DNA of 39,502 bases from Oscillospiraceae bacterium (GTDB lineage: Bacteria > Bacillota > Clostridia > Oscillospirales > Oscillospiraceae). How positions within the stretch are numbered: position 1 is the stretch's first letter; each line of letters opens with the position of its first letter. The stretch is taken from NCBI GenBank assembly GCA_017548065.1, contig JAFYNQ010000099.1, positions 1-39,502 of the forward strand. The letters run 5' to 3'. The position numbers and the translations under genes were made by a program. This document shows positions 1 through 39,502 of the stretch, in pieces. The notes under the pieces are model-generated. The model was not told the DNA's origin. It ran no database searches and was given only the letters and a program-made list of their open reading frames with translations.

Positions 1-124
<124 letters not shown>

Positions 125-194
125 TCAATCTCATGCAGCCCATTCTTGCGAACACTGGGGGCACATGATCACCGGGTGTGTGGTGTAAAATACT

Positions 195-210
195 ACGGGA
201 AAAATCCCGT
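195..210 (-). other. Hairpin at the 5' end of the rpsB leader
   Basis: ACGGGA and TCCCGT form a 6-bp stem with a 4-base loop. It begins almost at the predicted transcription start of rpsB, so it would cap the 5' end of the mRNA. It could stabilise the transcript or be part of an autoregulatory S2 leader; the sequence alone does not decide. The rest of 89-290 shows no further gene. Confidence 0.45.
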
Positions 211-218
211 GCCGAATT

Positions 219-247
219 ATTATATAGTAAGCGGCTGAATTTTGCAA
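219..247 (-). promoter_or_regulatory. Sigma-A-type promoter of rpsB
   Basis: On the minus strand a TTGCAA -35 box (242-247) is followed after exactly 17 bases by a perfect TATAAT -10 box (219-224). Transcription would begin near 212, giving an rpsB leader of roughly 120 nt. Confidence 0.8.
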
Positions 248-290
248 GTATTATTTTAAATATTTTTTTACAAATTTTGCCGTTCCCAAG

Positions 291-566
291 TCAAAATGTT
301 AGTAGTTTTGCCCTGGGAACACGACAATCCTCCGGTTTCACATCCACAAGCACAATATCCGGCCCGATCCGCTTGATACAGCCCCATGGGATCACGTAGT
401 CATCCCGTCTTCCCCACAGGCCAAAGAAGCGGCACGGGCCGGGTACGATCACAGCGCAGATGCGACCCTCCGGCAGTTCCAGCCTGGCATTGGTAATAAA
501 CCCCAGCCGCCTTCCATCCCGGAGGCAGATCACTTCCTTACAATATAATTCCGACAATTCCGTCAT
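291..566 (-). CDS. ylmC: YlmC/YmxH family PRC-barrel sporulation protein
   Basis: A 91-aa protein with the small PRC-barrel-like fold of the YlmC/YmxH family, which clusters with sporulation genes in Bacilli and Clostridia; the exact role is unknown. Visible family features are the N-terminal MTELSELYCKEVICLRDGRRLG, the IxGxxR-like strand pattern, and the conserved FGLWGRRDDYVIPW followed by IKRIGPDIVLVD. The ATG at 564-566 was chosen over an upstream in-frame ATG because CAGGAGGTT lies directly before it (571-579) and the family normally starts here. It lies 67 bases downstream of sigG on the same strand, so co-transcription in the forespore is likely. No terminator is seen before the rpsB promoter. 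Confidence 0.8.
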   Translation of the reverse strand: MTELSELYCKEVICLRDGRRLGFITNARLELPEGRICAVIVPGPCRFFGLWGRRDDYVIPWGCIKRIGPDIVLVDVKPEDCRVPRAKLLTF

Positions 567-633
567 ACCAAACCTCCTGAACGGGTTTTGGTATACCCTA
601 TGAAGGGACATGGAAATATATGCCGGTTTTATA

Positions 634-1407
634 TCAGCTGATGCTTTTTCGCATACTGTTGATGGCGCTTTTTTCCAATCGGGAGACCTGTGCCTGGGAG
701 ATGCCCACAAGGGCTGCCACCTCCATTTGCGTTTTGCCGCCGATGAAGCGCAGATTCAGAATCTGCTTTTCCCTGGCACCCAGATTCCGGAAAGCGCCCC
801 GAAGGGCTATGCGCTCCATCCATTCTGTTTCTGTGTTCTTGGTGTCACGCACCTGATCCATCACCGTCAGCGGATCTCCCCCGTCGGCATACACCGGGTC
901 AAAAAGGCTCACCGGCGCACACACCGCATCCAGCGCCTCGCTGATCTCCTCCTCTGTCAGCTCCAATTCTTTGGTCAGCTCCTCCATGGTGGGTTCCCGT
1001 CCCAGTGCCGCCGTCATCACCTCTTTGCACTGCAGCACACGGTATGCCACATCCCGCAGAGAGCGGGAAACACGGATAGCGGAATTGTCCCGAAGATATC
1101 TTCGCACCTCTCCTGCGATCATAGGCACACCGTAGGTGGAAAAGCGCACCTGCTTTGTGGGATCAAAATTCTCAATGGCCTTTATAAGACCGATGCATCC
1201 CACCTGGAACAGATCGTCCGGCGCCTCTCCCCTTTTATCAAAGCGCTGGATCACCGAAAGCACCAGTCGCAGGTTGCCCTCAATCAATTTATCCCTTGCT
1301 GCCTTATCACCCTCCTTTGCTCTGCGAAGCAGTACATCCATCTCTGTCTGTGTAAGAACCTTAAGCCGGGCGGTGTTTACACCGCAGATCTCTACTTTCC
1401 CCTGCAT
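634..1407 (-). CDS. sigG: RNA polymerase late-forespore sigma factor SigG
   Basis: A 257-aa sigma-70 family protein, the usual SigG length. It opens with KVEICGVNTARLKVL, the SigG-specific N-terminal segment that contacts anti-sigma factors. It then shows region 2 (NLRLVLSVIQRF, DLFQVGCIGLIKAIENFD, RFSTYGVPMIAGEVRRYLRD), region 3 (SRSLRDVAYRVLQ) and region 4 with a C-terminal helix-turn-helix (GKTQMEVAALVGISQAQVSRLEK). SigG directs late forespore transcription, for example of small acid-soluble spore proteins. The start is fixed by CAGGAGGATC at 1411-1420. A candidate SigF-type promoter lies upstream and ylmC follows. This gene is the strongest evidence that the organism forms endospores. Confidence 0.96.
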   Translation of the reverse strand: MQGKVEICGVNTARLKVLTQTEMDVLLRRAKEGDKAARDKLIEGNLRLVLSVIQRFDKRGEAPDDLFQVGCIGLIKAIENFDPTKQVRFSTYGVPMIAGEVRRYLRDNSAIRVSRSLRDVAYRVLQCKEVMTAALGREPTMEELTKELELTEEEISEALDAVCAPVSLFDPVYADGGDPLTVMDQVRDTKNTETEWMERIALRGAFRNLGAREKQILNLRFIGGKTQMEVAALVGISQAQVSRLEKSAINSMRKSIS

Positions 1408-1435
1408 GGCGATCCTCCTGCAATTTATCTGTAAT

Positions 1436-1464
1436 CATTATTTCCGAATGGCAAAAAATCATAC
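1436..1464 (-). promoter_or_regulatory. Candidate SigF-type promoter of sigG
   Basis: On the minus strand GTATG (1460-1464) lies 14 bases upstream of GGAAATAATG (1436-1445). The second element fits the SigF -10 pattern GGnnAnAnT and the first is one base from GTATA. In Bacillus sigG is transcribed by SigF, so the position makes sense. The spacing is one base short of the usual 15, so this remains a candidate. Confidence 0.45.
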
Positions 1465-1635
1465 TGCAGGAAAATTTGTGCAAAAGTAACAAAATATTTT
1501 TGGAGAACCCATATTCAGGCAGGTGCAAAACACCCTCTATTGGAGAAATTGCCAACTTTTTCGTCCAATTTGGAGCAAAAGGATCCGTAACACAAATGAC
1601 AACATAACCCCAAAAGACATGTTAAAAAGTTTCGG

Positions 1636-1741
1636 TTATTCACACCCGGATACGCTTCCGGAAGCGGTTTTAACAGCCCAAAGAGGCAAAATAACTGTTG
1701 AAAAGCATAAGTTATCCACATTATCCACAGGTTTATCCACA
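1636..1741 (+). promoter_or_regulatory. Cluster of four consensus DnaA boxes
   Basis: Four perfect TTATNCACA boxes lie in one orientation in the sigG-rpsT spacer: TTATTCACA at 1636-1644 and TTATCCACA at 1712-1720, 1721-1729 and 1733-1741. Boxes two and three abut, and the fourth follows after 3 bases. A perfect 14-bp palindrome CGCTTCCGGAAGCG (1653-1666) lies between the first box and the rest. AT-rich sequence follows (about 1850-1935). No dnaA or dnaN gene is in the window, so this may be an origin, an origin-proximal DnaA-binding cluster, or a DnaA-controlled promoter region. The remainder of 1465-1930 holds no gene. Confidence 0.8.
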
Positions 1742-1929
1742 GGCTGTGAAATATTGCGGTTTTGTCACAGTATAAGCATTACGGTTAACATAACGCTTTT
1801 CGACAACTTCAAACATATTTCGCACTTTTTCCTTGGGCAAAATGTTGACGGACGAAAATTTTTGTCCCTAAAAATAGGACTTGACAAGAAATTCCGGAAA
1901 AAGAAATTGGAATTTTTTTAAAAAAGGTA

Positions 1930-1958
1930 TTGATTTTATGGACAAAACACGCTATAAT
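1930..1958 (+). promoter_or_regulatory. Sigma-A-type promoter of rpsT
   Basis: TTGATT (1930-1935), a 17-base spacer, then TATAAT (1953-1958). The start of transcription would be near 1965, leaving a short leader of about 32 bases before rpsT. Confidence 0.85.
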
Positions 1959-1996
1959 TGGTATCTGCGTGAAGTATGCAGATAGGAGGTGTAACT

Positions 1997-2260
1997 ATGC
2001 CCAACATTAAGTCCTCTAAGAAGGATGTTATCCGTTCCAAAGTCGCTTACGAGAAGAACAAGGCCGACAAGTCCGAGATGAAGACTGTCATCAAGAAGTT
2101 CGAGGCTGCCCTGGCTGGCGGTGACAAGGCTGCTGCCGAAGTCGCTTACAAGCTGGCTGTGCAGATCGTGGACAAGGCTGTCAGCAAGGGTATTCTGCAC
2201 AAGAATACTGCTGCCCGCAAGAAGAGCAGCATGACCCTGCAGCTGAACAAGCTGGCCTGA
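1997..2260 (+). CDS. rpsT: 30S ribosomal protein S20
   Basis: An 87-aa, strongly basic protein with the S20 signature: MPNIKSSKKDVIRSKVA at the N-terminus, and KGILHKNTAARKKSSM, the conserved 16S-rRNA-binding segment, near the C-terminus. S20 binds the 5' domain of 16S rRNA during 30S assembly. An ATG seven codons upstream is in frame, but the start at 1997 has GGAGG at 1985-1989 and matches the family N-terminus. It stands alone between its own promoter and terminator, next to the DnaA-box cluster. Confidence 0.96.
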   Translation: MPNIKSSKKDVIRSKVAYEKNKADKSEMKTVIKKFEAALAGGDKAAAEVAYKLAVQIVDKAVSKGILHKNTAARKKSSMTLQLNKLA

Positions 2261-2280
2261 TCACTCTGAAAATATCTCCT

Positions 2281-2307
2281 TCCGGGCCTGCCCGGAGGGG
2301 GTTTTTT
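2281..2307 (+). terminator. Rho-independent terminator of rpsT
   Basis: TCCGGGC and GCCCGGA form a 7-bp GC-rich stem with a 2-base loop, followed by GGGG and six T residues (2302-2307). Confidence 0.85.
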
Positions 2308-2351
2308 CATTTTATAGGGTTTTATCGTTTTTAATAACAAGGGGGTTTATT

Positions 2352-3515
2352 ATGAAACGTGTATTTATAATTGTATTGGATTCCTTTGGCATCGGTGCGC
2401 TGCCGGATGCAGCCGCCTTCGGCGATGCCGGCACAAACACGCTGCGCAGCTGCCGGGAAAGCGGCTTGCTTCACATTCCCAATCTGTTGAAAGCCGGTCT
2501 TGGCAACATCCCCGGTGTGGACTGTCTTGAAAAGGCCGATTCCCCCACCGGCGCCTACGGCAAACTTGCCGAGCTTTCCATGGGCAAGGACACCACCATC
2601 GGTCACTGGGAGCTGGCAGGTATCGTCTCTCCCAATCCTCTGCCCACTTACCCGGAGGGCTTCCCCCAGGAGATCCTGGCGCCCTTTTCCGAAGCCACCG
2701 GCAGAGGCGTGCTTGCCAATGCTCCCTGGTCCGGCACTGCCGTCATTGAAGAATACGGTGCGCAGCACATGCAGACCGGCGATCTGATTGTCTATACCTC
2801 CGCAGACTCCGTGTTCCAAATCGCTGCCCATGAGGACATCGTTCCCCCGGAGCAGCTCTACCAATACTGCCGCATCGCAAGAAAGCTGCTGCAGGGCAAG
2901 CACGGTGTGGGTCGTGTCATCGCCCGTCCCTTTGTGGGCACACCGGGCAGCTTTACACGTACCGCCAACCGGCACGACTTTTCTTTGGTGCCGCCCAGAG
3001 CCACCCTTCTGGATGTTGTTAAGGCTGCCGGTCTTGATTCCATTGCTGTGGGCAAGATCTACGACATCTTTGCCGGGGCAGGCATTACCGAACACATTTA
3101 TAATAAGAGCAACGAAGACGGCATGTCCCATGCCATGGACTACGCAAAGAAGGACTTTACCGGTCTTTGCTTTGTAAATCTTGTGGATTTTGATTCCCAG
3201 TACGGTCACCGCCGTGATCCCCAGGGCTACGCCCGGGCGCTGAATGTCTTTGACTGCTGGCTGGGTGAATTCCTGCCTCTTTTGGGCGACGATGATCTTT
3301 TGCTGATCACCGCAGACCACGGCTGCGACCCCGGCTATGCCGCCACCACCGACCACACTAGAGAGTACGTCCCCCTGCTGGCGCTGGGTAACCGTGTCCG
3401 CCCCACCGAGCTTGGCACAAGAAAAACCTTCGCAGATGTTGCCGCCACTGTGGCGCAGCTGCTGGGTGTGGCACTGGACACACCGGGCGAAAGCTTTGCC
3501 CACAAGCTCTTTTAA
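2352..3515 (+). CDS. deoB: Phosphopentomutase
   Basis: 387 aa, close to the length of other bacterial phosphopentomutases of the alkaline-phosphatase superfamily. It interconverts (deoxy)ribose 1-phosphate and 5-phosphate and so links nucleoside breakdown to central metabolism. Metal-site and catalytic motifs are visible: VLDSFGIGALPDA with D10, GKDTTIGHWEL with the phosphorylated Thr at 81 or 82, NLVDFDSQYGHRRDP (D279, D281, H286), ADHGCDP (D322, H323) and TTDHTREYVPLL (D334, H335). The ribosome binding site is AAGGGGG at 2339-2345. No strong promoter is evident between the rpsT terminator and this gene. cdd follows after 13 bases, so the two form a nucleoside-salvage operon. Confidence 0.96.
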   Translation: MKRVFIIVLDSFGIGALPDAAAFGDAGTNTLRSCRESGLLHIPNLLKAGLGNIPGVDCLEKADSPTGAYGKLAELSMGKDTTIGHWELAGIVSPNPLPTYPEGFPQEILAPFSEATGRGVLANAPWSGTAVIEEYGAQHMQTGDLIVYTSADSVFQIAAHEDIVPPEQLYQYCRIARKLLQGKHGVGRVIARPFVGTPGSFTRTANRHDFSLVPPRATLLDVVKAAGLDSIAVGKIYDIFAGAGITEHIYNKSNEDGMSHAMDYAKKDFTGLCFVNLVDFDSQYGHRRDPQGYARALNVFDCWLGEFLPLLGDDDLLLITADHGCDPGYAATTDHTREYVPLLALGNRVRPTELGTRKTFADVAATVAQLLGVALDTPGESFAHKLF

Positions 3516-3528
3516 GAAAGGATACGCC

Positions 3529-3924
3529 ATGACTGCTGAATTATTGATCACAAAGGCCAAGGAGGCCATGGAGAAGGCTTATGCCCCCTATTCCGGCTAT
3601 AAGGTCGGCGCCGCACTGCTTTGCGCCGACGGCAGCGTTTATTCCGGCTGCAACATTGAAAATGCCGCCTACTCCCCCACCATTTGCGCAGAGCGGACCG
3701 CTTTCGCAAAAGCCGTATCCGAGGGTCAGCGGGACTTTGTTGCCATTGCTGTGTGCGGCGGCAAGGACGGCGTTATCACCGGTCTTTTCCCTCCCTGTGG
3801 CGTATGCCGCCAGGTGATGAAGGAATTTTGCCGGGAGGATTTCCTCATTTATATGGTCGGCGCTGACGGCAGTGCAGAAACACGCACCCTTGCCCAGCTG
3901 TTGCCGGAGAGTTTTTCTCTTTAA
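3529..3924 (+). CDS. cdd: Cytidine deaminase
   Basis: A 131-aa homotetrameric-type cytidine deaminase that converts cytidine and deoxycytidine to (deoxy)uridine. The zinc site is complete: C53-A-E55 in TICAERTAFAKA, with E55 as the proton shuttle, and the PPCGVC motif supplying C90 and C93. The substrate-binding segment YSGYKVGAALL and CNIENAAYSPT are also present. The ATG at 3529 has AAGAAAGG just upstream and gives the usual family length. It follows deoB closely and precedes a uracil permease, so cytidine, uridine and pentose handling are grouped here. Confidence 0.96.
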   Translation: MTAELLITKAKEAMEKAYAPYSGYKVGAALLCADGSVYSGCNIENAAYSPTICAERTAFAKAVSEGQRDFVAIAVCGGKDGVITGLFPPCGVCRQVMKEFCREDFLIYMVGADGSAETRTLAQLLPESFSL

Positions 3925-3938
3925 GTTATTATTTTCTG

Positions 3939-3967
3939 TTGATTTTTGTCGCAGAAGAATGTATAAT
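3939..3967 (+). promoter_or_regulatory. Sigma-A-type promoter of the uracil permease gene
   Basis: TTGATT (3939-3944), 17 bases, then TATAAT (3962-3967). It begins right after the cdd stop codon and would give a leader of about 100 nt before the permease start at 4077. Confidence 0.8.
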
Positions 3968-4009
3968 GTCAAAAGTGAATAATTCGTGAACGAAGGAGGT
4001 TTCTGCCAA

Positions 4010-4099
4010 TTGCTTTTGCAGGGTGCAGGAATCTCTTTTTTTACGAAAGCACGAAAATTTTTACGGAGGTTTTACCATGAATCTAGTCTACGGCATTAA
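4010..4099 (+). CDS. Possible 29-codon leader peptide overlapping the permease start
   Basis: The permease mRNA leader contains a second strong ribosome binding site, GAAGGAGG (3992-3999), 10 bases before a TTG codon at 4010. From there a 29-codon frame runs through the permease ribosome binding site and start codon and ends at TAA 4097-4099. The overlap would allow translational coupling or attenuation. The non-ATG start and lack of a recognised family keep confidence low; the extra site may be fortuitous. Confidence 0.2.
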   Translation: MLLQGAGISFFTKARKFLRRFYHESSLRH

Positions 4100-5414
4100 A
4101 GACAAACCCAAGCTTCCTCAGCTGCTGATCTTCGCTTTCCAGCAGGTGCTGGCCATTCTGGCTGCTACCATCCTGGTTCCTGCGATCATCGGTAACGGCA
4201 TGAGCCAGTCCGCTGCCCTCTTCGGCGCCGGCGTCGGCACCCTGGTGTACCAGCTCTTCACCAAGTTCAAGAGCCCTGTTTACCTGGGTTCCTCCTTCGC
4301 ATTCATCAACTCCATGTTCGCTGCCTTCGGCGGTGCTGCATCCGCTTCCGCCGGTTATACCGGTCTGCTGCTGGGCGCCATCTTCGCAGGTCTTGTATAC
4401 GTGGTCATCGCACTGGTGGTCAAGTTTGTTGGCGTTAAGTGGATCAACAAGCTGATGCCTCCCGTTGTTATCGGCCCCACCGTTGCCCTCATCGGTCTGA
4501 GCCTGGCTGTGAACGCTGTTAATGACCTGACCGTTGGTAAGGTCATGGTTGACGGTGTCTCCGCCTGCAGCCCCTATGTGGCACTGATCTGCGGCATCAT
4601 CACCCTGCTGGCTATCTTTGTCTTCTCCGTTTACGGCAAGAAGATGATCAAGCTGATCCCCTTTGTTCTGGGCATCCTGGTTGGCTACGTTGTGGCTACC
4701 ATCTTCACCGTGATCGGCATCGCTACCGACAATGTGGCTCTGCAGGTCATCAACTTCGCTGCTTTCAAGGAAATGCAGATCTTCGCCATCCCCGACTTCA
4801 GCTTCCTGAAGGCTATTGAAGGCATCAAGGAAGTAGACGGCAGCTTCATCGCTACCGTTGCCGTTGCTTACATTCCCGTTGCTTTCGTTGTGTTCGCCGA
4901 GCATATTGCTGACCACAAGAACCTATCCACCATCATTGGTCAGGATCTGCTGGAAGAGCCCGGCCTGCACCGCACTCTGCTGGGTGACGGCATCGGCTCC
5001 ATCGCCGGCGCTTTCTTTGGCGGCTGCCCCAACACCACCTACGGCGAGTCCGTCGGCTGTGTTGCTATCACCCGTAACGCTTCCGTGATCACCATCACCA
5101 CCGCTGCTATTATGTGCCTGGTGATCTCCTTCTTCGGTCCCTTCGTCACCTTCCTGTCCTCCATCCCCAACTGTGTCATGGGCGGCGTTTGCGTGGCTCT
5201 GTACGGCTTCATCGCTGTTTCCGGTCTGAAGATGATCCAGAAGGTTGACCTGAACAAGGCAAAGAATCTGTTCGTTGTTTCCGCTATCCTGATCCCCGGT
5301 ATCGGCGGTCTGTCTGTCAGCTTTGGCAAGGTCACCCTGACCACCATCGCTTGCGCACTGATCCTGGGTATCATCTCCAACCTGCTCCTCTCCCCCGCAA
5401 AGGACGAAGAGTAA
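4077..5414 (+). CDS. uraA: Uracil permease, NCS2 (nucleobase-cation symporter 2) family
   Basis: A 445-aa integral membrane protein with the 14-helix NCS2 pattern. The start YGIKDKPKLPQLLIFAFQQ and the SSFAFINSM segment match uracil permeases. The transport-site glutamates are in place: E275 in FAEHIADH, and E324 in GGCPNTTYGES, the NCS2 signature. It imports uracil, probably with protons; xanthine is a less likely substrate. The start at 4077 was preferred to an in-frame ATG 18 codons upstream because ACGGAGG (4063-4069) lies before it and the family begins here. It continues the pyrimidine-salvage theme of deoB and cdd but has its own promoter and terminator. Confidence 0.92.
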   Translation: MNLVYGIKDKPKLPQLLIFAFQQVLAILAATILVPAIIGNGMSQSAALFGAGVGTLVYQLFTKFKSPVYLGSSFAFINSMFAAFGGAASASAGYTGLLLGAIFAGLVYVVIALVVKFVGVKWINKLMPPVVIGPTVALIGLSLAVNAVNDLTVGKVMVDGVSACSPYVALICGIITLLAIFVFSVYGKKMIKLIPFVLGILVGYVVATIFTVIGIATDNVALQVINFAAFKEMQIFAIPDFSFLKAIEGIKEVDGSFIATVAVAYIPVAFVVFAEHIADHKNLSTIIGQDLLEEPGLHRTLLGDGIGSIAGAFFGGCPNTTYGESVGCVAITRNASVITITTAAIMCLVISFFGPFVTFLSSIPNCVMGGVCVALYGFIAVSGLKMIQKVDLNKAKNLFVVSAILIPGIGGLSVSFGKVTLTTIACALILGIISNLLLSPAKDEE

Positions 5415-5429
5415 TCGTCACAAACAATC

Positions 5430-5466
5430 ATACCGGAGTCGCCTTTGGGTGACTCCGGTATTTTTT
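5430..5466 (+). terminator. Rho-independent terminator of the uracil permease gene
   Basis: ATACCGGAGTC and GACTCCGGTAT pair around a GCCTTTGGGT loop region that can pair further; a T-run (5461-5466) follows. Confidence 0.9.
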
Positions 5467-5478
5467 ATTTCATTTTCA

Positions 5479-5507
5479 TTGAGAAAACCCCGAAAATATG
5501 ATATACT
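5479..5507 (+). promoter_or_regulatory. Promoter of the amidohydrolase gene
   Basis: TTGAGA (5479-5484), 17 bases, TATACT (5502-5507). The predicted transcript start near 5514 leaves only about 14 bases before the TTG start at 5528, and it excludes the upstream ATG at 5498, which lies inside the promoter. Confidence 0.7.
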
Positions 5508-5527
5508 CACCAAAAGAGGTGAGCAAA

Positions 5528-6388
5528 TTGCAGAAAATCGATATGCATATCCACGCAGCCCCGGCGCCTATTTACAAGGACGGACGGGTAATCGTCTCCG
5601 ATGCGGAAAGCATGGTGCAGCACATGGATGCGCTGGGCATTAAAACAGCGGTTCTGATGTCCGTGGGAGAAAGTCCTGCCACTTTGGGCTACAATGAAGG
5701 CAACCGCATGATTTGCCAAAAGCACCCCACACGTTTCCGCTGGATGTGCAATGTGGACCTCTGCGCCCCGGAGCTTGTGTATGACAAGCTGAAGCGCTGC
5801 AAAGAGCAGGGTGCCATCGGCATCGGCGAGCTGACCCACAATCTGCCCATTGACGCCCCCTTTATTGAAGCCATTTTCTCTGCGGCAGAAAAGCTGTCGC
5901 TGCCTGTGACCTTTCACATGAGCCCCAAAGTCGGCTTCAATTACGGCATTGTGGATGCACCGGGTCTTCCGGGGCTGGAGCGTGCCTTGCAGAAATTTCC
6001 AGGGGTAAAATTTTTAGGACACAGCCAGGTATTCTGGATTGAGATCAGTGCAGATGCGCCCACCGACGACAAAGGACGCAACAGCTGGGGAAAAGGCCCG
6101 GTGCTGCCTGGCGGACGTGTTGTGGCGCTGTTTGAAAAATATCCCAATTTGTACGGCGACCTCAGCGCCAACAGCGCAGGACGTGCCATCATGCGAGATG
6201 AGGCCTTCGGACTTTGGTTCCTCCACCGTTTTGCCGACCGTCTGTTTTTTGCCACAGACATGCTGAACACCGCCTCCGTGATGCCCCTTGCCGGCTGGCT
6301 GGAGGAAAAGCGGCAGGAAGGTGCGCTGTCGGAAAAAGCCTACGAAAAAATCATCTGTGGCAATGCCCGTAGTTGCTTCTTGCTGTGA
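5528..6388 (+). CDS. Amidohydrolase-2 family metal-dependent hydrolase
   Basis: 286 aa in a TIM-barrel amidohydrolase-2 (PF04909-like) layout. The N-terminal D-M-H-I-H motif supplies the HxH metal ligands. Further histidines sit in VTFHMSP and FLGHSQVFW, and an aspartate in FFATDM takes the position of the late catalytic Asp. The family hydrolyses or decarboxylates small ring or amide substrates, but the substrate cannot be read from sequence. A TTG start at 5528 is proposed because AGAGGTGA (5515-5522) precedes it and the ATG at 5498 overlaps the promoter; an ATG at 5543 is a weaker alternative. Its place in the salvage block hints at a nucleobase-related substrate, which is inference only. 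Confidence 0.8.
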   Translation: MQKIDMHIHAAPAPIYKDGRVIVSDAESMVQHMDALGIKTAVLMSVGESPATLGYNEGNRMICQKHPTRFRWMCNVDLCAPELVYDKLKRCKEQGAIGIGELTHNLPIDAPFIEAIFSAAEKLSLPVTFHMSPKVGFNYGIVDAPGLPGLERALQKFPGVKFLGHSQVFWIEISADAPTDDKGRNSWGKGPVLPGGRVVALFEKYPNLYGDLSANSAGRAIMRDEAFGLWFLHRFADRLFFATDMLNTASVMPLAGWLEEKRQEGALSEKAYEKIICGNARSCFLL

Positions 6389-6401
6389 TTTATGCTATAC
6401 T
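6373..6401 (+). promoter_or_regulatory. Promoter of the nucleotidase-kinase fusion operon
   Basis: TTGCTT (6373-6378), 17 bases, TATACT (6396-6401). It overlaps the last codons of the amidohydrolase and would drive the next three genes. Confidence 0.55.
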
Positions 6402-6430
6402 GTTAGAAACTACGTTTGAGGTATGCGTAT

Positions 6431-7567
6431 ATGAATCGGAAATACAGACTTTCCGTTGCGCTGGATATTGATGATGTGCTGATGGAATGCGTTCCCTATG
6501 CCATCCGTCTTGCCAACGAGAAATATAAATTTGACCCGCCCCTCACCATTTATGAGGTGGATCACTGGGGAACACTGGGTACCCGAGCGGACGTGATCTT
6601 TGAGTTTTTCCAGGATCCTGAATTTTTCCGCACCCAGCCGGTGATCAAGGGCGCAAAAAAGCTGGTGCGCCAGCTGTCCCAAATGGCTGAGGTTTTTGTA
6701 TCCACCTCCATTTATCACCAGTTCATGGGTATTCGTGCCCAGCGGATCATGGAGGAGTTCCCGGAGATCCCTCCCGATCACATTTACATGGGCGCAAGAA
6801 AAGACAAGATCCATGTGGACATTCTTTTTGACGACGGCATGCACAATGTCAGCGCCTCCGATGCTGCCTATCCCATTTTGCTGCGCCGTCCCTGGAACCA
6901 GGCAGCCACGGGTATGCTGGCAGTCAACAACTATGATGAATTCTTGAAGCTGGTGGAGGTGATCTCCGACAGCTACCGTGTGCGACTGGAGCCTCCCGTA
7001 TATGGCGAGCCCGGGATCATTGTGCTGGTAGGTCCCTCCGGCAGCGGCAAAAACGCAGTTGCCAAAGTACTTTCCAAAAAATGCGCTTCTCTGGAGAAGC
7101 TCATCAGCTATACCACCGATGCCTCGGTGGGACTGCAGGGCGGCGAGTGGTATCACTACATCACCCTGGACAGCTTCCGCAAGCTATACGAGCAAGGCGA
7201 GCTTTTTGAGTCCACCACCTATGCAGGACACAGCTATGGATCCCGAAAAGCCGATGTGGAAGCCATTCTTAAAAACGGCAAGCACGTTCTGACGGTTATG
7301 GATATCTGTGGCGCCATGGCGCTGAAGACCCATTTCCCCAACGTGACCACTGTGTTTATCCGCCGTGATAAGCGCGCACTGCTGACAGAGCTTTTGGAAA
7401 AGAATCTCAGCACCGAAGAAAAGGTGAGCCGCCTTATGGCGTTGGATGCAGAAATGCGCAACGCAGATATCTGCGATTACACTGTGGACATGACCACCCC
7501 GGAAGAGGCTGCCCGTGAGATCATCAAGGGACTTTCTCTCACACGGAGAAAGAAGGGCGGCGCATGA
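6431..7567 (+). CDS. Fusion of a 5'-nucleotidase-like HAD domain with a guanylate-kinase-like domain
   Basis: 378 aa with two recognisable halves. Residues 1-180 resemble the NT5C type of 5'(3')-deoxyribonucleotidase in the HAD superfamily: ALDIDDVLMEC holds the nucleophile and acid/base aspartates (D12, D14), STSIYH the second motif, and K126 with ILFDDG (D134/D135) the remaining motifs. Residues about 195-375 have a P-loop GPSGSGKNAV (201-210) and the guanylate-kinase order SYTTD, GGEWYHYITLDSFRKL, GELFE, YAGHSYGS and TVMDICGA. The arginine-rich GMP-binding TTRxPRPGE segment is replaced by TTDASVGLQGGE, so the kinase half may be inactive or bind another ligand. ATG 6431 is favoured by TTTGAGGT at 6415-6422. 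The next gene overlaps by 4 bases. Confidence 0.8.
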   Translation: MNRKYRLSVALDIDDVLMECVPYAIRLANEKYKFDPPLTIYEVDHWGTLGTRADVIFEFFQDPEFFRTQPVIKGAKKLVRQLSQMAEVFVSTSIYHQFMGIRAQRIMEEFPEIPPDHIYMGARKDKIHVDILFDDGMHNVSASDAAYPILLRRPWNQAATGMLAVNNYDEFLKLVEVISDSYRVRLEPPVYGEPGIIVLVGPSGSGKNAVAKVLSKKCASLEKLISYTTDASVGLQGGEWYHYITLDSFRKLYEQGELFESTTYAGHSYGSRKADVEAILKNGKHVLTVMDICGAMALKTHFPNVTTVFIRRDKRALLTELLEKNLSTEEKVSRLMALDAEMRNADICDYTVDMTTPEEAAREIIKGLSLTRRKKGGA

Positions 7568-8394
7568 TCGATCTGCACACCCATTCCCATTATTCCGACG
7601 GCACCCATTCCCCGGAAACCTTGGTGGCTATGGCAGAAAAAGCAGGGCTGAAGGCCATTGCCCTCTGCGACCACAACACTGTTGGCGGTCTTGAGACATT
7701 CATGGCTGCCGGAAGCAAAAGCAGCGTAGAGACCATCCCCGGCGCCGAGCTGACCACCGGCTACAAGGGCAAGGAGCTGCATATTCTGGCGCTGTTTCTC
7801 TCCCCTGACTGTTATGATGCCGTTACTGAAAAAATGGCGCCCTTCCGCAAAGCAAAAGAAGCCAACAACCAGCAGCTGTTTCACTCTTTGCTGGCAGCAG
7901 GCTTTCAGTTGGATCGGCAACGGATCTTCCAGGGCTCACTAGATTATGTAAACCGACTTGCTTTTGCAAAAGAGTTGTTCCGCTGCGGCTATGCTGCATC
8001 TACCGACGAAGCCTTTGATAAGTTCCTGCTTCCCGGGTTAGGCTTTTATGAGCCGGCGCCCCGTGCGGATGTATTTGATATTATCCGCTTCGTGCGGCAG
8101 CTTGGCGCACTACCCGTGCTGGCACATCCGCTGTACAGCGTATCGGAGGAGACGCTTCGTGAATTGCTGCCCCAGGCAAAAGAAGCCGGACTCGCCGCCA
8201 TGGAAACCCACTACAGCAAGTACACCCCGGAGGAAACCGCCTGCGCCCGTCAGCTTGCCACTGAATTCGGTCTTGCAGAAAGCGGCGGCTCCGATTATCA
8301 CGGCAACAAAGATTCCGTCATCCAAATGGGTGTCGGCAAAGGTTCCCTGCATATTCCCTATACAATTTTGGAAAACCTTAAAAACTTACTTTGA
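7564..8394 (+). CDS. PHP-domain phosphoesterase
   Basis: A 276-aa PHP-family metal phosphoesterase resembling 3',5'-nucleoside bisphosphate phosphatases (TrpH/RNase AM type). Metal ligands are visible: H5 and H7 in DLHTHSHYSDGT with D12, CDHN (D36, H37), GAELTT (E62), LHILALF (H73), LAHPLY and SGSDYHG-like GGSDYHG near the C-terminus. The ATG overlaps the previous stop as ATGA, so translation is coupled to the nucleotidase fusion. This pairing suggests clean-up of nucleotide or oligonucleotide phosphates. The exact substrate is not determined. Confidence 0.85.
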   Translation: MIDLHTHSHYSDGTHSPETLVAMAEKAGLKAIALCDHNTVGGLETFMAAGSKSSVETIPGAELTTGYKGKELHILALFLSPDCYDAVTEKMAPFRKAKEANNQQLFHSLLAAGFQLDRQRIFQGSLDYVNRLAFAKELFRCGYAASTDEAFDKFLLPGLGFYEPAPRADVFDIIRFVRQLGALPVLAHPLYSVSEETLRELLPQAKEAGLAAMETHYSKYTPEETACARQLATEFGLAESGGSDYHGNKDSVIQMGVGKGSLHIPYTILENLKNLL

Positions 8395-8408
8395 AAGGAA
8401 TGACCCCC

Positions 8409-9734
8409 ATGAAAAGAATCCTTACTATGCTGCTGTTGGCAGTTCTCGTCTTCTCCCTCTTCACTGCCTGCGGTGAAGAGAAGAAACCTGCATCCACCGC
8501 AACTGCACCTGCAAACGGTGTTTACACCATCACGCTGGCCCACGACCTGCAGGGCGAGCCTTTGGAGGTGCTGAACACCTATCTTGCTCTGTTCTCCAAG
8601 ACCTTCCCCCACATTGCTGTGGAGCTTGTAGCTGCAGATACAGAAAACCCCAACGTGCTTTACTGCATGCCCGACCGTGCCGCAGAGCTGGCCGCTCAGG
8701 ATAAGCTGGTTGACATGGCTGAACTGGTGGACTGCGAGATCATGATGTCCACCGCCGACGGCTCCCTGGCACCTCTGTATATTGAGCAAGAGACCCTCAA
8801 CGATATTTTTGAGTTCTATTACAAAGAGGGTTTTGTGGGCAAGGCGCTGTACTCCATGCCCCTTTCCAAGTCCTCCCAGATCATCTACTTCAATCAGACC
8901 TTCTTTGAAGAGAACAATCTGGACTTCCCCCTCACCTGGGAAGATGTGGAGCTTCTGCTGGCACAGCTGAAGGAGCTTGACCCGGATTGCATTCCTCTTT
9001 GCATTGAAGATCCTGCCGATTTCTTCATTACCATGTGCGCCCAGAACGATGCTGACTACACCACCGCTAAGGGTGATATCAAGTTTGACAACAAGAAAAA
9101 CCGCGAATACATGGAGAAGCTGAACGACTGGTATCAGAAGGGCTATATCACCACCCGTACCATTATGGGACGTGAAGAAGCCGGTGCTTTGCTGGCAACC
9201 GATGTCCGTCACTATATGGCCTTCGGCTCCACCCATTATGCCACCTCTCAGCAGCTTACAGAAAACAACGAGTCCTTTGCCTTTGAACTGGGTATGTTCC
9301 CCTTCCCCCAGCAGGGCTACGAGAATCAGAAGACCCTTGCCCGTGGTCCCGGACTGTCTGTCTTCAAGAACGACGACGAAGAGGTTCAGCTGGCTTCCTG
9401 GATGCTGGTTCGCTTCCTCACCCTGAACACCCAGTTCCAGTCCAAGTTCGCCCAGGCCGCCGGCATGCTGCCGGTGCTGACCTCCGCCGAACTGGAGGAC
9501 AGCTACTCCACCTATCTTGACAAAGCAAACGGCGCAGACAATGTGGCTGCTATGGCAGCGCTCTCCTCCATGGAGCAGCAGCATGCGCTGTTTACCACAC
9601 CCATCTTTGACGGCTCTGCAGAAGCCTATACCCAGGTAGGTCTGCTGCTGGACAAGTGCCTCACCGCCACAGGTGAAAAGGTTGACGAGCAGATCAAGGA
9701 TGCCTTCAAGGAAGCCGAAAAGGCTTGCAAGTAA
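8409..9734 (+). CDS. Extracellular solute-binding lipoprotein, ABC-type, without adjacent transporter
   Basis: A 441-aa family-1 (sugar-type) solute-binding protein. A lipoprotein signal peptide MKRILTMLLLAVLVFSLFTAC ends in a lipobox with C21. Mature sequence has the DLQGEPLEVLNTYLALF...FPHI start, MPLSKSSQIIYFNQTFFEEN and LTWEDVELL, typical of this fold. It would deliver a sugar or similar ligand to an ABC permease, but no permease or ATPase gene is adjacent. It lies 14 bases after the PHP gene with AAAGGAA as ribosome binding site, so it joins the same operon. ATG 8409 was chosen because the signal peptide begins there. Confidence 0.88.
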   Translation: MKRILTMLLLAVLVFSLFTACGEEKKPASTATAPANGVYTITLAHDLQGEPLEVLNTYLALFSKTFPHIAVELVAADTENPNVLYCMPDRAAELAAQDKLVDMAELVDCEIMMSTADGSLAPLYIEQETLNDIFEFYYKEGFVGKALYSMPLSKSSQIIYFNQTFFEENNLDFPLTWEDVELLLAQLKELDPDCIPLCIEDPADFFITMCAQNDADYTTAKGDIKFDNKKNREYMEKLNDWYQKGYITTRTIMGREEAGALLATDVRHYMAFGSTHYATSQQLTENNESFAFELGMFPFPQQGYENQKTLARGPGLSVFKNDDEEVQLASWMLVRFLTLNTQFQSKFAQAAGMLPVLTSAELEDSYSTYLDKANGADNVAAMAALSSMEQQHALFTTPIFDGSAEAYTQVGLLLDKCLTATGEKVDEQIKDAFKEAEKACK

Positions 9735-9741
9735 AAATAAA

Positions 9742-9781
9742 ACACCGTAGAGGAATTGCTTCCTCTACGGTGTATTTTTTA
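9742..9781. terminator. Bidirectional terminator between convergent operons
   Basis: ACACCGTAGAGGAA and TTCCTCTACGGTGT form a perfect 14-bp stem with a TTGC loop. T-runs on both outer sides serve the plus-strand solute-binding gene and the minus-strand gene ending at 9779. Confidence 0.9.
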
Positions 9782-10723
9782 CTTCAGCTTCTTAAATACC
9801 GGAGCGTCCAGTTCCTTCTTTGTTCTTGCCAGCAGACCAAACACACCCAGGGCTGCAAACACAAGGCCAAGACCGATGTTGGAAAGCACAGCGCCGGAGT
9901 ACTCGGAATCTGCCTGAAATACCATAATGATCAGGCCGGGAATATCGCCGTAGCTATAGCCGGGCAGCTCGCCGTCTGCGATCATGATTCCCAAGCTCAC
10001 AGCATCCGGCAACAGTGTGCCCACGATGACACCAAAGATCACTGCCAGGATCAGAATCCACAGTTTGCCCTTTCCCTTCTTACCATGGAACAGCGCATAG
10101 CCACGCTCTGCAAGCCAGCCGATCAACAAACCGATGTATGCCACCACATAACCCAGATACAGAACCACCGCCCAAACAGCGGAGCCCAGGAATGCGCCCA
10201 GGAACGCACCGACAATACCCGTTCCGTAGGAGCCGTCATCTGCTTCCTTTCGCCGTGTATCCTCTGCGTTCAGGCTCTCCTGCAGCTGTGCGGCACAGCT
10301 GTCATGCATAGGGTATGCAATGCCATCCAAAAGATACCAGGCGCCCGGTGCCGTGCCGCCACACTGGGGACAAACATTGCCTGCGGTTGCGCCGTACTGT
10401 GTGAGCAGGGGGAAGAACCACTGGAAGAAGGCTTCCATTTTCTTCATGGTACCGGGATTGTCCAGAAAGTCCACTCGCAAATAGCGGCTTCCCATCACCA
10501 GCTGCTGCACACGGTACTCCTTTGACACATTTGTCCCTCGCAGCGCTTCTTCAAACTGTTTCTTCTGCTCTGCATCAGGAAATTTTGTCACCACGTCCAT
10601 GCGCTTGTAGCCTGCGCCCTCACTGAAGGTGACCGCAAAGCCCTTGAAATTGCCGTAGGCAACGCCGGAATCCACCTGCATGCCGTTTTCCTTTGCCAGT
10701 TTCTTCAAACCATATCCAATCAT
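9779..10723 (-). CDS. Unrecognised membrane protein with zinc-ribbon motif
   Basis: A 314-aa protein of no family I recognise. Residues 1-115 are soluble and begin MIGYGLKKLAKENGMQVDSG. A CPQCGG motif with a later cysteine (HDSCAAQL) at about 118-145 looks like a partial zinc ribbon. About four hydrophobic segments follow, including GIVGAFLGAFLGSAVWAVVL, LWILILAVIFGVIVGTLL and GLGLVFAALGVFGLLA. It would be a membrane protein with a cytoplasmic N-terminal domain. The ribosome binding site is AGAGGGA. It lies 21 bases after the alpha/beta hydrolase gene and is the last gene of the mrnC-rqcH operon. Confidence 0.7.
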   Translation of the reverse strand: MIGYGLKKLAKENGMQVDSGVAYGNFKGFAVTFSEGAGYKRMDVVTKFPDAEQKKQFEEALRGTNVSKEYRVQQLVMGSRYLRVDFLDNPGTMKKMEAFFQWFFPLLTQYGATAGNVCPQCGGTAPGAWYLLDGIAYPMHDSCAAQLQESLNAEDTRRKEADDGSYGTGIVGAFLGAFLGSAVWAVVLYLGYVVAYIGLLIGWLAERGYALFHGKKGKGKLWILILAVIFGVIVGTLLPDAVSLGIMIADGELPGYSYGDIPGLIIMVFQADSEYSGAVLSNIGLGLVFAALGVFGLLARTKKELDAPVFKKLK

Positions 10724-10744
10724 AAATATCCCTCTTTTTCTATT

Positions 10745-11581
10745 TTATTTTAAAACTTCTGCCAGCCATTGCTTTAAAACCGTCAGCCACTCTCTGACAA
10801 CTGCCGCCTCCGGCAAAAGCTGATCTGCTGTTACATAGTCGCAGGTACTCATGCCGTGCTTACCTGCCGGGAAGATCTCCATGCGGAAAGGCACTTTATT
10901 GTCTGCCAGCGCCTTGGCATAGAGTATGCTGTTTTGCACCGGCACAACTTTATCTCCGGTGCAGTGCCACAAAAAGCTGGGAGGCGTTCTCTCCGACACC
11001 ATTTTGTCGCAGGAGAAGAAATCAATTTCCTCCTGTCTTTCCGGGTACGTGCCTCCGTTTAATTTCTCAAAAGAACCACTGTGACAATAAGCAGGGTCTG
11101 CGGTGATCACCGGGTATGCAAGAACGGAAGCCGCCACCGGCTTACTGTCCGGGAATGTCGCCCTTACATGCGGACAATCATAGCGGTTTGTATAGTGGGC
11201 AGCCAGGTGACCGCCTGCAGAGAAGCCCATAATGGCGATCTTTTCCGGGTCGCAATACCACTTGTCGCTGTTTTCCCAAATCAGTTCCATGGCTGCCGCC
11301 ACCTCCCGAAGTTGGGTGGGGAAGGCGTTGGGCGCCACACTGTAAGTAAGAATAAACACGTTGAAGCCCAGTGTCAGCAGGTGCATTGCCACCGGCTCTG
11401 CCTCCCGTCGGCTTACAAAGCGATAACCGCCACCGGGCAGCAGCAACACAGAGGGACGCTTCTCCTCCGCTCTGTTCAGTTCCTTCATATTTTCGGGGAT
11501 ATACAGCTCCAGACTGGGGTCGCAATCATTTTCTCCCAAAAAGGGAAACCGGTCTTTCAAGCGCAGTGTTTCACAATACAT
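10745..11581 (-). CDS. Alpha/beta hydrolase (esterase/lipase, BD-FAE/Aes-like)
   Basis: 278 aa. The oxyanion-hole motif PGGGYRFVS (about 49-57) replaces HGGG. The nucleophile elbow is GFSAGGHLA with S121. The acid and base are likely in TGDKVVP and AGKHGMS. This arrangement is that of carboxylic-ester hydrolases acting on acylated sugars or small esters. Two in-frame upstream ATGs exist, but ATG 11581 has AAAGGAG 9 bases before it and lies 1 base after the rqcH stop. It is translated with rqcH in a tight operon. No functional link to ribosome rescue is evident. Confidence 0.85.
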   Translation of the reverse strand: MYCETLRLKDRFPFLGENDCDPSLELYIPENMKELNRAEEKRPSVLLLPGGGYRFVSRREAEPVAMHLLTLGFNVFILTYSVAPNAFPTQLREVAAAMELIWENSDKWYCDPEKIAIMGFSAGGHLAAHYTNRYDCPHVRATFPDSKPVAASVLAYPVITADPAYCHSGSFEKLNGGTYPERQEEIDFFSCDKMVSERTPPSFLWHCTGDKVVPVQNSILYAKALADNKVPFRMEIFPAGKHGMSTCDYVTADQLLPEAAVVREWLTVLKQWLAEVLK

Positions 11582-11582
11582 G

Positions 11583-13334
11583 TTAATCATCTCCTTTCTT
11601 TTCCGCATTCAAAGCATCCACCACGATATCCGGGTAGGGATTGACGATTACCGTACGGTAGGTGTGATAGATTACCATACCCGGCTTTCCGCCGGGTGTT
11701 TTCTTTACCTGGCGCACCTGGGTCACGTCCACGGGAATGTTCTGACCACCCTTGGTTTCGGCATAGTAGGCTGCCAGCTGGGCGGCCTGGGTCACCGTGT
11801 CATCCGGCGGCTCTGCGCCACCGCAGGAGATGATCACATGGCTGCCGTGTACCTTTTGGGCGTGGAGCCAAATGTCATCCTTTCGGGCAAGCCGGAAGGT
11901 CAGCTCATCGTTTTGGCGGTTATTTCTGCCCACGTAAATGGGATAGCCGTCGGTGGATTCAAAGCGCATCGGCGCACATTTTGCCGCCTTCATCCGCTTC
12001 TTTCCGGTGTCTGCCCGGACATAGCCGCCGCTTTGCAGTTCCTGGCGAATCTCCTCCAGCTCTGCCTCACTTTCGGCTCGTCCCAGCTCCTCCAACACAC
12101 TTTCCAGATATGCCAGTTCCTGGGTGCCCAATTCAATCTGACGGGTCAGCTCTTTTTCCGCATTCTTCATACGGGTATAATCTTTATAAAATTTTGCCGC
12201 ATTTTGCTGTGGGGAGAGAATGGCAGAAATAGGAATATCAATGACCTTCATTTCCTCATCGTAAAAGTCCTCTGCCTGCAGCATCGTCTGTCCCTTGGTA
12301 ATGCGGTGGATATTGGCAGTGACGATATCGCCCAGCTGGCGAAGTCTCTCACGGTCATAGGTGGCCTGCAGTTCTTTCTTCTGCACCTCCAGCTTGCGCC
12401 GCAGACGCTGGCACAGATTGGTCACCGTCTTACGTACCGCCTGGCTTTTCTGCCGCATGGCATCCCGTCTGTCACGCACCGTATAGAAGCTGTCCAACAG
12501 CGCCCCGAAGGACTCTGCCTGCAGGCAGGTGCCGTACTGACGGATGGGACAAAAGGCAAACTGCTTCGGCGTACCGTCGGGTGCGGCATAGTAGTAAGCA
12601 CCGGGGTAGCGCAAGTGCTCATAGAAGAAAAGCTGCAGCTTCTCCCCTACCGCAAGCGCATCCAGCCCCTCCACACGGGCATCCGCATCACCGGCAGCAA
12701 ACAGCGCCGCCTCCCGGCAAATAAGGGGGGACAGACCACCCAAAGCATCCATAAGCCGATCTGCCAAAACATCTGCGCCCGGCTGGGTCAGCAGGTTTAC
12801 ATAATCCACCTCATTCATAGGATCCTGCTTTGCCACAGCCTCCGGCTGCACATAGTGCAACCCGGGCAACGCCGAACGTTTGGCACTCTCATCCAAGCCA
12901 ATGCGGCGCAGACAATCCACGATCCGCTCCTCGGGGTCCAGCAGGTACACATTGCAGGTTCTGCCCATCAGCTCCACCACAAGGCTTTTTTGCACCTCGT
13001 CACCCATTTCGTCAATGCAATCAAAAACAAAGCGCACAGCACGTTCCATGGGGATCTGTGTGATCTCTTTTAATCTGCCGCCGGACAAGTGCTTACGCAG
13101 CAGCATGCAGAACATAGGCGGCTGGTCAGGATTTTCAGGATTGGAGGCTGTCAGGTGCAGACGGGGGGCTGCGGGGTTAGCTGCGATCAGCAGTTTTTCC
13201 CGTCCCTGGGCGCAACGCAGCTGCAAAATCACCGTATCCCGTCCCGGCTGGTGGATCTTCTCCACACGGGCACCGTCCAGCTTCTGCCGAAGCTCATCCA
13301 GCACCGCCTTTAAAAAATACGCATCAAATGCCAT
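11583..13334 (-). CDS. rqcH: Rqc2 homolog RqcH, NFACT family ribosome quality-control factor
   Basis: 583 aa, the usual NFACT length. RqcH binds stalled 50S-peptidyl-tRNA complexes and, with tRNA-Ala, adds C-terminal alanine tails that target the nascent chain for degradation. The N-terminal NFACT-N domain begins MAFDAYFLKAVLDELRQKLD with KIHQPGRDTVILQLR and MLLRKHLSGGRL. A coiled-coil middle (about 290-430) follows. The C-terminal NFACT-R domain has GYPIYVGRNNRQNDELT, ARKDDIWLHAQKVHGSHVII and the YHTYRTVIVNP ending. The ribosome binding site GGAGGAAG lies inside the end of mrnC, whose stop is 2 bases upstream. Confidence 0.95.
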   Translation of the reverse strand: MAFDAYFLKAVLDELRQKLDGARVEKIHQPGRDTVILQLRCAQGREKLLIAANPAAPRLHLTASNPENPDQPPMFCMLLRKHLSGGRLKEITQIPMERAVRFVFDCIDEMGDEVQKSLVVELMGRTCNVYLLDPEERIVDCLRRIGLDESAKRSALPGLHYVQPEAVAKQDPMNEVDYVNLLTQPGADVLADRLMDALGGLSPLICREAALFAAGDADARVEGLDALAVGEKLQLFFYEHLRYPGAYYYAAPDGTPKQFAFCPIRQYGTCLQAESFGALLDSFYTVRDRRDAMRQKSQAVRKTVTNLCQRLRRKLEVQKKELQATYDRERLRQLGDIVTANIHRITKGQTMLQAEDFYDEEMKVIDIPISAILSPQQNAAKFYKDYTRMKNAEKELTRQIELGTQELAYLESVLEELGRAESEAELEEIRQELQSGGYVRADTGKKRMKAAKCAPMRFESTDGYPIYVGRNNRQNDELTFRLARKDDIWLHAQKVHGSHVIISCGGAEPPDDTVTQAAQLAAYYAETKGGQNIPVDVTQVRQVKKTPGGKPGMVIYHTYRTVIVNPYPDIVVDALNAEKKGDD

Positions 13335-13336
13335 GG

Positions 13337-13741
13337 TTACGCTTCCTCCAGCATTTTGTAAAACAGTTCATTGAGACGCTCTGTTCTGCCCATTAGATAC
13401 AATGCGCCAAACAGCGTCTCCAGTCCCGTTGCCTTGGCATACTCCTGCCGTGTGGCTGCCTTGGGTGTTGCGTGGGTATGGGCATTTTTGCCCCGACGAA
13501 AAAAGCCCAGCTCCTCTTCTGTCAGCAGCGGCTTCAGCTTGTCAGCAAACTTTGCCTGGGCCGTGGCCTTTACCATGCTCACGGTGTCCTTATGCAGCTT
13601 CAGCACTGTTTTATCACCACCGGCACACAAGTAAGTCCGGCACAAAAGATCGTATACACCGTCACCCACATGGGCAAGTCCCAGGTTGGTGATCTCGTTG
13701 ACCTGCAAGGTCGTAAGGTTCATCTGAAACAGATTTTCCAT
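13337..13741 (-). CDS. mrnC: Mini-ribonuclease 3
   Basis: A 134-aa RNase III-like catalytic domain without a double-stranded-RNA-binding domain, as in MrnC, which matures the ends of 23S rRNA in Firmicutes. Family motifs are LGLAHVGDGVYDLLCRTYL with catalytic acidic residues (D27, D31), HKDTVSMVKATAQA, RRGKNAHTHATPK and the C-terminal GLETLFGALYLMGR. ATG 13741 has GAGGAAA upstream and matches the family start. An in-frame ATG 22 codons earlier would lie upstream of the promoter -10 box. In many relatives mrnC follows cysS; here it heads an operon with rqcH. Confidence 0.95.
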   Translation of the reverse strand: MENLFQMNLTTLQVNEITNLGLAHVGDGVYDLLCRTYLCAGGDKTVLKLHKDTVSMVKATAQAKFADKLKPLLTEEELGFFRRGKNAHTHATPKAATRQEYAKATGLETLFGALYLMGRTERLNELFYKMLEEA

Positions 13742-13771
13742 GGTTTTCCTCGTTTCATTTATATTACTCTC

Positions 13772-13800
13772 ATGGTAACAGATTTGCGTCGGGATGTCAA
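13772..13800 (-). promoter_or_regulatory. Promoter of the mrnC-rqcH operon
   Basis: On the minus strand TTGACA (13795-13800), 17 bases, TACCAT (13772-13777). A perfect -35 box is paired with a weaker -10 box. Confidence 0.65.
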
Positions 13801-13832
13801 ATTTCAATTTGTGTTTTCATGGATTTTCTCTG

Positions 13833-13861
13833 TTGCGTCCCGAAGGATTTTGTTATATAAT
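13833..13861 (+). promoter_or_regulatory. Promoter of the MFS transporter gene
   Basis: TTGCGT (13833-13838), 17 bases, TATAAT (13856-13861). It is divergent from the mrnC promoter, with the two -35 boxes about 33 bases apart. Confidence 0.75.
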
Positions 13862-13895
13862 AGCTTCCGCACCCTGATAAAGGAGGGTTTTATTT

Positions 13896-15158
13896 ATGTC
13901 TGCACCGAATTTTAAGCGCACAAAGCTTGCCTGCTATGTGTCTTATTTTACCATGTCTTCGGTTTTTTGCGTGCCGCCGCTTTTGTTTATGACCTTTCGG
14001 GAGCTGTACGGCATTTCCTACACACTGCTGGGTACGCTGGTACTGGTGAATTTTATCACCCAGTTGGGCATTGATTTGATTTTCACCGCCTTTTCCAAGT
14101 ATTTCAACACAAAGCTGGTGATCCGCATCATGCCGTTGCTCACTGCCGGCGGTATGTTCCTTTATGCATTGATCCCGACCTTCTTCCCCGGCATTGCCTA
14201 CATCGGTTTGCTTTTGGGAACTGTGGTATTTTCTGTGGCCGCCGGTCTGTCGGAGGTGCTGATGAGTCCCACAATCGCTGCGATCCCCTCGGACAATCCG
14301 CAACGGGATATGAGCACGCTCCACTCCCTCTATGCCTTCGGCACCTTTGCCATGATCCTGGTCAGCGCATTGTATCTGAAGCTGTTCGGTACTGAAAACT
14401 GGGTATATCTGTTTCTGTTTTTAGGTTGTCTGCCCATTATTGCTGCTGTGCTGTTCATGACCTCCCCCATCCCGGAAATGCACAGCGAGGAAACCACAGA
14501 AAAGGTCTCCGGCAGTCCCAAACGGCGCACCGCCGGGCTGATTATCTGTCTTGTGTGCATTTTCTTCGGAAGCTGCGCAGAAAACACCATGAGCAACTGG
14601 ATCTCCACCTATGTGGAAAACGCATTAGGCATCAGCAAGCTGGTGGGCGACATTCTCGGCACAGCCATGTTTGCGGTGTTTTTGGGACTGGCACGAATCG
14701 GCTATGCAAAATTTGGCAAGAACATCTGCCGCACCTTGCTTGTGAGCATGATCGCCGCCGCAGCGTGCTATCTTGTGGTGGGTCTTTCCACCAACGCTAC
14801 AGTGTCCTTCATCGCCTGCAGTCTTACGGGCTTCTGCTCCTCCATGCTGTGGCCGGGAACACTGATCATGATGGAGGAAAAGATACCCAATGCCGGTGTT
14901 GCCGCCTATGCTCTGATGGCTGCCGGCGGTGACCTGGGCGCATCTGTTTCGCCTCAGCTTTTGGGCATCATTGTGGACAACGTTTCCACCACAGATTTTG
15001 CCGCCCGGCTGGGTATGACCCTGAACATCACCCCGGAGCAGGTGGGACTGAAGATCGGCATGCTGGTCTCTGCCCTCTTCCCCATCATCGGCATTGCCGT
15101 GATCCTCACTGCCATGGGTTTTTTCAAGAAGAAGCCAATTACAAGCAAAAGCACCTGA
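13896..15158 (+). CDS. Major facilitator superfamily transporter
   Basis: A 420-aa polytopic membrane protein with about 12 hydrophobic segments in two six-helix halves, split by a hydrophilic loop around residues 195-215 (MHSEETTEKVSGSPKRRT). It starts close to the first membrane segment (CYVSYFTMSSVFCVPPLLF). A conserved-type GLARIGYAKFG loop sits between helices 8 and 9. The substrate is unknown; the pattern resembles the sugar/fucose-permease-like branch, which is only a suggestion. AAAGGAGGG at about 13880-13888 fixes the start. It has its own promoter and terminator. Confidence 0.88.
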   Translation: MSAPNFKRTKLACYVSYFTMSSVFCVPPLLFMTFRELYGISYTLLGTLVLVNFITQLGIDLIFTAFSKYFNTKLVIRIMPLLTAGGMFLYALIPTFFPGIAYIGLLLGTVVFSVAAGLSEVLMSPTIAAIPSDNPQRDMSTLHSLYAFGTFAMILVSALYLKLFGTENWVYLFLFLGCLPIIAAVLFMTSPIPEMHSEETTEKVSGSPKRRTAGLIICLVCIFFGSCAENTMSNWISTYVENALGISKLVGDILGTAMFAVFLGLARIGYAKFGKNICRTLLVSMIAAAACYLVVGLSTNATVSFIACSLTGFCSSMLWPGTLIMMEEKIPNAGVAAYALMAAGGDLGASVSPQLLGIIVDNVSTTDFAARLGMTLNITPEQVGLKIGMLVSALFPIIGIAVILTAMGFFKKKPITSKST

Positions 15159-15180
15159 CGAAGTTCGTCAGGTGCTTCTT
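15151..15180. terminator. Bidirectional terminator
   Basis: GCACCTGACGA and TCGTCAGGTGC pair perfectly over a 3-base loop; the MFS stop codon lies inside the left arm. T-rich sequence follows on the plus strand and TTTT on the minus strand, serving the convergent methyltransferase operon too. Confidence 0.88.
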
Positions 15181-15181
15181 T

Positions 15182-16084
15182 TTAAAATTCTTCTACAGAA
15201 AGCTTTTCCAGGATTGCTGCCAGCTTGGCATTTACCATGTCAAAGTCGGAGACCGCATCCATAAGCTCATCGTAAGCCACCTCTTTACCGGCTGCCATCA
15301 GCTCTCCTGCAAGGTCCGCTACCTCCTGGGCATGGGCATCATTGTGGGTAACCAGGTATTTCATCATGACCAGCAGTTCTTCCAGGGGTGTTGCGTTTTC
15401 CCGGGGCGCATGGTCATGGGCCTCGTCCCCGTGGGTGTGGCAATGGGTCAGCCCACCGTGAGAATGGGTGGCGCCGCCGTGGGAGTGCGCCAGCACGTCC
15501 CGTTTCACACCGCTGACCTGGTACATATGGCGGTTGGAGATCACCACCTCCACGTCAAAGTGGGCATCAAATATCCGCTTCAGACTTTCGGCTGTCATCA
15601 GGCCGTTGGAAACCTTGCTGGCAGCGCCGCTGTGGTGACCGTCAATAGCCTCACGACTCATGCCGTGGGCAACGGTCAGCCGTCCGTCCTCCTTCAAAAG
15701 ACCTGCCAGGATCTTGATCAGTCTCTTGGGGTAAGGAAAATGAGGGAAGGCATTGTACACCACAATGCGGTCAAACTTCCGGTCAAAGGCATATTCCTCC
15801 ACATCACCGCAAATCACGGTGACCTTTTCCGTATCCGCATACTTCTGCGCTGCGATCTTTGCCATTTCCGGGGCAATGTCAATGCCGGTTACGGAAGCCA
15901 CACCTCTTTGCAAATAGTAATCAAACATCACGCCGGTGCCGCAGGCCACATCCAGCACATCCATGTCCTGCCCAACCTCGGCATTATCCAGTATTCTGCC
16001 AATAATGACATCGCTTTTCACCATTTCCGCATCCCAGGTGGAAGCGCGGCGGTCAAAAAATTCGATGACGTCTTTTTTCTCCAT
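15182..16084 (-). CDS. Class I SAM-dependent methyltransferase with histidine-rich metal-binding insert
   Basis: 300 aa. The N-terminal Rossmann methyltransferase has FFDRRASTWD, motif I VLDVACGTGVMFDYY (43-57), TGIDIAPEM, CGDVEEYAF and VVYNAFPHFPYP. Residues 200-225 carry nine histidines and a cysteine in a Gly/Thr-spaced stretch (HSHGG, HSHGG, HCHTHGDEAHDH), a likely site for Ni, Co, Zn or Cu ions. A helical C-terminal domain (about 230-300) follows. It is the last gene of the FecBCD-type importer operon, 52 bases after the binding-protein gene. The context suggests it acts on, or is governed by, the imported metal or chelate. The methyl acceptor is unknown. Confidence 0.85.
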   Translation of the reverse strand: MEKKDVIEFFDRRASTWDAEMVKSDVIIGRILDNAEVGQDMDVLDVACGTGVMFDYYLQRGVASVTGIDIAPEMAKIAAQKYADTEKVTVICGDVEEYAFDRKFDRIVVYNAFPHFPYPKRLIKILAGLLKEDGRLTVAHGMSREAIDGHHSGAASKVSNGLMTAESLKRIFDAHFDVEVVISNRHMYQVSGVKRDVLAHSHGGATHSHGGLTHCHTHGDEAHDHAPRENATPLEELLVMMKYLVTHNDAHAQEVADLAGELMAAGKEVAYDELMDAVSDFDMVNAKLAAILEKLSVEEF

Positions 16085-16136
16085 AGTTTCTCTCCTTGGA
16101 AGGTTTTCTATAGCATATCACATTTTATGCCTTTCT

Positions 16137-17321
16137 TCAAGAAAAGAATGTAGCTGTGTCAATCTTTTGGTAGCCGCCAAAGCTGGAGGGGCAAGCAAAG
16201 ATATCCTCTGCCAGAGCAACACCTAGGAACATCTTTGTAATCTCGTTTGTCTTCTCTGTCATATCCACATCTGCAAAAGCCTCAGGATAGACGCTCTTGG
16301 CAATAAACCAGGTGTTGATCAGGGCGATCTCGTAGTTGGTGTAGTAGGCATTGTATGCCATCTCCAGGTATACCTCACCCTCCTGCCATGCCTTGCAGGT
16401 GTCAAACATGGTCTTATCCTCTGCATAGAGGGGCTTGATGTTCTTAACTGCCGCAGCATCCAAGATAATAATATCCATCTCTGCGCCCAGCTCCACGAAC
16501 TTTTCTTCCTCAATGGGCCCCACACCCTGGATGCCCAGCCCGGAGACCACATTCTTAACACCTGCCACACGGAAGGAGCTGTAGTTTTCAGCGGTCATCA
16601 GGTGATCGGTGGTACCCCAGTTACCCAAGCCGCAAATGTACACAGAAGGCTTCTCCTCTTCGGGAATGTCTGCCACAGCAGCTTCAATGGCAGCCTGCTG
16701 CTCCTTCACGAAGGTGACCAGCTGCTGTGCCTTCTCCTCTTCAGCAAAGATCTTGCCCAGCAGCTCCATGGAGCCGGCAAACTTGGCATCAAACACGCCG
16801 TCAGAGCCGGCAGCCAGGGTGATCACCGGGACACCCAACTGCTCCTGCAGCGCATTGCTCTTTTCCACATCCTCAAACTCGGAGATCACAATGTCCGGCT
16901 CACAGGAGAGGATCTTTTCTGCTTCTGCAGTCTGCGCCATAGGGCCACCCACACCGCAGGAGGGCAGTGTGTTGAAGGTCTCACCGAAGGCCTGCACATA
17001 AGGACGGGCAACAGAGTCAAACATCATGGGACGCTCTGTCAAAGTGGTATTGTCAATATCCTCCACACCGGAAAGGAGCGCCACATCGCCGACATAAGAA
17101 TACATACGCAGTGCGCCTGCACCAACACAAACAACGCTTTCGTAGCTGCCGGGGACAACAGTCACCTCACGGCCGATCATATCGGTAACGGTAATTTCCT
17201 TTGTTTCCGTGGATTCTGTGGTCGGCGCCCCGGTAGTGGTTTCCGGCTGGGCGGTCGTACCGCAAGCGCACAGAGACAGCAGCATGCACGCTGCAAGAAG
17301 GAATGCAATCAGTTTTTTCAT
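16137..17321 (-). CDS. FecB/FepB-type periplasmic-binding lipoprotein (metal or metal-chelate)
   Basis: 394 aa. The lipoprotein signal MKKLIAFLLAACMLLSLCAC ends with C20, then a Thr/Glu-rich linker (TTTGAPTTESTETKE). The binding domain starts ITVTDMIGREVTVVPGSYE, the typical opening of PF01497 binding proteins for ferric siderophores, haem, cobalamin or metals. CEPDIVISE and the C-terminal lobe (IDIIILDAAAV-like MDIIILDAA) support it. The ribosome binding site is AAAGGAAG. It lies downstream of the ATPase gene, after a strong hairpin, so its expression may be set apart from the permease genes. No diagnostic residue tells the ligand. Confidence 0.9.
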   Translation of the reverse strand: MKKLIAFLLAACMLLSLCACGTTAQPETTTGAPTTESTETKEITVTDMIGREVTVVPGSYESVVCVGAGALRMYSYVGDVALLSGVEDIDNTTLTERPMMFDSVARPYVQAFGETFNTLPSCGVGGPMAQTAEAEKILSCEPDIVISEFEDVEKSNALQEQLGVPVITLAAGSDGVFDAKFAGSMELLGKIFAEEEKAQQLVTFVKEQQAAIEAAVADIPEEEKPSVYICGLGNWGTTDHLMTAENYSSFRVAGVKNVVSGLGIQGVGPIEEEKFVELGAEMDIIILDAAAVKNIKPLYAEDKTMFDTCKAWQEGEVYLEMAYNAYYTNYEIALINTWFIAKSVYPEAFADVDMTEKTNEITKMFLGVALAEDIFACPSSFGGYQKIDTATFFS

Positions 17322-17354
17322 TTTGGATTCTTCCTTTCTTTATGTTATACCTGC

Positions 17355-17396
17355 ATTATACAAAAACTCCCCCAGGGGCGGAAGCCCCCTGGGGGG
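17355..17396 (-). promoter_or_regulatory. GC hairpin with C/G palindrome and TATAAT between ATPase and binding-protein genes
   Basis: On the plus strand CCCCCAGGGGC (17369-17379) and GCCCCCTGGGGGG (17384-17396) form a long hairpin with a GGAA loop and one bulged C. The right arm, CCCCCTGGGGGG followed by ATGA, is nearly the same as the palindrome at 19292-19304. On the minus strand the hairpin is followed by TTTTTG and by TATAAT (17355-17360). It could be an attenuator or partial terminator, an internal promoter, or a second binding site for the same regulator. Confidence 0.55.
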
Positions 17397-17405
17397 ATGA
17401 AATTT

Positions 17406-18164
17406 TTACAAACCCTGGAGGATCACCGTTTCGCCGTCAATCTCCCGAATACGGACATCCACATCAAAGATATCCTTAATGGACTCCGGGGTGATCACTT
17501 CGTGACCGCCGGCATATTTCACCATGCCGTCCTTCATAAGAAAAAATCGGTCGCCAAATTCCAGCGCCTGGTTCAGGTCATGCAAGGAGGACAGAATACT
17601 GATATTCTTCTCCCTTGCCAGGTGTCTTGCCTCCTCAATGATCAGCCGCTCGTTGGCAATATCCAGGTTGCCGGTGGGCTCGTCAAAGATCATCAGCTTC
17701 GGCTCCTGGGCCATAGCTCTTGCAATGGCGATTTTCTGCTTTTCGCCGCCGGACAGTGCCTCTGCGCTTCTGTTAGCAAAAGGCAGAAGCTGCATATCCC
17801 GAAGAATATTTTCCACCGCCTCATAGTCCTCTCTTCCGGCCTTCATGCCGAAATAAGAAACACGTCCCATGAGCACAGAATCAAACACCGTCAGGTCTCC
17901 GAAATGGATATGCTGCGGCACATAGGCGATCCGTCTTGCCCGCTCTCTCCGGGGCAGCTTCAGCAGGTTTTCACCCTCAAAGGTGATACTGTCGCCACAA
18001 GGCTTCTCAATGCCCAGAATGTTTTTAAACAGCGTTGTCTTGCCGGAGCCGTTTTTGCCCAGCAGGATGCCGATCTGCCCCTGCTGCAGTTCCAGGGAAG
18101 CGCCGTTCAGTACGGGCTCGCTGTTTTTTCCGTAAGAAAATTGAAGCTTCTCTACTTTCAGCAT
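17406..18164 (-). CDS. FecE-type ABC transporter ATP-binding protein
   Basis: A 252-aa ABC ATPase. Walker A is GKNGSGKTT (about 36-44), the Q-loop AYVPQH, the signature LSGGEKQKIAIARA, Walker B LMIFDEP and the switch histidine SSLHD. The spacing and AYVPQ with FTVFDSVLMGR-like LTVFDSVLMGR fit the iron-chelate/cobalamin importer group. It energises the membrane permease encoded just upstream, with which it overlaps by 7 bases, so the two are translationally coupled. Confidence 0.93.
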   Translation of the reverse strand: MLKVEKLQFSYGKNSEPVLNGASLELQQGQIGILLGKNGSGKTTLFKNILGIEKPCGDSITFEGENLLKLPRRERARRIAYVPQHIHFGDLTVFDSVLMGRVSYFGMKAGREDYEAVENILRDMQLLPFANRSAEALSGGEKQKIAIARAMAQEPKLMIFDEPTGNLDIANERLIIEEARHLAREKNISILSSLHDLNQALEFGDRFFLMKDGMVKYAGGHEVITPESIKDIFDVDVRIREIDGETVILQGL

Positions 18165-19225
18165 CCGTGGCTCTCCTTTTTGCTAAAGATAATGGCAATA
18201 AAGAACGGTGCGCCCAGCAGAGAGGTGATGGCACCCACCGGCAATGCCGAGCCGCTGCCCATGCTTCGGGAGAAGGTGTCTGCCAACAGCAAAAGCAAGC
18301 TGCCCATAAGGCAGGAGACGGGAATGGTGACACGATGATCCTGTCCCAGCAGCTTCTTTGTCACATGGGGACAGATAATACCCACGAAGCCGATCACACC
18401 CAGGAAGGACACGCAAGCTGCTGTGATCACAGATGCCAGCAGCAGCGTCACAAAACGCAGACCCTCCACGTTGATGCCCATGGTTTTGGCTGTGGCTTCA
18501 CCGCTTAAAAGGGCATTGTATTTCCATGCCATAAGCCAGAAGAATACAGTACCTGCCAGCACCACCGCAAACATAATGGCATCCGTCCGATAAGTAGCAC
18601 GTCCCAGGTCACCGAAGCTCCAGATTACCGCTGCGGACAGCCCCACATCCGTGGCATAAAACTGCAAAATGGTCGTTGCCGCTGTCCACACTGCGCCGAT
18701 GGCCATGCCGGACAGCACCACCACATTGGGTGAGAAGGAACGCACAGTACACAGCCCCAAAATCAGAAGCACGGAAATCGCAGAAAAGGCAAATGCCAGC
18801 ACAGAGGTAGCATAGGGATTTGCGCCCACGTCAAAGCTTTGGATATTATTACCGGTGGTGAGAAAACCGCCGGCGAAAGCGATAATGGAAAGATTTGCGC
18901 CAAACACCGCCGCATTGGACACGCCCAATGTGGAGGGAGATGCCATGCCGTTATTCAGCGTGGTCTGCATCACAAGACCTGCCACAGAAAGACCTGCACC
19001 GGCGATCATGGCTGCCAGCACTCTGGGGAATCGGATCTTCCAGATAATGCGACTCTGGGCAGCGCTGCCTCTGCCGGCAAGGGCTTCCAGCGCTTCTGCA
19101 AAGCGCATGTTGGAGGAGCCAACAAAAAGGCACACAAAACCAACCAGGAAGACCGCCACCAGCATAGCGATGATAATGCCGGCATTTCTTCTGTTTTTCT
19201 TTTTCAGCTGTTCTATATGATCCAT
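18158..19225 (-). CDS. FecCD/BtuC-type ABC transporter permease
   Basis: A 355-aa polytopic protein with about ten membrane helices. Family motifs are RFPRVLAAMIAGAGLSVAGLVMQ near residue 70, the NGMASPSTLGVSNAAVFGA segment, and FVGIICPHVTKKLLG, the PH loop that contacts the ATPase. It carries iron-siderophore, haem, cobalamin or a related chelate across the membrane. It is the first gene of the operon, starting 38 bases after its -10 box with AGGGAGAA as ribosome binding site. That distance leaves no room for a cobalamin riboswitch, and control by a metal sensor at the adjoining palindrome is a better guess. Confidence 0.92.
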   Translation of the reverse strand: MDHIEQLKKKNRRNAGIIIAMLVAVFLVGFVCLFVGSSNMRFAEALEALAGRGSAAQSRIIWKIRFPRVLAAMIAGAGLSVAGLVMQTTLNNGMASPSTLGVSNAAVFGANLSIIAFAGGFLTTGNNIQSFDVGANPYATSVLAFAFSAISVLLILGLCTVRSFSPNVVVLSGMAIGAVWTAATTILQFYATDVGLSAAVIWSFGDLGRATYRTDAIMFAVVLAGTVFFWLMAWKYNALLSGEATAKTMGINVEGLRFVTLLLASVITAACVSFLGVIGFVGIICPHVTKKLLGQDHRVTIPVSCLMGSLLLLLADTFSRSMGSGSALPVGAITSLLGAPFFIAIIFSKKESHGC

Positions 19226-19262
19226 GGAGTTTTCTCCCTATACTCGCAACATTAACTTTGGT

Positions 19263-19291
19263 ATTATAGCATTTTTGCCGTTGCTATGTAA
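19263..19291 (-). promoter_or_regulatory. Promoter of the metal-importer operon
   Basis: On the minus strand TTACAT (19286-19291), 17 bases, TATAAT (19263-19268). The upstream edge of the -35 box touches the C/G palindrome at 19292. Confidence 0.75.
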
Positions 19292-19304
19292 CCCCCCTGG
19301 GGGG
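19292..19304. promoter_or_regulatory. Candidate operator, CCCCCC-T-GGGGGG palindrome
   Basis: A perfect 6+1+6 C/G inverted repeat flanked by AT-rich sequence (TAA on one side, ATGATATTT on the other) abuts the -35 box. CsoR/RcnR-family sensors of Cu, Ni or Co are known to bind G/C-tract inverted repeats of this kind in AT-rich flanks. A near copy sits upstream of the binding-protein gene at 17385-17396. No regulator gene of that family is in the window, so the link is inferred from the site alone. Confidence 0.5.
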
Positions 19305-19333
19305 ATGATATTTCTGCTTTATCATGCCGGTGC

Positions 19334-19362
19334 TTGATTTCTTTGGGCAGATACTGTATAAT
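19334..19362 (+). promoter_or_regulatory. Promoter of the 50-aa membrane protein gene
   Basis: TTGATT (19334-19339), 17 bases, TATAAT (19357-19362), 32 bases before the GTG start at 19395. Confidence 0.7.
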
Positions 19363-19394
19363 TTTATTATATTATCAGGAAACGGGGTGTTCTC

Positions 19395-19547
19395 GTGAAA
19401 AATCCATTGTCTGCTTCTAAGAAAAAGCGTCCCCAGGTGATTCAGGAGATCGCCCTTTGGGTGGCACTGATCATGAGTGTTGTTCATCTGATCAACGCCA
19501 TCACCGAGATTCTGAAATACCGAAACAAGAAAAACACAGAAAACTAA
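19395..19547 (+). CDS. Small 50-aa single-helix membrane protein, unrecognised
   Basis: A GTG-started frame encodes a basic N-terminus (MKNPLSASKKKRPQ), one hydrophobic helix (EIALWVALIMSVVHLINAI) and a charged tail (LKYRNKKNTEN). A well-placed promoter and a following hairpin support a real gene, though the ribosome binding site (ACGGGGTG) is weak. I do not recognise the family. It is divergent from the metal importer, with only about 30 bases between the importer operator and this promoter, so joint control is possible. Confidence 0.55.
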   Translation: MKNPLSASKKKRPQVIQEIALWVALIMSVVHLINAITEILKYRNKKNTEN

Positions 19548-19549
19548 AC

Positions 19550-19582
19550 GCCCCCGACGGATCTGCCAGGATCTCCGGGGGC
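19550..19582 (+). terminator. Hairpin after the 50-aa gene
   Basis: GCCCCCG and CGGGGGC form the outer stem and GATC/GATC an inner pair. Only ATTTCTG follows, so it is a weak terminator at best. Confidence 0.5.
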
Positions 19583-19583
19583 A

Positions 19584-19820
19584 TTTCTGCTGTACCGTTT
19601 CCTTGGTATTCTCACCAACAAGGCTGTCAAGGCAGACAGTGCCACCGGCTACGGTGTGGAAACAGAACTTGGGATTCTCATGGTGGGAGACATTGCCATC
19701 TCCCTGATTCCCGGCGAGATCTTCCCGGAACTGGTCAGCGGACTGTTTTACGGCGATGCCAATTACGGTGTCACCAATCCCCCACAACCGTCTGAAGTAG
19801 CTGTAAAAGCTTTGGACTAA
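19584..19820 (+). pseudogene. 3' remnant of a larger gene, possibly ceramidase-like
   Basis: The frame from 19548 to the TAA at 19818-19820 is open but has no plausible start or ribosome binding site. It reads as a protein C-terminus: LLYRFLGILTNKAVKADSA, then ETELGILMVGDIAISLIPGE followed by IFPELVSG. The pattern GDIAxxxxPGExFPEL resembles the end of the neutral/alkaline ceramidase-like family. The beginning of the gene is gone and the 50-aa gene with its hairpin lies directly upstream, so this is read as a truncated relic. The family assignment rests on one short motif. Confidence 0.5.
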
Positions 19821-19827
19821 ATAAAAG

Positions 19828-19860
19828 CACGGGTAGCACCGTTGGTAGCTACCCGTGTTT
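19828..19860. terminator. Bidirectional terminator between remnant and antiporter gene
   Basis: CACGGGTAGC and GCTACCCGTG form a perfect 10-bp stem with a 10-base loop; TTTATTATCTTTT follows on the plus strand and TTTTATT on the minus strand. Confidence 0.8.
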
Positions 19861-19868
19861 ATTATCTT

Positions 19869-20909
19869 TTATACGATTTTCAATGCGATCAGCACCTGCA
19901 AGGTGACAAAGGCAGCATAGATAGCCAGCAGAGAGATGCCCTGCCAGCGGCGGAGCTTACCCTTGAACAAGGTGGGCAATGTCATCAATGCCATCACACC
20001 AACCATCAGGGGAATCTCAATCAGCTGGGAGGTATTGTAGCCCAGTAGCTTGCTGCCTTCCGGGATCACAAAGGGGGAAATAGTAACAGCCGTACCGGAA
20101 ACCAGTACCAAGTTGAAAATATTCGCACCAATGATATTACCCAAAGACAATGCGCCATGTCCCTTCATGAGAGCGGTAACTGCGGTTACCAGTTCCGGCA
20201 GGGATGTGCAAAGCGCAACGATGGTAACACCCACGACCTCAGTGGGGATGCCGGCCATGGTTGCCAGAGACACAGAAGAGCCTTCCAGCATATCTGCGCC
20301 GATGGCGATCAGGGCAGCGCTGACAATCAGCACAATGAGATCCACCAGGAGGGACTTACTCTTGCCTTCCTCTTCCTCTTCTTCATCATGGGACTCTGTG
20401 GGATTCTTGAAGCCCTTGTAGATGGTCATGGCCATGTAGGCTGCAAACACCAGCAGCATCACGATGCCCATCCATCTGTCAAAACGGCCGAAGATGTATG
20501 CGGCAACCACGTAAATGGCAGCAGCGCCAAAGAAGAACACCACCGGGGTCACCACTGCTTTCCGATCAACGGGAGCAGGCCGGATGGCAATGGTCAAGGC
20601 TGCGATCAGTGCAGTATTGCAAATGATAGAGCCGATGGCGTTGCCGTAAGCGATTGCGCCGTTGCTGTTGACCGCTGCGGTAACAGAGACCATCACCTCG
20701 GGAAGGGTTGTGCCGATGGACACAACCGTAGCGCCGATAATGATTTCCGGCACTTTAAACTTTTTGGCAATATCCACTGCGCTGTCCACAAACCAGTCGC
20801 CGCCCTTGATGAGTAAAACAACACCGACCGCAAACAGCAGCAAAGAGCCCCACAGGCCATCTGTCAGCCCGTTATACCAGGCAAAAAATTGTTCAAACAT
20901 GTTTTCCAT
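19869..20909 (-). CDS. Calcium/sodium antiporter, CaCA superfamily (YrbG-like)
   Basis: 346 aa with about ten membrane helices in two inverted halves. Each half has the CaCA alpha-repeat signature: VVSIGTTLPEVMVSVTA with GNAIGSIICNT in the first, and VALCTSLPELVTAVTA with GNIIGANIFN in the second. The acidic residues in GTTLPE and CTSLPE form the cation site. A loop rich in Glu (HDEEEEEEGKSK) separates the halves. It exports Ca2+ in exchange for Na+ (or K+/H+). AAGGAG lies only 2 bases from the ATG at 20909 and 11 from the ATG at 20900, so the exact start is uncertain by three codons. Confidence 0.92.
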   Translation of the reverse strand: MENMFEQFFAWYNGLTDGLWGSLLLFAVGVVLLIKGGDWFVDSAVDIAKKFKVPEIIIGATVVSIGTTLPEVMVSVTAAVNSNGAIAYGNAIGSIICNTALIAALTIAIRPAPVDRKAVVTPVVFFFGAAAIYVVAAYIFGRFDRWMGIVMLLVFAAYMAMTIYKGFKNPTESHDEEEEEEGKSKSLLVDLIVLIVSAALIAIGADMLEGSSVSLATMAGIPTEVVGVTIVALCTSLPELVTAVTALMKGHGALSLGNIIGANIFNLVLVSGTAVTISPFVIPEGSKLLGYNTSQLIEIPLMVGVMALMTLPTLFKGKLRRWQGISLLAIYAAFVTLQVLIALKIV

Positions 20910-20937
20910 TACTCCTTATATTTGTTTTCCGTTATAC

Positions 20938-20976
20938 ATAGATGTGCTCCACCATTACATAGTGGAGCATATCTAT
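20938..20976. other. Long hairpin between antiporter gene and the TIR/tubulin-like operon
   Basis: ATAGAT-G-TGCTCCAC and GTGGAGCA-T-ATCTAT form a 15-bp stem over a 9-base loop. On the minus strand it lies 12 bases after the end of the metallopeptidase gene, but no T-run follows, so it is at most a weak terminator or an mRNA end-stabilising structure. Confidence 0.55.
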
Positions 20977-20987
20977 TGTCTTTTGCT

Positions 20988-22082
20988 TTACTCAAAAGGA
21001 TATTTATCCGGAGTAAAGGGTGTGTCCTCACAGCTCATTGCCTCACGGGTCAGAGGATACATATCCTCATACATGCAGAAGCCAATGCCATACTCATCCT
21101 GGCGGTTTCTTGTGATGTATTCCTCTCGCCTTGCCACATTGGTTTCACCGATCATGTACAAATACTGAATTTCTGCCCATTTTGCCATGCCTTCATAAAT
21201 CAAAAGGCGATTGCTCTTGGCACACTTTTTGAAATTCTTTTTGTTGTCCCAATGGGTGTACTGCCAAATATGGGTCAACTCATGTGCAAAGGTTGCGATC
21301 AAAGAAATACGGGGCGCACCATTTTCCAAAATAATGCTGTATTTCTTTCTTTTGTTGATAGCTACGCCAAGAATGAGCAGGCTCTGGGAATCCCGTGTTC
21401 CCAAAGGAGCACCGATCTTTCTCTTAAGCTTACGCTCATCCACCACCTCAATGGACACAGGAACATCAATGGTTGCGCCAAAGAAGTTGTCCAGATTGGT
21501 GATCACACGCTGGCACAGCTCTTCCATTTCCGCTTTGGACTTTACCACCGTGCTGCTGCAGGTGGTGCAACGCATGCGGCCGTCCGGCAAGCGGAAGAAC
21601 TCCACGCCTGCGATCTCGGCGCCACAATAAGAACAGTACATCTGATTGTTCTTATTTTTATCTGCATTTCGGAAGCTTTCGGCACGGTTTTTACCTTCAC
21701 GTGCCTGCCGCAGTTCACCGCCGTCAAAGCCGATCTCCTGAAGGAATGCCATGGTACCATTCAGGTCCAAAGGTGTGTTACGCTTACCCTCACGGTACTT
21801 CAGATAATACCGCTCATGATAAGGAACCTCGGGTTTTTCCTGGGCAGCCGGCTCTTCCGCAGGTGCTTCTGCAGGTGCTTCTGCAGATTCTTCCGCAGGT
21901 GCTTCCACGGGTTCTTCTGTCGGTACTTCCGTAGGTTCTTCCGCAGGCGTCTCCGCAGGCGCTTCCTCGGTTTCGGGAACGGCAGGTGCGTCAGTCTCCT
22001 GGGGCTGTTCTTCTACAACTTCTGCAACCGGAATATTTTCTTCCTGCTGCAATTCTTCGGCCTCAGTTCTTTCTTCACGCAT
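20988..22082 (-). CDS. DA1-like zinc metallopeptidase with zinc ribbon and acidic repeat N-terminus
   Basis: 364 aa. Residues 1-85 are low-complexity Pro/Glu/Ala repeats (PAEEP, EAPAE units). Four cysteines (C150, C153, C172, C175) form a zinc ribbon. H267-E-L-T-H271 in FAHELTHIWQ is an HExxH metalloprotease site, and YEGMAKWAEIQYL (E297) fits the third ligand. Zinc finger, HExxH and EG motif in this order match the C-terminal peptidase of plant DA1 proteins and their bacterial relatives. No signal peptide is seen, so it is cytoplasmic. It is the last gene of the six-gene run; its ATG overlaps the upstream gene by 8 bases. It may cleave a component of this system. Confidence 0.75.
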   Translation of the reverse strand: MREERTEAEELQQEENIPVAEVVEEQPQETDAPAVPETEEAPAETPAEEPTEVPTEEPVEAPAEESAEAPAEAPAEEPAAQEKPEVPYHERYYLKYREGKRNTPLDLNGTMAFLQEIGFDGGELRQAREGKNRAESFRNADKNKNNQMYCSYCGAEIAGVEFFRLPDGRMRCTTCSSTVVKSKAEMEELCQRVITNLDNFFGATIDVPVSIEVVDERKLKRKIGAPLGTRDSQSLLILGVAINKRKKYSIILENGAPRISLIATFAHELTHIWQYTHWDNKKNFKKCAKSNRLLIYEGMAKWAEIQYLYMIGETNVARREEYITRNRQDEYGIGFCMYEDMYPLTREAMSCEDTPFTPDKYPFE

Positions 22083-25000
22083 CTTCGTTCACCTCGCCTT
22101 CACGCTGTTCTTGTTCGGGATTTCCTGCTTCGCTTTCTTCGGAAGCTTCCACAGCTTCTGTTACAGCCGGCTTTTCTTCCTCGGGCTGCTGCGTTTCAGG
22201 TGTTTCTGCCACGGTCACTTCCTCGGCAGGAAGCTCCTTCTTGGCCTTGGCAGCAGCTTTGGCTTCCTTTTTGGCTGCCTTTTCCTGCGCCTTGCGAAGC
22301 TTTTCTTCCTCACGCTGCGCACGCTTCAGCTCACGAGCTTTTTGTTTTTCTGTTTTTACGGTTTCCTTATCCGTAGCCTTTTCAGCATCGGCAGCTGCTT
22401 TTTCTGCCTTCTCAGCTTCCTTAGCCGCAGCTTTCTCAGCCTTTTCAGCTTCCTTAGCCGCAGCTTTCTCAGCCTTCTTGGCCGCACGTTCCGCCTTTTT
22501 CGCTTCACGCTCTGCCTTTCTAGCTTCCTTTGCTGCTGCCTTTTCCGCCTTCTTCCGCTCCTTGGGCGTCAGTCCATCCTCAGATTCCGGCGCAGGTGCT
22601 TTTTCCTTCTTCTTGAACAAGCCCTTGAACCAATCTGCGATCCGTCCGAAGAAGCCCTTCTTCTTTTCCGGCTTTTCCTCGGCATAGACATCAAAGGGAG
22701 CAGGCTTTTCTTCCGCAGGTGCATTCTGCTTGCGGATGCTCTCGGCGATTTGCTCGTCGTTCCAGATAAGATAATCTGCAACGATCTGCATAATACGGTT
22801 CACATTGCGCTCCACTGCGACCAGCAAGCCAATGTCCAGCTGGCTGTCTTCAATAATGTAGATGCACTTATCTGCGTTCTCCGGAGTTTCCTCAAAGGCA
22901 AGGCTATAAGTCAAAGGCGCATCATAGCTACCGGGTGTCACTGCGGAGATAAATGCCTGGTTGTCTGCAAACAAAGTCACAAAGACCTCGTTCAGCAGAT
23001 TTGTCAGAGTCATTCGCACAGAGTCTGTAAACGCTTCGCCCACCTTGGAGAAGTCAAACTTCAAAATCTGCTTGTGATGGTACTCACGTACGGGAACACC
23101 ATTGATCTTCACCAGTGCGCCATTGTCAAAATCATTGTGGGCACGCAGCTTCCAATAGCCGGGGGTCTCCACGCTGAAATCAGCATACTGACAGTGAATA
23201 TCAATGTTATTCACGGACTTCAAAGCGCCCATGGTATCGGAATCCTCCAGGTGATGGATGGTATAATTACGAACCTGGCGGTAGGCCAATCTGCCACCAA
23301 TGTGTTCCGATGCACGGCGCACCATAATGCGGTTGTCGGTAGCAGTGGATACCATTTCATAGTACTTACCGTTCAGCGTAAAGAACTGGCCGGGCATATA
23401 CTTCTGGTACACATGACCCTTCAACTCGGTGCCAATGTAAACATCCTTGCTCTCCTGCTCTGCAATATAGCTTGCATTCTGCAGGTCGTCCAGGATAATA
23501 CGGGAGAAAGCCTCATTTTCAATGGTGTAGACGCTTTCAAACTTACCGCTTTCCACGCTGTAAGCACGCTTAAAGAGAATTGTGGAATCCTTCTCAAAGC
23601 ACACCTCTTTGCCGTCCCGAGTGGTGACGGAAAGGATGGGATTGCCCTGCTTGTCCGTATCGCCGGCATTGCCGAAAATAACACAAACTTCCTTCCAGAT
23701 TTCCGTGGCAGGATCCTTTGTATCAACGTTCAGTATAGCCATCTGTCGGAGGAGTACTTCCTCCTTTACAGAATCAATGCACAGCAACAGACACAAAGAC
23801 AAAATCGCATTTCTCTTTGTTCTGGCATAGTCAGCAGTGATATAGGGAATTGCCTTGGCGTCGGCAGTGAACACCTCTGTGTTCGTTGCCATATACTCCC
23901 GGAGCATATACTCGGAGGAGATCACGTTGACAAAGCCCTGCTGTTCTGCGATGGTCGCAAAATTCCGTCGGGTTTCAAACAGATTGTTGCGGTCATCCTC
24001 AACGGTAATGAAGGAGTAATCGCTCACTCGCTCATCACACATATTAAAGGATGCCTGGAAACTCTTATCAAAGGTTTCCTGATTGGTGGGCAGCTTGGCA
24101 TAATCCAGCAGATCATAGTAATACTGCTTTGCGATCCACCGGGCATCCAGCACCGGGAATGCTTCGCCGCCGTACCACACAGTCTTCTTCACCTGGTTTT
24201 TAAGCGCCACCATGGACAGTTCCGTACCCATACCCAAGCATCTGGAGACACCGGGCAGAATACGATGCTGCAAATAATCGTCATCCGCTGTCCAGTACAT
24301 GTAGGAGCTCATGCCGTGGGGATATTCCGTAGCAGAGACCTCAGTAATGTTGGTCATCAGGATGTGGGACAGCGCATCCACCAAGCCGTCACAGTTGCGA
24401 TCCACGGAGCAGAAGGTAATGGCTCGCTCCTTGCCGCAGCATTTGATCAGCAGGTTCAGACCGATCTGCGCTGTTGTCACCAATCTGGAAGGTTCTACCA
24501 CCACAACAAAGGACACCTTTTTCAGGAAAGGCAGATTGTTCTTGTGGATATCCAGATCGTGAACGCCGGAACGGGAAATAATACCGATATCCGGCAGATC
24601 GTCCTCATTTACCTTCTTGCCGTCAAGTACAGAAACCTTCCACAAATCCGGAACGTTGGAGACTGCCTTCAAACCCGCTACAGACCAGCGCTGCAGATCT
24701 TCCTCTGTACCGTGACGACCCAGAACGATCATAATCTTGCCGCCGGTAAGCAGCTCACGGTTCATAGCGTAGAAGATATAAGGATTCAGCTTGTCGTAGA
24801 ACGGTGTGTTGAACAGCAGGCTCTTTCCGGTTGCCAGGTCATAGCCGCAGCGGACGTAATCCACATTGGGCTTCAGGCCGGACTCCATCTTTTTGCGGAT
24901 AAACAGCGCATAGTTCTTTCCGATATGGCCACCGTTCTGCTCCAGGCCAACCAGCACGTCCTCAATGGCGCCGCCGGACACACCGCCGTTATTGACAGTG

Positions 25001-25761
25001 GTGCCATCTGCAGAAAGCTTATCGCCAAACAGTGCCTTCAGGGGCTTTCTCAAAAGCGGATACATGGCAACGTGACGGGACTTGTCCGCCTGCATGGAAA
25101 AATCAGACTTTCCTGCTTCTGCGCCAATACCGTCCACAAAGAAGGCCATTTCGCCAATGATGATTACCGCAAATACCGGGTAAAACGGTGCGCTGATCAA
25201 GTGCTTCATGCACAAGCCGCAGGAGATCAGCAATACCAGTCCGGAAACTACGCAGCTTGCATAGTAGGCTGTTTTGATGAATGTGCAGGCCTGACCGTAA
25301 TGTTCCTTGATGTACCAACGGTCATCCATTTCATCATAAGAGTAGAACACCTCTACCAAAGAACCGATAAAGGTATTTCTGTAGACCTTGATCCTGCCAA
25401 AGATTCCAACCAGGACTCCCTTTACGATCAAGTACAGCAAGATCGCGGCTGTATTAAACAATACCAGCTCCAGGAAAATGCCCCAGGAGGCATAGACATT
25501 GCGGATCCAGTCTGCGATCACAGAAATTTTGATCTTATCAAACAGATCGGCAAGCTGGAAAAACTTTTCTGTACACAATGCGCCCAGCTTATCCAGGAAG
25601 ATCAGCAAAACCACACTGTACACCACCGCAAACACAGGCATAATATACTGTCTGTTGCGGTTTTCTTTTTTCACATTTGCTTTACCGTTCAGAAACGCAA
25701 ACAATATAAACGGAAGGAAAGACGCTGCCAGCTCTATGAGAAACTTTGTATCACTTTTCAT
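22075..25761 (-). CDS. Large multi-helix membrane protein with Lys/Glu/Ala coiled-coil tail; helicase-like core possible
   Basis: 1228 aa, not assigned to a family with confidence. Five hydrophobic segments lie in the first ~215 residues (about 10-27, 40-58, 95-118, 166-186, 192-210). A long cytoplasmic part follows. Its order of motifs (ATGKSLLFNTPFYD, DIGIISRSGVHDLD, VVVVEPSRL, and late HVYQKYMPGQFFTLNGKYYE and IYIIEDSQLDIGLL) is reminiscent of superfamily-2 helicases with a C-terminal MZB-like domain, but the ATPase motifs are not canonical. A basic amphipathic segment (FFGRIADWFKGLFKKK) leads to a charged coiled coil (about 1065-1175) and an acidic tail. It overlaps the 700-aa gene by 11 bases; GGAGGG precedes the ATG. 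Confidence 0.8.
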   Translation of the reverse strand: MKSDTKFLIELAASFLPFILFAFLNGKANVKKENRNRQYIMPVFAVVYSVVLLIFLDKLGALCTEKFFQLADLFDKIKISVIADWIRNVYASWGIFLELVLFNTAAILLYLIVKGVLVGIFGRIKVYRNTFIGSLVEVFYSYDEMDDRWYIKEHYGQACTFIKTAYYASCVVSGLVLLISCGLCMKHLISAPFYPVFAVIIIGEMAFFVDGIGAEAGKSDFSMQADKSRHVAMYPLLRKPLKALFGDKLSADGTTVNNGGVSGGAIEDVLVGLEQNGGHIGKNYALFIRKKMESGLKPNVDYVRCGYDLATGKSLLFNTPFYDKLNPYIFYAMNRELLTGGKIMIVLGRHGTEEDLQRWSVAGLKAVSNVPDLWKVSVLDGKKVNEDDLPDIGIISRSGVHDLDIHKNNLPFLKKVSFVVVVEPSRLVTTAQIGLNLLIKCCGKERAITFCSVDRNCDGLVDALSHILMTNITEVSATEYPHGMSSYMYWTADDDYLQHRILPGVSRCLGMGTELSMVALKNQVKKTVWYGGEAFPVLDARWIAKQYYYDLLDYAKLPTNQETFDKSFQASFNMCDERVSDYSFITVEDDRNNLFETRRNFATIAEQQGFVNVISSEYMLREYMATNTEVFTADAKAIPYITADYARTKRNAILSLCLLLCIDSVKEEVLLRQMAILNVDTKDPATEIWKEVCVIFGNAGDTDKQGNPILSVTTRDGKEVCFEKDSTILFKRAYSVESGKFESVYTIENEAFSRIILDDLQNASYIAEQESKDVYIGTELKGHVYQKYMPGQFFTLNGKYYEMVSTATDNRIMVRRASEHIGGRLAYRQVRNYTIHHLEDSDTMGALKSVNNIDIHCQYADFSVETPGYWKLRAHNDFDNGALVKINGVPVREYHHKQILKFDFSKVGEAFTDSVRMTLTNLLNEVFVTLFADNQAFISAVTPGSYDAPLTYSLAFEETPENADKCIYIIEDSQLDIGLLVAVERNVNRIMQIVADYLIWNDEQIAESIRKQNAPAEEKPAPFDVYAEEKPEKKKGFFGRIADWFKGLFKKKEKAPAPESEDGLTPKERKKAEKAAAKEARKAEREAKKAERAAKKAEKAAAKEAEKAEKAAAKEAEKAEKAAADAEKATDKETVKTEKQKARELKRAQREEEKLRKAQEKAAKKEAKAAAKAKKELPAEEVTVAETPETQQPEEEKPAVTEAVEASEESEAGNPEQEQREGEVNEDA
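22413..22475 (-). repeat. 33-bp tandem repeat in the coiled-coil tail
   Basis: Two nearly identical 33-base units lie head to tail and encode the 11-residue unit AEKAEKAAAKE twice. Each unit carries TTCCTTAGCCGCAGC and TTTCTCAGCC on the plus strand. Repeat-number change by slippage would alter the length of the coiled coil without breaking the frame. Confidence 0.7.
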
Positions 25762-27853
25762 AGATTCCCTCCATTCTTACCAGAATACATTTCACATAGC
25801 TTGACGGAACTGTCACGAAATTACCGTTACTGATAAATTCGATCTGTCTGCAGTCTCCTGCCAGATACGGAGCAGGATAATCATATTCCGTCTTTTGATC
25901 AAAATCATAATCATAGGGGCGGCACATTGTATCATCACAGAAGGAGCGGTCACCGAAGTAATCGCTGTAGTCTTCCAAAAGCTGTGCCCGCAATTTACGA
26001 ATATCTTCCTGATGCTTTTTGCGAATTCGCAGGCTCTTTGTATACTCATCCAGATTTTTCCGTGCCAGATTCTGGACAGCATGGCCTCTTCGCACGTTGC
26101 AGGAAGCGCTTAAATACTTTGAGAACCGTTTCAAGGACGACTGAATATCGTTCATGATCTCATGGGCTGTGTTGTTATAAGCTCTGATTGCATTTTTGAC
26201 AGAGCTGCGCAGGAAAAACAAAGTAACAAACAGAACTACACCCAACAAAGCGATCATTCCCAAGCTCAGGAAAATCGCTGTTGATATCGTCTGTGCAGTA
26301 CCACCGTTATCAAAGAGGAACGGCATGAAGCAAAGCAGATATAAGCCCAGACAGATAGCGCTCAACACCGCCACTGTTTTGGATGTCATACGGCGACTGA
26401 TGGTCTTCTTTATCTTTCCAGACTCCTCTTCCAGGCGCTGTGTATACCGGGAAATATCCGTCAGATCCGGCGGAATGGATTCCACCATCTCGTTTTCTGC
26501 TGCATCTGTGTAATCACGGATGTCATCAATCTGCAAGGGTGTCAAACGGCTGACGTTCACATCAGAAATCTCACTGGTAGCATGGCTCTGACCGACGCTC
26601 TTGCGAATGGCACGGCTCTGCTGCTTTGCTATGTAAGCCAGTGCCTTTTCCGATGTGCTGTAAGATCGGTTCCATTTATGATACTCATCTTCAGGACGAT
26701 CAAAAAACAAACCGTAGTCATTGTCTGCCAATACTTTTTCCGGATCACAAGACTCATCCAGTATTACTGCCACATCCTTGGGCGTACAGAAAAGTGCTTC
26801 TGCGGCCTTGTCGGTCAGCTCACCGGGAATTTCACTGCGGATCCTCTCCATCTCGTTCTCAATGACTTCACTGGTTGCCGCAAGCTTCCTGTCATAGGAT
26901 GTTACCATGGTGCAAAGCGGTGCATCATCGGTTTCTGCATCCAACTGATACAGTCGCCGCGCCTGCATTGCACTGCCGGGAATCGGATTGGACACAAAGA
27001 TCAAGATGGTTGCAAGAAAACGAATGTAGTCCGTCCGGAAATTTCGGTGAGTATGCGCAAGCATATCAAACACCATAAAGCGCATACGGTCAAAATACAT
27101 ATTGCGGTCCGCAAACTCCGAATACTCGCTATCCTGACGGATTGTCCAATATGCATCCGGATCAAAATAATTGTTTTCCGCTGCACGAGTAGAAATGCAG
27201 AACACTTCACTGGGATATGCAATGTTCAAGTATGCCTCCCCAATGAACTCTCTGCGTGCATTTTCCTTCATGCGCAGCTCACGCTTATACTGATCCCGTT
27301 CCAGCAGTTCCAGCTTAACACTGGGCTTCTGATTATCCTTTTCAATTTGCTCCATTGCCCAATCATGGACATCCTGCTTTTCCTTTACATCGTTAAGAAC
27401 ATAATCCTCCGGTCTGAAGCAAAGCCATGTTGCCAGTTTCTGGAACGGATACTCCAATGCACTTTGGTAAATCGCCTTTTTAGCTTCTGCCCGATCATTG
27501 AAGTATTTTTCCCAGACTTCCACCCAATCATCCAGCTTTTGCTCTTCTCCCGGCTGCCGGCTGGGTTCTTCCAATCCATCCAGCGCCTCATGATTTACGA
27601 TATCAAAAGGGTTACGCATTTTTGAGGTTTGTACTGTGCTGTTATAAATGATAACTGCACGCCAATCCTTTCGCCGTCCTACGGCATCCTGGAGCCCGGG
27701 GACAGAATCCTGAAGATTCTGTCCCATAGGGTTCCAATAACAGAATGCCAACTCTTTGTTCTTCAGAAACGGTTCAAAAAACAGCTTGTTTTCCTGTTGT
27801 ATGGCATCAATATGTTCTTTTTCAGCTATTAAAACTGTGAACAAACCACTCAT
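25751..27853 (-). CDS. 700-aa protein with two central membrane helices, unrecognised
   Basis: I do not recognise a family. The first ~485 residues are soluble and start MSGLFTVLIAEKEHIDAIQQ with an alternation typical of a Rossmann-like or response-type fold. Two hydrophobic segments (about 488-508, SKTVAVLSAICLGLYLLCF; 520-548, AIFLSLGMIALLGVVLFV) form a hairpin, and a ~150-residue charged helical tail follows. The ATG at 27853 sits directly after CGGAG, too close for normal use; TTG at codon 4 has better spacing (about 9 bases) and may be the true start. It lies between the tubulin-like gene (19 bases) and the 1228-aa gene (11-base overlap), so the products are probably partners at the membrane. 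Confidence 0.8.
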   Translation of the reverse strand: MSGLFTVLIAEKEHIDAIQQENKLFFEPFLKNKELAFCYWNPMGQNLQDSVPGLQDAVGRRKDWRAVIIYNSTVQTSKMRNPFDIVNHEALDGLEEPSRQPGEEQKLDDWVEVWEKYFNDRAEAKKAIYQSALEYPFQKLATWLCFRPEDYVLNDVKEKQDVHDWAMEQIEKDNQKPSVKLELLERDQYKRELRMKENARREFIGEAYLNIAYPSEVFCISTRAAENNYFDPDAYWTIRQDSEYSEFADRNMYFDRMRFMVFDMLAHTHRNFRTDYIRFLATILIFVSNPIPGSAMQARRLYQLDAETDDAPLCTMVTSYDRKLAATSEVIENEMERIRSEIPGELTDKAAEALFCTPKDVAVILDESCDPEKVLADNDYGLFFDRPEDEYHKWNRSYSTSEKALAYIAKQQSRAIRKSVGQSHATSEISDVNVSRLTPLQIDDIRDYTDAAENEMVESIPPDLTDISRYTQRLEEESGKIKKTISRRMTSKTVAVLSAICLGLYLLCFMPFLFDNGGTAQTISTAIFLSLGMIALLGVVLFVTLFFLRSSVKNAIRAYNNTAHEIMNDIQSSLKRFSKYLSASCNVRRGHAVQNLARKNLDEYTKSLRIRKKHQEDIRKLRAQLLEDYSDYFGDRSFCDDTMCRPYDYDFDQKTEYDYPAPYLAGDCRQIEFISNGNFVTVPSSYVKCILVRMEGIYEK

Positions 27854-27872
27854 CTCCGTTTCTTAAAAATTA

Positions 27873-30800
27873 TTAACTATTTTTGCCGTCACTAAACTCC
27901 TTGGCAACCTTATCCAGCAGAGCCTCATAATCTTCCGGCTCGGGAGCGGACAGGATCACATCGCGGATCTTTCTCTGGATAATATCCAAAACTACATTCT
28001 CGTGAGCCTCGGGTGCCTTTGCGTAATCCACGTACAGGTGATAGTTCCGCTTCAGCAGATTCAGTTCGTCTACCAGACGGTTACACAGAACGAACTTGAC
28101 GTCTTCCTTCTTCTCCCACTTGGAGTACTCTTCACGGAACACATCAATGACTGCCTCAACCATAGCTGTGATTTCAGAGATATATCTGCCGGAATTAGGC
28201 AAAGAGCAATAGTACATCAGAGGAATTGCAAACAAGCTGGTTGCGTTCTCAACATAACGCTTCTTGTCGTCTTCCAGCTCCATGTTAGCATTTGTACCCT
28301 GCTTGTTTCGTGCTTCTCTGTTCTTTTCAATCTCTTTCTTGATTTCCTCCAGAACCTTCTGCGTGCCGTCACAAGCCTTCGGCAACTTTACCAATTCCTC
28401 TTCAGGAATATCCAGCAAGTTCACCAGATTGAACTTAGCCATATCCTTGAAGAATTCAGTGTTCTCGTAATTGCAGTTCTTAGCTTCGGACATTGCTCTC
28501 TTGCGGTTCTTGATCAAACCGATGTCCTCAACAACCTTGGAGTTGACATACAGTGCATCCAGGACTTCATAGAACTCATCACACAGAGTGCCGTTGGGAA
28601 CGGTCAGCTCAATGTCACGGTTATCAGAATCCCGATACAGATAGACCTTCTTGCCGTTGGCGACAGCAGACAAAGGCTTCTGCTGGATCACATGATGGAT
28701 CAAACCATAGACAAATGCCTTATGCACTTTGCGGATAACCTGCTGCTGGTAATCAAAGTCCAGTTCGGGCATGCTCTTGATGGAGTCCCAAGCCTTGTCA
28801 ATATGGGTAGAGATGGCAGCATTCTTGGTGGAGTCAGGTCCGATCAGGCGAGAATACTCGCTGTAAGCCTTATGATAGGTACCAGCGCTCTTCTTACCGG
28901 TTTCGGTTTCAAAGGGTGCTGCAAACTTCTTCAGCTTGTTGGGGGTCAGGTTGTACAAAGCGTTGTAGAAATGGATCTCATACTTGGATACAGTATCCAC
29001 AGCCTCACCGTTGGGCATCAGATCTTTGACGCGGAACTTACGGTTATCCAGCAAGCATTTGTTATAAGCGCAAACCTTGATTTCTCTGGGTTCTTCATTG
29101 GTAACACGCTGCACGGAGGGAGCTGCGATACGAGCGCCCATAGCCACAACTTCCATGATGTGACGCTTTGCATCTTCAACAGACACCTGCTCAAAGATCT
29201 GGGTATCACCGTTATTTTCAGCACGCAGGCGGATACGCTCTTTCAGGCGCTGCTCCAACTCAATCGCGCCGATGATATCGCGGTCAATATCTTCACACTT
29301 CTCACGAACACTGTTCTTGAAGTAGCCCAGGAGAATGTCATCAAAGATATCCACACGGCGGTCCTCTTCAATGTAACCACCACCTGCATTGTCCAACTCC
29401 ATCTTGAAGATTGCGTTATTCTTGACAGCATCAAAAATACTACCGTTAATTTCAGAACTGAGCATCGTGGTTTCTTTCTGTGCCTTCTGCAGGGAGAAAG
29501 TACTCACTTCATCCAACAGTTCCTGTGTTGCACAGATGTTCATGAAGGAATCGCCCTTCTTGTACTGCAGTTCGTCCACCATATCAATCTTTTTGCGGCT
29601 CAAATCCTTAACCTTATAAACAAAGGTATTGAAGAACTGCTCAAACTGCTCTGCAAACGCCTTAATATAAGGATATGCCTTTGCATAGGCAGCGTGAACA
29701 GCTTCCTTCTTGCAGTAATCCTCTAATTTTTTGAAGTATGCAGGAATATCCTGATTTGCGATCTCGTTCAATGCATTGTAGCCCTTCAGCTTATCAAACA
29801 CAGTAGGCTGATCAATGACCAATCTACCCAGACCTTCAATACCAAACACAGTCTCCTTGGAGAACTTGAAGGAATACTCCTTTGTCTTGCACTTCTGCAC
29901 TGCCTTCAAAGCATTTTCATGCTCATCGGAGCCGATCTTCTCTTCAAACTTTTCCATCAGGCGATACAACACGAAACGAGCTGCACAGGGATGGAACAGT
30001 TCATTCTGGGCATTCCGCAACAGACTTTCAATATTGTAAGCATCTTCAATGGCGATGGTCTTCTGATCCTTCGTCATCACAGCCTCTGCCCAATTGTTGA
30101 CAATCCCCTCAATAACAGACTTGCCGTCCTTGCTCTTTGCTTCTGCCTTGCCAGCAAATGCCTTCAATGCATTAACTGCAACATTGATTTTGCTTTCACT
30201 GGTGCCAAAGCCAGGATTCTGTCTCCATTTCTTTGCGCTGGTATAATAATTTGCAAAGCGGTTGTCGTCCATAACGACATTAAATGCCTGCTCTTCAAAG
30301 CTCTGCATGAAAGACTCAATTCTGTCATCCAGATTCTCGAGTTCAAATGTGTTGCGCAGATCCTTGGAGAAATTATCCTCACCACTGAACAGCTTATCGC
30401 AGTATACCTTACCGTGAGAATCCCATGTAGACATAGGAATGCCACGCTTCTTCTGCTCTGCCTTATAAGCTTCATATGCCTTGTCATACTTTGTCCACTT
30501 GGTAGCATCACCTTCACCACCGATGCTGTCAATGGCCATATCGTATGCCACATAGTCAGCGACCTTTTCATAGGGATAGCGGATAACACCGGCGCCGATA
30601 CCGCCAAAACGGTTACGGCCGTAATTGCCGGGCTTTGTCATTTCCTTGATGATGTTATCCTCCACAGAGAATGCCTTCTTCTGCATAGGACCGATGTTCT
30701 GCTCGTACAGAGCCTGTGCCGCCTGGTCAATATACTGACCAACGCTGATCATGGTGCTATCCTCGGCATCCTGACCATCCATCAGGAAGCAGAAATCCAT

Positions 30801-31595
30801 AGGCAGCAGAGCCAGAGACTTCTGCTTGTCAGAGCCTGCAATGGACACGTTCACGTGCATGCCACCGAACTGCTTCAAATCCTCATCCAGATCAATAAAG
30901 CCGGAACCCTTCATCATGAAGGCATTCAGTTCCTTAACGGTTGCATAAGCATTACGAGCCTGGCTGTCGCGCTCAGTCTGGGAGTCAATAACGCTGTCCA
31001 GGGTCTCGGGCAACAGCAACAAAGAACGAACGATCAAAGCGGTGTTGGGATACTTTTCCTTCACATAGTCACGGATAAACATGGACAGAGGCAGAATGAT
31101 ACCGGAACCGGTACCGCCGGAAGCCGTGGACGCAATGACCACACGCATTGCCTGCTTCATGTCCTTACCGGTCTTACGAAACAGGTCATCAATTGCATCA
31201 TACAGAGGACGGATCTTACCGGTCTTAATAGTGGCATTCAAAGCCAGACGGGAGATCGCACGCACCTGGCCAGCACCTTCGGAAACGGTCTTATCATACA
31301 TAACCGCATTCTTGGGGAACCACTTTTTACGAGCTTCCTCATCATAATCCAGGTAGCTGCCAACAGTCTGGGTGTTGGAGGTCTGAACCCAATAGATCTT
31401 GGACTTGCCGTTTGCAACATCGGACAAGTCATTCACATTGGTATCCAGGCACAGGAAATTGATATTTTCCTTTTCTTCAGGCAGGCACAGATCCGCAACT
31501 TTCTTGACGATCTTACAGCCGGTACCGCCTACGCCAACAAACAGAGTCGGTGCAGCAACCTCATTTGCCTTTAATGTTTCCTTGTTAATTTCCAT
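27873..31595 (-). CDS. Large tubulin/FtsZ-like GTPase-domain protein
   Basis: 1240 aa. The N-terminal ~250 residues have the tubulin/FtsZ nucleotide-binding pattern: FVGVGGTGCKIV (20-30), FLCLDTNVNDL with D51, and STASGGTGSGIILP (156-169), which corresponds to the GGGTGTG signature of FtsZ and tubulin. This fits the PF13809 tubulin-like group, which in other bacteria is found with vWA proteins in proposed membrane-remodelling modules. The remaining ~950 residues are mostly helical and of unknown role. No signal peptide or membrane helix is seen, so it is cytoplasmic and may polymerise or switch on GTP. GGAGGAG lies 6 bases before the ATG. It follows the vWA gene after 15 bases. Confidence 0.9.
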   Translation of the reverse strand: MEINKETLKANEVAAPTLFVGVGGTGCKIVKKVADLCLPEEKENINFLCLDTNVNDLSDVANGKSKIYWVQTSNTQTVGSYLDYDEEARKKWFPKNAVMYDKTVSEGAGQVRAISRLALNATIKTGKIRPLYDAIDDLFRKTGKDMKQAMRVVIASTASGGTGSGIILPLSMFIRDYVKEKYPNTALIVRSLLLLPETLDSVIDSQTERDSQARNAYATVKELNAFMMKGSGFIDLDEDLKQFGGMHVNVSIAGSDKQKSLALLPMDFCFLMDGQDAEDSTMISVGQYIDQAAQALYEQNIGPMQKKAFSVEDNIIKEMTKPGNYGRNRFGGIGAGVIRYPYEKVADYVAYDMAIDSIGGEGDATKWTKYDKAYEAYKAEQKKRGIPMSTWDSHGKVYCDKLFSGEDNFSKDLRNTFELENLDDRIESFMQSFEEQAFNVVMDDNRFANYYTSAKKWRQNPGFGTSESKINVAVNALKAFAGKAEAKSKDGKSVIEGIVNNWAEAVMTKDQKTIAIEDAYNIESLLRNAQNELFHPCAARFVLYRLMEKFEEKIGSDEHENALKAVQKCKTKEYSFKFSKETVFGIEGLGRLVIDQPTVFDKLKGYNALNEIANQDIPAYFKKLEDYCKKEAVHAAYAKAYPYIKAFAEQFEQFFNTFVYKVKDLSRKKIDMVDELQYKKGDSFMNICATQELLDEVSTFSLQKAQKETTMLSSEINGSIFDAVKNNAIFKMELDNAGGGYIEEDRRVDIFDDILLGYFKNSVREKCEDIDRDIIGAIELEQRLKERIRLRAENNGDTQIFEQVSVEDAKRHIMEVVAMGARIAAPSVQRVTNEEPREIKVCAYNKCLLDNRKFRVKDLMPNGEAVDTVSKYEIHFYNALYNLTPNKLKKFAAPFETETGKKSAGTYHKAYSEYSRLIGPDSTKNAAISTHIDKAWDSIKSMPELDFDYQQQVIRKVHKAFVYGLIHHVIQQKPLSAVANGKKVYLYRDSDNRDIELTVPNGTLCDEFYEVLDALYVNSKVVEDIGLIKNRKRAMSEAKNCNYENTEFFKDMAKFNLVNLLDIPEEELVKLPKACDGTQKVLEEIKKEIEKNREARNKQGTNANMELEDDKKRYVENATSLFAIPLMYYCSLPNSGRYISEITAMVEAVIDVFREEYSKWEKKEDVKFVLCNRLVDELNLLKRNYHLYVDYAKAPEAHENVVLDIIQRKIRDVILSAPEPEDYEALLDKVAKEFSDGKNS

Positions 31596-31610
31596 TTCTA
31601 CTCCTCCATT

Positions 31611-34142
31611 TTATCTTTTTTTGAAGTTTAGCGGAATTTCTGCGCTAAAGTTTTTCATTTTTCCAGCGATCATAATTTTGCCGTTTATTGTTATGCTGGC
31701 GCCGTTTGTGATCATATAGGGGGCTTGTTGCTCTTCAACCGGTTTGAACGTTCCATTATTATCAAACGCATATTCAATACCGGCAACATCAACAGAATTC
31801 AATTCACCCGACGCATTTACACTCTCTGGGAATTTCACCAAGAAGCTACGTCTGTGAGAGGGCTTGTACAAATAGCTTTCCTTACCCGGGGACAATTTGG
31901 TAAGCGAAACTCTGCCCAATTCCTCTGCATTATATTCCACGAATACTACGATCTGTTTACCTGTAGTCCTGGCATAGAAATTAGCATCATCTGTTACATC
32001 CTTGCCGCCCACACGAAGACTACAAGTATCCGTATCAGCACGCATAGTGCTGGGCGGTCTGCGAATATGCATGATCCGGAGAATCATAAAAATCAGGAAA
32101 GCCAATACTCCCAGTCGTAAAAGCCACAGTGTCAAAAGGGCCATGTTACTTAAGGTAATCGTCACAGATTCGGTGAGCTGGGTTTCTCTGCCGACCTGAT
32201 CTGTATACTGTGCTGTTACCTTGATGGGATAGTTTCCTTCTGCAATGCCCTCTGTGGCCAGCAGCTTAATGGTATAGGATCTGCTTTGCTCATCGGGCGT
32301 TACTGTGTGCTTAATGCCACTGCAATCCACCTGCAGAACAACACGGGAGAAATCCTCCGCAGACAACGGTGCGCCGTTAAGCTTAAAGTTAACTGTAATG
32401 GGTGCGCTTTCTTCCAGTTCTTTAATAACAATATAGGTCTCCGGCACATCCAGTTCCAGCTTCAAGGGGATAAAATCGTCCTTGATGTTATAAGTAAACG
32501 CACACTGTGTCTGTGCCTCACTGCTTCCCGGAGGGGAGTAGTGTGCATAAATGGTAACTGTGCATTCTCCGCAAACCGTGTTTTGCGGCGCTGCAGGATC
32601 TTTGTAGTGCAGTGCCAGCTTCCAGTGATCATCCGCAAAGGTCTTCTTGATCTCTGCATTACTGGTTTCCGGATCCCATCGCAGCTCCACCTTTTCCAGC
32701 TCGCTGCCTGTCAGCTGCGTACCCTGGTAATAAACCTTCGCAACCGCCGGCTCATCGTCTTCCAGGTGCAGCAGTGAATAGGTACCGGCGCCGCCGGAGA
32801 TCTCCAGCTTCATTTCACCGGCAGGCTTGGGGGCCACCTGAATACCGCCCTCCGGCCAACCAAAGTCGGAAGAGTCCTTCGTAATGGTGTAGCCGCTAAG
32901 GTACGTGGCCGTCAGCTTTGCTTCAAATTTCTCTCCCATCTTCAGCGGAACATCTACGCTGCCGCTGAAACCCTCATGGGTGAAGGGAGTTTCCTTGCCG
33001 TCAATAAAATAGCTTCCCTGGTATTTGGGGTTGCCCAGCAGATCCGAAGATATCAATTTTCCGGTCTTCGCATCCTTCATGCCAAAAGTGACTTTATAGT
33101 CACCTTCGTACAGCGCATTGGGATCTACCGTATTGCCCTCTGCGTCCGTAAAGACGAAGTCCAGGTCTGCGTCCGGCTCGTAATACACCTCAACGCTGCT
33201 TGCCGTACCTGTGTACTCAATATTATATGTACCGGCAGCGCAATCTGTATAGGTGACCATCATGCCCTGCAGGGAGGTATCCGGGACGCTTTTGTAGTCA
33301 CCTGCGCCCTTAGTGGAATACATCGTCTGCTGAGAGCTGACCTGCTGTCCCACCGTACCGCCGGTGAGCTTCAGATTGCTGATGTTCTCGCCTTGCACGA
33401 AAATGATCATCTTGCTTATGGAAATATCAACATCTATGGTATTACCATTAATCCGACTCTTGGGCAGCGTGTCTCTGCCAAAAATCTGGTTGCACATGTA
33501 CGTCAGGGTGGACAGAACGTCCTCCGTATTGACGGCCTGCTTTTTCACAAACCACTCAGATTCTGCCGTATTGGGCATGCAGGCATCAGCGCCGATACCC
33601 AGGTACATGACCGACATGGATTTGCCGGCATATTGGGTCACACGATTGTCCAGTTCTTTTCTTGTGCGGTCCTTAGACAGACCCGAGCTGTTTTTTGAGA
33701 AGGTTCCGCCGTCTGTTAAGACGATCATATATTTCTTATCTGCCTGAACCTTCTGCAAGCCGCTGGCTGCGCAGTCTATACTTTCAATCGGGGTGCCACT
33801 GGCATTTGCCGTAAAAATATCCCGAATCGTAGATGCCTGCGCTGCATCGGTGACCTGGAACGGGGCTTCCATTGTGTAAGTCTTTCCTCCGACCTGGATA
33901 GGCCACATGGGATAGATCTGCAACACATCGCCCTTGTTCAGCATGGATGCGAACACTTCCATAGCGTAAGTCGCACGACACCATGCCATATTTTTTTCTT
34001 CATACATAGAGCCGGAATTATCAAACACGATAGCAATCGCTCGTGATTCCGTGGTTTTTCCGGCCGCATTGACCTTTGGTATTGCTGAGACCATACAAAC
34101 GATCAACAGCACCGCGAGGATCATGCTTATGTATCTCTTCAC
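31611..34142 (-). CDS. Secreted, membrane-anchored von Willebrand factor A protein
   Basis: 843 aa with a GTG start and GAGGAGAGG ahead of it. A signal peptide (1-26, cut after VNA) leads to a vWA domain: the MIDAS motif D41-N-S-G-S45, SGTPIES and VLTDGG. Several beta-rich, Ig-like segments follow (for example TYNIEYTG, ATYLSGYT, PIKVTAQYTD). A membrane helix at about 667-691 (LLTLWLLRLGVLAFLIFMILR) is followed by a 152-residue cytoplasmic domain. The protein would bind a ligand outside with its metal site and pass a signal or force to the tubulin-like and membrane proteins encoded next to it. Confidence 0.9.
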   Translation of the reverse strand: MKRYISMILAVLLIVCMVSAIPKVNAAGKTTESRAIAIVFDNSGSMYEEKNMAWCRATYAMEVFASMLNKGDVLQIYPMWPIQVGGKTYTMEAPFQVTDAAQASTIRDIFTANASGTPIESIDCAASGLQKVQADKKYMIVLTDGGTFSKNSSGLSKDRTRKELDNRVTQYAGKSMSVMYLGIGADACMPNTAESEWFVKKQAVNTEDVLSTLTYMCNQIFGRDTLPKSRINGNTIDVDISISKMIIFVQGENISNLKLTGGTVGQQVSSQQTMYSTKGAGDYKSVPDTSLQGMMVTYTDCAAGTYNIEYTGTASSVEVYYEPDADLDFVFTDAEGNTVDPNALYEGDYKVTFGMKDAKTGKLISSDLLGNPKYQGSYFIDGKETPFTHEGFSGSVDVPLKMGEKFEAKLTATYLSGYTITKDSSDFGWPEGGIQVAPKPAGEMKLEISGGAGTYSLLHLEDDEPAVAKVYYQGTQLTGSELEKVELRWDPETSNAEIKKTFADDHWKLALHYKDPAAPQNTVCGECTVTIYAHYSPPGSSEAQTQCAFTYNIKDDFIPLKLELDVPETYIVIKELEESAPITVNFKLNGAPLSAEDFSRVVLQVDCSGIKHTVTPDEQSRSYTIKLLATEGIAEGNYPIKVTAQYTDQVGRETQLTESVTITLSNMALLTLWLLRLGVLAFLIFMILRIMHIRRPPSTMRADTDTCSLRVGGKDVTDDANFYARTTGKQIVVFVEYNAEELGRVSLTKLSPGKESYLYKPSHRRSFLVKFPESVNASGELNSVDVAGIEYAFDNNGTFKPVEEQQAPYMITNGASITINGKIMIAGKMKNFSAEIPLNFKKR

Positions 34143-34182
34143 AAGAATCCTCTCCTCTTTATACCCAATATATCAAGGGTAA

Positions 34183-34506
34183 TTATTTTTCTTTCACAAA
34201 CTCCGTGCCGTCAATGAAGATGGAGCTACCCTTCTTCTCAAAGCTCTTGACCCAATCATAGCTCAAGCCCAGCAGGCTGTAAGTGATGGTGATCTCGCCG
34301 TCTTCAATCAGGTACTCGCCTTCAATGTCAATGCCAAAGGCAGAAACCTCTACCTTATTGTCATCCTTGAAGGTAAAGCTCTGTTCAACCAGACCCTCGT
34401 TACTGGTATAGGTGCCTTTCAGGGTAATGGTACATGCCGTTAATGTACCGACCATCACGCAAACCAGCAGCAGGGCAATCATTGACTTTACAACATTTCT
34501 TTTCAT
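34183..34506 (-). CDS. Small lipoprotein, lipocalin-like size
   Basis: 107 aa. Signal peptide MKRNVVKSMIALLLVCVMVG with lipobox LTAC. The mature ~80 residues (ITLKGTYTSNEGLVEQSFTF, DDNKVEVSAFGIDIEGEYLI, EDGEITITYSL, GSSIFIDGTEFVK) read as short beta strands with a G-T-Y opening, like small lipocalin-type or DUF-type lipoproteins that report on cell-envelope state. The ATG at 34506 has AAAGGAG and starts the signal peptide; longer in-frame starts upstream are not credible. It is the first gene of the six-gene run, 40 bases before the vWA gene, so it may be the outer partner of that protein. Confidence 0.82.
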   Translation of the reverse strand: MKRNVVKSMIALLLVCVMVGTLTACTITLKGTYTSNEGLVEQSFTFKDDNKVEVSAFGIDIEGEYLIEDGEITITYSLLGLSYDWVKSFEKKGSSIFIDGTEFVKEK

Positions 34507-34595
34507 ACCGTACACTCCTTTATTTTGCTGTTTTTTTACACGCTCTGCACCCCGGTTGGAAGAAACACCTCCCCACGATGCAACATGACTAGTAT

Positions 34596-34625
34596 AGTAT
34601 ACCACATCCGCCTTATAAATAGCAA
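34596..34625 (-). promoter_or_regulatory. Promoter of the six-gene run
   Basis: On the minus strand TTGCTA (34620-34625), 18 bases, TATACT (34596-34601); a second TATACT overlaps it 5 bases on. The leader to the lipoprotein ATG is about 85 nt and contains a second GGGGAGG without an obvious start. The rest of the 34507-34857 spacer shows nothing recognisable. Confidence 0.6.
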
Positions 34626-34849
34626 TCCCTTTACTAAAAAAAGTCCGAAACATTTGTGTTTTTCACTCTTTCAAAATCATATATGCAGGTTTCTCCCCAT
34701 TTTTCTTGCCTTTTTTCACACTTTTTCTGCGATTTTATGTTAACGGCGCCCGTTTTTCGGCCGCAGACGGATGTTTTTCTGCCGCCGACAAAGCAATTTC
34801 CCGACACCCACTCCCCCACTGCACAGCACCCCCTTCGGCATCCGCAACG

Positions 34850-34898
34850 AAGAGAAAAATAATCCGACAAAAGACCTGGGGTCTTTTGTCGGATTATT
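34850..34898 (-). terminator. Terminator of the TIR-kinase gene
   Basis: A perfect 19-bp inverted repeat (34858-34876 and 34880-34898) with a 3-base loop contains the stop codon of the gene. On the minus strand it is followed by TTTTTCTC. It separates the kinase transcript from the six-gene run. Confidence 0.85.
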
Positions 34899-36750
34899 TA
34901 GAGAGGCGGTTGATGAGGTCACGGACAAGCCTTTGGGCGTCCGGGTCCAGCGCTTGCAGCTTTTTAATCGTATCGTCCATGGGCACGCCGGGGCTGGGCC
35001 GGGGTGGTATGGGCGGCGGAAGCTTTTCCGGGGGTACCGGTGTAACCCTCCGTCCGGGGGCAGGCGGTGTTGTGCCGGGTGTACCCGGAACATGGAAGCC
35101 CGCCGGAGCAAAAGAAGGTGTCGGTGCCGTCTGCGGTTTCGGAGGTGTCGGCGTTACCGGCGGCTTCGGAGCTACCGGCTGTGCGCAGCCACCTGCAGGC
35201 GGCGCTACAAATGCCTCCTGCGGAGGCGGCAACACTGTAGTCTCGTGCATACTCTCCAATCTGTCAGGTGTCTGAAGCTGCGACGGTACAGGTGTCGGTG
35301 CCTTCTGTGGCGCTGCTATTTTCGTTTTTACGCGTCCCATGCCACCGGACTTTCGGCCAAAGAAAGTCCGCACGCTTTCCTGCCAGGCAAATTTCTTAAT
35401 ATTCTCCAGGGCATCAAGCAGCTCCACCGCAGACTGGAAGCGCTGATCGGGGTCTCTCTGGGTACATCTTAATATGATCGCTTCCAGCCCCCGGGACAAT
35501 TCGGGATTCACCTGGCGAATAGGAAGGATCTCATAAGGAGGCGCTGAAGGACTTTTTCCGGTCACCAAATGGTACAAGGTGGCGCCCAGGTTGTAGATAT
35601 CTGTCCGCGCATCGGACTGTCCCATACCGCCGAACTGCTCCGGCGCAGCATAACCGATCGTTCCCAGACATGTGGTGTCCTCAGCCTTAGGCTCTGCGGA
35701 ATAGTAACGGGCAACGCCGAAATCTATCAGCTTGATATTGCCATCCGGAAGGACGATCACATTGGCAGGCTTCATGTCACGGTAAATAACCGGTGCAGGC
35801 TGGGAATGCAGATATGCAAACACCTCGCAAAGCTGTCGGGCATAATTCAGCACCATTTTCTCATCCACAGGACCGGAATCGGTAATTATCCGCTGCAGAG
35901 AGAGACCGTTGATAAAATCCATCACCAGGATCACGGAATTTTGGGACTCAATCACATCATAGATCCTGGGGATTGCAGGGTGCTTCAGCTTCTTCATCAT
36001 ATCCACTTCCCCACGGAAGCTTTTCATGACCACGTCAAAGCTTAAAACACTACTTCCCCGGATCTCTTTCACCGCATATTGACATTTTGTCTTTTCGTCA
36101 ATCGCCAGATACACCACGGACATACCGCCCTGGCCTACTTTGGACAAAATTCTGTATTTTTCATTTACCAGGTCGCCTACCTGAATCGCCTTATCTTCCG
36201 GCTCTTTTGTTTTCGCTTCCTCTTTTGATTTTGCTGAGAAGCGCTTCATCAAATCGCCTATATCAACAGCATCGGGCATCACAGGTGCGCTGCTCAGCAG
36301 CGTGGTGATTTCTTCATTTTTTTGGAATGCAGAGACCTTGCCGAAAAACACCTCAATAAAACGAACCAGGGCATTCAAGTCCGAGAAAGACTGGTAGGAT
36401 TTAAGACCGGAGGGCAGCTCACTTTCGGGATAGCCTTCTGCACGGTAGCTTGCCAGGGAGCGTCTGCCATCCTCTTCACTGTTCATCAGCGTTCTGAACT
36501 GGTTGATCTCCGCCTTCACCCATTTTGAGGTAAGGTTCTTTTTGGAGGCGCCGACTGCCACCAAAAGCAATGCACTGTCCAGGGCTTCGTCTATGACGTC
36601 CACATAATCCGCACGGGCGGCTTCATCAATGGAATACTTGCTAAAAAACGCTTTGATTCCCCGTTGCTTCAGTTCCCGATAAAGCGCTTCTGCCATCACC
36701 ACGTCCGGCTCAGCATTCTTAAACGAAATAAAAACCTGATAATCCGCCAT
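34894..36750 (-). CDS. TIR domain fused to a Ser/Thr protein kinase with proline-rich tail
   Basis: 618 aa. Residues 1-140 form a TIR domain: YQVFISFKN, KAFFSKYSI, and SKWVKAEI, in which W77 and E81 form the WxxxE motif holding the catalytic Glu of NAD-cleaving TIRs. Residues 199-450 are a Hanks-type kinase: GQGGMSVVYLA, AVKEI (K228), YRDMKPANV (D325), LIDFGVAR (D343), GYAAPEQ. HRD is YRD, as in some active kinases. A Pro-rich tail (about 475-595; PPPIPPRPSP) could bind partners. There is no membrane helix. ATG 36750 was chosen over a longer frame because GGGGGG and a consensus promoter precede it. No matching phosphatase gene is in the window. Confidence 0.92.
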   Translation of the reverse strand: MADYQVFISFKNAEPDVVMAEALYRELKQRGIKAFFSKYSIDEAARADYVDVIDEALDSALLLVAVGASKKNLTSKWVKAEINQFRTLMNSEEDGRRSLASYRAEGYPESELPSGLKSYQSFSDLNALVRFIEVFFGKVSAFQKNEEITTLLSSAPVMPDAVDIGDLMKRFSAKSKEEAKTKEPEDKAIQVGDLVNEKYRILSKVGQGGMSVVYLAIDEKTKCQYAVKEIRGSSVLSFDVVMKSFRGEVDMMKKLKHPAIPRIYDVIESQNSVILVMDFINGLSLQRIITDSGPVDEKMVLNYARQLCEVFAYLHSQPAPVIYRDMKPANVIVLPDGNIKLIDFGVARYYSAEPKAEDTTCLGTIGYAAPEQFGGMGQSDARTDIYNLGATLYHLVTGKSPSAPPYEILPIRQVNPELSRGLEAIILRCTQRDPDQRFQSAVELLDALENIKKFAWQESVRTFFGRKSGGMGRVKTKIAAPQKAPTPVPSQLQTPDRLESMHETTVLPPPQEAFVAPPAGGCAQPVAPKPPVTPTPPKPQTAPTPSFAPAGFHVPGTPGTTPPAPGRRVTPVPPEKLPPPIPPRPSPGVPMDDTIKKLQALDPDAQRLVRDLINRLSK

Positions 36751-36777
36751 AAACTGCACCCCCCTTTCTTTTTCTTG

Positions 36778-36806
36778 ATTATAGCCCCAATCAAAAAATC
36801 TGTCAA
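36778..36806 (-). promoter_or_regulatory. Perfect-consensus promoter of the TIR-kinase gene
   Basis: On the minus strand TTGACA (36801-36806), exactly 17 bases, TATAAT (36778-36783). Both boxes match the consensus fully, so strong, constitutive transcription is likely. Confidence 0.9.
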
Positions 36807-36849
36807 GAAAAAGGGGGGGATTTTCTGTATTGGCAACGCTCCCAAGAAA

Positions 36850-37086
36850 AGGGCACAAACAAAATGGACAGCCGCCTACGATCCTACGGATTGCCGTCGG
36901 CTGTCCATGGACTTTCCCTATTGCGGCGCCCGATAAAATCTTCGGGCTTGCGCTTATCCTTGATTTTATTGACCGCTGCTACTCGCTCTACTCGCTTTTT
37001 CTGCCACTGGCAGCGCTCGCATCGCTTCCCACGGGCTAACCAAGTGTCCACCGGACTGTTGCATTTAATTATTCAAGTCCTGTGCA
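36850..37086. repeat. Structured repeat element, left copy
   Basis: A ~237-bp non-coding element that starts GGGCACAA and ends CAAGTCCTGTGC. Its core is an 11-bp perfect hairpin stem, ATGGACAGCCG (36864-36874) with CGGCTGTCCAT (36898-36908), enclosing ATCC-TAC-GGAT and TGCCGT, followed by GGACTTTCCC. The same core occurs in the right copy at 39337-39390 with compensatory changes. Further short stems (CCCGA/TCGGG) follow. No credible protein is encoded. Confidence 0.65.
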
Positions 37087-37090
37087 TGCA

Positions 37091-37130
37091 CAGAAAAACA
37101 GCGATAGCTAATGCTATCGCTGTTTTTCTG
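37091..37130. terminator. Terminator-like hairpin downstream of the tRNA-Trp remnant
   Basis: An 18-bp perfect stem (37091-37108 with 37113-37130) over TAAT has T- and A-rich arms that give a terminator form on both strands. On the minus strand it begins at the CCA end of the tRNA remnant, as expected for the original terminator of that tRNA gene. Confidence 0.75.
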
Positions 37131-37173
37131 GCAGGGGCACAAGGACTTGAACCCTGAGCCTACGGTTTTGGAG
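37129..37173 (-). pseudogene. 3' half of a tRNA-Trp gene (attachment-site remnant)
   Basis: On the minus strand this reads as tRNA positions 32-76: anticodon loop CTCCAAA with anticodon CCA (Trp), ACCGT, a 5-base variable loop, T-arm CAGGG-TTCAAGT-CCTTG with all five pairs formed, acceptor strand TGCCCCT, G and encoded CCA. The expected 5' half (acceptor AGGGGCA, D-arm, ACGGT) is missing: the sequence departs right before the anticodon loop. That is where tyrosine recombinases often cross over in tRNA genes, so it marks one end of an integrated element. Confidence 0.75.
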
Positions 37174-37192
37174 GTCTTACCCCAATGCTGAG

Positions 37193-37217
37193 AAAACCTT
37201 GATATATAAGGTTTTTT
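37193..37217. terminator. Terminator downstream of the nuclease-like genes
   Basis: AAAACCTT and AAGGTTTT form an 8-bp stem with loop GATATAT; T-runs are present in both directions. On the minus strand it lies 43 bases after the end of the 395-aa gene. Confidence 0.6.
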
Positions 37218-37233
37218 CGTTCCCGTTGCGTCA

Positions 37234-37256
37234 TTGACACAACTTTTGACACAACA
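37234..37256 (+). repeat. Islet-flanking direct repeat, left copy
   Basis: Two GACACAA motifs (37236-37242, 37248-37254) spaced by CTTTT and followed by CA. A matching pair occurs at 39198-39215 on the other side of the two nuclease-like genes. Such paired motifs could be recombinase arm sites. Confidence 0.6.
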
Positions 37257-37259
37257 ACA

Positions 37260-38447
37260 TTACTTTTGGCTTTTTACAAACGCTCTGTATTCATCACGAA
37301 CCAATGCATAAGAAATAAGATTTTCCATTAGCTTGATTACCTCAGGATCGTCTAACTCCCAATCTCTATCATAAACAAGAGAACCTAAGTTAAACTGATT
37401 GCCTGAAATAATTTGCGGATAACGGGCATTTACAAATTCGCGAAGTTCGCTTACCTTTCCGCTGCCCTTGTTACCTACGGCAATTCTGCCGTGATGATAG
37501 AATGTAAACTTGTTACCTGTATAACGAACATTATCATCAATAATCAGTTGCAAAGAATGGTGGGATTCTTTTTCATTATCAATAGCAATGTTCATCGCTG
37601 TTTTGTAGACATCAGGATGTGCCGATGTGTTATAAACAGAAAAACCAATTGATACAAACTCGGTACTTCCATCCCGTTCTATTAAGAATGAACGATACGG
37701 GCCGTAAAAAGCACCGCCCGAAGCATTACCATAGGTCAGCATTCTAACACCATAGTCCTCTATAAGACGGAACATCTTGTACTGTCCTGCAGGCATTTTG
37801 CGATAGGGTGTCAAAGTGCCTTCCAACAAATTAAAAGAAGCACAAGCAAGATTGTGTTCTGTCTGGTCGCTTATATCAGTACTATTCTCGTCCAAGTTCT
37901 CTTTTAGGTATTCCGAGATTTTGTCATAAGTAATTCTGTCTGGGAACTCACCTGGGTCAAATGCTGTAAACTTATCGGCCAACATATCCTTGTAGGTCGG
38001 CAAACTATTGATCTGAATATACTTTTCCTCCTGCTCTGCATAATAATAGCAGAAGTACTCATCTCCGTTAATCATCATTGCATAGTCGCAACCGAGCAAA
38101 TCACTATAACTCAGCATTTGGTTGGCAGTTTTGTCCCCCAAACCAATACCTGGAGCTTTACACTCAATAACAGCAAGTGGGATCAGCTCTTCATCTTTTG
38201 TAAAGCACTTGATAATAATATCCGCTCTTAAAGATGACTTAATTCCATAGTGCGACAAGTGTTCTTCAACGCTAATCATTTCCATAGGAACATTTAATTC
38301 ATTGATGATATAGGACAGAACACGCTGTCTGACAGTTTCCTCAGGTGTAATATAGATAAGTTTCTTTCTTATGGGGTCAAGGTAGCATTCCTTCCCCTTG
38401 CGCTTATAAATTGGGGGTAACGGCTGGGAAGATAAATCTATATACAT
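37260..38447 (-). CDS. Type I restriction HsdR N-terminal-type nuclease-domain protein
   Basis: 395 aa. The N-terminal ~170 residues match the HSDR_N nuclease domain of type I restriction subunits: ETVRQRVLSYIINELNVPMEMISVE, then SLRADIIIKC (Asp) and LAVIECKAPGIGLGDKTANQM, the D...ExK metal site of PD-(D/E)xK nucleases. The remaining ~220 residues lack helicase motifs and show no known domain. It could cut DNA or be a nuclease-dead sensor. AAGGAG precedes the ATG by 8 bases, and the gene follows the 222-aa gene after 12 bases. Both are visibly more AT-rich than the housekeeping genes, which supports recent transfer. Confidence 0.8.
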   Translation of the reverse strand: MYIDLSSQPLPPIYKRKGKECYLDPIRKKLIYITPEETVRQRVLSYIINELNVPMEMISVEEHLSHYGIKSSLRADIIIKCFTKDEELIPLAVIECKAPGIGLGDKTANQMLSYSDLLGCDYAMMINGDEYFCYYYAEQEEKYIQINSLPTYKDMLADKFTAFDPGEFPDRITYDKISEYLKENLDENSTDISDQTEHNLACASFNLLEGTLTPYRKMPAGQYKMFRLIEDYGVRMLTYGNASGGAFYGPYRSFLIERDGSTEFVSIGFSVYNTSAHPDVYKTAMNIAIDNEKESHHSLQLIIDDNVRYTGNKFTFYHHGRIAVGNKGSGKVSELREFVNARYPQIISGNQFNLGSLVYDRDWELDDPEVIKLMENLISYALVRDEYRAFVKSQK

Positions 38448-38459
38448 AACCGTTTCTCC

Positions 38460-39128
38460 TTATAGTGCTTCGTAATATTGGTCAGACTTTTCAATCGCTG
38501 CATCTACAGCAGCCTTTAATGCATCGAAAGCGACGCCGCCGTTTGCCATTCTCCTGACAACATTTAATGATATTTTCTTCTGTTCTGGATTGTCTTTGCA
38601 GTAGTTGTTTATCTCAAATGTCGGGATCACAAAGAACACCCAGTCATCCACTTTTAGTGGGTCGCTGTTCTCAATATCCATATTTCCGTTCAGGCAAAAT
38701 ACATAGACCTCCGATTGGCGTGAAAGCTTCTTACCATCGTTCACACCATCTTCGGAGTTTCCCCAATAGCTGTTATTGGTAGGTTCAATAGAGAATGTTC
38801 TAACTTTGGAAATATGGGTATTCCAGGGGTGAACATATCTGGTCGCCTTAACCTCAATCCGTTTGTTGCGGTATGCCATGTCATAGGCAGTCCAGTAATT
38901 AACATTTTCTGCTTTCTCTATCCCAAGTGCCTTTGCAACAAAGAACTCAGCCAGAGTATCGCCTAATCCCTCCAACTGGCTATATGCATACTGCCAAAAA
39001 TCCAACACCGAAAACAATGCTTCACCCTTTTGCGCAAACATTTCATCGGGAGAATATGCATGGTATGCGGTTAGATCCTCTTTCCTTTTGGCAACATCCA
39101 ACTCTAAGGCTTTAATCTTCTTACCCAT
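38460..39128 (-). CDS. PD-(D/E)xK-like restriction endonuclease-type protein
   Basis: 222 aa of no named family. Residues about 55-105 carry GLGDTLAEFFVAKALGI, then YWTAYDMAYRNKRIEVKATRYVHPW: an acidic helix, an Asp and an E-V-K, the layout of PD-(D/E)xK nucleases (E in the helix, D, then ExK). The C-terminal half has mixed helices and strands (VYVFCLNGN, DWVFFVIPTFEIN), as in restriction enzymes that recognise DNA. The ribosome binding site is AAGGGA. It has its own promoter and leads the two-gene unit with the HSDR_N-type protein; the two may act as a restriction-like pair. No methylase is adjacent. Confidence 0.7.
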   Translation of the reverse strand: MGKKIKALELDVAKRKEDLTAYHAYSPDEMFAQKGEALFSVLDFWQYAYSQLEGLGDTLAEFFVAKALGIEKAENVNYWTAYDMAYRNKRIEVKATRYVHPWNTHISKVRTFSIEPTNNSYWGNSEDGVNDGKKLSRQSEVYVFCLNGNMDIENSDPLKVDDWVFFVIPTFEINNYCKDNPEQKKISLNVVRRMANGGVAFDALKAAVDAAIEKSDQYYEAL

Positions 39129-39159
39129 AGCCAGTTTCCCTTCCGTTATAGATGACTAT

Positions 39160-39188
39160 ATTCTACATATTATTTGCCAATTTTGCAA
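39160..39188 (-). promoter_or_regulatory. Promoter of the nuclease-like gene pair
   Basis: On the minus strand TTGCAA (39183-39188), 17 bases, TAGAAT (39160-39165). Confidence 0.65.
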
Positions 39189-39195
39189 TAAGTAA

Positions 39196-39219
39196 CTGAC
39201 ACAAATTTGACACAACACA
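39196..39219 (+). repeat. Islet-flanking direct repeat, right copy
   Basis: GACACAA at 39198-39204 and 39209-39215, spaced by ATTT and followed by CA; the counterpart of 37234-37256 in the same orientation. Confidence 0.6.
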
Positions 39220-39225
39220 ATCGAG

Positions 39226-39245
39226 TGGCAGGGCACAAGGACTTG
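39226..39245 (-). repeat. Second copy of the tRNA-Trp 3' end (20 bases)
   Basis: TGGCAGGGCACAAGGACTTG on the plus strand matches the remnant at 37129-37149 with one G deleted, in the same orientation. The two copies frame a 2.1-kb segment holding both nuclease-like genes, as attL and attR would. Bases 39231-39245 also serve as the left terminal repeat of the right structured element. Confidence 0.65.
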
Positions 39246-39472
39246 TTTGCATCTTCGCCTTTGGCGAAGATAGAGGGTCGCCTCCGTCAAGCCGTCGGCG
39301 GCAACGCTCGGTAGGATGGTCTACTACGACCTATTATTGACAACTGCCAACAATCCTATGGATTGCCGTCAGTTGCCAATGGACTTTCCCACGGCCTAAA
39401 AATTGCTCAACGGTTCGCAATTTTTGCACCAGTGTGCGCACTGGCGCCGCCCTTTCAAGTCCTTGTGCCCTA
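39230..39472. repeat. Structured repeat element, right copy
   Basis: A ~243-bp element bounded by a perfect 15-bp inverted repeat: GGGCACAAGGACTTG (39231-39245) and CAAGTCCTTGTGCCC (39456-39470). Inside are ATCTTCGCC-TTT-GGCGAAGAT (39251-39271) and the core hairpin TTGACAACTG...CAGTTGCCAA (39337-39379) enclosing CAATCC-TAT-GGATTG, then GGACTTTCCC and a late CCAGTGTGCGCACTGG stem. The core matches the left copy with covarying pairs. No credible protein is encoded. Confidence 0.65.
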
Positions 39473-39502
39473 CTGATAAGAAAACACCCGACCACTTATG
39501 TG

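Follow-up and report, generated by a model that had tools for sequence, protein, structure and literature searches.

A conserved membrane gene set with a vWA protein, a tubulin relative and a zinc metallopeptidase in gut bacteria

Described tubulin/vWA systems and the window locus

For the FtsZl1 operons, a membrane-remodelling role was proposed by Makarova and Koonin (2010, PMC2875224), and according to the available part of that paper no filament-forming elements could be identified in FtsZl1 proteins. GAP1-N2 systems with tubulin and vWA genes were classed as conflict systems in the part available of Kaur et al. (2020, PMC7159879). The Tubulin_2/FtsZl1 family was described in 2010, and a report of its experimental function was not found in the literature, as far as the accessible texts go.

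The sequence analysed here, a stretch of 39,502 nucleotides from an Oscillospiraceae bacterium (contig JAFYNQ010000099.1; hereafter the window), contains an operon that belongs to the FtsZl1/Tubulin_2 family: its tubulin-like protein matches Tubulin_2 (PF13809) well above the cut-off (E 1.8e-49; 169 bits vs 27), and a vWA gene with an intact MIDAS is adjacent. The combination of a tubulin gene with a probably extracellular vWA protein is also that of the GAP1-N2/DO-GTPase systems. The original prediction knew of no described system with this layout; the tubulin/vWA design proved to be in print already (FtsZl1 in 2010, GAP1-N2 in 2020), and what sets the operon apart, relative to the accessible parts of those papers, is the set of two membrane proteins plus a protease.

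Table 1. Positions of the operon genes and nearby features in the window
Feature	Position	Strand	Remarks
Lipoprotein gene	34506-34183	-	small; MKRNVV...LTAC, lipobox-like; optional first gene
vWA gene	34142-31611	-	GTG start; 843 aa
Tubulin-like gene (TUB), FtsZl1/Tubulin_2 family	31595-27873	-	1240 aa; long C-terminal part
TM700 gene (2-TM protein)	27853-25751	-	700 aa
TM1228 gene (multi-TM protein)	25761-22075	-	1228 aa
PEP gene (zinc metallopeptidase)	22082-20988	-	zinc-ribbon + HExxH
TIR-Ser/Thr kinase gene	36747-34894	-	617 aa; Pro-rich tail; Pkinase 1.4e-48, TIR_2 3.8e-8
TIR-kinase promoter, TTGACA-17-TATAAT	36806-36778	-	12/12 consensus bases
Intrinsic terminator, directly past TIR-kinase stop codon	34899-34857	-	20-bp stem, 3-nt loop, T run
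Weak promoter-like site before lipoprotein gene, TTGCTA-18-TATACT	34596..34625	-	9/12
Na+/Ca2+ exchanger gene	19869..20909	-	PF01699 3e-60; 78 nt downstream of operon, co-oriented
tRNA-Trp-like gene, 3' part ending in CCA	37129..37173	-	upstream of TIR-kinase

The core operon and its proteins

The predicted run of six co-stranded genes with overlaps or gaps of at most 40 nt was confirmed, as were the two large membrane proteins and the zinc metallopeptidase gene in their expected places (Table 1). From the lipoprotein gene to PEP, the successive spacings are 40, 15, 19, -11, and -8 nt, the last being the overlap of TM1228 and PEP. Ahead of the lipoprotein gene, the weak promoter-like site is of a kind that chance alone would provide, and it is no evidence of function.

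The best 80 of 353 relatives were surveyed, and in these the order vWA, TUB, TM700, TM1228, PEP is conserved, contiguous, and confined to a single strand. The core is complete in 61/80 loci; contig ends cut 18, and one is an exception. Gaps between core genes are at most 150 nt in 231 of 237 cases, with a median of 19. TM1228 and PEP form a single ORF in 48 of the 61 complete loci and two coupled genes in the other 13; the window operon is of the split type, its PEP having been separated from TM1228 by gene fission. Lipoprotein homologs were found in four of the 80 loci (L067, L068, L073, and L094), with a further one in L048. The expectation that the operon is a conserved unit was therefore borne out by the survey, and co-occurrence held from vWA to PEP but failed for the TIR-kinase (0/80) and the lipoprotein (4/80). 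The conserved unit is one of four functions (vWA, tubulin-like, 2-TM, and multi-TM/metallopeptidase), not of seven genes. Its distribution is scattered over Clostridia and relatives, with 27/394 genomes of the order positive (own genome included) and 0/4 of the same genus. Gut bacteria hold, in short, a conserved membrane gene set in which a sensor-like protein facing outward is combined with a relative of tubulin and with a zinc protease.

The vWA protein consists of a signal-peptide-like N-terminus, a vWA domain with a complete MIDAS, an ectodomain, one TM stretch (about 662-690), and a variable tail; the signal-like N-terminus suggests that the vWA domain is extracellular. Pfam gives no vWA match at E<=1 for the window protein, and the label was assigned because MIDAS residues D41, S43, S45, T117, and D144 do not vary across an alignment of 35 sequences, the window protein among them, and because the profile-linked relative L019 matches PF00092 at 1.1e-16. 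It is by these two lines, and not by a direct Pfam match, that the vWA label of the original prediction is upheld. The DxSxS motif is present in 71/74 vWA proteins, and two of the remaining three have no N-terminus. Across eight relatives, conservation is lowest in the tail (29-35% identity, vs 48-63% for the vWA domain), and a conserved contact between tail and tubulin is thus not favoured. An arms race read from a fast-evolving vWA ectodomain was likewise rejected, since the variable part is the tail and not the vWA domain.

The giant tubulin-like protein of the original prediction was recovered both in its length and in the PF13809 match. Among its relatives, the T4 loop GGTG[ST]G occurs in 76/76 and the T1 loop GxGGxG in 75/76, of which 45 have the form GxGGTG. 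TM700 has two hydrophobic stretches (496-514 and 527-545); its N- and C-terminal parts would be cytoplasmic, and nothing in Pfam scored above cut-off. The same was true of TM1228, for which a PDB search also gave no credible relative; it comprises an N-terminal TM region, a large conserved domain, a basic amphipathic segment, and a low-complexity linker. A helicase-like look of that domain, an impression from the alignment, was dropped for want of Pfam, NCBIfam, or PDB support.

PEP combines a zinc-ribbon-like stretch with an HExxH motif. In complete relatives, HExxH is found in 60/61, HE[LM]THIWQ in 59/61, and YEGMAxW in 55/61; the protein thus has the conserved HExxH and distal Glu of a gluzincin, the Glu presumably being the third ligand. 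DA1-type peptidases share with PEP an HExxH with a downstream Glu and a zinc-binding stretch ahead, but Pfam yielded no match to DA1 or LIM models at E<=1, so the DA1-type label was not sustained, and PEP differs further in being fused to a multi-TM protein in 48/61 loci.

The TIR-kinase and other neighbours of the operon

The TIR-kinase gene was found directly upstream with the perfect promoter that had been predicted, and both its domains were matched (Table 1). The TIR domain has a WxxxE motif at aa 76, a motif of catalytic meaning in TIR NADases; the kinase Lys, RD, and DFG motifs are present, and hydropathy shows no TM segment. Because a hairpin and T run follow the stop codon and 387 nt separate the TIR-kinase gene from the lipoprotein gene, the TIR-kinase most likely forms its own transcription unit. 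With the thresholds applied, a search of 394 genomes of the order found no other TIR-kinase fusion. The best PADLOC matches are kinase models covering the kinase part, with no TIR system among the best 25.

That the seven genes form one unit, with the TIR-kinase as a built-in switch, was the central claim of the original prediction, and it is largely refuted; we regard it as very improbable. In its favour, the gene is adjacent, co-stranded, and perfectly promoted; in one locus of the 80, L080, a co-stranded kinase gene with no match to TIR lies 3.6 kb upstream of vWA; and the divergent L019 has two kinase genes past its operon. Against this, a promoter and a terminator of its own set the TIR-kinase gene apart, no TIR-kinase is next to any of the 80 related operons, the kinase half is closest to the kinases of FHA/DUF6382-PP2C loci, a likely attachment-site fragment lies just upstream, and the lipoprotein gene, too, is rarely present. 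The TIR-kinase is a local neighbour and an accessory of the core operon, probably an exchangeable one.

The attachment-site fragment is tRNA-Trp-like. Its 45-mer is identical in two IMG/VR viral contigs, and in L225 a putative tyrosine integrase gene, named by reading alone, is some 200 nt away from it; the fragment is likely a remnant left by an integrated element. The idea that the operon generally inserts at tRNA genes was rejected, as only 6 of the 60 loci scanned (of 80) have one. Comparison with same-genus genomes for an empty site revealed no shared flanks except the exchanger gene, which is at most 55% identical within the genus. The GC content of the core genes is 0.46-0.50, vs 0.53 in the left flank, a difference that fits horizontal gain but is weak when taken alone.

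TIR genes of other designs recur beside the operon, which supports the original prediction in part: at least 12 such genes in at least 11/80 loci, vs 0.68 genes expected. Several are TIR-LRR; they lie 0.5-2.5 kb from the operon, and 11/12 are on its strand, the opposite orientation being that in L100. A gene for a RyR-domain membrane protein is present in 23/80 loci and a CASTOR-like gene in 15/80, names backed by PDB profile matches at 2.9e-14 and 4e-7, respectively. Since 69/80 loci have no TIR gene in the sequence covered and 57/80 no RyR-type gene, neither is required by the core. The RyR-type family occurs in 16/29 genomes with a Tubulin_2 relative vs 1/28 without, although the 28 negatives are all of the window's family, whereas the 29 positives come mostly from outside it and include other tubulin subtypes; within the window's family alone, the figures are 4/8 vs 1/28 (p 0.005). 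Genome co-occurrence of the CASTOR-type gene was not significant (6/29 vs 1/28, p 0.10); the five strong CASTOR-type matches in positive genomes are all on the operon contig. The TIR, RyR-domain, and CASTOR-like company is non-random and suggests that a bacterial relative of tubulin is linked to NAD-type signalling and to cation channels, a link not found in the open-licence full texts searched.

The Na+/Ca2+ exchanger is directly downstream of the operon in L076 as well (88% identical) and adjoins the RyR-type gene in L204; it is a possible accessory of the window operon. Together with the RyR-type and CASTOR-type counts, these positions would suit a role in cation or envelope-stress homeostasis, in which the core and the RyR/TrkA-type, CASTOR-like, and exchanger proteins steer ion flow and have no immune role. 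However, any one such gene is absent from most loci, and the exchanger is in only 1/80; we consider this role improbable.

A rather unlikely alternative is an anti-phage or conflict system, whose core would sense envelope damage or phage contact and whose TIR, channel, or protease would kill or arrest the cell. The enrichment of TIR genes, the patchy presence of the locus, the restriction-like genes adjoining the window locus, and, from the accessible part of PMC7159879, the classing of the kindred GAP1-N2 systems all point that way. PADLOC, however, gave only one weak partial match for the six operon proteins, that of the tubulin (E 0.0034), and none for the other five. A scan of 131 of the 202 immediate neighbours of the 80 loci (L124-L145 left out) gave seven matches to five models at E<=1e-10, so that the neighbours are unlike defence islands and the predicted co-occurrence with such islands was not found. 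Moreover, most loci have no TIR gene in the sequence covered.

A possible mechanism and comparison with known systems

We tentatively favour, at somewhat less than an even chance, an envelope complex whose extracellular, metal-dependent vWA domain would govern both a tubulin-like switch and a protease in the cytoplasm, and whose TIR or cation modules would be exchangeable. The vWA domain would bind a ligand outside the cell via its metal site, and the single TM helix and tail of the vWA protein would relay this to the tubulin-like protein in the cytoplasm. With GTP, that protein might switch or polymerise at the inner membrane face. The 2-TM and multi-TM proteins would anchor the tubulin-like protein and read its state, and cleavage of a target by the cytoplasmic zinc peptidase would be the output. 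Accessories (TIR-LRR, here TIR-kinase; RyR-domain protein; CASTOR-like protein; Na/Ca exchanger) could couple the complex to an NAD-derived or cation signal. A bolder version, which we think a long shot, would make the locus a bacterial counterpart of the integrin-cytoskeleton-calcium arrangement. An extracellular, metal-dependent vWA receptor would be coupled to a relative of tubulin and to a protease tethered to the membrane, and its state would reach TIR enzymes (the TIR part exchangeably joined to LRR, Sel1-type repeats, or, here, a kinase) that produce an ADP-ribose-type messenger. RyR-domain/TrkA-type proteins would read this messenger, as would a CASTOR-like cation channel.

The locus might instead be a membrane-remodelling or cell-shape machine, with tubulin filaments on the membrane, the vWA and TM proteins placing them, and the peptidase in a housekeeping or regulatory part. 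The tubulin family and its vWA partner are the same as in the FtsZl1 operons, as given in the available part of PMC2875224, and signal or TM stretches occur in three of the four core proteins; yet the patchy presence described above sits badly with such a machine, which also leaves the conserved protease and the recurrent TIR genes unexplained. We think it rather unlikely.

Thoeris and other TIR anti-phage systems have in common with the TIR-kinase a TIR domain with a WxxxE motif, whereas here the TIR is fused to a kinase, lies outside the operon, and has no TIR-system counterpart among its best 25 PADLOC matches. GAP1-N2/DO-GTPase systems, as presented in the accessible part of PMC7159879, resemble the locus in their Firmicutes tubulin-domain gene, extracellular vWA gene, and proposed conflict setting; their DO-GTPase, GAP1, and FNIII proteins were not found among the window proteins covered, and neither DO-GTPase nor GAP1 (N2/M/C domains) was matched by nine window proteins at E<=1 or ten more at E<=0.01. 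In L019, whose genome belongs to the window's family, vWA, tubulin, and kinase genes accompany a DO-GTPase2 match at the cut-off (4.2e-6). Kinship of TM700 or TM1228 with GAP1 or GTPase proteins was rejected, three profile comparisons of TM700 or the TM1228-peptidase region with L019 proteins giving no similarity; one of the three set the TM1228-peptidase region against a GAP1-N2 candidate, itself weak (E 0.13).

Relative to the FtsZl1 operons, as far as the accessible part of PMC2875224 goes, the locus shares the FtsZl1 protein, the adjacent MIDAS vWA gene, several unclassified membrane proteins, and sometimes nearby kinases. It differs in that the GTPase and OmpA genes were not found in the window, and in that the 2-TM and multi-TM/metallopeptidase proteins are not named there, although families A1-A2 and B1-B9 of that paper may include some of them. 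The operon looks like an undescribed version of the known tubulin/vWA type, and its fixed four functions and dedicated protease offer clear objects for test.

Gene order in the window and the core operon of its relatives

The window spans contig C86 (1-39502), one of the 126 contigs that make up a 2.46-Mb draft genome. The order and minus strand of its genes were re-derived (table below), in agreement with the layout given in the original prediction of a seven-gene TIR-kinase/vWA/tubulin/DA1-peptidase system. The DA1 label of the metallopeptidase found no Pfam support; the vWA protein also received no Pfam call, its identification rests on the MIDAS metal-site residues and on a relative.

Features of the window, with genes of the predicted system in transcription order
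Feature	Position	Strand	Transcription order
TIR-kinase promoter	36806-36778		
TIR-Ser/Thr kinase	36747-34894	minus	first
Hairpin (20 bp) and T run	34899-34857		
Small lipoprotein	34506-34183	minus	second
vWA protein, signal-like N-terminus	34142-31611	minus	third
Tubulin_2 protein	31595-27873	minus	fourth
TM700, 700-aa two-TM protein	27853-25751	minus	fifth
TM1228, 1228-aa multi-TM protein	25761-22075	minus	sixth
Zinc metallopeptidase	22082-20988	minus	seventh
Na+/Ca2+ exchanger	78 nt past metallopeptidase gene	minus, same as operon	
tRNA-like fragment (3' part, CCA at end)	37173-37129	minus	
HSDR_N_2-domain and restriction-like genes	37260-39128		

The operon survey comprised the best 80 of 353 relatives from a scan of genome contigs; these are mostly MAGs labelled as Clostridia and kin, many named after gut or rumen samples, and a few are Erysipelotrichaceae or Solobacterium. 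By gene calls and profiles, the vWA, tubulin, TM700, TM1228 and peptidase genes are adjacent and co-oriented, and this conserved core, to which the TIR-kinase does not belong, is complete in 61/80 loci. Contig ends interrupt it in 18 more, and the one exception is L126, where the tubulin gene is broken and neither TM700 nor TM1228 was found; with its TIR-LRR gene also broken, L126:7061-14888 looks like a decaying locus. Gaps within the operon (n = 237) have a median of 19 nt, and 231 are of at most 150 nt. Searching with the tubulin protein gave matches, some of them to divergent subtypes, in 8/101 genomes of the family and 27/394 of the order (own genome included), and in 0/4 genomes of the same genus.

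TM1228 and the peptidase form a single ORF in 48 of the 61 complete loci and two genes in the other 13. In 12 of these, the longest ORFs overlap by 4-95 nt; in the remaining one, 4 nt lie between them. Most split loci are near the window (69-79% tubulin identity); L088, L106 and L123 are not. The peptidase was thus probably a piece of the membrane protein by origin. Of the 60 long TM1228 proteins, 10 also carry a transglutaminase-like motif; in one, Pfam Transglut_core matches below cut-off (E 0.01). In L051, L052 and L053, the C-terminal part of the TM1228-peptidase protein carries a transglutaminase-like second domain after the zinc peptidase. Near residues 1035-1052 of the window's TM1228, as in several relatives, a basic amphipathic segment, KKGFFGRIADWFKGLFKKK, precedes a linker; it may bind the membrane.

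The TIR-kinase and TIR genes beside the operon

The TIR-kinase promoter scores 12/12 consensus bases, the hairpin lies directly 3' of the stop codon, and 387 nt separate the TIR-kinase gene from the lipoprotein gene; the TIR-kinase is most likely a transcription unit apart from the core operon. A WxxxE motif is present in its TIR part, and Lys, RD and DFG motifs in its kinase part. Across 394 genomes of the order (own included), the protein has matches at E<=1e-40 in 119 and its TIR part at E<=1e-8 in 28. Besides the window's own, no listed match at E<=1e-40 starts before residue 140 and therefore none spans the TIR_2 region; C86 is the only contig common to both lists, compared by eye. Among 16 kinase loci examined (49-60% identity to the window's kinase), an FHA/DUF6382-type neighbor occurs in all and a PP2C-type neighbor in 15, the Pfam names resting on one scanned member each. 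In L166-L181, this kinase subfamily is found with an FHA/DUF6382 protein and PP2C, and in many cases also with a pilin-like gene and a giant protein, whose Ig-like domains were matched by Pfam in one member. Over the 80 operon loci, a kinase motif was found in one ORF, of 635 aa in L080, on the operon strand 3.6 kb upstream of the vWA gene and matching only the kinase part; kinases are therefore no regular partner of this operon type.

TIR genes themselves are enriched. At least 12 lie in the flanks of 11/80 loci (11 in 10 loci by a local TIR profile, plus L100), against 0.68 expected in 543 kb of flank from Pfam TIR_2 matches in carrier genomes (135 in 50, 97 in 30). The Poisson probabilities of 1e-11 for 12 genes and 2e-10 for 11 events are to be read with related loci not being independent and genome sizes rounded; further flank TIR genes may be missed. 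All 12 coincide in coordinates with Pfam TIR_2 places. Eleven are on the operon strand at 0.5-2.5 kb (4 upstream, 7 downstream), and that of L100 is on the opposite strand, ~2.4 kb downstream. A Pfam scan of five of the 12 proteins found LRR_5 in L069, LRR_4 in the protein of L104 and in one from L106, a weak Sel1 in L125 and TIR only in L093 (cut); the TIR proteins of L084, L121 (cut) and L126 (broken) are similar to the L069 protein over the LRR part of the latter.

The original prediction had also proposed a test for co-occurrence with defence islands. No such context was found: among 131 of 202 listed immediate neighbors, none from L124-L145, there were seven member matches to five PADLOC models at E<=1e-10. 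TIR_2 and dockerin headed the Pfam families of these neighbors, with four members each; the others in the top 25 of 152 were mainly in one to three members.

Accessory families and the possible mobile-element flank

Neighbor clustering and profiles over the 80 loci picked out four recurrent accessory families. One is a membrane protein that has an RyR domain at its C-terminal end and matches TrkA_N weakly (23/80 loci); the others are a CASTOR-like protein (15/80), a small lipoprotein-like family (7/80) and a CitMHS permease (4/80). The RyR and CASTOR names are supported by PDB profile matches (RyR1 chimera, 2.9e-14; CASTOR, 4e-7, and DMI1, 9.5e-7). CASTOR is reported to be a Ca2+ channel that contains an RCK ring (PMC6697748). 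RyR-type genes were found in 16/29 genomes with a Tubulin_2 relative vs 1/28 without (p 2e-5); the positives include divergent tubulin subtypes and omit two of 31 known (G330 and G398, fragmentary), and the negatives are all from the window's family, within which the figures are 4/8 vs 1/28 (p 0.005). The gene was on the operon contig in six of the 16 and on another contig in 10, and the window's own genome carries two such genes, L194 and L195, away from the window. For the CASTOR type, co-occurrence across these genomes was not significant (6/29 vs 1/28), but the five strong hits sit on the operon contig. RyR-type genes also occur in 7/11 TIR loci vs 16/69 others (p 0.011). RyR-type and TIR-LRR genes are directly adjacent, nearly overlapping, at L069:2621-6154, L084:1489-4781 and L082:15469-18101, and near each other but away from the operon in L197; such a pair is possibly a two-gene module of its own. 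In L076, an exchanger 88% identical to the window's takes the corresponding downstream position, whereas the upstream side holds an RyR-type gene, with no TIR gene found; what occupies the upstream slot thus appears to be interchangeable.

Beyond the TIR-kinase lies the tRNA-like fragment, which we take from its anticodon loop to be tRNA-Trp; ARAGORN found no tRNA in the window. Its 45-mer is identical in two IMG/VR viral contigs and, in one (L225), is ~200 nt from a protein reading, by eye, as a tyrosine integrase, which makes the fragment a likely attachment site. The window's incomplete genome showed no second copy (30-mer, <=3 mismatches). By the usual geometry, the HSDR_N and restriction-like genes would belong to the side of the element, and the TIR-kinase to that of the chromosome. 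The low GC of that stretch (0.417) suggests part of a mobile element extending beyond the contig end. The HSDR_N_2 domain there matches at 5.7e-21 and the restriction-enzyme match is weak; both genes adjoin the fragment.

Possible mechanism and known tubulin/vWA systems

The vWA protein combines a complete metal site with a signal-like N-terminus, a single TM stretch and a tail; the tubulin-family protein has GTP loops and no TM. Of the two core membrane proteins, one carries the HExxH peptidase and a zinc ribbon in most relatives, and loop charge (by reading) and domain type would put both the peptidase and the large domain of TM1228 in the cytoplasm. Extracellular ligand binding could change the intracellular tubulin-like protein, and the membrane-held protease would cleave a target. 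Because TIR, RyR and CASTOR-like accessory genes are present, a nucleotide or cation signal is suggested as one output or input.

This gene set was not found in the open-licence full texts searched. Among related systems, FtsZl1 was placed with vWA, kinases and a GTPase, with membrane remodelling proposed (Makarova and Koonin 2010, PMC2875224); FtsZl1-type proteins were set apart from the FtsZ/tubulin family proper (2023, PMC9871819); and tubulin and vWA with DO-GTPase and GAP1-N2 were described as conflict systems (Kaur et al. 2020, PMC7159879). L019, a divergent locus whose genome belongs to the window's family, has vWA, tubulin, DO-GTPase2 at cut-off, a weak GAP1-N2 (0.13) and kinases, and resembles the type of Kaur et al. 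It is a second tubulin/vWA type; of its two kinase proteins, one has weak solute-binding-protein matches. Neither the GTPase nor GAP1 was found in the window's type, and comparing TM700 and TM1228-peptidase with selected L019 proteins gave no similarity. We therefore keep the window's type outside the GAP1-N2 class and file its operon, on gene content, as a putative variant of the tubulin/vWA kind.
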